Assembly (NCBI GenBank): GCA_026419785.1
Contig: JAODTK010001344.1
Span: 186,001 to 250,000 of the forward strand
Direction of reading: 5' to 3'
Source: Sclerodactyla briareus
Taxonomy: Eukaryota; Echinodermata; Holothuroidea; Dendrochirotida; Sclerodactylidae
DNA: 64,000 nucleotides
The translations under genes and the position numbers were made by a program. Within the stretch, counting starts at the first letter, position 1. The number at the start of each line of letters is the position of its first letter. This document shows, in pieces, positions 1 through 64,000 of the stretch. The notes beneath the pieces were generated by a model. It did no database searches, had not been told where the DNA came from, and saw only the letters and a list, made by a program, of their open reading frames with translations.

Positions 1-299
1 AGAAGATATGGTTCATCATAATGAACATCCGAATGATGTCTCAGTACAAAAAGCTGAAAAAAAAGTTGCCGTCAAGCAGTTGATATTGAATGGCTCCAAC
101 TACAGTTGAGTTCATGCACACAAAGGTAATGATCAAACAAGCACTTCAAGATTAACCATTTTAAGTCTTCATTATTAAGGTTCAAAGTTGTTCTAAAACC
201 TTAATCAGCCTGTTTTCCAAAACTCGGAATTGTTATGATAATTCTGTACAAGTTATTGATTATCTTTGCTCTTTTGATCACTTTGTATGCCCCGAAACA
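1..299. other. AT-rich non-coding DNA, nothing recognised
   Basis: No open frame, splice-bounded exon or repeat could be supported here. If the SSADH exon at 1,434 belongs to a gene entering from the left, this is probably intron sequence of that gene. Confidence 0.5.
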
Positions 300-575
300 C
301 TCATTAAGAATATAATAATAATACATTGATAATAATAATAATAACGAAAACAAAACAATAATGACAATAACTTGATGATGGATGAGAACAAACAGCTAGA
401 AAACTCATTGAGTAATCAGAATAATAATTGGAGGGAGAACACAGTCAGCCACTGAAAACTCATTGATAATAATAATAGTAACGATGACAACAACAATCAT
501 GACGATAACGATACATTGATGATGGATGAGAACACAGAGCCAGCTATGAACACTAATTAATAAGATAATTAGGGA
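300..575. repeat. AAT-rich direct repeat, two copies of about 125 bp
   Basis: Two imperfect copies follow each other. Each has an AATAATAAT stretch, then a GATGATGGATGAGAACA block and a variant of AACTCATTGA. The block occurs near 374 and again near 521. The region is low in complexity and non-coding. Confidence 0.65.
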
Positions 576-1169
576 GAGTAGTATATTCTAAAATAGTGCT
601 GCATCTCCTATCAAATCCCATCAGATTTTTAAATCTGCTGGTTGCATACGTTGAATGGATATTCTTTTTTAATTTCAATTTGAAGGATTATGATTCGTTG
701 AAATTGAGCTGGATACTGAACCTTCACAATCCGCCGTGCAGAGCGGAAACAGCAGCTTCGGTTTAATTTGGCTTCAACTGCAGCATTCTTGAATAAATCT
801 CATTTTTGGTATTGTAAGAGGATATTTGAAATAGTGAAAGTTCCTATAATTGTAAGTTTCTAAATATGACCAAAAAATTTGGAGTGATTTTTGCTAATGA
901 GTCGGGGTGCTCCCATCCATGTCAACGATCTGTGTGCTACTGATGATTGAAATCGCCGTCACTAAAATTGTAATGAGCAAGAAATTCCAACTTTTGGGAT
1001 TTGTCAAATGAAGTATGCGGACGATATTTGGTAATATCTGACTGGGTATGTACGGAAAAGGCGAAGCTACCTCAATCATCTGATTTAGATGTACGGGAGT
1101 CGGCCACCTCATAGTCACACTACTGCGCCAATTAATTGCTATGAAACATCATCATTTTATGATTCAGGT
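576..1169. other. Non-coding, probable intron
   Basis: AT-rich sequence without a convincing exon. A minus-strand open frame at 894-1,118 has no recognisable protein features and no splice context, so I treat it as chance. Confidence 0.45.
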
Positions 1170-1400
1170 TCAAACGCAGAAATGAAATGTTTGCCAAACA
1201 ATGAAATAAATGACATCAACTTTCTGGGTTGTCCGAGGTGATGTCGCGTTATCCGGCAATTGGGATCTCCCCAATTTCTCTGCATAATGGACCAAACTTT
1301 GGAAGCCTATAACTCCACATGGGAACATCGTAGTGAAATGGGGTTGGGACCTATAGATACAGTTTTCCACTCCATCGATATTAACCTCTGTTGTAGCAAG
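1170..1400 (-). repeat. Inverted fragment of the repeat found at 22.34-22.58 kb
   Basis: Read on the minus strand, this stretch matches the sequence upstream of the DIRS left terminus. Shared blocks include CAATTGGGAT, a GGTTGTC-type block followed by GGTGA(C/T)GTC, and a CTATAGATACAGTTTT(C)C block that matches the reverse complement of 22,826-22,850. The DIRS terminal sequence itself is absent. This is therefore a separate repeat that also lies beside the DIRS end. It stops about 35 bases before the splice acceptor of the SSADH exon. Confidence 0.6.
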
Positions 1401-1433
1401 CCTGAAGTTGTCCTTACCCTTTTCACATTTCAG

Positions 1434-1690
1434 GGTAGACAGCGGAGAAGCGATAGCCAAGCTAACACTTGTAGCCATGGTCTAGCGGGATACTTCTACT
1501 CTCAGGACTTCGCAGGCCTGGCGTGTGGCAGAGCGACTGGAGGTGGGGATGGTCGGCATCAACGAGGTCGCCCTATCGATGGCTCCGATGGCCTTCGGTG
1601 GCGTCAAGGGCGTATGGACGGGTAGCGGGGGTCAACGATGGATTGGACGAGTACATGGAGTTGAAGTTTCTCTGCTTTGGAGGGATTTGA
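1434..1690 (+). CDS. ALDH5A1: Succinate-semialdehyde dehydrogenase, last exon
   Basis: This exon encodes the C-terminal end of SSADH, the mitochondrial NAD-dependent enzyme that oxidises succinate semialdehyde to succinate in GABA breakdown. A pyrimidine-rich tract ending in TTTCAG precedes position 1,434. The peptide then reads VDSGEAIA, GLAGYFYSQD, VAERLEVGMVGIN, FGGVK and, at the end, DEYMELKFLCFGGI followed by TGA at 1,688-1,690. Order, spacing and length (about 86 residues) match the last exon of animal ALDH5A1. The FGGVK and GMVG(I/V)N blocks are typical of the aldehyde dehydrogenase fold. The catalytic Cys and Glu lie in earlier exons, which must be left of the window. The frame changes three times (near 1,455, 1,515 and 1,595). 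The protein is otherwise well conserved, so I favour base-calling errors over a pseudogene, but a decayed copy is possible. Confidence 0.85.
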
Positions 1691-2120
1691 CGAGACAAGA
1701 AAACCCAAACAAAACAGGCCATATCAACGGGACATGTACAATGAAGTCAAACCAAGAGGAAGGCAGTTGTCTATATCGGAAGCCTTCTGATTGAGTACTT
1801 GTTCTTCCATAAAACCAAATGTCCATAGAATTTCTTCAACACATTCCTATCACTTGGTGTTTTACTTTTCATGTGGTTCAATTATTTTATTGTTAAACAT
1901 GTTAATACGTCAGCGATAGAACTGAGTGGTAAGCCTGAAATATTCTCCTTAATATCAGCTCCACATGAATATTTCATATCATAAACTAGTGTCTCCCTGA
2001 TTTATGATATCACCCTCATGCGCCTACAAGAGACATTTTGTCTGTTAAAGAATACACCCACCGCAATGGACGCATTCTTAGTCCTGGTCGAGTTGTGAAT
2101 CAATTTTGATCACAAATTAA
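1691..2120 (+). other. Probable 3' UTR and downstream flank of the SSADH gene
   Basis: The sequence after the SSADH stop has no conserved coding. I could not find a clear AATAAA signal in the first few hundred bases, so the transcript end is not placed. Confidence 0.4.
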
Positions 2121-2512
2121 GATTAGCTCAGTTGGTAGAGCTCCAGATCTGCAAAAGCAATGATTGCGAGTCGGAGGCCCATCGGACCCGAGACTTTTCC
2201 GCGTGCTGTTTGACAAGGCTTATCTCCTAAAATGTCCCACCTTACCCACGTGTTAAAGTACCTTGTGAGGTGACTTGTGAAGATTATCGATCGCTGTATG
2301 TGGCAGCCCCATTGGGAAGTTCCCCAGGGGACGCGATGAAGTGGGTATTGGAATGGTGCGTCGGAGAGAACAAGCAAGATGTGCGTGCTATATAGTACGG
2401 TGTGACAAGTCACTAATGATCAGGGGTAACATCTGTAAAGCACTTTGAGCATATCCTCGACGTGGAGAAGTGCTATATGAGAATGAGATTATAATATTAT
2501 TATTATTCTTAG
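2121..2512 (+). mobile_element. tRNA-derived SINE with an L2-like 3' tail
   Basis: The head contains a textbook pol III A box (TAGCTCAGTTGGTAGAG at 2,124-2,140). About 25 bases later comes a B-box-like GATTGCGAGTC. The unrelated body ends with TGTAAAGCACTTTGAGC, a GTGCTATATGAGAAT block and an ATT-repeat tail at 2,490-2,510. The AGCRCTTTGAGC...GCGCTATAT...ATTATT pattern is the 3' end style shared by L2-clade LINEs and the SINEs they mobilise. The insertion lies between the SSADH terminal exon and a LINE fragment. Confidence 0.75.
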
Positions 2513-2599
2513 GTGTAATCACACCATGTACATCGTTGCTGGCAATGGCATGCTGTAAGAGCACTATCCACTTATTTGGATCAGTGTCTGGCATGTCAC

Positions 2600-2880
2600 T
2601 AAACTATATAACAAGATATCCATCACAACGGTGCCACCGGGAAAACTGCGCTTTGCAGGCCAGTGTTTTCTCAAAGTTCCAGCATCTCATTCCCGCCATG
2701 ACGATTTCGCCATCCCCACATGCAGCCGATCATTATGGAACACTCTTCCAGGAAATGTGAGACGATGTCAGACCATCGACCATTTTGGGAACACTTCTTG
2801 CAAGCTGAGTTGGTGGTGTTATGCACAGCGCTCTGTATTCTCTCGGTAAATACCTGTAATTCTTATTAATAAATATTAGA
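2600..2880 (+). mobile_element. LINE 3' fragment (RT C-terminal end)
   Basis: The translated segment SRSLWNTLPGNVRRCQTIDHF matches the pattern near the end of L2/CR1-type reverse transcriptases, where a (P/S)xLWNxLP core is followed by an xxFK stretch. Frame and homology fade at both ends. A tail with AGCGCTCTGTATTCTCTCGG follows and is similar to L2-type 3' tails. It is a 5'-truncated, inactive copy. Confidence 0.55.
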
Positions 2881-2884
2881 TTAT

Positions 2885-4435
2885 TGTCCAGTCATCAGTG
2901 AACTTACTATTAGACCCACATTCGTCTAAATCGCTATTGCGTGTCCAATTTGAACACATTTCACAGGTCATTCTTCTTATTTTTTCTAGGCCATACTCTT
3001 TCACTTAGGCTCATGTGACCCTTTACTGACTCCTGTGCAATGTGTTGATGGTCATCTGTGGTAAGGAGTGCTATAAAGGTGCTTTGAGCGTTAGTAAATA
3101 GAAAATTGATAAGGTTTCACAGAGCAAGTGAATCGAATGTGAATATCCATGCAAAAACATTGTACATCGCTCAAAGATTTGTCATCTCGAGCGGCAAAGC
3201 AGCGATTCCAGCAATTTGCTAGCGAATTGCTTGGAAAAATCTTGACCTATTGAATCTGCTTAAAACGCTGAGCAAACACACAGCACTAGTGCTCTGGCAG
3301 ATACAGAATATTGGGCCAGCATGTTTGTAGCTGGAAAGGGAGCACATTGTGAATAGAAGTGCACTTCTCCAATACAGACTTATATCATTTGACAGGTAGT
3401 AAATACATAAATGATTATCATATTTATATTTCAATTTATTTCTGTGTAGTTTGCAGGATGTTGAGATGTTGTATTGATTTTCAAAGAGAACAAAAGGTCC
3501 ACTGGATTATTCTGTGGAATATGCATTAGCAAATTTTTACATAAAACTACTTGTGCCCACCCCTTTGAAGACCGTAGACCCTAAAATCACATGGGAACAA
3601 ACCCTAGTCATGATACACGGACTAGCAAGTATCATCTCTCATAGTATCCAGATCTTTGCAAGATTTGAATTGCCTCAGTTGCCCGTCAGCAGAATTTTCC
3701 GCAAACTGTGAAGGCGCAGTCACAATGTAATAATAAAATTATCGCTCGTCAAAACTCAATAGCACTGTTCACACATGACAATAACGTGAAATCGAGAATA
3801 TATATGTATTTATTGCAATGTCACAACCTCTTCAGCTCCCGCGTTATCGTGGGCCTGTGACTAGGGCTTAAGACCAATTATTATGAAATTGTGTATGTGG
3901 TGTGAAAACAATCTCAGGCATGGAAGTCAGCATAATATGGTGATTTGGTTTAATATGTAGTAGTACGATAATGGGAAGGTACATGAACCAACTTATATTT
4001 CAAGCATCAAAATATGGTAATCTATTTGTTGTCTATTGTATAATTCCTGCAAAATTCTAAAGTTTTGACTTTTTAAACCATGTTGGTATGGTCCCCCTTC
4101 AGTCCTCATAGAAATTCAGTCCTTAGAGTTGGGGTCACGTACCTCAAGTCTCAAGAAATTTGAACAACAATTTAGGTTACGAGAGGGTCATTCCTGTGTC
4201 GCATTAGCCTTTTTTATTTGATTTTTCACAAGTTGTCATATTCCATGAAACTTTTAGATACTACCAGGACTGGGACCAAAGGCAGACCAGTAATTTAAAA
4301 TTTGAGGGGCGGGATTGGAGGTCATTCTATGAGTTCAATGTTTGTTAGGTTTTTTTTTTGTGAATTGTGGTCCTGTGATACTACAGGCAAACTATAAATC
4401 ACCTCTGAACCCTGCTGTTATCATTTGCAACTAAC
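2885..4435. other. Non-coding, no recognised feature
   Basis: Mixed AT-rich DNA. The GAGTGCTATAAAGGTGCTTTGAGC at 3,066-3,090 faintly resembles an L2/SINE tail. The open frames at 3,219-3,434 and 3,514-3,711 have no recognisable features. Confidence 0.4.
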
Positions 4436-4439
4436 AAAT

Positions 4440-4960
4440 AGCTCTTGTTTGACCTCTGTGATCAGGGTGGTTGAGACTAGTCAACTTCACTATGGAAATT
4501 CTCTATGCTGGGAGCTCCCCCACTAACCAATTATCTCGGCTACAAAGAGTTCAGGACCCAGCTGCCCGTGTAGTTCCCAGGGTTGAGAAATTTACAATGT
4601 TCCTACCCCCCCTATCCCTGAGAGATCTACACTGGTTGGCTATTCCTCAGCGTATCGACCATAAGGTTCACATCATTTTCATTTGTGCTATCAAGCTGGT
4701 ACTCCAGCCTATTTACATGATTTGCTACACACACATATTCAACACATACCTGTTCGCTCCCATCTTCAACATTCAACTTCAGGTTCCCAGGACTCGAACA
4801 AAAACAGCATTGAACGTGCTCATTAACTTTTGTTCCTTCCCGCTTATGGAACTTCTTTCAGTTGATTTGAGGTCTCTATCGATCTTTTCAGACATCTGAA
4901 AACTTCTCATTTTTCCCATTCCATGTTTCCACTGCACTCTCAAGACCGTAAAGCTCATTG
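4440..4960 (+). mobile_element. L2/CR1-clade LINE, RT C-terminal fragment
   Basis: The peptide from 4,471 contains LSRLQRVQDPAARVV, then LRDLHWLAIPQRIDHKV and VPRTRTKTA. These are the diagnostic C-terminal blocks of L2-type LINE polymerases (LQxVQNxAAR, LHWLPVxxRIxFK, then VPRxRTK). An upstream piece in another frame reads TSQLHYGNSL, the counterpart of the S-x-LDYCNSL block. Downstream, an IFRHLKTSHF segment corresponds to the usual FKxxLKTHLF end. Several frameshifts and the missing 5' part show a dead, truncated copy. Confidence 0.8.
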
Positions 4961-5339
4961 AACACAACGCTTTTTGTTGGAGTTTGCAATATTCGACTAG
5001 GTATTATTATATGACTAGTTATTATTATATGCTAATACCTCGAGAACAGCCCCCAAATTTTTGAAAAAACTCAACTGAAATCCACTTGCAGACTGCTTGT
5101 TTCGCTGTCCCAGCCTCAGTTCAGGAATATATACACACATATACAACAAGATGTACTGTGATGAGATTTATGCATTTATTGATTAGAAAAGTCACATCAA
5201 TCAAGAAGTCCAACTGTATTAATAATTATAATAAAATAGCACCTCCATTATCATTGAGAGAAAACAAGAAAGGTCATTACAACTATACTGTTGACTGGAG
5301 ATATTACGGGTCTTGGATCTAAGTGGTCTTACCGGATGG

Positions 5340-5475
5340 TCACAACATAGTCTTCCACTACTCAGAGGAAGGTCATTACATGGGCATTAAAACTAGTGCT
5401 CCATGATGAGGTCATTACATGGGCATTAAAACTAGTCTCCATGAATGAGGTCATTACAACTAGTCTCAAAATCGA
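5340..5475. repeat. Short tandem repeat, unit about 50 bp, 2.5 copies
   Basis: The phrase GGTCATTACATGGGCATTAA followed by AACTAGT occurs twice (near 5,370 and 5,410), and a shortened third copy (GAGGTCATTACAACTAGTC) follows near 5,448. Coding content is absent. Confidence 0.75.
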
Positions 5476-5479
5476 GTCA

Positions 5480-6950
5480 CTACAGAGGAGTCCTCCCATA
5501 CAAAGAATGATGCACATCCGCTACATGTTTCTGCCTAAACGTGAAGCAACAACCCTTCACCTTTACATTTATTAACAATATAGATTTATGAATTCTCACG
5601 ATGTCTGAGAACAGAGGACCTACACCAAAGTGAATGGATTAGATATCCGTAGAGGATCTCTCTGAAATTGAAATGCATTAACTGGGTGGCCTTTTTTGAT
5701 GTTCTGACGCATTTCAGTATAGTCGATATAGTTACCTCAGATCTGCTAGTTTTTACAAGTCTGGCCTGTTTGGGTCACACACCAGTTCTGGCCGACATAT
5801 AAGCTCACTATGGTAACAACTTACAAAAGTCAGTTAAATGTGTTCATAAAGCCATAAACATACATATAATATAATTACATATCAGGCCATTTTTCGCTAG
5901 GGGGTGTCCAGAATTTATCAAGATTATGTGGGGTTTTATAGTAGCCGATTTTAGTGCATGATTTGTCTCCAACCAGAGACACTGCACACATCATTGTAAA
6001 TAATCCATGTTGGTATATAAGTAAATACGTTGGACACTAGTACAGAATGTTTTAAAGATCAAATCATCTTCGACCCTCTCACTCAGCCTTGAAATAAAAC
6101 AACTTGATTTGTCTCAAACTAGCCGAGGGGAACATAAATAACTACTAAGTTGGCGGCAAATGCCTATTATATATCTTGCCTTGATTAGCAAGAGGCAAGG
6201 TCCCCACTCAGCATCTGGTAGAAGGATCAATGCTAATTAAACGCCATGCCAAGTAGTTCTGGTGGATGGCATCAATACCAACTCTCTTTTCTGAGCTGAG
6301 ACGCAGCAATCGCCAGCTGAGGCAATCTTGTCGTCTAGCTACAAGACTTCGGTTCTCGCCCTATTTGTGGGGGGAATCTACAAAACAGGACGGGTCCGTG
6401 AATCTGAACTACAAATACCACCCCCAATATTCCACACAGGTCGCATTCCCCGAGTACTGGGCTGGCAACCCATCGCCCCTCTCTTTTTACAAGCTTCCAT
6501 TGAACGTTTCGCTACTATAAAATTATCAACGATTCATGTGAGAACAGTTTGTGGCTGCTACTCTCTGTTAAGCGTTCTTCAGGAACAGTTTGGAGTGATT
6601 CTTTGGATGACATATGTTCAGTCAATTTTGGTGGTGCATGGTAGAAGGGTAAGTTTCTGGAGAGCGTGGAGATGGTGGAGGGCACACTGTAGGGATGAGC
6701 CCATCCTTGGTGTTTACAATTAATGAGAGAATGGCAAAAATTGGCATGGGACATTGGCTGTTCACCTTTCATTATGTGAAGTATATTTTCACTACCGCCG
6801 ACTCAACTACACATCCCTACAAACAGGTCATCACAATACATAGTAAACTGATTAATTTGGTTTTTTTCAAAGAGAGGGGCAGTTTGAAAACGGGCTGTAA
6901 TGACATTGCTAGTGAAGAATCTCATCTGTTTAGTGGTGATGCACGGCCCC
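5480..6950. other. Non-coding or unassigned
   Basis: Overlapping plus-strand open frames at 6,266-6,723 end near a donor-like AGGGTAAGTTTC at 6,648. The protein is not recognisable and no acceptor was convincing. I see no other feature. Confidence 0.35.
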
Positions 6951-6954
6951 GTAA

Positions 6955-7195
6955 ACGGTGAACCTGGCTTATTGAAGAACCTATTGAACTGCTTTGACCG
7001 AAACATTTGAACTGCATTATTGTAAGAACGATGGAACTGGCTTATTGAAGAAACGATTTGAACTGGCGTCTTGAAGAAACCATGACCTGGCTTATTTTGA
7101 AGAAAACGATTGAACGGCTTATTGAAGAAACGATGGTACTGGCTTATTGATAAACGATGAGGCCGTTTATATTGAAGAAGACGATGAATAGATAA
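6955..7195. repeat. Minisatellite, unit about 30 bp
   Basis: Six to seven degenerate copies of a TGAACTGGCTTATTGAAGAA block followed by ACGA. Copies vary mainly by one- or two-base gains and losses. It abuts the next minisatellite after about 100 bases of unrelated sequence. Confidence 0.85.
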
Positions 7196-7299
7196 TCAGT
7201 CTATTTCATCGAACCCCGAATGTCTCTCCTGGAAGCTCGTACAGTTTAACATCATGTTTAATACTGTTTGTGAAGTGTCATTGCACCTATATCCACCTT

Positions 7300-7930
7300 C
7301 GATGATAGCTATTAAATACTCTGCTGGGAAAATCCTTATATCAATAACTACAGATCTCTGCCTGACCCAGCCCACCAGGCACTCTAGTTGGGAATAGATA
7401 TCAATAACATCTCCCCGGACCCGAGCATTTCTGCTGGGGAATCGATATCCATGAACATACATCCCTGACCCCGTACATTCTGCTGGGAATAGATACATGA
7501 CATACAGCCCGCCCCCATGGCATTCTTCTGGAAGAATATCAATGAACATAACATCCCCAGCCCAGCACAGGGCATTCTGCGGGGAAACATATCCAGTACA
7601 TACATCCCGGACCCCACATCCCACAGGGCATTCGCTGTGTAAATACTTATCCATGTTGCATATCCTGACCCCATCATACACAGGGCATTCTGCGGGTAAA
7701 TACTATCATTGAACATACATCCCTGACTCCAGCCCCATACAGGGCATTCAGCTGGGGAAATAACATATCAATGCCCATACATCCCTGACCCCCAGCCCAC
7801 ACAGGGCATTCGCTGGTGAAATACATATCCAGGAACATACCTCCCTGACCCAGCCCACATAGGGCATTCTGCTAGGGAAATACATATCAATGAAATCTAT
7901 CTGACCCGAGTCATCACATCGGGAGAAAAG
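7300..7930. repeat. Minisatellite, unit about 57 bp, about 11 copies
   Basis: The unit contains ACATACATCCCTGACCCC, AGCCCACACAGGGCATTC and TGCTGGGGAAATACATATC. The GGGCATTC core recurs near 7,571, 7,626, 7,685, 7,742, 7,805 and 7,862, and more diverged copies extend left to about 7,310. Open frames across it on both strands are repeat translations, not genes. Confidence 0.9.
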
Positions 7931-7934
7931 AAAA

Positions 7935-10900
7935 GACACTAAGGTACTTCTTCGTTCAGCTAAAATAAATAGAATAGTTTTTTGTCACTATAACCATGCT
8001 ATCTGTGTATTGTTGCTCTGTGTATCATATGCAAATACTCTTAGTTCTCCAGAACGAGCTTTTTTTCCAACAGAAGAGGTACTTATAACGCTGGTACAGT
8101 CTCTTATCATTACCTTATTTCGACTTGGCTATTGCTAATCCTGTTAGAACGTGACATACAAAGTTGATTAAAGCACAAAATTCACGAGCGCCCTGGCTTA
8201 CCACGATCGCCTTAGCGCTCCTGTGCACAACCCATAGTTTGCGCGGTAATATCCGTTTATATCATGCAAAACATGATATCATAATTGGTCAGAACATTAC
8301 CAACTACGGTAACTTACTAATGTCAAGTGTCCTCAAAAAACCGACCCAAAAATTGCAATGTAAAGGATATTAAAAAATTGCATACAATTAAGACAACTTT
8401 GTGAGGAAAAATAGATATTGTACCAAGATTCGTCAAAAAAATCAATGCATAACGTGATACATTTAAAATCATACTTGAACTGATTGAAATCGATATTCAA
8501 ATGCTCCCCCTCTCATCACCCCACTCCTCCCACCCTGCAGTCACCCCCCCCCCCTCCTCCACCAGCTTCAAATTGCCCCCCCTCCCCTCCTTCCACCCTG
8601 CCCAACACCACAATGAACAAATTTATTAGTCCTCTTCCACACACATACCGAGAGGAGTCAGTGATTCTAACCCTGCGTCAGAATCGATCATTATTTTAGT
8701 CCTCGGGAACCTTTAGGGCAAGTAAACGTAAAGCCACTAGACAGAAGCGTTACACCATTTACGCCAGTGTTACAGTTCTGCAGTTACAACATGACAATGT
8801 CCTCCCAACTCAACGATCTCATGTGTAAAGCATGACATACCTCGATTTATTTCACCGCCGAAGATTACCAAGAGTGTCAGCAGTTTATTGTGGAGAAATA
8901 ACAGATTCATTCTGATCGAACTAATATATAGGACCAAGATCCACGCATAATCCACATTTTCAATTTTCTTGTTGTGGAGTACTCACCTATTGTTTAGGAA
9001 GTTCCATAATGATGCTATATTAGGTCATTTTAGGTGGCACCGTCTGGTAGTACTACTACCCATTGGAATTTCGCTTTGTTAGAGTGAACCCCCCCCAAGC
9101 ACAATCAGTCCCATTCTAATGTATCCAGTATTCAGACATTCAGGTTGGAATTTGATGCCCTGCAGCTTACCAATTGTACTACTGCAGAAAACCTATTATT
9201 ATCCGCGCCTCACCTCCAGAGAGTTTACAACAAATCTCGCAACAAGGACAACCTCTTGGCACACTCTCACTAAACATATTTTTCACAATTTGTGTTGATG
9301 CCACCTGTTTTTTTTTTTTCTAATGGAAACAAAAGGCCAGTATAACAGCCGGCCTATGTTTAAAACTGACACAACATAAGTCCACGTTTTCTAAATGTCC
9401 CAAGACAAAAAGCTTATCTGTCCCCCCCCCCCCATCCCCGTTACAGTAGTTGCTAATTGAGGGGAACGTCAGTTCCCTAGTGTTCAGGGCTGTATGATGG
9501 AGGGCTCATTGACTGTGAATATTACCATAGCAACATTTGCTAACCCTTCTGTGATTCCTTAACTGTTCTGACATTCTAGGTTTGGTGAGTTCACAGGGGT
9601 TTTTTCAACTCTTTGGTCACAAGCTGAAAATTGGCCAAAATAGCAATTTTAACAAATTTACTAATTCTCATCATAACGACCCACAATCTACACCAAAACA
9701 TCAGAATCGCCGTAAGGAAGCTGCCACCAAATTCAGCTCGATCATCCAAGTGCTGTGACTTATCTGTCTTCAATAAGGCTTATCAGACTGTGGCCCTCTG
9801 TTGACCTCAGATGACTCGTGATCTACGCCATGAACTCGATCATTACGAAATCTTATTTTGATCCATCAGGTGGGGTCGAGTAATCCTGTTCACGGCCAGA
9901 TCAGCACATAATGACACACATATTGTCTGAACGCATAATACATGAGGCCTCTGACTATGGTCGAGGAACAAACAATCGCCAGGCTCCTTTAACATAATCG
10001 ACCAATGACTCATCATTTTACTATGACCCGAATGATTTATTATCGATGAAGGTCAAGAAATAACAAGTGCATGAAGAGTCGAGTGGGATTCAGGTAGTTA
10101 CCGGTAATTGTGAGGTATATAAAACTCTCTCTCTGACCCTCAGTCTATGGTTGTAAGTGCAGAACATAAAAGAGGGATTTGTGCAGATTCTCATTAGATC
10201 GAAAAATGTTTGATGTTCGCAGAAATCTAGGCCCGTAAAATGTTTAGAATTCACCCCTATCCCTTGTGAAGATCAGGAGATGCATGTTATATACAGATGA
10301 CTGTACATATATATACAAACAATCAATGCAAGATTTCATCAGTTGAATAGAACAAAGTTTGATCGCTTCAACACAAATTAAAATATACATGGACTAAGGA
10401 TAATTGAAAAGCACTCATTATCTTCTTGACTTTGTTTGGAATGTAAGTTTACATGGCCAAACTTGTCACAAAAGTCACATGCTAATAGGTTATACAGTTA
10501 TAGTATCCTTTTTTTAGACTGTTGGTCACTTTACTTCATGGAAACATGCAATAGCAACTTTTCATGGAAACTTTCTTGCATTATGAGTAATAGGCCCTAT
10601 CAGTCAAATTCATGTGACAGCGCTTTGTCAAATGAAATGTTGAGGATATTTATTTTCGTGGTTTTCAGCCGGGCAGGTGGAAAAACAAAGAAATTAAAAA
10701 ATTGACCAATTCAAATTTACAACCATTTACTTATCCTCTCCCAAATTACACCCTCAAGAAATTAAGCAACGACCCATGATGTGAGGCTTATTTAACGCTT
10801 CAGAATATACAGCAATAAATATCATGAAAACTTCAAATGTTGACGAGGTATTCGTTTGTTCAATAGACCCTTACAAAATGATTCATCAAATATCTTACAA

Positions 10901-12890
10901 CCAAAATTTTTTGCAGTCCATCAGTTCGAATGGCGGTGGGTAATTCGATGACGAATAAACACTGGCAACTGCCATCGAAAGAAGACTCGAAATTTTCTGC
11001 ATAAAAGTAGTCCTAAAAAATTGTTGAATTGAACGATAAGAAATGAGGGACAAGCTACAGTGAAGATGGATTTGATCACAGAGTGAGGTGAATAACACAA
11101 CACATGTAGAATGGTCTAGATAGAAAGAAGGGAAGGCAGTTACTCAGAAATGAGAATTAAATTCCCGGTTTGGATAACACAGGAAGTTATGTTATTAACC
11201 AAAGGAGGAAGATTGGATTGTGTGGAAAACAGCACAGAATAATGAGGCATGGTATTATTTGTCGTTCCTATTGTTCCAATATTCGAGGCCGATCTGTGGA
11301 GTACACAAATTTGAAACCGTCATATCCCTGTGAAAATGTACGTCTATTTGGGAATGCAATACTTCAACTGCACACAAAATCAGAGCAATTTATACGACAA
11401 CTGGGATATTCTCTAGCAACATACAACCACTTCTCCAAGAAGCTGACATCAGAAATGTAGGACTTGTGAATACAACTCACTGACATGACCATGAAGCCAC
11501 CATGACATTATTAGTATTGTAAGCTGTTAAGCCATGCATCCCATGATCTTAGACAGAGGCGGTTAGCAGGCTAGCCTTGTGTTAAAACGTTGACATACCC
11601 GATAACCTGCTGCTTTATATACACCCACTCGCGGAAATTCTGCATGCGCCATCACCCATCACGCGCGCTCCCAAGTCTTTGGTACCATGTTCTTGTTCCA
11701 AATTGTATTCCTGCTCCATATTGGATGAAGGCCAATTACACACTGATAGGGAACACACCCCCGCTTCGGATATTCAAATTTTGTCCATGAAATGGCTGGA
11801 CGAACCGTGGTGCTACAACACGCGACCATCAAGGATTGCCGTTTACACTAATTGACAAATCAAAACATGGATTCTGCTTCCAGATAGGACCATATTTAAA
11901 ACCCGCAGCACGAAGTCAACTAACCTAAACAGATTGTTTGACTTAGTTCGCCTGTATGGGCTGCATGGGCCTGTACCCAATAATATGTGCCTGTGATTTG
12001 CCTACCAAGCGCCTTTGGGACTTGGTTTCCGCTCGCTGTCGCACCTGAATTGTGGATGGGACCGTTGGCGATGTAACTTCAGCGTTTTGATGTGGCAATT
12101 GCACTTTGTCCTTTTTTGTTTGTTTTTTTACTTGTTTTCCCATCCCAATTCACGAAATGAGAATCAATCTTAATTTCAACTGGTGCACGGTACTAGACGA
12201 ACTGCAATACGACGCCTGCGCAGAGCTATACCAGGGCTTCGGTTACATTTTCAGAGCGCTTCACTCCTCATTCTTGTTTTAAATTTCTCATTTTCAGAGT
12301 AGTGTGAGAGTTAATAAATAGTTACAGTTTTCTGCGAATATTGATTAACAAATTATGTAGGCGATTTCTCTCACAAAATTTATTCAAGGGTTGCTTCCAT
12401 CCATATCTATCAACGCCTGTTCCGCCACCCCCCGGCTGTGAATATTTATCGTAATGGGCAGAATTGGATCACCAAATTGGGCTCTAACTTCCCACTTCGT
12501 CTGCCGCCCACACTTGGTAATTGGACAAGTGCCATTATTTCACCATTCTGGCTGCAGATTTTGTTGTATCGAGCTGATACGGACAATGTCAGTTCCTAGA
12601 AGGGCGAAAAAACCAATAATCTCTTAATGCAAGACTATTATCAGTAAACACAAACCGGCCAGTCATTATTCTCTAGGCCTTTCTCTCTGAATATGGGACA
12701 CTAGAACCTATTAGCTTCTCGTCCCCAAACTTTTTGGATGGAAATATCATGGAACGAGATCAAAGAGGTTTCATCATCTCATCTGCTTTAGCCCGCCAAG
12801 CTTTTCAAACGACAGAACCTCCCCCAACCTCCATAGCCGCTGTGGATTTTATGTTCTTCCTCCTGTGAAAAAAAAATTACAAAGTCAATA
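7935..12890. other. Long non-coding stretch with no supported gene
   Basis: No exon with conserved coding was found. Small features are a poly-T run at 9,310, poly-C at 9,422 and scattered AT-rich DNA. Open frames near 10,436, 11,170, 11,590 and 11,943 (minus) show no known domain and no splice context. Confidence 0.4.
8500..8612 (+). repeat. Polypyrimidine C/T-rich tract
   Basis: About 110 bases consist almost only of C and T with occasional A (CCACTCCTCCCACCCTGCAG, a CCCCCCCCCC run, CCTCCCCTCCTTCCACC). It is low-complexity sequence that could form triplex DNA. The proline-rich open frame over it is an artefact of composition. Confidence 0.7.
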
Positions 12891-12899
12891 AGACAGTGC

Positions 12900-13315
12900 T
12901 GCAACCAACCAGTCGATCATGTTCTTTTAGTCATGCCTATTTTGTTAGTCAGACCAATGTTAGTCCTGTCAGTCCGGTCTTCGTGCCTGTTTATTTGTGC
13001 CGATCGGTTGTCGCGCCTGTTTCGTTATGCGTGCCTGTATGTTATCATGCCATTTGTCAGTCGGACTGTTCGTTGTCATCCTGTTTGTTAGTCGGGTCTG
13101 TCGTTCTTATGCTGCTCCTTATCGTGCCTGTTTGTTAGTCATGCCAATTTGTCATCTTGGCTGTTCGTTAATCGTGCCGTTCGTTCGTCCGTTCCTGTTC
13201 CTTAGTCGTGCCTGTCTTTTGTCATGCCTGTTCGATAGTTTCGCCTGTTTCGTTTGTTGTGACGTCCCTCGAGTGCTTGTTTGTTAGTTTCTTCCTGTTG
13301 GTCGTATCTGGTTAC
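12900..13315 (+). repeat. Minisatellite, unit about 17 bp
   Basis: Degenerate repeats of a TCGTGCCTGTTTGTTAG-like unit run for about 400 bases. GCCTGTTTGTTAGTC and GCCTGTATGTTATC are clear examples. The cysteine- and valine-rich open frames here are repeat translations. Confidence 0.8.
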
Positions 13316-13319
13316 TGTT

Positions 13320-13760
13320 ACAATATTAGGGATATTTACAAAAATACCTCAAAAACAATTGTACTGTTTTTAGGGAAATATTCATAAGGTCACTCAGTCA
13401 CTGTACTGTTTCCCAATAGGAAGAATTCAATGAGGTCCTTCCAACCACTATAACTTTTTCACATTAGGGAGATCTTCATGCATTCACCCAAGTCACTGTA
13501 CTGTGCCAATGGGGAGGGAAAACCTTGAAGGAGTCAATTGAAGGCACTATACTCTTTTCGACATTAGGGAACACTCAGACTCTATACTCTTAAATAGTGA
13601 GACATCAATGAAGTCACTCCTCCAAGTAACTTACTGTGTTCAATAGTGAAGATATTCATGGAGTCTTCGAGTCACTATACTATTCAAAATTAGGGAGATA
13701 TTCATGAGGTCACTTACGTCCCTATCCTGTTTCAATAGGTAAGATATTCATTGAAGTTAC
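13320..13760 (+). repeat. Minisatellite, unit about 48-60 bp
   Basis: The unit combines ATTAGGGAGATATTCATGAGG with TCACTCAAGTCACTATACTG. Copies start near 13,365, 13,405, 13,460, 13,510, 13,565, 13,635 and 13,685. The last one runs straight into the SINE head that follows. Confidence 0.8.
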
Positions 13761-13761
13761 T

Positions 13762-14120
13762 CAAATTGAGAGCTCTGGACTTATGATCCAAAGATTTCAG
13801 GTTTGAATCTTGCCATGGTATGTGTAGACAAGGCACGTACTTTACCTAACCTGCTTGTCTCTCCTCCGGGTGCCATTGGTTTGGGGGTGATTGTAAGGGC
13901 CGGCCAGGCCCGCTTGGTCCTTGCCCGTAGGAGGCCGGGTGACTGTGAAGCGCCGGGTTGGAACGAGGCTACGTGCCCTTCCTGCATGTGCTCCCATGGT
14001 GATGTAAGTTGTGGCCACTGTCAGTTGGTTTGTTGTGTTTTGTCCAGGGGTGAGCCATCCCAGACCAGGGGGTATATGTGAATGCCCTTTGAGGTCTGCC
14101 TCAAGGCATAAGGCAATACA
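13762..14120 (+). mobile_element. tRNA-derived SINE
   Basis: An A-box-like ACTCAAATTGAGAGC, an anticodon-arm-like CTGGACTTATGATCCAAAG and a B box (AGGTTTGAATCTT, near 13,799) have tRNA order and spacing. The GC-richer body (CTCCTCCGGGTGCCATTGG and so on) does not match the flanks. The 3' border is uncertain. Confidence 0.6.
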
Positions 14121-14124
14121 GAAA

Positions 14125-14980
14125 TCACACATTATTGTTCGTAGTAACATTAACGGCCAATGGCATGTGACAGATTCGCTTCAAACTAGCACAGGTGACA
14201 AGAAACACAAAACCGCCACACTCCAAATTTTAGAGGTTCTAATCATGAGCCTCATTGAGATATTGCTATTTGCTTTTGAGGAATCCATAACCACAGGGGG
14301 AAACGATGCCACAGCTGTCCATAGACTTCAGTAATGTTTTTTTATTTTTTGCTCCATGATAACAAAAACAAAAAAGGTTTTCACATAAAATCATTGAACG
14401 ATTTATAGGTTTTTATTCCGATCCCATCCTATTAGTTCGTTTGGTATAAGATTTCAACAGTAATGTTTAACATTTACTGTGTATTATAGGGATCCTTGGT
14501 TTTTCCCCGCATATGTCACCAGCAAATTTGTAATAGCTGATTTTGCCTTATTAAACTCAAATGCTCAAATTCGTCTGGGGGTTTTTCCCCAGCTGCGAGT
14601 GGGTAAGAAATGAATGTTTCCAAAATTCAGCAGTCCCCCCCCCCCCCCCATAATTACATGACCATTGGCCCTATTATTATTGAATATCATCAATAATTTT
14701 AAAAGTACAGACCAAGAGTCACTAACTGGTGTAACACTTCCTTGTACTTGATGGAGAGAAACTTCACAACACAGAATTGAGTAGTATCTCTCTTTATGTA
14801 ATTGGTATAATGCTGCCATGGGTCTTGTACAATACAAACATCGCAAGAATTTGTCCTATGTTTATCTAACCAGAAAGCAAAGGCTTAGTGATTCCCTTGG
14901 ACACCCGGTCTGTTGTTCAAGTTTCTTAAGTTCCCTACCACCAGTCTCATGCTAAAACGGATATCATAGCAATAATGTAC
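14125..14980. other. Non-coding, no recognised feature
   Basis: Includes a poly-C run at 14,636-14,650. Open frames are short and featureless. Confidence 0.4.
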
Positions 14981-14984
14981 TCGG

Positions 14985-16110
14985 CATGTTTCATGACGCA
15001 GCCAGGCAGGTTGGACACTAGCCGGATTACACGGCAAAAGTAGGTCGCAAAAAATCCACAATTTTAACAAGTTCCACTTGTCCCCAAAATTGGACCCTGA
15101 ACAAAAAAAATAGCATTCAGGTGCTCATCATGGGAATCACACCCCACTACTAACTTTGAACTTGATCCCGCCAGGCATGGTTGGACTTTAGCCTGATACA
15201 ATAAAGTGCCAAAAAATACCAGATTTTACAAGTTACCACTTTTGCCCAAAATTGACCCCCTCCATAAAACAATAAATACATTCATGTACTCCTCATGGGG
15301 AACATAAACACACTGAGTTTGAACTTTATCAGACAAGGCATGTGCGATTTTCGCTTGATACAAGTTTGACAACAATTATGCAGCCACCCTCACATAGCGC
15401 AAACCAATAGCATTGATTACTCATCATGGGAACGCCCCCCACCAAGGTTGAATGTGATTCTGCAGGCGTGCCAACTTACTCGATACCAAGTTTGAACAAT
15501 CTCCACCAGCATGTTGACTTTGCCTTATTACAGGTGAAAGTGCCCAATACCAGAATTTTACAAGTGTCCACTTTTTTGCCCAAAATTGACCCCCTTCCCA
15601 TGACAACACTAAATAGCGTTCTGAATCAGCATGGTAATGCACATCCACCAAGTCTTAAAAACGTGATCCCACCAGCTGTTGGACATAGCCTGATTACAGA
15701 GTAAAAGTGCTCAACAAAATACCAGAATTTCACAAGTTTTCCACTCTTTGCCCAAAATTGACCCCCACCCATAACACAATAAATAGTAATCATGTACTCA
15801 TCATGGGAAGCAACACCCACCATGTTTACACTTGATCCCACCAGGCATGTTGGACATAGCCTTAATTCAAGGTAAAAGTGCCAAAATACCAACAATTCCC
15901 AGTTGTTTCTCATTTGGCCCAAATTGATCCCCTACTCATACACATCATGCATTCATGTACTCTCATCATGTGAGAGCACCCCACTGAGTTTGAACTAGAG
16001 AAAATTCAGCTAGCATGTTGACTAGCCTGATTACAAGGTAGCGTTAGCGCGTTTACATCCACACATACACACGCACATACATAGGCACGCCATGCGTGAC
16101 TGCATAGGAT
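14985..16110. repeat. Tandem repeat, unit about 165 bp, about 6 copies
   Basis: Each unit contains ATGTACTCATCATGGGAAC, a TTTGAACTTGATCCCACCAG block, GTTGGACATAGCCTGATTAC and TTGCCCAAAATTGACCCCC. The CATCATGGGA-type anchor recurs near 15,127, 15,292, 15,421, 15,625, 15,800 and 15,964. The array ends in ACATACACACGCACATACAT and then GTGACTGCATAGGATCAA. That ending links it to the related arrays near 38.5-39.2 kb and 60.4-61.7 kb. Confidence 0.85.
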
Positions 16111-16164
16111 CAAAAACTAGACTTTCCCATGTACTTGATACTAGAATTGCCGACAGCTCATACA

Positions 16165-16960
16165 ACCTTTTCCATTTTCCCCCCCCATAGGTCAGCTGGT
16201 AGTCACATGACAGCTAAGCTCATATGAATGCAACAACAACAGCACAAGTTCAGTCGAAGGCTGTGTGAATACTGAAACAGGAGCTTCATTGTTAGGTACA
16301 GCCCAAACACATAGATACCACCCACATACAACAATTACACATCGGGGGATCTCACAATATGCTTTCTGTTTAGGCAGGAATATGCACAATTCCTTTATCA
16401 ACCACTGATATAACAAATTCCCCTGATGATGTATAGAATGCTGAATACTACAAGCGTATTGAGCAACTACAAAAGCTGATATCCTGGGATTTGTAATGGT
16501 TGACCATTACAATGGTATGATCTCCTGGTGTGTGGTGATGGTTTGACTACAAAGGGTTTCCTCGGCATGCTACAGTTTGGGAACTCATATCAGCAACAAA
16601 ACTATTACCCAATGTGGTTTTGTCATTTTTTGAATTTTGAGAAAGGTAATAAATTAGTCTGATCTGTAACAAGTCGCATTTATTTAGGATTACCCAAAAA
16701 CTTTAACCTAGTATGGAATGGGTTATGTGGAGCAATGCCTCATTAATGTTTTTATACTAATTCTGGCATATTGTTGAGGACGAAAATATATACATACTAG
16801 TGGCGCTCTAACAATTGCAGACCAGGTGTCAGATAGATCGGGATTGGTTTTGTCCTATGTAGCAGAGATAGACCTATCACATAATCCCAAACTCAACGTT
16901 GTTATTTCTTTGGCCTGTAACTCATGATAAGCACATTTCTTAAAACGGACCTTTGACCTT
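16165..16960. other. Non-coding, no recognised feature
   Basis: AT-rich DNA with no conserved coding, RNA gene or clear repeat. Confidence 0.4.
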
Positions 16961-17690
16961 TTGCCTTGTCTGTAGATGTTGTTTGATTACTGGAACCCAA
17001 AATTACCATGACAAATATCTACGAGCACCCTTCCAATTGTTACTGGCCATTAAACAAAATTTTGAAAAATTGCTTAATTTATGAAATTATTCACATTAAA
17101 TGACCCTTAAGTGACCTTTACAATTGTTGTTAATTTCAGGGATTCAAGGTTTACCAAGGTTCATGAGGATTCAACCAACTTAAAATCCTCATAAATTATG
17201 CAATGACTGGTTGAAATGCGGATTAGTAACATTAAATGACCTTCGGTGCCCTTCTCCTACTGAAATTCATTGGGACTATAGATACACCACTCCACCCAGT
17301 TTTCGCGAAATCCAACAAACTTGAAAAATATCGCAGAATTATGCAAATTAGACATTAATGGCTTATCATGCAGGAATGTACTGCTTCTAGTTTTATATAC
17401 TCCTAGCGGCATCACCAATGCATTACCGATCAAGAGATATCTGGTACACAACCTCCCGGGCCAATTTTCGTTAATTTCAAATTTAATTTGCAAATGAGTA
17501 TGGTCTTTCGGGTCGAAAAGTGGATGCACATCGCAACCTTCATCGCGCATCTCCACAAAAAGTCCCCATGATGGCTTTCCACGGTTCAGGAGAATACGAA
17601 CCGACATACATACAGACAGACAACAGACAGAACATGACAGCACAGCAGACAGAACAAACAACAACAGACAGACAGACCAGACAAACAAAG
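16960..17690 (+). repeat. Degenerate repeats ending in a CAGA microsatellite
   Basis: Copies of ATTAAATGACC(TT), CAAGGTTTACCAAGGTTCATG and TTATGCAAATTAGACATTAA recur at about 110-130 bp spacing. The stretch closes with ACATACATACAGACAGACAA and further CAGA units at 17,605-17,690. The same vocabulary occurs inside the Helentron-like elements further right, so this is probably a diverged relative of them. Confidence 0.55.
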
Positions 17691-17904
17691 TGGCCCACTA
17701 TGTCTTCTTGAACAAGTTCAGCGAGACAAAAATGACGTCCTCATGATGACAAAACAGCACATAAAGGTCTATGACTTTTTTCAGAGGTGTCCTGGTAAGT
17801 GTTCAATAACTTGAGCGGGTTCATATGAATTGTATGTTTTCTGAATATGACAACCAGTGCTCAGCACCTACAACTAAAGACAAGAAGGGAAATCGCACCC
17901 CGTG

Positions 17905-18630
17905 TAAAGCCGCTTTTCCATGCACGCGATCGTCCGGGCGGCACGCGGACACTGCGAGTGACCTTTCCATGCCCGCGTGCAGGGCGGGGTCGTTTTCCCT
18001 CAAATCACGCACCTCTCCACCTTTAGTGTGTATGGCACTATATAAACCGTGAGGCCTAACTATATTGTTGTTATTATTGTTATATCATTATTATAATTAT
18101 TATTCATCAATTATTACTATTATCCATTTATCAAACACCGACGGCATAGGCCTACTAGTTGTTTAAACCTAAACAACCGGTGTTTAGTTGCTTAGAACCA
18201 TTGTTCTAATATCATGATACGCCTAGAAACAAATGATTAATTAATACAATTACCTTCACAATTGCTATGTTTCAGGAATTCACTTAGCAAATACTTGACA
18301 TATCAATTGGTTTAAACCATTTAAATATGTGTTCAAATAGGGTCTGTGCCGTTAAATAGAGCATCTTATAAACATCTCTCCCTATTGTTGAACAGTTATG
18401 AATTTGGTTGGAACGTATTTGAACATAAAATTGCTTGTAACTCTCCATTAATCAGCGACAAGAAAGCCGGTAGATCCCATGAAATTCCCCGGAAATCGAT
18501 TACAAATACCACGCTGGCACGCGGAAAAAAACTGCTAGATTACCCATTCTCGACAACGCCCGCCTGCAGGAAACGGCTCCATGAATAACGATTAGCGATT
18601 TAGACTCCCGCCCGCGTGCCTGGAAACACT
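17905..18630. mobile_element. Possible TIR-type DNA transposon remnant
   Basis: The left side reads GCTTTTCCATGCACGCGA. The right side, reverse-complemented, reads GTGTTTCCAGGCACGCGGG, giving imperfect inverted ends of about 18 bp. Related GCACGCGG and CCTGCAGGAAACGG pieces occur just inside. No transposase is visible, so this would be a non-autonomous copy. A SINE/L2-like tail (GGCACTATATAAACCG, then ATT repeats at 18,060-18,125) sits inside it. Confidence 0.35.
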
Positions 18631-18639
18631 GCTTCAGAT

Positions 18640-19147
18640 CTTATGGTGTTGCGACGGATACAACCTATGGACCTCAATAATATCATAGAAAGCTCTCAAA
18701 GGGAAACAGATGCTTGACACTCCACAAGAAGCTCAGTTATTCTGGGCATGAGATATATTATTGCCGCCTTTTTTCCCCAAATCATTTTTATCCTACTCCC
18801 TTGATCTACAAACACCCCCCCCCCCCCCCCCCCATGAGGCACAACTAAAGCTTTTCGACCTTAAAAATATAACTTCCATCCATAAATTTTCCTGAATAGA
18901 GACGTAGATGACGACTCCACGTTCTGATCTGTTAGGCCCTAGGTGGCAGAATGCGAATGCTATGTACCCTACAATGAGCCTTTTGCTGGAAAGACCATAA
19001 AGTAGACCTAACGAGTCATTTTTTGCCAGTGAGTCCTCCCTAGTGACACTCGTCCTTCTTCACCAGCCTTTGTTGGTCCTTTTATGTTGTCATTTCCATT
19101 TTAACCAACCTTAGTTAGATGTCCAAGAGATGGGCTCTACTCTGTCT
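18640..19147. other. Possible 3' UTR/flank of the minus-strand acidic-tail exon
   Basis: Contains a C22 run at 18,811-18,833. No AATAAA on the minus strand was evident close to the stop codon at 19,148, so the transcript end is not defined. Confidence 0.35.
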
Positions 19148-19244
19148 CTACTCCTCTGAGGACCTGAGGCTGTCGTTGTCTGTGTCCTCCTCCTCCGGCG
19201 CGGTCGGCTCAACCACGAGCACCGCCTCGTTACTGCTCCAAGGG
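19148..19244 (-). CDS. Acidic C-terminal exon, probable end of the HMGA-like AT-hook gene
   Basis: Read on the minus strand, CAACCCTTCTACCACAG is a good pyrimidine tract and acceptor. It opens a 97-base exon that ends in TAG at 19,148-19,150. The peptide is PWSSNEAVLVVEPTAP, then EEEDTDNDSLRSSEE: strongly acidic with Ser-Glu-Glu ends that look like casein kinase 2 sites. HMGA proteins carry exactly this kind of acidic tail after their AT-hooks, usually on a separate last exon behind a huge intron. The exon starts with one base of a split codon (phase 2), which matches the phase-2 donor of the AT-hook exon at 43,661. The frame is also open upstream to 19,345, where a second acceptor (TTCCCCTTGCTAG) exists. 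Linking this exon to the AT-hook exons 24 kb away is inference; it could end another minus-strand gene. Confidence 0.5.
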
Positions 19245-19604
19245 CTGTGGTAGAAGGGTTGACCAAACATCAAGGACAGACATATAACACACGTGTGTGT
19301 AGGTAGACAGGTCACTAGGTCAACATACTCAAGACTATGGGTTATCTAGCAAGGGGAAGACGAAACATTCCATTACCACCCGACTTTGAGACATCATTGT
19401 GTAGTCGCCACACTCCACAGAGAAATCAAAATTTGATTTGAGGACGTAATAGCTGCGGTTTTATTGTCTCGCCGGAACAAATTTCAGGAGAGACGTAGCA
19501 GATCACTTTGTATGTGTGGTGTGTTTGTGTAAGTATGTGTGGTCCCACTTTCCTTATTAGCATGATCCTTCTCCGAAAAGGTAAGACCGATTTCGATGCA
19601 TTTT

Positions 19605-19680
19605 GTATGTATATCTGTTCGCACTTTGAGAACGTCTATGACTTGGAAAAAACGCTATATAAGCATGCAGATTATTATTA
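19605..19680 (+). mobile_element. L2/SINE-type 3' tail fragment
   Basis: CACTTTGAGAACGTC followed by ACGCTATATAAGCATG and ATTATTATTA is the same 3' tail pattern as the SINE at 2.1-2.5 kb. The 5' part is not recognisable. Confidence 0.5.
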
Positions 19681-19919
19681 ACTGGGTTGAAGTGAAATAT
19701 CTGTTTTGATTTTTGGCACGAACGTCACTGAATAAGTATGGTAATTAAGCCTATTTATAAATTTATTGTTAGAGGCTATAGTTAGCAAGATTACTGAGAC
19801 CACTAGTGGTATGGTGATTTGGTGCAGCACCAGGTGCATGATATAGGTGATGAACTGATTAGATAAATAATATATTTCAGATCATATGGCTAATTCCATT
19901 GTCTAATTGCAAATTTGTC

Positions 19920-20640
19920 GATTTTCATGAACTTCTGATATGAGGTACCTTCAGTCCCAAAGCTTTGTAACAAAGATTTAGGGAATTTGGAGTCATTCAA
20001 TGTGTTACTTTTGCATAATTTATGCAAAATCTTGCAGTTTGTTGGATTTTCTCGGAACCTGGTGGGTTCTGCATTTTTTTTTTGTCATGATTCAGGTCAC
20101 TTCACTGGAGGTCATTCACATGTATAATTTTGATACTTTTGGTGTATTTCAAAGTTGTCAGATTTTTGTTAAACTGGTGGGTATGACGTACCGTTACTCT
20201 CCAACATTTTTAAACATGGACTGTAGGTCACTGGCTAACTGGAGGGGTCAGTCAGTGTGTCTATTTTGATGTTTATCCAATTTCAAGGTTTTGTTTCGTT
20301 TTCATGAAGCTTGATGGGTAGGGTCTACCTTTAATTCCCCCAAAATTTTAACACCGACTCAAGTCACTGGGGGTATTCAATGTGTATACTTGGGTTCATT
20401 CAGCAAATGTTCAGTGTTTGGATTTCCCTAAAACGTATTAGGCCCAGTGTAGTCCACCAGTAGACCCTGAGATTTTAAATGAGCAATGGGTCAATGATTG
20501 AGTATTATGTCTAATTGCATAATTTAAGCTATTTTAGTCACATTCCCATGACTTAATACTCCTTTAATGGACATGGTCAATATCAGTCCTCATGAATTTG
20601 GTCATTGACTAGTAAGCTGTTAAACTGTTTGGAATGACTT
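19920..20640 (-). repeat. Degenerate tandem repeat, unit about 130-160 bp
   Basis: Blocks such as TTGGATTTTCTCGGAACCTG, TGGGTAGGGTCTACC and ACTGGAGGTCATTCACATGT repeat four or five times. In reverse complement they carry the same wording as the insides of the Helentron-like elements (ACCAAGTTTCATGAAAATCC). This suggests an old inverted relative. Confidence 0.5.
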
Positions 20641-20644
20641 ATCA

Positions 20645-21550
20645 TGGTGACGTGATGGAAGAATCCACTTGATCTTGCAACCATGCAAGACCTGGGGGGT
20701 CTTGCCCCAGTTCTTGACCAGCTAAAATTTCATTCTGCCGAATGAGGCAAATTGTCCCATTGCCTTTTGGTATCGATACATTACAGACAAAAAACATCGT
20801 CTCCATGATAGGTCGACCAAAACAATCTGCATTGTTCTTTCATTGTCCGTTGCCAGGTGCTGTGGGACCCTTTAATTTCAAAACAACATTCACTGACTTT
20901 TCTAACCTACGTACATGTATCCTCAAATTCACAGAGCACACAGCTAGCACTCAAATCCACATCAAGACTTACGAACCTTTGACTTTGTTCCACTGGTAAA
21001 CATAGGTTTTCCGGTACTTAACCTTCAGAGGGTGTTGGGGTGTGACGAACAGGAAACCACACCGACCAACCCACTGAAAGAACTCAAAGGAGCTGGTATG
21101 TCCCCCTGTTGCACTGTCACTTTTCCCCCTATTTGTCACAATTCTGTCTATTGTTAGGGTTCACTATCTGGTGTTAAACCTACATGAGAGGGGTATTTCG
21201 GGGTGGGAGAGGATCCACCCACTAATGTTGAGTCAGCAAAAACAGAGAAATATTCCTCAACATTGATCGAGGGCGAGGCCAAGGTAATATTCCATTTAAT
21301 TCATGAGTTGAATTGTTTCACGCTATCACAGACAGAACTCAACTACTGCATTGATCGTTAATTCCATGGGACTTAAGGAATTTTATTGAATTACCCGTCC
21401 ACTGTCATAGTAAATTCCATTCCAACGTATGCTTCACACAAAAGTGTTCACACCTTTTTTAATGTCACCACATCACCGCACCTAACCCGCTAATGTATGT
21501 CATTCAAATGACGGCGATTGTGCTGGTGACAACAACTCACAACTAAGAAC
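20645..21550. other. Non-coding, no recognised feature
   Basis: An open frame at 20,742-20,999 has no recognisable protein features. Otherwise unremarkable. Confidence 0.4.
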
Positions 21551-22325
21551 ATTGTAGGGCGGGTAAACCAACCCACTGTATATCCCCGCTATTGCGCATA
21601 TTGGGAAAAATATCTAAAACCACCACATAAACCCCCCCTTTTTGGTCATAAAACTCAGATAAACTTTCATCTAGCCCAAGTTTTGTTGTGATTCATAGAA
21701 GTTTAATAATAGGCCAATGATTATGCAAATTTGACACACCTTGCTTTGTATGGACTTCTTCTATCTTTCTAACTTGTGAGGAACGAATGTAGCCCCATCC
21801 ACCAAGTTTTGTTCAAATCTGACAAAGTTTTGGAAAATTGCTAAATTCAATTTCCGCAATTTGACCTTCCGATGACCTTGACATCACCTCCAATTTTTCG
21901 ATCAACTAAATTCCCCACCCACCAGGTTCGTTCAAATCTAGTAAATTTTGAAAATCTTCAAATTTTCGCAAATTTGACCTTTGATGACCTTTGAAGATAC
22001 TCCCACATTTTCGGTCAACTATAGTCCCTACCCACCAAGTTTCATTCAAATCCGACTACTTTGAAAATTCCGCTTAAATTATGCAAATTTAGCGCCCCCC
22101 ACAGCATTGCACGATGCACACTTTCTAACTCATCCGTGATTTCACTGGGGCGGACCTGTGTACCAATTTTCAGATCAATCGTGATAGGCATTGAAGAGTT
22201 ATTGCGCAAACGCCTAAGTTTCCGGCAGAGGCGGAGCCTGGGACGGCGGCGGTTGCGGTGCGTCGGCTACACACTCAAAACCATTAATATCCCCGGACAC
22301 TTCCAGTGTGGCAGGGATATAATGA
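21551..22325 (+). mobile_element. Helentron-like non-autonomous element, copy A
   Basis: The left end reads GTAGGGCGGGTAAACC and then CTGTATATCCCCGC. The right end is the hairpin CCCCGGACACTTCCAGTGTG followed by GCAGGGATATAAT at 22,287-22,323. Inside are repeated blocks about matched pairs such as CACCAAGTTTCATTCAAATC and TTTGACCTTTGATGACCTTTG. The family therefore has a short internal hairpin near the left end, a strong terminal hairpin at the right end, and a TATATCCCCGC / GCGGGGATATA inverted pair linking the two. No protein is encoded. Confidence 0.65.
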
Positions 22326-22342
22326 GGACAAATGGCAGGTCT

Positions 22343-23190
22343 GGGATACAATAGAGGGTATATAGCAGAAAATGGAAAACTTATCTATGACCCAACCCAT
22401 TGCCAATGTGATTTCCTTCGTGGAGGATTTGGTGGCCTTCAAGGTTGCAGGAGGAAAAAGGAAATAGAAAGAATCCCAATTGCCAATAAAGTGGTGACGT
22501 CACCATTAGACAACCAGGAAATTTGGTTATGCATTCATTGTTTCATTTTGTGGAAGAGTCAACATTTCAGCAGAAGTTCTGTTACTTACTTCAGGGCACT
22601 TACCGTCTGGACTTACTACAAATTACTACAAATTGCATTTCGGCCAAACGGCCCGCTTCAACCAACACCATAGACACTAAAAAAGAGTAAGCACAGAGCC
22701 AGTTACGAGGACGCAGCCATAACTAGATGGGTGCGGGCAACGGAGCTGTAACTATCATTCTTGTCGGCGGATGGTGTTCGAAACGGCAGGCGCAGGAACA
22801 TAGAGGGTATATAGACAGAGAAAATGGAAAAACTGTATCTATAGACCAAACCCCATTCCAATGTGTGTTCCTTCGTGGAGTGATTGGCTTCAAAGTTGCA
22901 GAGGAAATAGAAAGACTCCCCATTGTGCAATAACGTGTGAAGTCACCATTAGACAACACAGGGAAATGATGTTGCATCCATGTTTCATTCTGGAATGAGT
23001 CAACATCGCGACGTTCTGTTACTTACTTCAGGGCCTTACCTCTGACTTACTACAAATTGCATTTTAAGCCAAACGGCCGCTTCAACACACCTATACCACT
23101 AACATAGAGTTAAGCACAGAAACGCCAGTACGAACGCAGCCGTAATAGCTTGGTGCGGCAACGGCGCTGTACCATCATTCTTTTCGGTGT
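22343..23190. repeat. Tandem duplication (about 440 bp x 2) holding the DIRS left terminus
   Basis: Two successive copies share AGAGGGTATATAG (22,345 and 22,801), TTCCTTCGTGGAG, GTCACCATTAGACAAC, CTTACTTCAGGGC (22,585 and 23,024), the GACTTACTACAAATTGCAT block, and GTGCGGCAACGGCGCTGT-like sequence. The first half of each copy matches the inverted fragment at 1,170-1,400. The second half is the inverted terminal repeat of the DIRS element. Confidence 0.8.
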
Positions 23191-25377
23191 GTTTTGCACA
23201 GCAACCACACGGCTAATGTTATTCATCGCAGTTTTCATTGGACGCTTCTCACGCTACTTTCTGCCACTTTCAACCAGTATCAGGTGATATATTTCCTTTT
23301 GGGGTTGTGGGTTATTTCTGTAGTTAATTCAATCATTCCTGCCCATTCTTAGGATCGAAACTTTCGTTAGCGGGCCAGTGCCGGTTTGTGTGTGTGCATG
23401 TCTTGTATGGGCTTCGTTTGGGCCGACGTTTCTTCAGTGGGGGCGGGGTGTTCTCCTTCCCTCCCCGCCTGGGCTAGGTGCGTTGTGCCGTCCCGATATG
23501 TGTTATGGTTCGTTGAGCCCTCTGGGCTCTGTCCGCCCCCTTGGGCTCCGGAGGGGGTATTTCCCCCACTAGTTAGTAGAGGGTTTTCCCCCTCGAGCCT
23601 CTCGTGCTTTTTGCACTAGGGACTTCACATGTGGCTGTGGGGTTCCGTCCGTTGACTTGTGTGTTTTTCCCCGTAGTCGGGTGGTGGGCCCTCATGCGCG
23701 TAAGAGCGCTGGGCTTCTAAGGCGGTGCCTAATTTGCCATATCAATAGGCCACCCTCACGTTCCTTTTAGGATTTGATGATGCCTTGGGGTGCCATATTT
23801 GTTGATGGTCTATAGTCCGTATTTTTATTCATTATGGTCACATTCACGCATATGTCGCCCGGTTATGCGGGTATAGCTGGATAGGGGCAAACATTTTCTT
23901 TTCAGTCATGAACTGTAGCATTTTTGTTCCTCTTTCAGATGAGCCATCTTTGCGAGCGGTGACTGTTCACCGCAGTAGCTTTGGCGGCCATCCTTATTTT
24001 CACCCGTCGGGGAATTTTCCCCCCCCTAGTGGCTGGGGGGCCGTAGACCTCAGGGTGTTTGGCTTTGGGTTCCCCCTAGGGGCCTCTGACCGGTCATGCT
24101 TTTCCCTCCCCACCTTCCCTAGGTAAGGGGGGGGGATGGGCATTTACCGTTTCGTGCAAATTCAGGTTGGGCACTATATTCAGTTAACGGTAAGCCCTAG
24201 GGGGTACAAAGTTGCCACCTGCTTTCAGCGTAGGGAGCAGGGGGGTCATTGTTGGACACCTCGGGCTGCTAGAGGGTCCCTTGACCTATTTCGAGTACAT
24301 TGTCTTTGTAGAGTGCTTATTTGAGTACATTACCTGATTTTACTACTCTGGTTGTCGTTTGCTTGTTTACAGATCTGTAAGACGAAGCGCATTAGTTACA
24401 AGGTCCTCGAGCCAACGCACTCCCGCAAGGAATCAAGAGGTCCTCCCATTTTACTGCGGCGTCGGCGTCGCGTGCGCTCAAAATCAACGCTTGGTGGGGA
24501 TCATCCGGTCCCCCCGTTCTCGGGCGCGTCCGGAACCTTGCGCCTTGTCTTCCTTCTCCCTCCACTGCTGGCTCCCTGTTGGGTCCGCAGTAATGGGGGG
24601 ATGAGCGCCCTGCGTGGGGCTGAGTCTTCGGTGGTGACGGTCACTTCGTTGAAGGGCCACGGCTTAATACCTCTGCACCCACCGCGTTTCTGGGACCATT
24701 GCGATCCCTCTGGGACCTCGGTGTCTCAGGTCCCCCCCCTCCTTCTCCCTTCCACCCAGGCGACCGTGATTCGTCGGCCTGGGTGGGGGGAATGAGGGTC
24801 CTGCGGGACCGCTGTTTTTAGAGACGACGAGTCGGCGCTGCGGTCACCTTTTCCGTCGTCCCTGTCCCTAACCGGGGTAGGGCCGGCCCCCCGCGTGTCG
24901 GGTTCTGGCTAAGCACCCCCCATCGGACCAGTTGGCTCTGCTGGGGGTGGCACGGACCCCTGGGAACGTTCCAGGGACGTTCTTCCAATGGGGGGATGGG
25001 TTCATGGGGAGCTCCACAGCCATATGTTTATGCGCCGTCCTCCCGATCCATTCGGTCCGTCAGCCTGGTAACGTGTTCAGGGCCGTCCACAGGGGACGAT
25101 CGGGACGTAGTCACTGTTAGGGCCCCCACCCAGTTGGATCTCACGTCGGTCGTCCCGTACGCGGCACCGTCATGGGAGCACGCCGGGGTTTTGGGGGCGA
25201 TGCCCCCTGGGCTGCAGCCCAGACAAACATCGCGACAGGTTCTCCCGCTTGGGTCTCTGCGGGGATGACCCACCCCCCTCCTGGCGATGCTGGTAACCTC
25301 GGTCAGAGACCTCGTGACGGGTCGGAGTTTTTGTTTGTCGTCCCTCTTCTATCCCCCCAGACTACAAAAGAACCCCG
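23190..25377 (+). other. DIRS 5' internal region, no supported coding
   Basis: GC-rich DNA between the left terminus and the first gag-like copy. Several open frames of 60-150 codons are proline/serine/arginine-rich and reflect base composition. I cannot identify a domain or a start. Confidence 0.5.
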
Positions 25378-28300
25378 TCTGTGCGACGGGAAAACGGGTC
25401 CCCCCCCCTGCTCCGTCCTCGGATGAGGAAGAGCAACCCCCTCCCTCGTAGTCCTAAGCCAAGAAAACGCGATTCTCAGGGGGCACTTAGCCTCCACGTT
25501 GGAAGCCCTTCAGTCCCTGAGCGGCGGTGGTGGCTCAAGGGCTGTCACGCCCTGAGTTGACGGGCCTCTCCGCCGGGGACCGGGGGTTCGCTGGGCCCCC
25601 TCCCCCCCTCGACAACACCCGGAACCTCCCGCGAGCCGGATGGTTTTCATTGTCCGGGGGGTGTGTTCCGGTCCCCTACGTCTCCACCTGTTGTTCATGC
25701 GACGGAGCCGCCGTGAGAGACAGACGTCGATCTTCCCCCGCCGGTCCACGAGCCGGAGATCGCCACGTGCACGCATCCGCCGGTTTTTTGGGTCAGGGTC
25801 GGACGCCTCCGTCTTCGCGCAGAATCTCCTGCCCCCTCCGGTTGAGGGGTGCCCGTCGGGCCAGGAGTCCCCTTTCAGTCGACGGACGAGCCACCCGTTA
25901 CGGGCCTCGTTGAGGCAGACGACGCTGCGGCGGTGGCGGTACTGGCTCGGGCTTTTCCCTGGATTTGTCAAAGACCCAGGAGGCCACGACGGAGGACCCG
26001 ACAGGCTGGGCGCATTTGGACCAGCCGGATCCGCCCCCGCCCGCTCCTACCCTCCCTATGCCGCTGGACTTGTTCCAGATTCCAGCTGGGGGCCGGGCAG
26101 TCCCCCTCGAGGTCCCACATCGGGAGGAACCCGACCGCCTTCATTCCGAGTACCAGGCACAGTACGATGCCATCCGCGTCCCTCCCCTGGCCGCTGGAGG
26201 CCTGGGACAGGCTGGTCCTGTCGGGGAGGAGTCGGTTCTTTCTCCCGGCCAAGAGGGTGGAGGCCTTCGCTTCCGTCTGAAGGATCGGCCCCAGGTGGAC
26301 CGATAACCCGCTCTCCGGTTTTCTTGACCGTGCAGGCGAGATTCGGTCTCAAGTCGCCGCGGCTCTCCAGCTTTCTTAGCGGATGGTTCGCCCACGTGAC
26401 GCCGTCGGCAGACGCCTCCGGCGGGAGGTGATAGCGAATCCAGTCGGCGGTTTTACTAGACTGGCTGTGATCAGTTCGCCCTCATTGCGGTCAAGGCAAC
26501 ATCATCGCGGCAGAGATGTGTCCCTTCCGACGGAAAACGGGTCCCCCCCTCCGTCGTTCTCGTATGAGGAATAGAGAGGCAACCCCCTCCTCGGATCCCG
26601 TAAGCCTACGAAGAAGCGCGATGCTTCAGGGGGGCAATTGCTTCCACGTTGGAAGCTCTTCAGTCCCTGAACGGCGGTGGTTTTTTGGCTCAAGGGCTGT
26701 CCACGCCCAGAGTTGACGAGCCTCTCCGCCCGGGGACCGGGGTTCCGCTGGTCCCCTCCCCCCTCCTCGACCCACCGGACACTCCCACGCGAGCCGGATG
26801 TTTTTTTCAAGTGTCTCCGGTTGTTCCTCCCCTTACGTCTCCCCCTGTTGTTCAGCCGGCGACGGAGCCGTCGAGGGAGACAGACGTCGACTTCCCCCCG
26901 CCGGTCCTCGAACCGGAGATCGACGTGCACGCATTTGACCGTTGGTCAGGGTCGGACGCTCCGTCTTCGCCGGCAGAATCTTCCTGCCCTCCGTTGAGGG
27001 GGGCCCCCGTCCGGGCCATGGGGGAAGGATCCCCTTCCGTCGACGAGAGCCACCCGTTTCGGGCCTCGTTGAGGCAGACTACGCTGCGCCGGTGACGGAA
27101 CTGGCTCGGGCTTTTTCTCCCTGACTTTTCTAAGACCCAGGAGGCCACGACGGAGGACCCGACAGGCTGGGCGCGTTTCGACATAACCGGGATCCGCCAC
27201 CGCCCGCTCCTACCCTCGCTATGCCCCTGGACGTGTTCCAGATTTTCCATGCTAGGGCCGGGAAGTCCCTGTCGAGGGTCCCACACGCGGGATGACCCGC
27301 CTCAGTCGAGTACCCCAGGCAATTACGATGCCATCCTCCGTTCCCCTCCCCTGCCGCGTAGGCCGTGGGAACAGGCTGGTCCTGGCGGGGAGGGCGTCGT
27401 TCTCCCGGCCAAGGAGGGGGAAGGCCGTCCTTCCGTCTGAAGGATCGGCCCCAGGTGGGACCGAGACGCCGATCTCCGGTTTTTCTGCCCGTGCAGCGAG
27501 ATTCATTATCACGGTCTCGGCTCTCCAGCTATTCTTAGGCGGAGTGGTTCGCCCTGGTGGCGCCGTCGGCAGACTCCTCCCTGCGGGAGGTGATGCCGAG
27601 AGTCCCGTTCGGCGGTTACTAGACTGGCCTGTGATCAGTTCGCCCGCAGCATTGCCCGTCAAGGCAACATCATCGCGGCAAGCGATGTGTCCTGCCGACG
27701 GGAAAACGGGGTCCCCCCCTCCGTCGTTCTCGATAGGAAGAGGAAGTAGCAACCCCCTCCTCGTAAGTCCGTAAGCAGAAGCGCGATGCTTCAGGGGGGC
27801 AATTAGTTCCACGTTGGAACTCCTCAGTCCCTGACGGCGGTGTTGGCTCAAGGGCTGTCCACGCCCGGAGTGGACGAGCATCTCCGCCCGGGGACCGTGG
27901 GTCGCTGGTCCACCTCCCCCTCCTCCTAACAACACCAGACCCTCCCGCGAGCTGGGATGGTTTCCAGTGTCGCGGTGTGTTCCCCCCGTCGGCTCCGTCT
28001 GTTGTTCAGGCGACGAGAGCCGTCCAGGGAGACAGACGTCGATTTTCCCCCGCCGGTCCTCGACCGTAGATTCGACGTGCACTCATCCGACCGTGGTCAG
28101 GGTCGGACGCTCCATCATTCGACGGCAGGAATCTCCCTGCCCCCTCCTGTTGTAGGGGGGCCCGTCGGGCAGAAGTCCCTTCATCGACTTGAAGAGCCAC
28201 CCGTTACGGGCCTCTTTGAGGCAGACTACACTGGGGCGGTGACGGACTGGCTCGGGCTTTCTCCCTGTACTTGTCTAAGACCCCGAGGCCGCGACGGAGG

Positions 28301-28850
28301 ACCCGACAGGCTGGGCGTGTTTGGACACAGCACCGGAATCCCCATCCGCCCGCTCCTACCCTCCATATGCCGCTGGACGTTTTCCAAATTTTCCAGGCTA
28401 GGGCCGGGACGTCCCCTCGAGCGTCCACGCGGGAGGACCGCCTCATTCCGAGTACCCCAGGCATAGTACGATGCCATCCTCCGTTCCCCTCCCATGCCGC
28501 TGGAGACGTGGGACAGGTTGGTCCTAACAAACTGTCGGGGAGGGCGCGGTTCTCCCGGCCAAGGAGGGGGGGGGAAGGCCTTCCTTCTGTCTGAAGGATC
28601 GCCCCCAGGCGGACCGAGATGCCGATCTCCATTTTTTTGACCGTGCAGCGAGAATCGGTATCAAGGTCTCGGCTGCTCACAGCTTTTTCTTAGCGGAGTG
28701 GTCGCCCATGACCGTCGGCAGACCCCTACCTGCGGGAGGTGATGGCGTGAGTCCAGTCGGCGGTTATTAGACTGGCCTAGTGATCAGTTCACCCGCATTG
28801 CTGTCAAGGCACCGTCATTGCGTCGGAGAGTGTCCTGCCGGACCGAACCT
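25378..28850 (+). pseudogene. DIRS gag-like region in three tandem copies of about 1.15 kb
   Basis: Three head-to-tail copies are marked by GACGGGAAAACGGGTCCCCC (25,387; 26,534; 27,700 with small changes). A second marker is GATCAGTTCGCCC followed by TCAAGGCAACATCATCGCGG (26,470; 27,633; a diverged third at 28,780). Spacing is 1,147-1,166 bases. Broken translations repeat in each copy, for example PSFSYEEEEATPSS-like, SREISVDF-like, ALQLFLAEWFAHV and CDQFALIAVKA. By position this is the gag-like first reading frame of a DIRS element. No zinc knuckle was seen. The last copy runs directly into the RT segment, which suggests the ancestral element had one unit and two were added. Confidence 0.7.
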
Positions 28851-28859
28851 TCTCCGCTC

Positions 28860-30760
28860 GCCGCTGGCGAACGCCAGAGCGCCCCTATTTTGGGGCCCCG
28901 ACCTCCTCGGAGCCTGTTTTCCCCCTGGGTGGAGACGTACCGGAGGACGGCGGACGTGTCTGCCCGAAGAGGACATTCTCTGGTCAGAAAAGCGCCACGC
29001 GCGGGGAGCGCTCAGGCGTCTCGGCCCTACCGGAGGGCGGGGGGTGCCCCGAGGAACCCGGCCAGGCGTTCCGGCAGCCCCAGGGGGGGCGCGTCATTCT
29101 CCCGCCGTGCAAGAGGAGGAGTGTTTCCAGCCAGCCGCGGGGGTAATGACTACCGGCCCCCTGTCCCGGAACACCCCAGGAGGACCCCACCGTGGGGGCT
29201 CTCTCCGGGACTTGCGGGGGCGTGGCCTCTGTCACCTCGGACCAGGTGGATCCCTGGCCGCGCTCTCCCAGGGGTATCGCCTGGAGTTTACGTCGCCTCC
29301 CCCCGATCTCCGGGCGTTTTCGGGCTCCGGTCCCGCGGGACTGTCCCAGGCGTCGGGTTGGAGAGGGAGATCGAAACCCTTTTGGCCAAGTGGGCCATTC
29401 CGCCCCGTCCTCCCGCAGGAAGTGCCACGGTTGTGGCGTCTTTTTTCCTGGTGCCCAAGAGGGACGGTTGGCGGCCGATTTTGAACCTGCGCCCTCTCAA
29501 CCGTTTTCGTTCCGCCCACCCCTTCCGCATGAACACTAGCGGTGGATTTTCAAACCCTGCGGAGGGGTCCCTGGGCGACGTCGTAGCCTAGCGGATGCAA
29601 CTTGCCATATCCCGTCAGGGGAGGATTCCTTCTTCCTATGCTTCCGCTAGACACCGCTTCCTCCTACCGATTTTCCAGTCTCCCGTTTTGGGTTGTGGAC
29701 GGCGCCCCGTGTGTTTTACACGGTCCCAAGGGCCATGGTGCCCATTTGCGTCGTCAGGGGGTCCAGACCTTCACTTATCTGGACGCCTGGCTTATCGTGG
29801 GGGACTCCGCGGCGGAGTTCATAGGAGCCCCTCACGGTTTTGGACGGGCGCGAGCCTGGGATGGCTCTCAACTTTTGCCAAGTCCAACCTGCGACCGTCC
29901 CCGCAGATCGTTACTGGGTCGCAGATCGATCTAGCGGTTCGGGGTGCCACCCCCCACCCTAGGGGACTGGAAGCCCTGCAAGCCGGGTGTCGGCTATTTC
30001 AGGGCTGAACTCTCCCTGCGCGGGGGCGTGCTGTTGCTCCTCGCTTCATGGCGAGCCAGTGGACCTGGTTTCCCTATTGCCGGCCTGTACATGTGCCCCC
30101 TCCAGATCCCCCTCTTGGCTTTTTTCGCCCGTCGTCTCGGGATCATGTCGACGCCAGGTGCCGTGGCAGCCACGCCTGGACCCGATAATCCGTTGGTGGC
30201 TGAACAGGGACAACTTCATGCGGGTGTGTACGGTCCCGCCTTCCCGTCCAACTTTGCCTAACGTCGGGTACGCCCACTGGAGGGCTGGGGGGCGTCACCC
30301 CCGGAGTCGCGTTGGCTCATGTGGGAATCGGAGTTTACGGGGGACCCACATACACGTGCCTTGATTCCGCGCGTTTAAACTCTGCAACGAGAGTGGGCGG
30401 CCGCGTTCGCTGGAGGCTGCTGGTCCGTGACCTGGGACCGTCCAGTGGTGCCGCGCGCCACGGAGTGCGCCTTCAGCGGTTCCCTTCCGGTTCTCAGTAC
30501 TCCATCGCAGACGCGCTCTCCGCGCATCACTCAGCTCCGCCGGAGTGGGTCTCTTCACGTCGGAGTGTGTCAGTCATTGTTCGAGGCGTTTCAATCGTCC
30601 GGAGGTGGACCTGTTGCATCGCCTCTCAACGCAATCTGCCGGGTGCTGCTTCTGCACTCGTCCGATCGAGGGCGCCTGGGCCGGTCCGATGCCTGGCCCT
30701 CGATTGGGCCTTTCTCACGGGTAACGCCTTCCGCCGTTTCTTCTAGTCGGACCAGGGTGC
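28860..30760 (+). pseudogene. DIRS reverse transcriptase / RNase H, frameshifted
   Basis: Reverse transcriptase blocks appear in order: REIETLLAKWAIPP, FFLVPKRDG, RPILNLRPLNRF (about 29,370-29,510), HIPV with SSLPF (29,605-29,680), LRRQGVQTFTYLDAWLI (about 29,740-29,795), then KSNLRP. The RNase H side shows YINREGG-type remnants, a GSQYSIADALS block (near 30,500) and LHVGVCQSLFEAFQSSGG. These match DIRS polymerases (HIPGxxNxxADxLSR, then EWxLxPxVFxxL). The catalytic YLDD motif reads YLDA at 29,776-29,787. At least six frame changes are needed to follow the protein, so it is inactive. It follows the gag repeats without a gap. Confidence 0.8.
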
Positions 30761-30769
30761 GAGAGGGTG

Positions 30770-31880
30770 GCGAGCCGTGTTGGGTCTCCTGATAGCGCTT
30801 TTTGGTCGCCCAAGCGTGGTCCGGCCACTCCTGGCGTTGCTGGCGGTGGTCCGCGGATTCTTCCCTGTTATCGGACCTCCTGTGCATTCCGGGTCTGGAC
30901 GCGCCACCCTCACCAGAGGCTCTGGCGCCTGGTTGCGGGCCCTGTCAGGGAATTCCTCCCGAGCGTCCGGCCTTTCGAAGGAGGCTGCCGCGATGGCGGC
31001 CCGGGGTCGGAGAGATTCCCCCTACGCCTGATGATTCGGACTCGGATTGTACAGAGGGTTGTGGCGATCGCCAGTTTCTCCGGCCACGTCCCCTGTCGGG
31101 GAGGTGGCCGATTTCTCCTCTACTTGTTCCGTTTAGGGGGCGGCAAGTGAACACGATCCCGGGTTAAACCGCTCCGCTGTTTGCGGCTATACATAGCATA
31201 TCGGGGATGGATCAACGGTGTTCTTCTGCGAAGCCACTGACCCCTCCTCGTATCATGTTCTTGGATCGTCCTAGAGTTCGCACTCTTCGTTCCTCCCCTG
31301 GGGATATGGGGGACGTCCTGCGGTTACTAGCGGAGCCTCCCATTGATCTGCTAGCGGACTGCTCTATGCCGCAGCTGTTGGTTGAGATAGCGTTCCTTCT
31401 TGCGGCGGCATCAGCTCGGCGCCATAGTGCATTGCATGCTTTGCACCCTCCGGCCATAATGCGTTTTGAGCGCACGGGTCCCGCCTGGTCCGGACGCCGA
31501 CGTTTCCTCACTAAAACGCAGTCGGTCAATTTTCTTCCCGGCTCCGTTTCATCCTGCTATTGGGGAGTTCTCGGGAGGAGGGGGAAAGGTGTGGATACGG
31601 TGTGGTGTCCGGTTCGGGCCCTGTGGGTTTACTGGATCGGACCCGTCCCTCCTGTGTCCGTGTCAAACGTCGCTGTTTGTGTATCTCGCAGCGACCTAAT
31701 ACACGCAATTCTCCAGCCTGCGGGATGGAAATCTCAGAATACCTTTATCCGGCTTCATACCTTCAGGACCCCCTGCGGAGTGAATCCCGCCGGGCCACGC
31801 TTTACTCCTGCGGGGGGGTCTTCGGTTCGGGTCCGCGTCTGCGGTGGCCCTCGCGTCAGGGGGCCACTGGCATCTAGGTA
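30770..31880 (+). pseudogene. DIRS tyrosine recombinase, frameshifted
   Basis: The best part lies at 31,207-31,640. MGDVLRLLAEPPIDLLADCS is followed by the helix carrying the first catalytic arginine (FLLAAASARRHSALHAL, 31,408-31,440), RFLTKTQSVNFLP and CPVRALWVY (31,606 onward). These correspond to the core of DIRS/Ngaro YR enzymes, which cut and rejoin DNA through a tyrosine to insert circular element DNA. Downstream frames carry ISEYLYPASYLQD and HTFRTP, the latter perhaps a remnant of the HxxR box. The catalytic tyrosine could not be placed. Frame breaks make it a pseudogene. It occupies the normal last coding position of the element. Confidence 0.75.
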
Positions 31881-32139
31881 AGCGTCGGCTTTGCGCCCCA
31901 CCCCCTTCCCCACACCGCGGCCTACGCTCGTTGAGAAGTGTGTGTAGGGCTGTGGCTGGGGGGGGGGGGGCTCGCGGGACATCCTGGCCTGTGAGGGTGG
32001 AGGGTTTGACACGCTCGGATGTTGGAGTATGGTGTGACTACGGAGCGCGGTACTCAGACGTTCCTTTCTTATGGTGAGGGGTCTTATTCCAGTTGGATTA
32101 ATTCGCTCCACGGCTTTCACCATCTCCTTGCGGGGGGAG

Positions 32140-32500
32140 GTTGCAATTTGTAGTAAGTCCAGAAGGGTAAGTGCCCTGAAGTAAGTTACCCCCCTTCGTT
32201 AAGGGGGCTACTAGAGGGGCAACTTACCTTCGGGACACCCGGCCCCCGTCTCCCCACTAAGCCGGGGACCTCAGGTGCTAGTTGGAATGATATAGTACAG
32301 CGTCGTTGCCGCACCCAGCTAGGTACGGCTTGCTGCGGTAGTGGCGCTGTGCACCTCTTTTAGTGGGTTCTAGGGTGTGGTTGATGAAGCGGCCGTTGGC
32401 CGGAGAAATGCAATTTGTGTACGTCTAGAAGGTAAGTTGCCCCTCGGTAAGTAGGCCCCCCTTAACAAGGGGGGTTAATAGTTCCCTCACTAAGGTAATC
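32140..32500. repeat. DIRS right terminus: internal complementary-type copy plus inverted terminal repeat
   Basis: The block GCAATTTGTAGTAAGTCCAG followed by AAGGGTAAGTGCCCTGAAGTAAG (32,141-32,188) is the exact reverse complement of the left terminus near 22,583-22,640. A second, fuller inverted copy runs from 32,286 (AGTACAGCGTCGTTGCCGCAC) to about 32,440. Both end in a hairpin of the form CCCCCCTTAACAAGGGGGG. Having a partial terminal copy just inside the right repeat resembles the internal complementary region used by DIRS elements to close circles. That role is inferred. Confidence 0.7.
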
Positions 32501-32570
32501 ATCAACACTCCCAATGACACTACAGCAATACTCTCATAGACTAAATGCTTTTCGAAGTAAGTTGAAACTG

Positions 32571-33187
32571 AATGTCAGGCGGGTGTAAACCGCCAAAGTG
32601 GATATCCCCGCAGACATCGGCCTTGTTGAGCTTGTTTGAAGAAAGACATTGAAGTTTATGGCCATTTGACCCATGGTGACTTTGAAATGCCCTACCTGTT
32701 GTTTAAGACCAACTGTAGTTCACATTTCTCCAAGTTTTGGTCAAATCCAACAAAGTCAGGAAATCTCAATAAAATGCAAATTTGCCCTCGGACCAACTTT
32801 TGTCCTCACTCACCAAGTTCATGTAAATCAGACTAACTCTGTATTTTTGCAAAAAAAAAAGACAAATTTGACTCCCGGTTACACTGAAATCACCGTAATG
32901 TTTTTCAGGACCATTTTTGTCCCCACACACCAAGTTTCATGTAAATTGGACCAATCTTTTTTGTTCACAACCTGCAAAATAGAGGGCAGCAAACATTTGC
33001 AGTGGACGCCCACTTGCAACTCGTTCGAGATTTTACTAGGACAGACATGTACCAGTTTCAGAATCGATGGATGAAGCGTTAAATAGTTATTGCGCTAACG
33101 CCTAAAGTTCCGCGGAGGAGGATGGTGGCTCACCCCAAACCATAATATCCCCCGAGAAATTAAACAGTGTTGTGGGGATATAATTAA
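32571..33187 (+). mobile_element. Helentron-like non-autonomous element, copy B
   Basis: Starts ATGTCAGGCGGGTGTAAACC, then GTGGATATCCCCGC, and ends in ACAGTGTTGTGGGGATATAATTAA at 33,163-33,187. The interior carries repeated TTTGACCC(A/T)TGGTGACTTTGAA, CACCAAGTTTCATGTAAAT and AAATAGAGGGCA blocks, then ATTGCGCTAACGCCTAAAGT just before the right end. It inserted a short way beyond the DIRS right terminus. Confidence 0.65.
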
Positions 33188-33387
33188 CTTTCTAAGGCTC
33201 CAACTTTAAAACAGGGGAAAAGTAATGTGAAGTCTGGTTTAGATATTTTCTTTATTTTAGAGCTCAGTCGTCAAGCCTCATAGACCGTCATCCCTGCAGC
33301 TACCTTGCCTTCTTGAGGCAAAGTTTATCATTATTAAACAAGCTGAAAAGGGGGCCTGAGACTAGTGTCGACATGTATAAACTAGAC

Positions 33388-34036
33388 ATGTGCAGTGGGA
33401 AACCACCGACGTGTTAGCCCCCGCAGAAAGTGCCTTTGTTGACCTAGTTGAAGAAAGCACATTGGAATTTACGTCCATTTGACCTCTGGTTACTTTGAAT
33501 TGCCCTACCTTTTGTTCAAGACCAATGTAGTTCACATTTTCTCAAAGTTTCGTTTGAATCTGACAAAGTTAAAAATCTCGAATAGAACGCAAATTTTGAC
33601 CTCTGGTGACCTTGAAATTACTGTCATGTGTTTGGACCTACTTTCGTCCCCACCATCAAGTTTCAGGAAATCAGACTAACTCTATTTCCGCGGAAAAACT
33701 GCAAAATTGACACGTGGTGACCTTGAAATCACCGTCATGTTTTTCGGGACATTTTTGTCCCCCCACCACCAAGTTCATGTAATTACGGACTAATGTTTTC
33801 CGTTCAAAAACCTGCAAAATAGAGGGCAAAAAACATGCAGCAGTGACGCCCACTTTTTAACTCCCATCTGAGATTTCGCTAGTACGGACGGTGTACCAAG
33901 TTTCGTTCGATAGATAAAGCGTTAAAGAGTTATTGCGCTAAATGCCTAAAGTTTTCCAGAGGCTGGCGGCGGGAGGAGGCAGCTACACCCCCAAAAACCA
34001 TAATATCACGAACACTTCCAGTGTTGTGCGGCGGGA
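33388..34036 (+). mobile_element. Helentron-like non-autonomous element, copy C
   Basis: A sister of copy B with the same internal order (GTTGAAGAAAGCACATTGGA, the TTTGACCTCTGGTTACTTTG block, AAATAGAGGGCA, then AGTTATTGCGCTAA). The left end is diverged (GTGCAGTGGGAAACCACCG). The right hairpin is at 34,001-34,035 (CACGAACACTTCCAGTGTTG, then GCGG). Confidence 0.65.
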
Positions 34037-34844
34037 ACTCTAGGCGTTAGTGCAATAACTCCTTAACAATTATCCGATTGATCTAAACCTTGGTACACTT
34101 GTGGCCCTAGTGAGAAATCTGGATGACCGACTTCGAATGTGGGCATCACTGTAATGCTGAGGCCGCTATTGCATAATTTATACGAAATTTTCAAGTTAGT
34201 CGGATTAGAATGAAACTTTGGGGTAGGGACTAAGTTGATCCCGAAAAAATGTGGAGGCATTCAAGGTCATCGGGGTGGGTCAAATTGCGGACTTATGCAG
34301 ATTTTCCAACCTCAGCAATTGAACAAAACCTTGGTGGATGGGGGCTACATACTTTTTGGAACTTCCATGGATTACAACCAAAACTGTCATGCAGGCTATC
34401 TTGGTTTCTGACCAACTTGGGGGACCCAAATGTAGGGTATAATCCTAACACAAGAGGGCTCCAGTCAATATAAATTCAGAACAGTTTTCGGGTCAGCATG
34501 CCCAATGTTATAATTTATGGTCAGTGTAGGGGGGCGCCAGGAGAGTGATGACAGGGAAGTGGCCCTCAAGGTAAAAATGAAAAGGTTTCAACCAAGAAAT
34601 AATCTCTGTCTGTTACAGATAGGAATAATGGGAAGCTGAATGAAATAACATACTGAGGGTTGAAAATAAAGTTAAAAAGAGTATGGGGCTACCTAATGCC
34701 CCCAAAATGTTTAAATTGACTTGAGTCACTGGGAGTATGCCAGTGTGTATGTATAAATTGCTCCTTATGGAGTGTTAGATACTTGTCCAATGATTGTTCA
34801 AAAGCGGGTATATACACGTGAGCGGTTTACCCGCCTACACATGA
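34037..34844 (-). mobile_element. Helentron-like non-autonomous element, copy G, inverted
   Basis: Starting right after copy C, the same family runs in the opposite direction. It begins CTAGGCGTTAGTGCAATAACT, the reverse complement of the block that precedes the right hairpin. It ends GCGGGTATATACACGTGAGC, then GGTTTACCCGCCTACACATG, the reverse complement of the left end. C and G therefore meet tail to tail. Confidence 0.6.
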
Positions 34845-34849
34845 ATAGT

Positions 34850-35880
34850 TCTAATATGTGATGTTCAATGGAAACAAAGAAATGGTGAGGGAGTTTAGTG
34901 CAAGTAGACATCGTTTATATTGCCTCGATGGGACGCTTTTCGATCTTTGCACCAATACAACCATGCACAATAACTTCAAAAGGACTTAACTCATCATTCA
35001 TTATATCATTAAACAGTTTTATGTCAGAAGTCCAGCTAGCATGGGTATCTCTGTAACGGGGAAAAGTCGGATGAACTTCAGGTTTGGGCGCCCGTTCAGT
35101 TTTTCTATACTAATATATTAGCCTTTTTATAATTCATGCTGCAATTGTCCTTTAACAAGGAAGCAAGAACAACGAACAGTGCAGGAATAGTGGAACCTGC
35201 TAAATATTGATAGTCTGCTCTTTCTCGGTAAATGGTGCAAGCAGATAAGGTCACCGCCGAGGGGGGCCAGCATCTGAACCGACGTGATTAGATTCCCATT
35301 CCAGGAAAGGGAGCCACCAATACATCTCAATTAAGAGACCCCGATGTTCAAAAGGGACAGAGGGGACACGCTGGCAAGATGGAAGTTGTTTAAAACTGGA
35401 AAGTATCCAATCCTCAACACGGAGAGGTCATCATATTGGCCCAACAAAGCCTGGCTCCAAGTCATTGACTGAAGTCGCTGCATGCGCTGCAAGTATGGCT
35501 TAGGAATTTAGGGGTCTGATAATGAAATTCTCAACAGGTAAAAATGAACAGTTAGCTGTCTGTTGCCTCTTCACATTGCGGTGTCTATTCAATAGATTTC
35601 AGCGAAGAAGGCACAGATCATCAAAAATTGCTCGGAACGTGTGCTTTTTCCTATGCGCAAGAAGGTATCAATTACCTGACCCCTTTCTGACCCTTTCCTT
35701 TTTCGGTCCCCTAACACATGATTGGCAAGGTTGTAACATTTTGAGGTTTTATAAAGTTTTACTCTTTTTTCCTTTGTTCATGGTATATACTGTAAGGATT
35801 TTTTTCCTCTGCGAACTGCAACTAAAAATGAGCCGCGCCACAAAACGTTGCTATGTTGTTAACAGAGTCACCGAGGCCCA
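34850..35880. other. Non-coding, no recognised feature
   Basis: Open frames at 35,127-35,330 (minus) and 35,522-35,899 (plus) show no domain, signal or splice context. I see no repeat of note. Confidence 0.4.
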
Positions 35881-35884
35881 TACA

Positions 35885-36290
35885 GATTGTATAGTGTGAT
35901 GCTGCTGGAGTAACCCCACAGGTGTCGCAGCCGTAAGTTTTAGGGTTGCATGTGACTGGAGTCACCTATATGCACCTTGCAGCGGAATGTGGGATGTCAT
36001 CGAGAGTCCGAATAACAGGTTGCAGCAGTAGGTAGCATGTCATCCAGAGTCCCCTATGGCACATTGCAGCAGTAGGTGGGCGTCCTAGAGACACCTATGG
36101 CACGTTGACGGCAGTATGCGCAATGTCAAAGTCACCTATGGCCTATTGCGCGGTGTGTGCGAAGTATCTAGAGGACATCCATGGCATTTTTCAGCGGTAT
36201 GTGATGTTGACAAGAGACCAGTGGTATGCGCAATGTCATCCCAGAGTAATCAGCAATTTGCAGCGTTATGTTGGCGATGTCGACTACATG
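35885..36290 (+). repeat. Minisatellite, unit about 50 bp, about 7 copies
   Basis: The unit contains GAGTCACCTATGGCACATTG, CAGCAGTAGGTGG and ATGTCATCCAGAGTC. Copies vary heavily in length. The open frame at 36,105-36,356 is made of this repeat. Confidence 0.8.
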
Positions 36291-36294
36291 GATG

Positions 36295-37600
36295 AATCCC
36301 TGCATTTCAAACATCATATTCAATGCAAGCTGGGCCTAGCACCCTGCAATATTTAATGAAGACGAGGAATGTTTAGATAAATTCATTGTCTCAAAAATCG
36401 CAGACCTCAGCTCTGCACTCCGCCCTTATGATCTAAAACGATACAGCCGAAATCATTCTGGCAGATCAAAAATGAGAGAATGAGGGGAAGCTTTCGTAAC
36501 AGTAAAAGCTACGCTTCTACCACCTGACCTCCATATAAGTTTCTGTGATGATTCCAGTGCAAGTTATTGTGCAGAGTAATCCAATCATACAGTAATAAAT
36601 TATGTCCATACTTGCACAACCTGGAAATTCTTCGTTTGCTATTAAAATTTATACGTTAATTTCATTTGGAAAATCATGCCATTGAAGGGGATTGCTGTAG
36701 TCAGTTGTTAGGTTTTGATGGTTACTTTTGAAAAAGAGAAGAAAGACACAGTAGATCCCCGGTGAAATGTTGCATCATTCACCAAAACAAACAAACTACA
36801 TAAGCTATCCTTTGTGTTTTGTTAAATGTGACATCATGCATGGTGCATAAAAGTGTCTCCTAATATAGAATGATATTACTCCACAATTTTCAATAGGAAC
36901 TCCCTACTGAAATGAGGTGTGACACCTGTAGATATAAACGAATCTATCCCAAAAGATTATAGTTGTTGTAGCCAATACTGCAGTTATCCTTCATGATAAT
37001 AACATGGTGTCAAAGGTCACAGTTGGTACACTGGCCCGCTGACCTGGAACGAACAGATCGATCCTTGAAAAAAGTCTCTGATTTTTTAACAAAAACCCTG
37101 CATCGGACCAGCAAAAAACTCCCATAAACCCTCTCTGTTAACGCAATCAGCAGAGTCGAAACATTGAAATGAATTTGTTTCCTTTGAATAAAAAATAGGC
37201 CTATAAAGATAGAGCTATGGGAAAGAATTAATCTATACACATCAACTGTTTAGTGGTGAAGTATAGTCAGTATACGCACTCAAACACTGTGAAACAGGCA
37301 TTAAACACCCATTATACGCAAATAGATGAGAGGGCGCTTTTGGGCAACTCCATCGGACAAGGTTAGTTAGCGCACCACAAACGGATAACACATGCCAGGT
37401 GACTGTTCACGCGCTAAGGTCTGTGTTACTACGAGATCATTTGTACTGTAGAATAAACATCCTTCCCATAATGCAGTGCTGCAACAGTATTTGCGATAGA
37501 GAAGGTCTATTGAGCTGTTCCACACGTGTCATGGGTACCAATAAATCTGTGGGTCCAAGGTCCAATGAAGGAGGATTTCAACCTTAAGACAGGGATTGTT
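36295..37600. other. Non-coding, no recognised feature
   Basis: AT-rich DNA between a minisatellite and a SINE. No exon could be supported on either strand. Confidence 0.4.
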
Positions 37601-37895
37601 CTCTCAGCCTGAAAGAGCAGATCATCTCTTTTTTCAACCCTTAATGAGAACCAAAACCACGTCATTTTTAGTTGAGCCTGACCAGAAGGTGCGTACGACA
37701 GAGTTGTTCCCCACGGGGTTGATGGCCTCACCTCTAATCCTCTGGTTCAGTAGTGCTGCCATAGCCCTTTTTGAGGTGTGGATTTTTTTTTCTGACTCAA
37801 ACATTTTTGGAAAGCTTGATATGACCAGAATGGGATTCAATCTCTCGCCTCCAGGTTCCAAGTTAGATGCCCTATCCACTTGACCAGACAATGTT
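37600..37895 (-). mobile_element. tRNA-derived SINE, minus strand
   Basis: On the minus strand the head reads GGTCAAGTGGATAGGGC (A box), then about 25 bases later a B box (GAGATTGAATCCC). The spacing is that of a tRNA. The body contains a poly-A run (near 37,786) and CACCTTCTGGTCAGGCTC. The 3' end is not clear. Confidence 0.5.
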
Positions 37896-38489
37896 AATGC
37901 GGCCTAATCATCAGTATTCCTCCGTTGACGTCAAGAGAGGTGAAAAACAGAGGAGAAAAAAACATTGATACGGCCGGGGTTAGTACAAGCAACACTCACT
38001 TCTTCCTCGGGTCGACCCACATGGCTTCAGTTGGTAGTAGGGCTGCAGTGAGATAGAAAACAAACACAAATTCTTGCCAGAACTGAATGATGATGATAAG
38101 AAGATAGCCCAACTGCCACAGTGATTATAGCTTCAAATCCAAACGAAAAATAGCATCCTTTTTACCGTGGCTCTGAGACACTTCTCATATAGTTTCTGGA
38201 GACTTTGTTCCAAAAATATCCAAACGGCATTCTCAGTTTAGAATACGTATGTATTGGTATCGATGGCCATATTTTCGGGAATATTCAAGGAAAAGGGACT
38301 AATTACTGATAGGAATCTTCGAAGCAAAAATTATTTACTGAATGACAAATTCCTCAATTTTCTTACCATTTCGTCATTCCATGAATGTAAGTTAGGAGTT
38401 TCTTCAGGTTTTGAGAAAAAATTGCGCACCAATTACATTGGTAAATTACGTAAAGACTATGCACACGAAGGCATCGATAAGTTACGGTA

Positions 38490-39215
38490 AGACCGACATT
38501 ACAAAGCCAAACCAACTTGAGCAGACCTCAATACCTCTCAAGATTTCCCAAAACAATAGGGATCATCTACTGATTACGGGGAAACCCGCTACCAAGTATG
38601 GGCTTCTTGCTTCCAAGAGGATTGTGGGTTATCGTGTTAACAGGCTTAAAATTGGCTAGACCAGACACTCTGAACTTATAGTTCTTAACGAGATGTTCAG
38701 AATCCTCCTCTCCTTGAACTCAGATTGGACATTGGACTGACTCCAAAACAATAGGGATCATGTACTCATCATGTGAACCCCCATACCAAAAGTATGAAGC
38801 TCAGCCTCAGGTGGGGTCGAGTGATCAGGTTATCAAGCTAAAATTGCCCCGAATTGTAAATTTTTCACAAATTTCTTATTTTTCCCCAAAAACTGACTCA
38901 GGTCCATACAAAATATAGGGTGGGTACTCTCCATGAGAGAAGGGGAATACCCGGTCGGGCCAGGGGGGGGGGGCCATCTGGACCTTGACCTTCAGATGAC
39001 CCTCTCCCTGACCCCAGAACATCGGGATAATGTAATCCATATGGGAACCTATATTTACCAAGTATGAACTCCATCCATCCAGTGGGTCGAGTTATTGTGT
39101 TAACGAGGCGTCACACACATACAGGATCTGTCATGACTGCAGAGATCACTCTGACTTCATCAAGGAATCAAACACATAATTGGACGGAACCCATCTCTAT
39201 CAGCAGAAGGGCGTA
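38490..39215 (+). repeat. Dispersed member of the CATCATGGGAAC repeat family
   Basis: Two to three diverged units carry ACAATAGGGATCATGTACTC, TACCAAGTATGAACTCCATC and GTGGGGTCGAGT(T/G)ATC. It ends in CACACACATACAGGATCTGT, then CATGACTGCAGAGATC and CTTCATCAAGGAATC. The same ending follows the CATA microsatellite at 61.6 kb. Confidence 0.7.
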
Positions 39216-39461
39216 GGGCAACTATCTGTTGACCCCCATGCCTATAAGTAGAAAGGAGGGGGGGGGGGGGAAGGACGTGCCCATTTTCCCTCTTCGCAGA
39301 AGTTTTTTTTTTTTCAGAGCATTTTATGAATAGCTGGTGTTTTTTCTCTTATTTTTTTTTCTCTTATGTATTTCTATTAAACAGCTGGTGAATTATTTTC
39401 CAATGATTTCAGAACACTGACTGGGTGGTTTCCTTCCGATGCCATGTATAAACAGCAAGAA

Positions 39462-39530
39462 TCACTTTTGTGGAGATTGCCTGATCCTTCGGCCTGCCTT
39501 TCCCGCTTTGTGGAGAATTTTCCTGACAAA
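39462..39530 (-). CDS. Possible alternative last exon of the AT-hook gene
   Basis: On the minus strand a long pyrimidine tract (TTCTTCTCTGGTCCTTTTCAG) opens a 69-base segment that starts in phase 0 and ends in TGA at 39,462-39,464. The peptide FVRKILHKAGKAGRRIRQSP, then QK, is short and very basic, but it has no true RGRP core. The phase fits a direct join from the donor of the exon at 44,719, not from the exon at 43,661. I therefore offer it as a possible alternative 3' end, less certain than the AT-hook exons. A chance pyrimidine tract plus short open frame is a real alternative. Confidence 0.35.
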   Translation of the reverse strand, partial: FVRKILHKAGKAGRRIRQSPQK

Positions 39531-39534
39531 CTGA

Positions 39535-42500
39535 AAAGGACCAGAGAAGAAGAATGCACTAGTTACCATGGGTATTGCAATGTAAATGAAATGGATAGTC
39601 AAAATTCTACTCCAAATCCCTCTCCCTGCCTCATAAAGTATATGTTCGGATGTCAATGGCTCAGGATAAAAATGGTCATGTGAGCACCTATGCTTAGATT
39701 GAAAGGGGGATGCGGGGATAATTCCCCCCCCCCCCCCAATATTTGATGTTGGGGGATGGCCTATGTGATCATGCCCCCCTCCCCCCAAATCATCCAAGCA
39801 TGCATCCCCCAAAATAATTGAATGAATGAGAGTAAGCAAAAAAGGTCAGTAGGGTTCATCCCACAATGGGCAGAACACATTATTTCTAAAAGATTGCCTA
39901 AATTGTATGTGGGAGGCCAGAATGCCACCAAGGCGATCGCCCCCAAGTGTCTCGCCTGCGTTGAGCGATCAATTGGTTTCTCTTTAGACACCATGCAAAC
40001 AATTCCAAGGCAGTCCATGTGTGGCTTGAGATTTGGTATTAGCATGTAACATAAACTAGCTAATATTCAGTGACCAATTTCAAATTCATAAGGACTGATT
40101 ATTGACCATGTCTTACCAAAGGAGTATTAAGCTTTGTGGAAAGAAATGTGACTTAAAATTGCCTACTAAATATGCAAATTAGACATATTATACGTGATTT
40201 CCAGTGACCCGAATTTTTTTAATTTGAAATAACTCAGGAGCAATAGTGGGCTGCACTTAATATGTTTCATGGGAATCCAACACTTGGGAATATAAATTGT
40301 GCATGAATGAAGCAAATATTAACCACACAGAATAAACCCAGTGACTCAAATCTATGTTAAAGAAATTCGGGAATTGGATTGAAGCATTATGAAAATCAAA
40401 GAAAAAAGCAAATCAGTGCGGTGTTGTACTGTGATTTAAAATTACGGACAAGTTGGGAAATGTAGTATAGGCTATGTATATATGGTATGGGCATATGGAA
40501 TGAATGAAAGAAGGTGCTTGGTAGATATGATTCCTTGTATCATCTCGGACTCATCGGATAATATGTATAACAAGTTCTATGGATTGATTATTTTATCATT
40601 AAATTAGAAATTGCACACATGAGATACAGCCCGGCAAGTGTCTCTTCCAGCCATTTGAAGGGTCTTGGAATCCAAAATTTCCAGGTACACTAGCACCACA
40701 TTGGGATGGCGATACGCTCAGCTCGCTCGTACAAAATCAACCCCCTCCCCCAAAACCCGAACAACATCTACGCCACGGTGAGCACCCATCAATGCATCAG
40801 TAAGAATGACATTGCACCATCTTATATCTGCCCCACAATCCAGAATGTGGTAGATCGTACACTTTGAAACACGCGAGGGATGGCAATGGGCATACTTATA
40901 TTCTATGATTATTCTTTTCCAAATATTAAGTCATTCAAGGAAGGGAAGAAAGAACTGTGTTAGTTTTCTTGAGAATTGTGGAAAATGTTCCATATGCCCG
41001 TTTTGCAGAAGGCAATTTTACTTTGTTTCGAGTTATGTTTGAATATAGCTACAGTGACTATATACATATATATAGTTCTTGGTGATAGACAAAAAGGTTA
41101 GCTGCTATTGAGCAAGAAATCATCATACATTCTCAGATTGATCCAAGGTTTTGCACCCAAGTTTTCAATGGTCATCGTCGAAAGTAGGCATTTCACAAGC
41201 TGGGGGCCAGCTAATCTTTATTTTTTAGAGTTGGTCAGATTTCAACAAATTCGGTGGAAGTGGACTACATTTGGGTCCAATTAAGGTGAAGGTCATTGGG
41301 AGTCAAATTATTGAAAACTTGTCAAGAATCCAATGAAACTTTTGTATCTGATGTATCTGGTCTCCATACCTAATTAGACATTGCTAGGATTCTCAACATA
41401 CTTTCCTAGCAAAACAGAGCCTATGGGGCCTGATAATGGGTTGGAGTGTCTGCGCAAAAAAATGCAGGTCTAATAGAAAATAATGCATCAAACAATGTCA
41501 ACAACAATATGGTTATCATAAAAAAAATAATGAAAACCTTCAGCAATCACTCCAAACCAATGAAACAATAGTATTGTGGGAGGGAGGCCAATTGGGGATG
41601 GAAACGTGATAGTAGGGAAGTCACTAGATGGATAGGGGTGAGGGCGCTATTCCAATAATTGTTTGAGCAGCATCACAGATTAAACAACTCCAGTTCACCC
41701 AACACTGATTCAACAATTGAATCATTCCTGACAGCTAGCATGGAATAACAAAGATCTGTATATTCACAGATTCCAGGCCAGAGTTGTGGAAGGCAATCAG
41801 GGCGAATAAAGGAAGACCTTTGTTTTCTTCGGACTATTAAGCCACTAATTGGACATGAGGGTGTGGCACACCTGGCATTGTGTAAACAACCATTAACTGA
41901 CTGAAGACTAATTAAAGACAATCAATATCAATGACTTCTCACACATCTGCCTAAGTGAGTGAATGTTACAAAGGCTGCCCCGATAGCATAATAGGAATCT
42001 CTGAGCAAGCGTATCCTTTTCACATAATGAACATCAATGATCAATGCTGTAAAGATACTCTACTGGCATATAGACCACGATCATCGCCACGTTTGAGCCA
42101 TCAAGTGGGGCAACAATGACAATCTCATCTGATATCGAAACGATCCTCCGTAGTAGAGATAAAATACTAGTCAAAATGTTGATTAAAGATTCTTTGAGCG
42201 GAATGGTTTGTGATGCGTGGCTTGCTGCTGAGGGAGAGAGGTGGGGGAGGGGGGGAGGGGGAGGGTTGGGTTCATATTTGTATGAAAAAAAAAACTCCTC
42301 CATAGTTGTACCAGATTTTGAATGTGCAACAACCTTGCAAATATGTGAATTATTCATTCTTTCCCTACAGTGTACAATAGCAATGGAGAGAGCCTACAAC
42401 AAGGATGTATATTTATATCCATTCTAGGCGAGTTGTGATACAAGCATGCATTGGAATTTTGGGAGTTCATTAGGAAAAAAAAACCCAAACTGTTCTTTTC

Positions 42501-43660
42501 CGATTACCTCAGGGAGATTCCCATAGAAAAGGACCCATTACTGAGGCAAACTATAAATAGTGTGTTACTTCAGTGTTTCCTCATGTACAGGACTTGAACT
42601 GCCGTACCAGTTGGACCTTACACCACGCCATAGCTAAACTAGAAACAACCTGACGATTCTCTGAAACTATCCATCGTTTTCCAAGACCAAAGATGAAAGG
42701 AGGCTAATACCAGGATGTTATTCTGGAATGGACATGATTTGAATGTGCCATCAATGTTTCTTAAAATCAGGCCCATTATGCAGTAACCAATACCACTTTT
42801 GATTGTCATTTTGATCGTCAAATTATATATAGTTCAATTTCCTCATGGCGGTTTATATTCGTATCAGCATCACTTAATGACAATTTGCCATGAAGCACAT
42901 CTGAAAAGGAAAGTTTAGCAGGTGAATGTCCCCTAAATTTAACCAAATGCAGTATTAATTGGGTGTGGTGGGAAAAAGTGTTACATCAGATGGAAGTCAA
43001 ACCCTGATCTAATAGTAACAATATAACACAAACAACTATAGCTAAACTCTTCTTGTGACATCATGGGATCTCTAATACAAAATTCAATGGAATAGGTGTA
43101 CTTTCGAAAGCCCATCTTTTGTACCAAAAAAAAACTTTGTCATATTACTCGGATTTTATTCAACTCAATAAGGCAAGTGAGCTAGAATGCCAACTTTGGG
43201 TTGGGGAGTTTTGATAGACCTCATTTCAACTTCCATAGTTTGAAGGAATCTGTTACATGACTACTGAGCTCAAATGTGTTCAACTTCTGAAAGTGGTAAA
43301 ACCTGGGTTAGGCCTACTAATTCTGTTTACACATTTCAAATTGTTTGCTACTTTTCTATAATATTATTATATTTCTATATAATATCATCGGGTTTGAAAT
43401 CACTAACATATAGGTATATATACAGTACAGTCCACCTAAAATTGTCAGTAGCATTTTAGGATATTTATTATATTTCTAGAGGGAAGACCGAGGCCAATGG
43501 TTAGTCAGATCAGCAGCATACACGTAGACCCTCAACATTGGTGCATTAGTAATAGTTGCGCAAATCACAAATGGCCATTCGCAAGGAGGGTAAAATCGCT
43601 ATACTACTGTGAAGAACACAGTGCAAGCAATGCAAGCAATTGATTTCAGCAAAAGTGTAC
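39535..43660. other. Intron-like DNA with fragments of dispersed repeats
   Basis: Poly-C/G runs occur at 39,727 and 42,240-42,266. Stretches at 40,050-40,420 and 41,200-41,300 echo the Helentron-like interior wording. An acceptor-like AAACTTTCCTTTTCAG on the minus strand near 42,905 leads into only a few open codons and was not accepted as an exon. Confidence 0.4.
42585..42645 (-). mobile_element. tRNA-like SINE head, minus strand
   Basis: Reverse complement reads TTTAGCTATGGCGTGGTGTA, then AGTTCAAGTCCTG at tRNA-like spacing, so A and B boxes are present. The body is not recognisable, and acceptor-stem pairing is poor, so I do not call a true tRNA gene. Confidence 0.4.
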
Positions 43661-43730
43661 CAGTGTTTCTTTTTATTTGGGCTCCCCTTTGGTCTTCCTC
43701 TCGACCTCTTTACGACTGGTCCACCAGTGT
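43661..43730 (-). CDS. AT-hook exon 4 of HMGA-like gene
   Basis: Minus-strand AATCTTTTTTTAG is a clear acceptor. The exon reads TGGPVVKRSRGRPKGSPN followed by KKKH and stops at a GTACAC donor. RGRPKG with flanking Lys/Arg is a canonical AT-hook, which binds the minor groove of AT-rich DNA; KRSRGRPKGSPNKKK closely resembles the second hook of HMGA proteins. The 70-base exon begins with two spare bases (phase 1), although the preceding exon ends in phase 0. Either one base is missing from the assembly or an exon between them is unseen. It ends in phase 2, which fits the acidic exon at 19,148-19,244. The donor is weak, so the 3' border is the least secure part. Confidence 0.65.
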
Positions 43731-44718
43731 CTAAAAAAAGATTTTAGTTCATGAAAGTTAGTTGGCAACTTATCACCAATGAACTATATAGAAGAGCTGA
43801 TATTTGCCTTTAATTTGTTATTCCTAAGATTCATGGAATGATTCATTGGACACAAAGTATCAACTTTTTTAAGCTCAGTTGAAGAGACACTTTTTTTTGG
43901 CACTGATAGTTAATCTTCGTTTGTAGTGCTTCAGTAAGTTGTGGGGCACTAGGTTGTAAGCCGTTTATTCTATCTGTATTTTTTTTTTTTCTTTCGTATT
44001 TGGGCAAACCTTTGGCGTTTTAGGATGGTTTATTTTTAAACCTGTGTACACTATATACAATGGCAGGCACCCCCCAAGTACTGGACACTACTTAGTCTAT
44101 ATTAAAATTTTACATACTGTATGACCATGCAAGTTAGGCACATTGACCGTCAATGACCCCGATTCACAATTGAAATTGCTCAGTGCCAAGGGCAAACCAC
44201 ATTCACCAAGTTTTGTGAAAATATGACAGAATGTCAGGAAATATTTACAAATCTAGACTACTTAAGTAGCATAATCAATGCTGGAAATCCTATACCCATA
44301 GAGGGCGCCCATGTTCCATAGTAAGGCTGTGGGGGACTTCACACGAAAACAACTTCACTGTTGTGTGACAACTGAAGTGTCGTAAGAAGCATCCTCAAAA
44401 TGTAGGCCTTGTACAGGTTGAAAAACTTCATCAAAATTGGTCTTACTATTTTCAATTTCTTTTTTTATCAATGGCCAGCATAACACACACACACGCATAT
44501 AAATATACACGCAATAAAGATGAGACAATACCCACCACAGAATACCAGCGCTTATTATTAATTCCACTGACAACCAACCCTGTTCGTACCTGTCGTTTGT
44601 CTCTTTGCAATGTTGATGTTTGAGAGGGCAAGAAGCAAAACAAGAAATATTACACGAAAAGCTTGTAATTAATTCAGGTAACACCAATGAGCTTGTTGCA
44701 GGGGGAGATTGTTCTTAC

Positions 44719-44781
44719 CACTGTAGATTTCTTCTTTTTGCCCTTCGGCCTTCCCCTTCCTGGGCCCAGTCCGAGCAATGC
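44719..44781 (-). CDS. AT-hook exon 3 of HMGA-like gene
   Basis: This is the cleanest exon. On the minus strand a strong tract (TTTCTTTTCCTTTTCTATCT, then TGTAG) is followed by exactly 21 codons and then a GTAAGA donor. The peptide is ALLGLGPGRGRPKGKKKKST plus V. The GRGRPKGKKKK core is an AT-hook with a lysine cluster. Both borders are phase 0, so the exon can be skipped or duplicated without breaking frame, as in HMGA genes, where each hook sits on its own exon. It lies 4 kb downstream of hook 2 in the direction of transcription. Confidence 0.8.
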
Positions 44782-44784
44782 CTA

Positions 44785-46175
44785 CAAGATAGAAAAGGAA
44801 AAGAAACAAACGAAACAATGAATCCGGTACCGTTAACAACCTATACCAAGGTTGACATTGTGTGTGTGGGGGTGAGGGGAGTGGGAAATGGAGGGGAGCT
44901 CTTTGATATAATGTTTTTATTAGTCATTGATCGTAGATGGTCGGGGTCGTGTCACAAGGGCTGTTTTTAGAGGGTGGCGGGGAAGACCAGAGGTCCAACC
45001 CCTGGAGGCTGGACAATCATTTCATGTCATTGGTCTATGGGTGCTGTTGGGAGGTGTTTTCCACAATTATTTCCAGTCTGGAGTTACTGAAGATTTGACA
45101 AACCTCTGAATGTCACCAAACAAATGTGTCCCTCAAAAGTGCGGCGAAAAAATCATTTAAGCTGGTGAACTTTGGGAGGAGAAGGGACAATTTTGGGGAA
45201 TATTCATTTTTTTTACAATACGCCCTTTTCCAATGGCTGAATGATTTGAAATTCTAAACTAGGTAATAAGGCACAAATCATAACTTTTTCTTGCAATCGA
45301 CCAATAATTTCCCAAAATGTGGATTTTAGGGGGGGAAAAAAAAAACAATTGTAAACAAATTGGAATGCCATTTTTTAAATAAGTCAATGAAACCATGTAC
45401 TTTCTGTGTACCAAACGAATAATAGATGGCACTGGAATAAAAACCCCACAAAATGTTCAGGATGATATTGAAGAATCATCTTATTCATTACTAAGTGAAT
45501 ACCTTTTTTCGCCTTTCTGTTATCATTGCGCAAACAGCATTACTGTGTGGGGGTCTATGGGCAGATGTTTGCCATTCCCCCTGTGATGGCATAAAAAATC
45601 CTCACATTTTTTTTCTTAACAAAACAAAATGTAATATCTCAGCAAGGCAAACATTCTAAACTTTCAAATTTGTGGCGCAGGGTTTTGATATGTCCTTTCT
45701 CACATGGTGCTAATCAAAGCCAACCTGTTACATGACCACTGGAAGACTAGATGGTTCCAAATTCTAGCTAATTCATGTGCTAATTCAAAGCCAACCTGTT
45801 ACATGACCACTGGAAGACTAGATGGTTCCAAATTCTAGCATGAGGTACAAAGTATTGAAACATACGTTTTTTTCCCAGCAATAATGCTGGAAATTTCCTG
45901 AAAACAATACCAATATGGATTTTGCACTATTTGCACTTTGCAAAGATTTTCGAAGATAGAAATGACTGGATAGTTTCAAATTTTCAGTCATACTGATGAA
46001 ATCCAGCAACACCAGGAATGTTCCTCTTGTTCTAGCTTTTCTTACCTCATCGCAGCTAGCATCTGGGAAGGGGGGGGGGAAGGCAGAGCAGCTGGGAACG
46101 CTTGCTAGCCTATGTGTAGCTGCTCATCCTACCCCCTTGTAGCGGCTGTACAGTTTCGGATCACATCTGTCCATA
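44785..46175. other. Intron-like DNA
   Basis: No exon was accepted. At 46,036-46,080 on the minus strand a C-rich acceptor (CCCCCCCCCCTTCCCAG) and a GTAAGA donor enclose 17 bases, which I list only as a rejected micro-exon. Confidence 0.4.
45715..45839. repeat. Exact 54-bp direct duplication
   Basis: The block CAAAGCCAACCTGTTACATG ... CCAAATTCTAGC is present identically at 45,715-45,768 and 45,786-45,839, offset by 71 bases. Identity contrasts with the noisy repeats elsewhere, so the duplication is recent or an assembly artefact. Confidence 0.9.
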
Positions 46176-46177
46176 TC

Positions 46178-46260
46178 ACAGGCCTTTAGCCGGGGGGTCA
46201 AAGTGCTTGAACAACCACCCCTAATTGCGAAAGGTCCGATTCCCAGCCCTTTACCAGAAA
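46178..46260 (+). mobile_element. tRNA-like SINE head
   Basis: TTTAGCCGGGGGGTCAAAGTG (A box) and GGTCCGATTCCCA (B box, near 46,229) sit at tRNA spacing with a D-arm-like and anticodon-arm-like middle. No recognisable 3' body follows. Confidence 0.5.
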
Positions 46261-47059
46261 TGCAGGATATTATGAAATTATTTCTGAACCTGATTTTAGA
46301 AATTGAGATCAGGTTTCAATGGAACAGCACTATTTCAAGGTTGACATGTTAAACAAGGGATCATGCTCCAAATTGCAGGTGAATTAAAAAAAACCCATAT
46401 TTGGAAAAAAGGTCCACAATCTGGGAAAAAGACCCACCCCTCCACATTTAGGTAGCTACAGGCTTGCCCATTTGCATTCACCATCATTTTCCTCACCCCC
46501 CAAAACTCCTGCGTACCTCCATTCGATGTACCAAGACACATTAGTGAGGCTGACAACCCTCGGTTTGGGTATTGCACCACATTACTGTTGATATACCATT
46601 TCTTCATTGGAACATTATCTTTTAAACTACAGGAGTCATTGCCGCTTGGCACATTCCATTCCACCCACAGCCCAGACTACCTGCTAGGCTGAACCCAATG
46701 AAAACAATTCAAGAAGTGCAGGGTTAATGGGGTCAAACCCCATTATCCTGGGGGGAGGGGGGGGAGGTATATTGTCTTGTCTTGTCTGGTACTCTGCAAA
46801 CACCAACTAGTGGTTATTCCTGCCAACGCGTTAGTCCAGCTCAGTACACACCCTTTATGAAACTTATTACTAGCATGGAGTGCATGGAGGTCTTGTGGGA
46901 ATCTGTAACAAACTTGGATATATACGTCACCAGCTCACCATTCTCACTTCAATGTCATCATGTTGCATGTTCCGATGATGGTGATCTAGGCCGTTGTTCC
47001 ACCCAACAGAAGCTATCAGTGCCTGCAGAGAGCAGGACTTGATCTCCTGCACGCGAGGC

Positions 47060-47815
47060 TTCCAGGGGTGGCGCCAGCGGGGGGGGGGGCAGTGGGGGGC
47101 CATGCCCCCCCCCCCATGGGGAAGCATGGCCCCCCGTCGGGGAAGTTTCCCCATCTCGTCGGGGATTTTTCATCTAGAGCACGACGGGTACGCTGCAAAT
47201 GTACACACCACGACGAGGGCTCTGCCCCGACAGTATATATTTCCAAACTTCTTGATAGTGAAAATTCCAATACTGAAGCTGAAAATTTTTCGGGGCGCTT
47301 CGCCCGCCTCATATTTTCTATAGACTGACAGTTTCGGACGCTCAGAGTTTAACATCAGCGGAATCACTTCTACAGGACTATAAATCTTGGAAAATATAGA
47401 TGGATACACAAGCGTAGTTTGATATCTTCGAAATGCCCTGCAAGAGATAGGGTACAATTCTTTTGGGGAGGATGCTCGTTTGCTGTCTACCACTGTTTTG
47501 CCTCTGTGTGGAGTGGGTGCTTTCACGACGCAGTGCCAGGTATTTCCTGTGCAGGTATCGGGAATACCTGACCCTATTTCCACTAATAAGGGGCCTGATG
47601 AAGTGGGAAGCTATGAAAGTAAACATGGCCCTGCATATGTGTAGTTCATTTTCGTTTTTTTTCTCTCAAGAAAAATGTTCAAAAATGAAAACACCAAAAA
47701 TGCAAGTTTTGACCCTCCTAGGGGGTAGGGTGAGCCTCGTCGGGGAACTTCAAACTTGGACCCCCCGTCGGGGAAGTCGGACCCCCCATCGGGGAAATTT
47801 GGCCCACTCACTGGA
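47060..47815. repeat. Clusters of short GTCGGGGAAG hairpin repeats
   Basis: Two clusters (47,076-47,175 and 47,735-47,805) consist of repeats such as CCCCCCGTCGGGGAAG, GGGGCCATGCCCCCC and CCCCCCATCGGGGAA. Each can fold into a small hairpin. GGGGCGCTTCGCCCG at 47,294 is another. About 400 bases of ordinary DNA lie between the clusters. This looks like part of an unrecognised mobile element. Confidence 0.5.
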
Positions 47816-48385
47816 GTTCCCTTGTCTAAACACCACACTACCACCCTAGTATGATGAAACCAAGACAAGATTGAACCTGGACTCTTGGAACAGGAATTTG
47901 AATGTTTTTTGCCTCATCAGCCATTTCACTCTATACCCCAGAATGACCTATTCAATCAGCGGTTTTCGCAGAAAAACAAGCGCATCCAGAGTTGGTTATG
48001 TAGCTGGGGATTCGGACATATCCACACACTATGGGCGCGGGCTTATAGCAGAACACAACGCTAATTACATGATGCTTATGTGCTATTGATGATGACAGCT
48101 ATGTACAACTATTGATGAGAGAATCAAATAGGGCGGATTTTCTGAACAAACTCCTGCAGATATTAGGGTGAGTAATAGTCGATCGAGGTAATAACAAAGG
48201 GAATAGCCCCCTCTATTTGAAAATAGCTATACACATATCATTTGCCTTTGCATGCTGGACTGAACCGGATCTTCTGCATGCAGGCGACCAATGTCATTAT
48301 ACTAAAGCACCCATACATATGTATATGAACCTTCTTATCGATTTCTCAGGCAACTGGTAAGACTGCTACTGATTTGCAAATCTAC

Positions 48386-48454
48386 CTTTGCTTTGAAGGG
48401 ACCATAGCTCCCTTTCGGCCTCCCACGTGGCCTATTCTCTGTGGGCTCTGGTTT
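48386..48454 (-). CDS. AT-hook exon 2 of HMGA-like gene
   Basis: The minus strand shows a textbook acceptor (TTCTGCTTACCTTTCAG), 23 complete codons and a GTAGAT donor. The peptide is KPEPTENRPRGRPKGSYGP followed by FKAK. PRGRPKGS is the AT-hook. The preceding EPTEN recalls the EPTGEPSPKRPRGRPKGS context of vertebrate HMGA (from memory). The exon is phase 0 at both ends and 69 bases long. Its phase-0 start accepts the phase-0 donor of hook exon 1. The intron upstream of it contains the whole satellite-bearing Helentron-like element. Confidence 0.8.
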
Positions 48455-48459
48455 CTGAA

Positions 48460-49030
48460 AGGTAAGCAGAATTTCAAGTGTGACAACAATTATAGGGAAG
48501 GTTGGTGATGGACCCAAATCTATCCTCGTGTGTCTGTCATTAGCAGGGGATGAAGTGCCACCGTGGAGTTGCATTATACTGCATTGATGGCAATATTAGA
48601 ACCCACCCAAAGTGCTACAAACCCAAGCTAAGCCCTCGTTCAAGGTGGACCAGATTTGCGACCGTCAGGTAAGACAGAGTGCATGGTCAGGTCCAGAGTG
48701 GGAGTGGAGTCTAGTCCCCACAAAACAAGTCTCAAGTCCAAAAACGAAGATCTAACCATCCGCGGTCTCGGACACCAAGCCCTCAACATACGAGTGAGAT
48801 CTCGGGCCGGATCTCCAGCCCGAGTCGAAAGTCCCTGTCACACTTGGCTTCCAGCAGAAATTTATTGTATTACGTTCAAAACAAGCAAAATATCATAGTT
48901 AGTGGTGCATCATCCCACAAAACGAGTCTATTGTGAATGTTGCATATATCCCAATGCGAAATTTGATCAGCCCTTCTATACCGTTTGTAGTGCTCCCCAT
49001 TGGGGAAGCTCATCTCAATAGCCTTTGTTT
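48460..49030. other. Intron-like DNA, nothing recognised
   Basis: No conserved coding or repeat is visible. The open frame at 48,656-48,898 is featureless. Confidence 0.4.
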
Positions 49031-49034
49031 TGCA

Positions 49035-50685
49035 AATTGCGATGCAGCAATGCCAAAACTAATGACTTAAGCCCTAAACAACCCATGTAACTCCACCTGA
49101 ACTCCACACTGGCTCTACTGTATCCAGTCGAAGACTCAAGAACCATAATTAATTTGCAGGACAGAAAGTGGGATCACTTCCAAAGTATTTGTTTGAAAAC
49201 ATGGTAGTAGAAGATCATCAATTATTCCATTCGTCTTTGCAGGCAGCAAGCATACTGGTACCAGTTATTCACTGAAACACCGATAGCATTCTGTAGTTTG
49301 TTTACAAGCCAGCCTATTATGCCCTCTAATGACATTGACCTTACCTTGCCATGAACTACGGACCACCCCCCTAATGAACTCCTGGCTACCCCCATAGGTA
49401 CCCCAGAGAAGTCAATTGAAAACACTAACCAACATTCAAGGTATGGACCCTGATCCAACCTATTTATTCTCCTGTACAATTTAACCCCATATTCACTGAA
49501 AACACTAACAACATCAATGGTATGACCCGGATACAACCTATTATTCTCCTTACAATTTAACCCTATTAGTTCATAGCCTTTCAAAGCCATTGGTCCTAAC
49601 AGATTTCTTTCAAATCAGCACACGTGAAAAAAAACCCAGTCAAACCCCACACCCCGAGACGTGAAGGTTCTAGCAGTTGCTCCGTTGAGTTACTGGAGGT
49701 CCAATGTACTGTACTTTTGCGGAATACATATTAACTTATGCCCGAGTCACGGCGGGAAGGGTGGGGGGGAGGGAGGGGGGCTACTCTGATAGCCAATTAG
49801 CCAAAATGTCCTTGCAGGATATATCTCTCAAATGGCAACTAGAATGTCGGGCATGTAAACCGCCAGACGTATAGATACCCGCATCTCTTATTCAAGACAT
49901 TGGTGAACAGTGAACCGGACAATATTGTAGAAAGAGACATTTATAGACTTGTGAAGCAAAAATTGCGATGCAGCAATGCCAAAAACTAATATGAAATTAT
50001 GCCCACTCTAACCTAACAACCCATGTACTCAACCTGAACTCCACACTGGCTCCTACTCTCTCCAGTCGAATGACTCAAGACCATAATAATTTTCAGGACA
50101 GCAGTGATCGCTGCAGATTGTTTTGAACATGGTATTAGAATGTCACAATATTTCATCGTCTTTGCAGGCAGGCAAGCATCCTGGTACCATTATTCACTGA
50201 ATAAACAACCTATAGCATTTGTAGTTTGTGTACAAGCCAGCTATATGCCCTCTAATGACATTGACCTTACTGGCAGAACGCCTGGACACCCCCCACCATG
50301 AACTCCGGACACCCCCATAAGGTACCCCAGAGAGTTCAATGAAAACATAACCAAACATCCATGGTATGACCGGATCCAACCTATTTTTCTCTTACAATAT
50401 TTAACCCGTATTTCAATGAAAAACTAACCAACATCAATGGTATGACCCTGATCCAACCTATTTATTCTCCGTCAATTTAACCCATAATTAGGTCATTAGC
50501 CTTCAAAGACATTGTTCCTAACAGATTCTTTCAAATTCAGCAAACGTGAAAAAAACCCATATCAACATATAATTATGCAGAGTCCGGCGGGAACGGGGGG
50601 GGGGGGGGAGGGAGGTGGGGCTACTCTGATTAGCACCAATTAGCCAAAATTGTATTGAGGCTTATCTCAAATGGGCAACTAGAAA
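49035..50685. repeat. Tandem duplication of about 0.9 kb, two copies
   Basis: Markers occur twice in the same order: AATTGCGATGCAGCAATGCC (49,037 and 49,964), CTGAACTCCACACTGGCTC (49,100 and 50,035), the TATGCCCTCTAATGACATTG block (49,316 and 50,233), GGGGCTACTCTGAT and TAGCCAAAAT (49,798 and 50,641). The offset is about 840-930 bases because of internal length changes. Each copy ends in the left end of a Helentron-like element, so the duplication carried that end with it. Confidence 0.8.
49843..49960 (+). mobile_element. Helentron-like left-end fragment, copy D
   Basis: GAATGTCGGGCATGTAAACC, then GCCAGACGTATAGATACCCGC, and a body up to ACTTGTGAAGCAAA match the first 120 bases of copies E and F. 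It then stops where the second copy of the flanking duplication begins. Confidence 0.7.
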
Positions 50686-53600
50686 AATGTTGAGGCATTG
50701 TAAAACCGACCAGACGGTATATATCCCCGCCATCTCGTATTCAAGGACATTTGGTGAACGTGAGACGGACCAATATTCGTAAAAAAGAATATATTTATAG
50801 ACTTGTGAAGCGACAACGTGTACAGGTAAATGAGTGCGTCCCTAAATGAGCACAGTTATTCAAGATTGAACCACATAACCACCCGACAGAGGCAAATCGG
50901 TCGAGTCACACACAGAAGGTCAACAAATGATATCACAAGGGTGAACCATCAAGCCTTCGCAGAGATTCAATTCTCAGATATTTAGCAAAAACAACAGTTT
51001 TTTTAACCCCCTCAGTGACATCGAAGACCTTTAATGATATATGAACAGTTTTTTATGAGAAATTTCTACCTCTCCATGTGTACAGCACTCATAGGAACAT
51101 TTTGCATTCTGATGAACACACCCAGTGCTTTGCCGAAAAGTACTAAATCAGTTTTTGACCCTAAGTGACCTTTAATGATCTCAATGACATGGCGGTTTCC
51201 ATGAAAATTGTTACACTCCATGTGTGCATCCACTCATAGAAGCATATTGCGCATGCCCAAGAACATGTCCAATGTTAGTGACGAAAAAAAGGTATAAATT
51301 GAACCTGTGAACCCTTGTAACTACCAAAGGAAGGTACCGACGAAGCGGGAGTTAGTGTTTCTCTCCCATAAAGCACCACAAGCTCAATCAATATCCAAAA
51401 TAACAGTTTCTATTTTTTTTGCCCCAAACTCCTTAAATAAGCACATTTATTTTTTAAATGATTCGACCTTTACCACAGAAATCCGAAAGGAGGTTCAAAT
51501 TCAGGTAGCGGGTCACACACATGCGGTCAACAATTATATCACAATGGTGAACCATCCACGCTTCGCAAGATAGTCACTTCTCCAATTATGGCCAAAAACA
51601 GGTTTTGACCCCCTAAGTGACCTCGAATGACCTTTAATGATATGACAGATTTGATGAGAATTGTTACTCTCCATTGTGATACCTCACGCCTAGGAGCATT
51701 TGCATCTGATGAAACATACCCAGGCTATTGCCGAAAAAAAGTACTAAAATCAGTTTTGACCCCTAAGTGACCTAATGACCTTCAATGACATGGCGGCTTC
51801 TATGAAAAGTGGTACTCTCCATGTGATGCATCCACTCCTACAAGGCATATTGCATTCCAATGAACATGGTCCAATGTAGTCGAAAAAAGGTTATACAACT
51901 CTCCATGTGAGGCATTCCCACTCCTACAAAGCATATTGAATTCCATGAAAATGTCCAAGTTATTGCGAAAAAAGGTTATAAAATGAAACTGTGACCCCTT
52001 GTAACTACAAAGTAAGTTCCGATCGAAACGGGGAGTTGGTTCCTCCAATAAAGCACACAAAGCTCTATCAATATCGAAAAATAACCAGTATCTATTTTTT
52101 TTGCCGTTAACTCCTTAAAAAACACAGTTATTCAAGATTCGACCTTTACCACAGGACACTCGACAGAAGTCAAATTCAGGTCAGAGGTCACACAAATGCA
52201 GGTAACAATTATATCACAATGGTGAACATCAGCATTCGCAGAAAATTCAATTCTCCCAATATAACCAAAAAAACAGTTTTTGACCCCTAAGTGACTCGAA
52301 TGACTTAATGAGATGACAGTTGTTATGAAGAATTGTTACTCTCCAGGTGATACATCCACGCCTAGGAGGATATTGCATTCTGAGGACACACACCCAGTGC
52401 TATTGCGGAAAAAGGACTCTCTCAAAAATCATTTTTTGAAAACCTAAGTGACCTTGAATGGACCTTCAATGACAGGCGGTTTTTATGAAAACTTGGGAAC
52501 TCCGTTGATGCATCCACTCCTAGTCGCATATTGCATTCCAATTGTACCATGTCCAATGTTTATTGCCGAAAAAAGGTATTTATAAAATTGAAATTTGACC
52601 CCTTGTAACTACCAAAGTAAGAGTGTCCGACGAAGCGGGAGTGTCTCCCTCAATAAAGCACACAAAGCTATATCCATATCCAAAAAATACCCAGTTCCTA
52701 TTTCTTTGCCCGTAACTCCTTAAATAAACATTTTTCAAGATCACCCTTCAACCACATGACCACCAGACAGAGGTCAAATTCAGTTCAGAGGTCACACACA
52801 TGCATGGTCAACAATTATATCACAATGGTTAACCAGCCAGCCTTCGCAGATATTCAATTCTGGATTATAGCCAAAAAAACAGTTTTTGACCCTAAGTGAC
52901 CTCGAATGACTTAATGAATTGACAGTTTTTTATGAGAAGTTACTTCTCATGTGATCATCCATCCTAGGAGCATTTTGCATTCTGAGAAATACCAGTGCAT
53001 TGAGAAAAAAAGTACTAAAAATCAGTTTTTGACCCTAAGTGACCTTAATGACCTTCAATGACATGGCGGTGTCCATGAAATTGGTACAATCCATGTGAGC
53101 ATCCACTCCTAGAAGCTATTGCATTCCAATGAACAGGTCCAATGATATTGCGAAAAAAGGTATAAAATGACTTTGACCCCTTGTAACACCAAAAGTGTCC
53201 GATTCGAAGCGGGAGTTGTCTCCCTCCATAAGGCACACAAAGCTCTTCACATAACCAAAAATACCGGTTTCTATTTTTTGCCCGTAACCGGAAACTCCTT
53301 TAAATAAGCACATTTATTCAGAAGATTAGAACCTTTAACCACCATGACCACCGACAGAGGTCAAAGTCAGGTCAGAGGGCAAACCAATGCAGGTCAAACA
53401 TTATTATCACAAATGTGAAACCCTCAGCCTTCACAATATTCCATTCTCTGATTATAGCCAAAAAAAACAGTTTTTGACCCCTAAGTGAACCTCGAAGAAC
53501 TGTAATGATATGTGACGTTTTTATGAGAATTGTTACTCTCATGATGATACATCCAATCAGTAGGAGCATTTTGCATTAAAATGAACACACCCAGTGCATT

Positions 53601-56474
53601 GCCGAAAAAAGGACTCAAATCATTGTGACACCTAAGTGACCTTTAATGACCTTCAATGACAATCCATGGCGGTGTTTTCTGAAAAGTGGTACACTCCAGG
53701 TGATGCATCAACTCTACAAGCATATGCATTCCAAGAAAACATGTCCAATGTTATTGGAAAAAGTAGAAAATTGAACTTTTTGACCCATGTAATACCACAA
53801 AGTAAGTGTCGATGATCGAAGAGGGGAGTGGTCTCCCGCCATAAAGCACACAAAGCTCTATCACATATCCAAAAAAAACCAACAGTTCTATTTTTTGCCC
53901 GCCGTACCTCCTTAATAAGCACATTTATTCAAGTTCGACCGTTTTAACCCCACATTGACCAACCGACAAGAGGTCAAATTCAGTTCAGAGGTCACACACA
54001 TGCAGGTCAACAATATATCACAATGGTGAGCCATACAGCCTTCGCAGAAATTCAATTCTCCGATTATAACAAAAAAACAGTTTTTGACCCCCTCTAAGTG
54101 ACCTCGAATGACCTTTTAAATGATATGACAGTTTTTTAGGAGAATTGGTATCTTCCATGGATACATCCACTCCTAGGGGCATGTGCATTCGGATGAACAT
54201 ACCCAGTGCTATTGCCGAAAAAGTACTAAAATCAGTTTTGGACCCCTAAGTGACCTTTAATGACCCTTCAATGACATGGCGGCTTCCATGAAACTTGGTA
54301 CAGTCCATGTGATGCATCCACTCTACACGCATATTGCATTCCAATGTACATGTCCAATGTTATGGGAAAAAAGGGATAAAATTGAACTTTGACCTTGTAA
54401 CTACCAAAGTAAGGTCCGATCCGAAAAAAGCGGGAGTTGTTTTCCTCATAAAGCACACAAAGCTCTATCAAATATCCAAAAATCAACCCGTTTTCTATTT
54501 CTTTGCCCGTAACCCTTAAATAAGCACATTTATCAAGATGCAACCTTCAACCTTCAACATCATGACCACCAGACAGAGGCAAATCAGTCAGACGTCACAC
54601 ACATGCCGGTCAACAATTATATCACAATGTGAACCATTCCAGCCTTCGCAGATATTCAATCTTGAATTTATAGCCAAAAAAAATTTTGGACCCCGAAGTG
54701 ACCTCGAATGACCTTAATGATATAGGACAGTTTTTACTGAATCTTGTTACTCTCCATGTGATTTAATCCACCCTTGAGCATTTTGCATTCTGCGAAACAC
54801 ACACCAGTGCTATGCGAAAAAGTATAAAATCAGTTTTTGACCCTCTAGTAGTGACCCTTTAGGACCTCAATGAAATGGCGGTTCCAGAAAATTGGTACAC
54901 TCCATGTTATGCAATCACTCCTACAAGCATATTGCATTCCCAAGTGAAAATGTCCAAGTTTATTGCGAAAAAAAAGGTATAAAATGAACTTTGACCCCTT
55001 GTCAACTACCAAGTTAGTAAGAGGTCCGATCGAAGAGGGAGTTGTCTCCCTCCATAATAGCCACACAAAGCCGCTATCCACATATCCAAAAAAACCAGTT
55101 TCTATTTTTTGGGCCCGTAACTCCTTTAAATAAACACATTCATTCAAGATTCGACCTTTAACCACATGACCACTTGACAGAGGTCAAATGCAGGTGGTCA
55201 GAGGGTCACACACAGGCAGGTCAAACAAATTATATCCACAATGGTGAACCATTCCAGCCTTCGCAGATATTCAATTCCCAATTAAGGCCAAAAAACAGTT
55301 TTGGACCCCTAAGTGACCTCGAATGACCTTAATGCTACGACAGTTTTTATGAGAATTGTTACTCTCCAGATGATACTCCAACTCCTAGGAGCATTTGCAT
55401 TCTGATGAACACACCAGGGCTATTGCGAAAAAAAAAAGTACTAAAATCAGTTTTTGACCACCTTAAGGACCTTTAATGACCTTCACGGACCTGGCGGTTT
55501 TTATGAAAATTGTTACATCCAGTGTGATGCATCCACACCTAGAAGCATATTGCATTCAATGAACATGTCCAATGTTATTGCGAAAACGTATTAAACTCAG
55601 CATTTTGACTGATCAGGAGAACTAATATGCAAATTCGTCCCACAATTTACCCCTCAGTGATCTTGATGCTATTGAATACATTTATCAGGGACGGGTAGGT
55701 AGGTCCTATTCACAAACAGAAGAGTTTCGTCAAAATCCCTAAAAGTTGAGAAACTAATTGCATTATTTATTCTAATTATGATAACGAATATGTAAAATAA
55801 GCACACATAATGACCTTCAGTGATTCAACGCAATTGAATAAATTTATCGGGATCTGTTAGAAGGTCCTACTCCCTAAGTTTCGTGAGAATCCAATAAAGT
55901 TTATACATCGCCTCATTGCTAATTGGGTCACTTATGCAAATTAGTTCATGCAAGATGACCTCCCGTGACATCGGCCACATTAGGGAAAAATATCGGCACT
56001 GATAGTGGACCTATTCACCCAAGTTTCATGAAAAATCAAGAGGTTTGGAAATATCACATTACATGATGTAAATTCGGCGTACTGGCCAAAGAAAGAAAAT
56101 GCCAAAACTTGACCTCCGGATGCCTTGATGAAATTGTCGCCAGTTTTCAGCTCCAACAACTACCCACAACCACCACGGTTCGTGTAAATCGCACGAACCT
56201 GAAAATTTTGCGGGAAACCCTGCCAAATAGAGGGCAACAAAATATACGATTAGAGACATTTCGAACTTATCCAAGATTTATCATACGGGACCATGTGACC
56301 AAGTTTTGGGCAAAATCGGATAAACTGTTGAAGAATGAGAGCACTAAAGCCTAAAGTTCCAGGCCGGCGGCGGCGGAGGAAGAGCGGGACACAAACCCAC
56401 ACACCCAAACACCAAAACACAATGGCCAAAACCATAATATCCCGAACACTTACAGTGTTGCGGGGATGTATATA
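50686..56474 (+). mobile_element. Helentron-like element, copy E, enlarged by a satellite
   Basis: The left end (ATGTTGAGGCATTGTAAAACC, then ACGGTATATATCCCCGCC) and the body to GTGTACAGGTAAATG match copy F. The right part (ACTAATATGCAAATTCGTCC onward, AAATAGAGGGCA, then the hairpin CCCGAACACTTACAGTGTTG at 56,440-56,460 plus CGGGGATGTATAT) also matches F. Between them lies an array of about 4.7 kb. The element has no coding capacity. It lies in the intron between AT-hook exons 1 and 2. Confidence 0.7.
50850..55595 (+). repeat. 607-bp satellite, about eight copies, inside copy E
   Basis: The anchor CCCCTAAGTGACCTCGAATG (with variants) recurs near 50,997, 51,599, 52,276, 52,881, 53,469, 54,078, 54,685 and 55,297. 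Spacings are 588-612 apart from one of 677, which is explained by a local duplication of about 70 bases at 51,890-51,960. Each unit also has GCGGGAGTTGTCTCCCTCC, ACCACATGACCACC, CGACAGAGGTCAAA and CACACACATGCAGGTCAACA. Every ORF across it is a repeat artefact. Confidence 0.9.
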
Positions 56475-56686
56475 TTGTGCTCTGTTTCGTAAATGTAAGT
56501 TAGGTGAATGTAGGACTAATTCATGCTACCAATCGAGCATGAAATCAGGAGAAACCAATGAGCATTTAAGAACTTCTTCAAGTGCCTCGAACCAAAATTT
56601 TTGAATCTTTGGAACTTTATGTTGAAAAGAAAATGATGGTTGCTGAAACTACTTGACCAATAATAACTCTTCTGGTTTTTTCTTAC
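56475..56686. other. Intron sequence between copy E and AT-hook exon 1
   Basis: About 210 bases of ordinary DNA between the right hairpin of copy E and the exon 1 donor. No feature is recognised. Confidence 0.5.
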
Positions 56687-56759
56687 TGGTTTTCTGTTTT
56701 TGTTGGGACTCCCCTTTGGTCTTCCTCTTGGTTGGTTTTTATCTTGAGTTCTCAGTATC
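56687..56759 (-). CDS. AT-hook exon 1 (most upstream seen) of HMGA-like gene
   Basis: Minus-strand AGTTTTTAATGTTGGCAG is the acceptor and GTAAGA the donor. The peptide ILRTQDKNQPRGRPKGSPNK, then NRKP, contains the canonical AT-hook PRGRPKG with basic flanks. The 73-base exon ends in phase 0, as hook exon 2 requires, and begins with a single spare base, so the missing upstream exon should end in phase 2 unless one base is wrong here. No start-codon exon was found to the right, so the gene's 5' end is either unrecognised at 57-64 kb or beyond the window. The exon is bracketed by Helentron-like copies E and F. Confidence 0.75.
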
Positions 56760-56821
56760 CTGCCAACATTAAAAACTAAAAATTTATAATTCGAACTCCC
56801 ACTGATATCAACCAACTAGAA

Positions 56822-58582
56822 AATGTCGGGCGGGTAAAAACCGCCACGAACGTCTATATCCCCGCATACATTTTATTCAAGAAATTTGGTTAACATGAAA
56901 CTGGACAATATTCGTAGAAAGGAGACATTTATAGACTGTGAAGCAAACAAGTGTTACAGGTATAGGGGTCATTCCATGAATTGAAACAGAAGGGGCCAAC
57001 CTTTGACATTGATATTTCAGGGCCAAATCAGTTTTATCCATTGCCTCAATCAATTTCTACTCAAGAGGACTTTGTGTCATTCTGCATTCATTCTAATGAT
57101 CAAACAGTACTATTTTGCATTGAAAAATATTATACACATCCACAGGTCTCATAAAATTGGGAATACGGTTTCATATGTAAAGGGCGACACCATTTGTGAC
57201 CTTTGTTTTGGTTCCCCAAAGTATTAAAATAAATCAAACCCACACAAGCTTTTAATTTGTTTATGAATTGATTGTGATTTTGTCAATTTCTGACAGGGAT
57301 ATAAAACAAATTCTTCATTTAATGTAGTTTCACGGGTTTTAGGACCATAAGAAGCATATTAGGCCTATAATGACCTTGTTAATTGTATTAGGCATCCCTA
57401 CAGCCCCCGACAAGGTGCGTCTCAAAATAGCACATATTAATCAAGACACAACCTCTAACCACATGACCACCCGACAGAGGTCAAATCAGGTCAGCGGGTC
57501 CCACACATGCAGGTCAACATTAGATCACAATGGTGACCATCCAGCCTTCGCAGATATTCAATTCTCCGATTATAGCCAACCATCAGTTTTTGACCCCTAA
57601 GTGACCTCGAAGCCCTTTAAAAATGATATACATTTTTTACTGAATCTTGTTACTCTCCATGTGAATAAGTCCACTCCTAGGAGCATTTTGCATTCTGATG
57701 ACCACACCCATGCTATTGCCGGAAAAAGTATTAACTCATCATTTTGACTATCAGGATAACTAATATGCAAATTAGTCCCAACAATTTACCCTCAGTGATC
57801 TTGATGCTATTGAAATAAATTTATCAACTGGTAGTAGGTCCTATCACAAAGTTTCGTCAAAATCCAAAAGTTGAGAAATATTGCATTAATTATTCTAATT
57901 ATCTAACGAATATGTCAAATTAAACAAACATAAGACCTTGAGTGATTCAACGCATTGAATAAATTTATCGGACGGTTAGAAGTCCTGCCCCATACTCACC
58001 AAGGTTTAGTGAGAATCCAACAAAGTTTATAAAAGTTGCCTAATTGCCTAATTGGGCCAATATTATTGCCAAATTAGGTAATACAAGATGACTCCAGTGA
58101 CTCGCAACATTAGGAAAATTCATCGGCCACTGATAGTTGGCCCTCTTATTCAACAAGTTTCATGAGATTCCAATGATGTTTGAAAATATCACTACATTAT
58201 AGCCTAATTAGGCTACTGGCTTACAGAAATGCAAACTTGACCTCGGATGACTTGAAAATTGTCGCATGTTTTGTGGCTCAAACAATACCCACAAACCACA
58301 CGTTTCGTGTGATCGCACCACTTGAAAATTTTGCGAAAACTGCCAAATAGAGGGCAGCAATACAAGATATAGCCTTTTCGAACTTATCAGAGATTTTATC
58401 ATACGGACATGTGTAACAAGTTTTGTGTCAATCGGGGGAGAAAGTGCTAAAGAATGAGAGCCGTAACGCCTGAAGTTCCAGCGGCGGCAGCGGAGACGGC
58501 GCGGCGGCGGAGACGGCGTGGTGGGACCCAGTCAAAACCATAAATTCCCCGAACACTAGCAGTGTTGCGGGGATATAATTAA
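56822..58582 (+). mobile_element. Helentron-like element, copy F
   Basis: Left end ATGTCGGGCGGGTAAAAACC, then CGTCTATATCCCCGC. Right hairpin CCCCGAACACTAGCAGTGTT, then GCGGGGATATAATT at 58,547-58,580. It shares both arms with copy E but has only about 300 bases (57,428-57,728) of the satellite unit. About 445 bases (56,965-57,410) have no match in E and probably represent an insertion. The stretch before the right end holds GCGGCGGAGACGGCG repeats. It begins 62 bases upstream of the acceptor of AT-hook exon 1. Confidence 0.7.
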
Positions 58583-58799
58583 GTATAATATCATTGATCT
58601 AATGCGTATAGCATCAAATGTGACTGATTCCTTCACCCCGCTGTTTCCTTACCCCCCCTTCACACCCCGTGGTCTTTGCATTTTGAATCAGATGTGGGTT
58701 TTAACTCTGGCTGGCCTGAAGTAACTCATGGTGCCCAAGTCATTTTTTTACTGGGGCAAGGAATCGCCTTCCTTTCAACTTTCCGCTTTTCACTATCTT

Positions 58800-59820
58800 T
58801 CCGTGACCCATCTCTTACCAGAGGTCGAGTCGTAGCAGAGCTCACATGTTTCAAGTCCGAGATCACTTCTCTGTGAACCCATTTCTTAAAGAGGTGATGT
58901 AGCACAGATCCATGTTTTTGTCAGTCGCTACTAAGACCCTTCTCTGTGATCATCCTTACAGAGGTGATTGTAACACAGCTTCACATGTTTCAGACCCTGA
59001 TATCACTTCTCTCTATGCTCATGCCCTTACAGAGGTGAATTGTAGCACACCTCACATGTTCGACCTATATCATTCTCTCTATGATCAATCCCTTACAGAG
59101 GTGATTGTAACAAAGTAAACATGATTCAGACCGAGATCACTTCTCTCTATATCAATCCTTACAGAGGTGATTGCTTAGCACGGTACATGATTCAGAACCT
59201 TGCGATCTTTCTCCTATGATCAACCCGTACAGAGGGGATGTAACACAGCTCAAATGTTAGACCTGCGATCACTTCTCTCTATGATCAATCCCTTACAGAG
59301 GTGATTGTGCCACAGTTAACCCATGAGTCAGACCTGAGATCACTTCTCTATGATCAATCCCTTACAGGGTGATTGTAGCACAGATCACATGTTTCAGACC
59401 CGAGACCACTTCTCGGGATCAATCCCTTACAGAGGGTGATTGTAGCACCAGATCAATGTTCAGACCGGACCACTCTCTGTGATCAATCCTTACAGAGGTG
59501 ATTGTAACACAGCTCACATGTTTTCAGACTGAGATCACCTTTCTGTGATCCATCCCTTACAGAGTGATTGTAGCACAGAATCACAGTTTCAGACCCGAGA
59601 CACTTCTCTGTGATCAATCCTTACAGAGTTGTAGACACAGCTCACATGATTAGACCCTGAGACAACTTCTCGTAATCAATCCCTTACAGAGGTGATTGTA
59701 TCACAGCGTCACCTGTTTCAGACATGAGATCACTTCTCTGTGAGCATCCTTTCAGATGTGATATAACCACAGCTAACAGTTACAGACTGAATTGTTTCGT
59801 TGTGATGACATGTATAGACA
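58800..59820 (+). repeat. Minisatellite, unit about 66 bp, about 14 copies
   Basis: The unit contains GATCACTTCTCTCTATGATC, AATCCCTTACAGAGGTGATT, GTAGCACAGCTCACATG and TTTCAGACC(T/C)GA. The TTACAGAGG core recurs every 60-70 bases. Copies drift mostly by small gains and losses. Confidence 0.92.
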
Positions 59821-59824
59821 CAGT

Positions 59825-60160
59825 CACATGATCTACTGCATGTATTTGTCCAGTAGTACATGATGATATTATACCCACCTATTTACAAGATTTTATGATT
59901 GCCATTTCAAGAGAGATAACAAGCACCACTAGCAGAAGCTGCAGTATATAAATTTGCTGTTTGGATCACAGAAACACAAAATGAATCGGCATACAATTAC
60001 AATGTACAATTTATACTTGAATTAATTTTAATTTGAATTCAATTTTTAAAATAAGTTATTTTAATTAATTACAAGAGTGTCAATCGCACAGTGATTCACC
60101 TGGTACGTATAAAAAAAATTAAGTCCACTAGTGCAATCTGATGGGAAGTGACTGTGACTG
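59825..60160. other. AT-rich non-coding DNA
   Basis: Includes a strongly A/T-rich stretch at 60,000-60,075 with AATT repeats. No gene is seen. Confidence 0.5.
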
Positions 60161-60164
60161 TGAT

Positions 60165-60265
60165 TTTGAATGAAGGGCCCCAGGGCCCACACTGGGATTG
60201 GGCCAGAAATTCACAATCACCCTAGGTACCCACTACCCATAGAAATGAACCATAATGTAACTGTA
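60165..60265 (+). repeat. Isolated copy of the GGGCCC-containing 165-bp repeat
   Basis: AAGGGCCCCAGGGCCCACAC, then a TGGGATTGGGCCAGAA block, CACCCTAGGTACCCACTACCC and CATAATGTAACTGTAA match the array unit at 62,025-62,115. Confidence 0.75.
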
Positions 60266-60409
60266 ACAACCCGAAACCAAAGGCTTATTGCATTTCCTTG
60301 CCTCTTCTGAACAACCTATAGCCGACCCAATACAAATGGGAGATTGCACCAGCCATTATGGAAACTATAACGTCTGACAAATTTTCCATTTTCCCCAACC
60401 AACCAATAG

Positions 60410-61505
60410 GGCTCCTATACTCTTGATAAAGAAGCTACATACCAAATTTCAAGGTTTCAGACTCTGACTTCTGGTGACTCAACTGAACTCTGACCTGGCC
60501 CCAAAACAATAGGGTTCTGTACTCATCATGGGAACTCGCATACCAAGCATGAGCTTCAATCAATCCATTGGGGTGGGGTCAAGTTATCATGTTTACAATT
60601 CAAAATTGGCCAAAATATGACTTTTCACAAATTTTATATGTTGACCAAAAATCACTGACCTGCCCGACCAAACAATAGGTTCATGTACTACCCATGAGAA
60701 AGAGACACCGAAATCTCAACCTGATCAGACAACCAATCTGGACTTAACGTGTCCACAAGGTTTTCAGAATTCAACCTCTGATGACCTCTGACCTGACCCC
60801 AAAACAGTAGGGTTCATGTAATCATCATTAGGAACACACATAACAAGTATGAGCTTTATCCATCCGGGTGGGGTGGAGTTATCGTGGTTTAAAGCCAAAA
60901 TTGGCCAAAATATTGACTTTTCACAAATTTTATATGTTGACCAAAATCACCTCCGACCTGGACCAAAACAATAGGGTTCCTGTACTCCCCATGAGAAAGC
61001 TACACACGAAATCTCAACCTGATCAGACAACCAATCTGGACTTAACGTGTTTACAAGGTGTTCACATGAATTCAACCTCTGATGACCTCTGACCTGACCC
61101 CAAAACAGTAGGGTTCATGTAATCATCATTAGGAACACACATAACAAGTATGAGCTTTATCCATCCGGGTGGGGTGGAGTTATCGTGTTTAAAAGCCAAA
61201 ATTGGCCAAAATATTGACTTTTCACAATTTTTTTCCATTTTTGACCAAAATTCACCCCCAACCTGAACCAAAAACAATAGGTTTTCCTGTACTTCCCATA
61301 AGAAACGCTATACAACAGATTTCAATCTGATCGGACCAACCATTCTGGACGTAGCGTGTTTACAATGTTTCCAGACTTTGACCTCTGTTGACCTCAGATT
61401 GACCTCTGACCTGACCCCAGAACGAGAGGACCCATGCACTCATCATGGGGAACACACATACCAAGTATGAGCTTCATCCATCCAGGTGGGGTTGTGTTTA
61501 CAAGC
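60410..61505 (+). repeat. Tandem repeat, unit about 300 bp, 3.5 copies
   Basis: Anchors GACCTCTGACCTGACCCCA near 60,784, 61,085 and 61,400, with a diverged one near 60,481, give a unit of about 301-315 bases. Each has ATCATCAT(T/G)AGGAACACACA, GAGCTTTATCCATCCGGGTG and AAAATTGGCCAAAATATTGA. The two central copies are nearly identical. It belongs to the CATCATGGGAAC family seen at 15 and 38.5 kb. Confidence 0.9.
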
Positions 61506-61514
61506 CATCGTTCA

Positions 61515-61640
61515 TACACACACACATACATACATACATACATACATACATACATACATACTACATACATACATACATACATACATACATACATACTACA
61601 TACATACATACATACATACATACATACATACACACACTGT
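61515..61640 (+). repeat. CATA tetranucleotide microsatellite
   Basis: About 28 CATA units are interrupted twice by CTACATA. Then comes CACACACTGTCATGACTGCA, the same sequence that follows the smaller microsatellite-like tails at 16.1 and 39.1 kb. Confidence 0.95.
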
Positions 61641-61689
61641 CATGACTGCATAGATTCCTTTGACTTCATCAAGGAATCAAAAATCAATT

Positions 61690-62120
61690 GAATCTTGTAA
61701 GGGGAGATGCATTTCAAGCACCATTGTGTGTAGATCCATATGATATACCACAGGGCCCAAGTGGGACCTTAGACCAACAATTCCTGAACAACCCAACGGT
61801 ACGGCTATCACACCACCATCATCATGATCATACGTCAGCACTGTGAACTAAAATTTGTAAGAGAAGTTGCATTTTGCACATGACAGGCTCCAGGGCACAT
61901 GGTGCCTCAGGTCCCAATTTCCTGAGAACCCTGAAGGTACGGCGATAAGACCATCATTTACGACTGAACATCAGCACTGTGCCACAGAATCTGTGGGGGG
62001 GGGGGTGATCATTTTGCATTTCATCACATGATGGGCCCTTAGGGCCCACATTGGGCCTTGGGGCAGAACTTTGCAAACACCCCTAACAGACCACTACCCA
62101 AGGACCATTACATGTAACTT
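61690..62120 (+). repeat. Tandem repeat, unit about 165 bp, three copies
   Basis: The phrase TCAGCACTGTG(AA/CC)A, the GCATTTC/TTGCACATGA block, a GGGCCC-type palindrome, TTCCTGA(G/A)AACCC and GGTACGGC(T/G)AT recur near 61,700, 61,860 and 62,020. A lone copy lies 1.9 kb to the left. Confidence 0.8.
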
Positions 62121-62124
62121 CAAT

Positions 62125-64000
62125 TGAAAATCAATTGATCTATGCTAAAAGCTGCTGACTGTTCATACAAAATGGTTGAAATTGACCCCTAGATGAATAA
62201 GAAACGAGACCCCGAGCCCTTGCCTAATTTCTACCCTTGCCAATACTGCACTATTCCAGCTATATGGAAAACATAAAATCTTGACAAAGAGTTCCAATAC
62301 CAGGTTCCACTTCCAAATTACTAAGAAATATTGCAATCTAAATATACTGATTGTCCTTATAGGCTCAACTTTGCAATGTATCAAAGCAGGATGAGCCCAC
62401 TCCCCCCCCCCTCCAAAAAAATAATGTCCTCATTTTGGAATGGTTTTTCGCTTCTCTCAAGTCCATTATTAGTTAGCAACTTTACTGTGAGTGATGCCTA
62501 ACAAAGAAATGATTGAATCAATTGTAGCTGCCAGCCATCATGTAAACACTGGTATCCATGGCAACCAAACAGTGTTGCCACTTCCTCATATTTTTTAAAC
62601 AGAATGAACTCTTTGTTATGCTTCTGGTGTAGCCATAGTTAATATCCAATTTTTATGGATACCCCAAAAATTGGCTCATTATCAAGGGATAATTTCCTTG
62701 TTGGAGTTCCACCCATCGGTCTCATGGTTGTCTCCTTGGGGAACCAATGCCACGTGGAGCAGACCAATCAGATGGGGGGGGGGGGGGGGGGGACCACGGA
62801 CATTTTTCCTTGTTGTCAGAGGTAACTTATTGTCAGTCTTGTTAGTTTTTGTTACTGAAACTCAGAGCGAGGTCCTACACAGTCAAAGTTGGATATTCAG
62901 AGTTATATAATTACTGATCCAATTATGTTGATCAGTGATTATCCTGGGAGGCTTATAGGTCTACACAGTGGAGTGCATTTCCTTTTATTTATTTTCAGTA
63001 ACCTACGTTGAGGGAAGATACAAAATGGTGGACTCTGCTGACAAATTCACAGTCATGTGGGGTCATGAACTCAATCTATCCTTTCTGTGTGTCATGGTGT
63101 AACTGTAATGTACCCATATCCCTAATTATAATCAATTATATTATGTCTACAGCTTACAGTAGTCACCTATAATGCCTGACACCGGGACGGGTGATACTTC
63201 TGACCAATTCTACTCAGGCCAGCCCACAGTTCAATACATAGGGACAGAGTAGACCTAGAAAAGTGCAATCATAATCCTGAAGGTGGACCCGGTCTACCAT
63301 ACACCCCTCCTCGCTAATGGCATGGCCACATGAATGGTCCACAGACCGTATCCTCCCTAAAATAGAGGGCAAGAAGACAGACCTGTGAAGACTGACCTAG
63401 TGATGGTCCCACTAGTCAAATTCATGTCAGAGTCTCTGTATCATCGGGCCAGTGGCCGGTATATACTGTATAATGGTGATCCCTGCTGTCATGGCCACAG
63501 TAGCCAGGCAGGAAGTTTCCTCCTTCACACACAAAATTATAGTATTATTGAAATTAGAGCTTCCTTTGAGGACCACAGTGTAAGTACGTAAGGTGAAGGT
63601 CACTACTGATTTAGAATTGAGAATCCTTGGTGAAGGGGTTGGGGAGGATGCAAGTCATCCATGTCTCACTAGCAAGGTAAGAAGGCTCATTTTGCAGGGC
63701 TCAAATCACCCGTTTCGCAGGGAATTTTGGTGGATGAATAAAGCTGGTTCCACGTAATACCTCTCTTTGTCACATTGGCCATGAGTGGGATGGAGTGAAC
63801 CATCGAACCCCACCGTCTGGCTATGCCACTGACCAGGAAAAAAAGAAAAAAATGGTGATAAAACTTCTGGCACATTTCTTTCAAATGTACAAAGCAACAA
63901 CCCTGCATGTTCGGCAATAAGGTGAATGAATGACCCAATGATCATACAGGAATCTGCCTTAAGGCATGTGCATAGCTCTCGATAATCAATGCACACTGTG
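62125..64000. other. Right flank, no supported gene
   Basis: Contains C and G homopolymers at 62,402 and 62,776-62,792 (the latter about 18 G). The open frames here show no domain or splice context. If the AT-hook gene extends to the right, this is its intron or promoter side, but I found no start-codon exon. Confidence 0.4.

Follow-up and report, generated by a model that had tools for sequence, protein, structure and literature searches.

HMGA1 and HMGA2 are chromatin proteins of vertebrates, and HMGA proteins are expressed in embryos and bind the minor groove of AT-rich DNA. The C-terminal end of HMGA proteins is acidic and contains serine, a character that recurs at the locus described here, and to our knowledge the exons of vertebrate HMGA2 are all in phase 0. 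AT-hooks, which grip DNA, are also found in insect HMGI and in Drosophila D1 (multi-hook). Human HMGA2 has five exons, and an intron of ~110 kb parts its hooks from its acidic end (PMC7279267). A second account describes an 11-residue spacer exon in HMGA2, as well as extra exons within the large intron that lead to other C-termini (PMC7038092). HMGA-like genes have been published for amphioxus, Saccoglossus, and echinoderms, and a review of them places a tryptophan (W) after hook 3 in HMGA2, amphioxus, and Saccoglossus and reports it absent in HMGA1 and in the echinoderm sequences (PMC7013770). Our literature search for HMGA proteins with four AT-hooks returned matches that concern myxobacteria and Theileria, and a search for AT-hook HMG proteins of starfish found none.

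Here, we describe a minus-strand locus within a stretch of DNA of 64 kb (the window, in whose coordinates positions are given unless stated otherwise). The window belongs to a contig of 636 kb, and spliced genes and homeodomains mark the 319-Mb genome as presumably that of an animal. The locus is likely an HMGA-type gene (Table 1), a reading drawn from a cluster of hooks on one strand, three hook exons that join in phase, a uniquely acidic terminal exon, and a layout resembling that of HMGA2. What is new here would be a further member of the HMGA-like genes, a kind already in print for non-vertebrates. As in vertebrate HMGA2, separate exons encode the parts of the protein and a very large intron precedes the acidic end (PMC7279267, PMC7038092). 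Further, the hook RPRGRPKGS is shared with HMGA1 and HMGA2, as in the structure 2EZD. Unlike vertebrate HMGA, however, the locus has at least one additional hook-coding segment, and no start exon bearing a hook was found here; unlike vertebrate HMGA2, hook 4 and the tail are out of phase 0 with hooks 1–3. In the model that we propose, E1, E2, and E3 would form a phase-compatible set with one AT-hook per small exon, E3b and E4 would be optional exons, and a terminal exon following a large intron would encode the acidic, serine-containing tail. A single transcript would unite these exons, beginning with a first exon that is missing from Table 1 and linking E3 to the tail, and its product may act as a chromatin protein, by analogy with what is generally known of HMGA.

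Table 1. Predicted exons of the putative HMGA-type gene, in the order of the gene strand
Feature	Positions	Strand	Length	Phase in	Phase out	Sequence	Remarks
E1, hook exon	56687..56759	-	73 nt	2	0	ILRTQDKNQPRGRPKGSPNKNRKP	
E2, hook exon	48386..48454	-	69 nt	0	0	KPEPTENRPRGRPKGSYGPFKAK	
E3, hook exon	44719..44781	-	63 nt	0	0	ALLGLGPGRGRPKGKKKKSTV	
E4, hook segment	43661..43730	-	70 nt	1	2	TGGPVVKRSRGRPKGSPNKKKH	
E3b, candidate	39466..39522	-	57 nt	0	0	ENSPQSGKGRPKDQAISTK	weaker hook exon
Tail exon	19148..19244	-	97 bases	2		PWSSNEAVLVVEPTAPEEEDTDNDSLRSSEE	acidic C-terminus, TAG stop

A sequence-only reading of this DNA had put forward four minus-strand segments with RGRPKG hooks, and these were confirmed in position, length (73, 69, 63, and 70 nt), and AG/GT borders, each of E1, E2, E3, and E4 having an RGRPKG core in a frame that stays open from AG to GT. 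Its claim that hooks 1–3 join in phase 0 held as well, the frame being continuous through E1-E2-E3. The join predicted from splice signals yields 68 residues, 22 of them K/R and 3 D/E, and brings three RGRPKG cores into one frame. Splice sites were ranked with a generic matrix, against a background of every AG or GT on the minus strand of 324 kb (contig positions 66,001-390,000). By this measure E3 is the best of the five exons scored (acceptor percentile 0.1, donor 1.3), and the first base of its open frame coincides exactly with the acceptor; the corresponding values are 3.7 and 4.8 for E1, and 2.7 and 4.2 for E2. The same 324 kb contain 139 GRP places, made up of the four RGRPKG hooks and 135 others, and both splice sites rank in the top 5% at three of the four hooks, as opposed to 5 of the 135 other places.

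No in-frame ATG separates the hook of E1 from the stop that precedes it, and an exon upstream of E1 is thus needed. First exons were sought over window coordinates 56,780-130,000 by requiring an ATG with A/G at -3, a donor in the top 3%, an exit in phase 2, and polar residues making up 80% or more; only the ATGs at 67,820 and 123,796 qualified, and neither is convincing. No promoter or start exon was recognized at a GC/CpG peak near 73.5 kb, which adjoins a TG-rich stretch; a similar peak lies at ~161.8 kb. A short way upstream of E1, positions 58,803-61,636 are occupied by tandem arrays with 66/134/195-base units, 301-base units, and a CATA run.

Across six frames, the window encodes RGRPKG four times, compared with one occurrence in 200 dinucleotide shuffles (mean 0.005), and the 324 kb contain the same four and no further copy. 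At the scale of the 319-Mb genome, single matches to a degenerate RGRPKG DNA pattern carry no meaning, because the pattern has 41 matches and its reversed version 55, which is approximately the chance level; the pattern also misses other hook types, such as RGRPRK. Four pattern matches on one contig occur here only, on one strand and within 13 kb, and two further contigs have two matches each. When the protein of E1-E3 was searched against the genome, these three exons were the sole matches at E up to 0.001. The 17-mer AGGGGGAGACCGAAAGG accounts for eight of the 41 pattern matches, one on each of eight contigs, and is probably part of a repeat family. Over the eight codons of the hook, E1 and E2 differ at six, all of them silent, a pattern of codon divergence that suggests selection on the protein. 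There are five silent differences and one changing difference between E2 and E4, four silent and two changing between E3 and each other hook, and one silent and one changing between E1 and E4.

The acidic exon had been proposed to fit the phase-2 end of hook 4, and it does so, with an AG border and a TAG end; its acceptor stands at percentile 8.1 (generic matrix). When the ends of all six-frame, stop-to-stop ORFs of at least 25 residues in the 324 kb were scored for acidity, this was the only one of 8,777 whose last 16 residues include 8 or more D/E, with the threshold set on this tail itself. Being the only strongly acidic ORF end in 324 kb, and lying downstream on the same strand, it is very probably the tail of this hook gene and hardly a product of chance, although its phase does not link it to E3. 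The tail exon lies 24.4 kb from E4 and 25.5 kb from E3, and these distances, together with the exon borders, agree with the earlier expectation of hooks on separate exons and a large intron before the tail. A protein query combining E4 and the tail recovered both exons from the genome, plus a third match on C496 (E 0.22) that we judged chance-like; no second copy of the tail exon was found in the genome by this search. HMGA2 is under let-7 control through its 3' UTR; at the present locus, no let-7 7-mer (CTACCTC) was found near the end on the gene strand of window 8,000-19,300, an interval that may exceed or fall short of the 3' UTR. Three 6-mers (TACCTC) are present at 8,081, 10,117, and 10,850, all >8 kb beyond the tail.

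The large intron also includes an unrelated GC-rich block with long overlapping ORFs (window 24,300-32,000, plus strand), where 500-base windows reach 57-67% GC between 25.5 and 31.7 kb. By eye, one stretch of the block resembles the start of a reverse transcriptase; Pfam matched none of six pieces of the block (E up to 0.01).

Profile and structure searches are too weak to establish the HMGA identity, and their scores are among the points against it. The Pfam AT_hook model, which has 13 positions, is common to all AT-hook proteins, and was not taken as defining HMGA, scored 10.4 bits on E1-E3 against a cut-off of 17.4, and E4 plus tail gave no Pfam match. Among solved structures, E1-E3 alone matched none up to an E of 10. 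When part of the tail was added to the query, E2 aligned to PDB 2EZD (an HMG-I/Y peptide); this match is non-significant (E 0.17), and an unrelated ribosomal protein outranked it at E 0.16. Unlike HMGA of amphioxus and Saccoglossus (PMC7013770), there is no W directly after hook 3 at this locus. E3 ends in KKKKSTV and E3b is without W; a W does occur in the tail exon, close to where it begins (PWSS). This residue does not define the family as a whole.

The surroundings were also surveyed. Rfam had no match in the whole window, which has 46 ORFs of at least 120 residues, and Pfam had none in the eight window ORFs scanned. Three neighboring ORFs beyond these were scanned for domains: one on the plus strand (L026:4301-4963) has a SPOC match of 21.9 bits, under the cut-off of 25, and by eye we take it to be RBM15-like; one on the minus strand (L013:1510-2004) has a 7tm_1 receptor match of 44.2 bits; and the third has no match. 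An exon-by-exon search for the SelR and LLPH families as shared HMGA neighbors, a kind of search that is weak for spliced genes, gave no match in the genome, with LLPH found in 0 of 14 controls. A miR-2013 pattern had no match, which carries no information on the phylum, and COX1, read in the standard code, had none at E up to 0.001. Of 15 homeodomain matches listed for the genome, three were inspected, and one of these, an ORF on L033, looks Alx-like by eye, too little to assign a phylum.

The sequence-only reading had gone further and concluded that this is an HMGA-type gene with at least four hooks. The HMGA type is supported by the cluster, the joins, the tail, and the layout; four hooks in one protein are not supported in the form proposed, given that hook 4 is out of frame with hook 3 at the proposed borders and has weak sites. 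The exons found fall into two phase-incompatible sets, E1, E2, and E3 on one side and E4 and the tail on the other (E3 exits in phase 0, and the entry phase required is 2 for the tail and 1 for E4), and this counts against the model. The junction that had been proposed from 44,719 to 43,730 runs from phase 0 into phase 1, a mismatch on which that reading was silent, and soon stops, reading ...KSTV-TLVDQS-stop. The splice sites of E4 are the weakest among the scored exons (acceptor percentile 20.0, donor 19.4; generic matrix). Both sites rank in the top 20% at all four RGRPKG hooks, but 20 of the remaining 135 GRP places of the 324 kb (E3b among the 20) reach this level too, and the sites of E4 are thus little informative. 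Judged by its frame and borders, E4 is possibly an alternative or relic exon, an exon wrongly bounded, or one linked through an undetected exon.

We give nearly an even chance to a gene whose main transcript would run from E1 through E2 and E3 (perhaps with E3b) to the tail, by way of an undetected spacer exon leading from phase 0 to phase 2 or by another acceptor, with E4 as an alternative exon or a relic. The exon phases, the weak sites of E4, and the strong acceptor of E3b all favor this arrangement, and human HMGA2, which has a spacer exon and whose large intron holds alternative exons, offers a parallel (PMC7038092). Joined directly at the tabulated border, E3 and the tail read PLEQ-stop; a phase-0 AG inside the tail exon (AACGAG followed by GCGGTG), poor-looking and unscored, could provide the other acceptor. 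However, the spacer was not identified in the E3-to-tail interval, where 111 exon candidates have an acceptor within the top 6% and a donor within the top 8%; nearly all of the polar ones listed fall at 24.0-32.0 kb, inside the GC-rich, retroelement-like block or next to it. E3b, moreover, was chosen after the fact.

E3b itself has the core GKGRPKD, in which K replaces the first R, so that the hook would be weaker. It has tandem acceptors, with the first exon base at 39,530 (top 0.15%) or 39,522 (top 0.56%), and a donor, GTGATT, in the top 10.1%, which misses the 8% cut-off of the exon listing. It is in frame after E3 and does not fit the tail. Having been picked in hindsight, E3b is a lead only, possibly an optional fifth hook exon. 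The fuller proposal of an HMGA gene with five hook exons (E1, E2, E3, E4, and E3b) of incompatible phases, in which E4 and E3b would be alternative and splicing would determine how many hooks the protein has as well as its C-terminal end, so that hook number would be a regulated quantity, strikes us as quite improbable.

A single four-hook transcript, E1-E2-E3-E4-tail, with an undetected exon of length 3k+1 between E3 and E4, is possible but doubtful. In its favor, E4 leaves in phase 2, the phase in which the tail is entered (among the exons found, the phase of E4 fits the tail alone), and E4 has an intact hook similar to the one in E1. When E1 and E4 were compared with ~500 bases on each side, significant likeness was confined to 32 nt of the hook, at 91%, and this confinement, together with the differing phases, argues against a recent duplication of the exon. 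On the other hand, a scan of the 988-base intron for the linking exon produced just three candidates, all poor, even with permissive limits (acceptor within the top 25%, donor within the top 30%), and the splice sites of E4 are at a level that some of the other GRP places also reach, as given above. A further linking candidate of 13 nt was picked by eye, outside the scripted list.

AT-hooks are present in many unrelated proteins, and the hooks could be parts of some other chromatin protein with multiple hooks, the acidic exon being its end or that of another gene. The tail has no phase link to E1-E3, which is compatible with such an origin, but known domains were recognized in none of the window's exons, as far as the eight ORFs scanned go, and the hook context RPRGRPKGS resembles HMGA, as does the acidic end; we regard this origin as unlikely. 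Finally, that the exons are chance or dead ones with no gene behind them is very improbable in view of the shuffle and genome controls and the silent codon divergence among the hooks, even though the evidence is that of sequence alone.

The preferred reading, which we hold to be likely, is that of an HMGA-type gene with E4 and E3b as optional, relic, or wrongly bounded exons. Provided that this model is right and that the animal is an invertebrate, the HMGA plan of one hook in each tiny exon and an acidic tail beyond a very large intron would predate vertebrates, and the number of hooks would have changed in evolution. Further, with hook exons of incompatible phase, RNA sequencing could test directly whether hooks are used alternatively.
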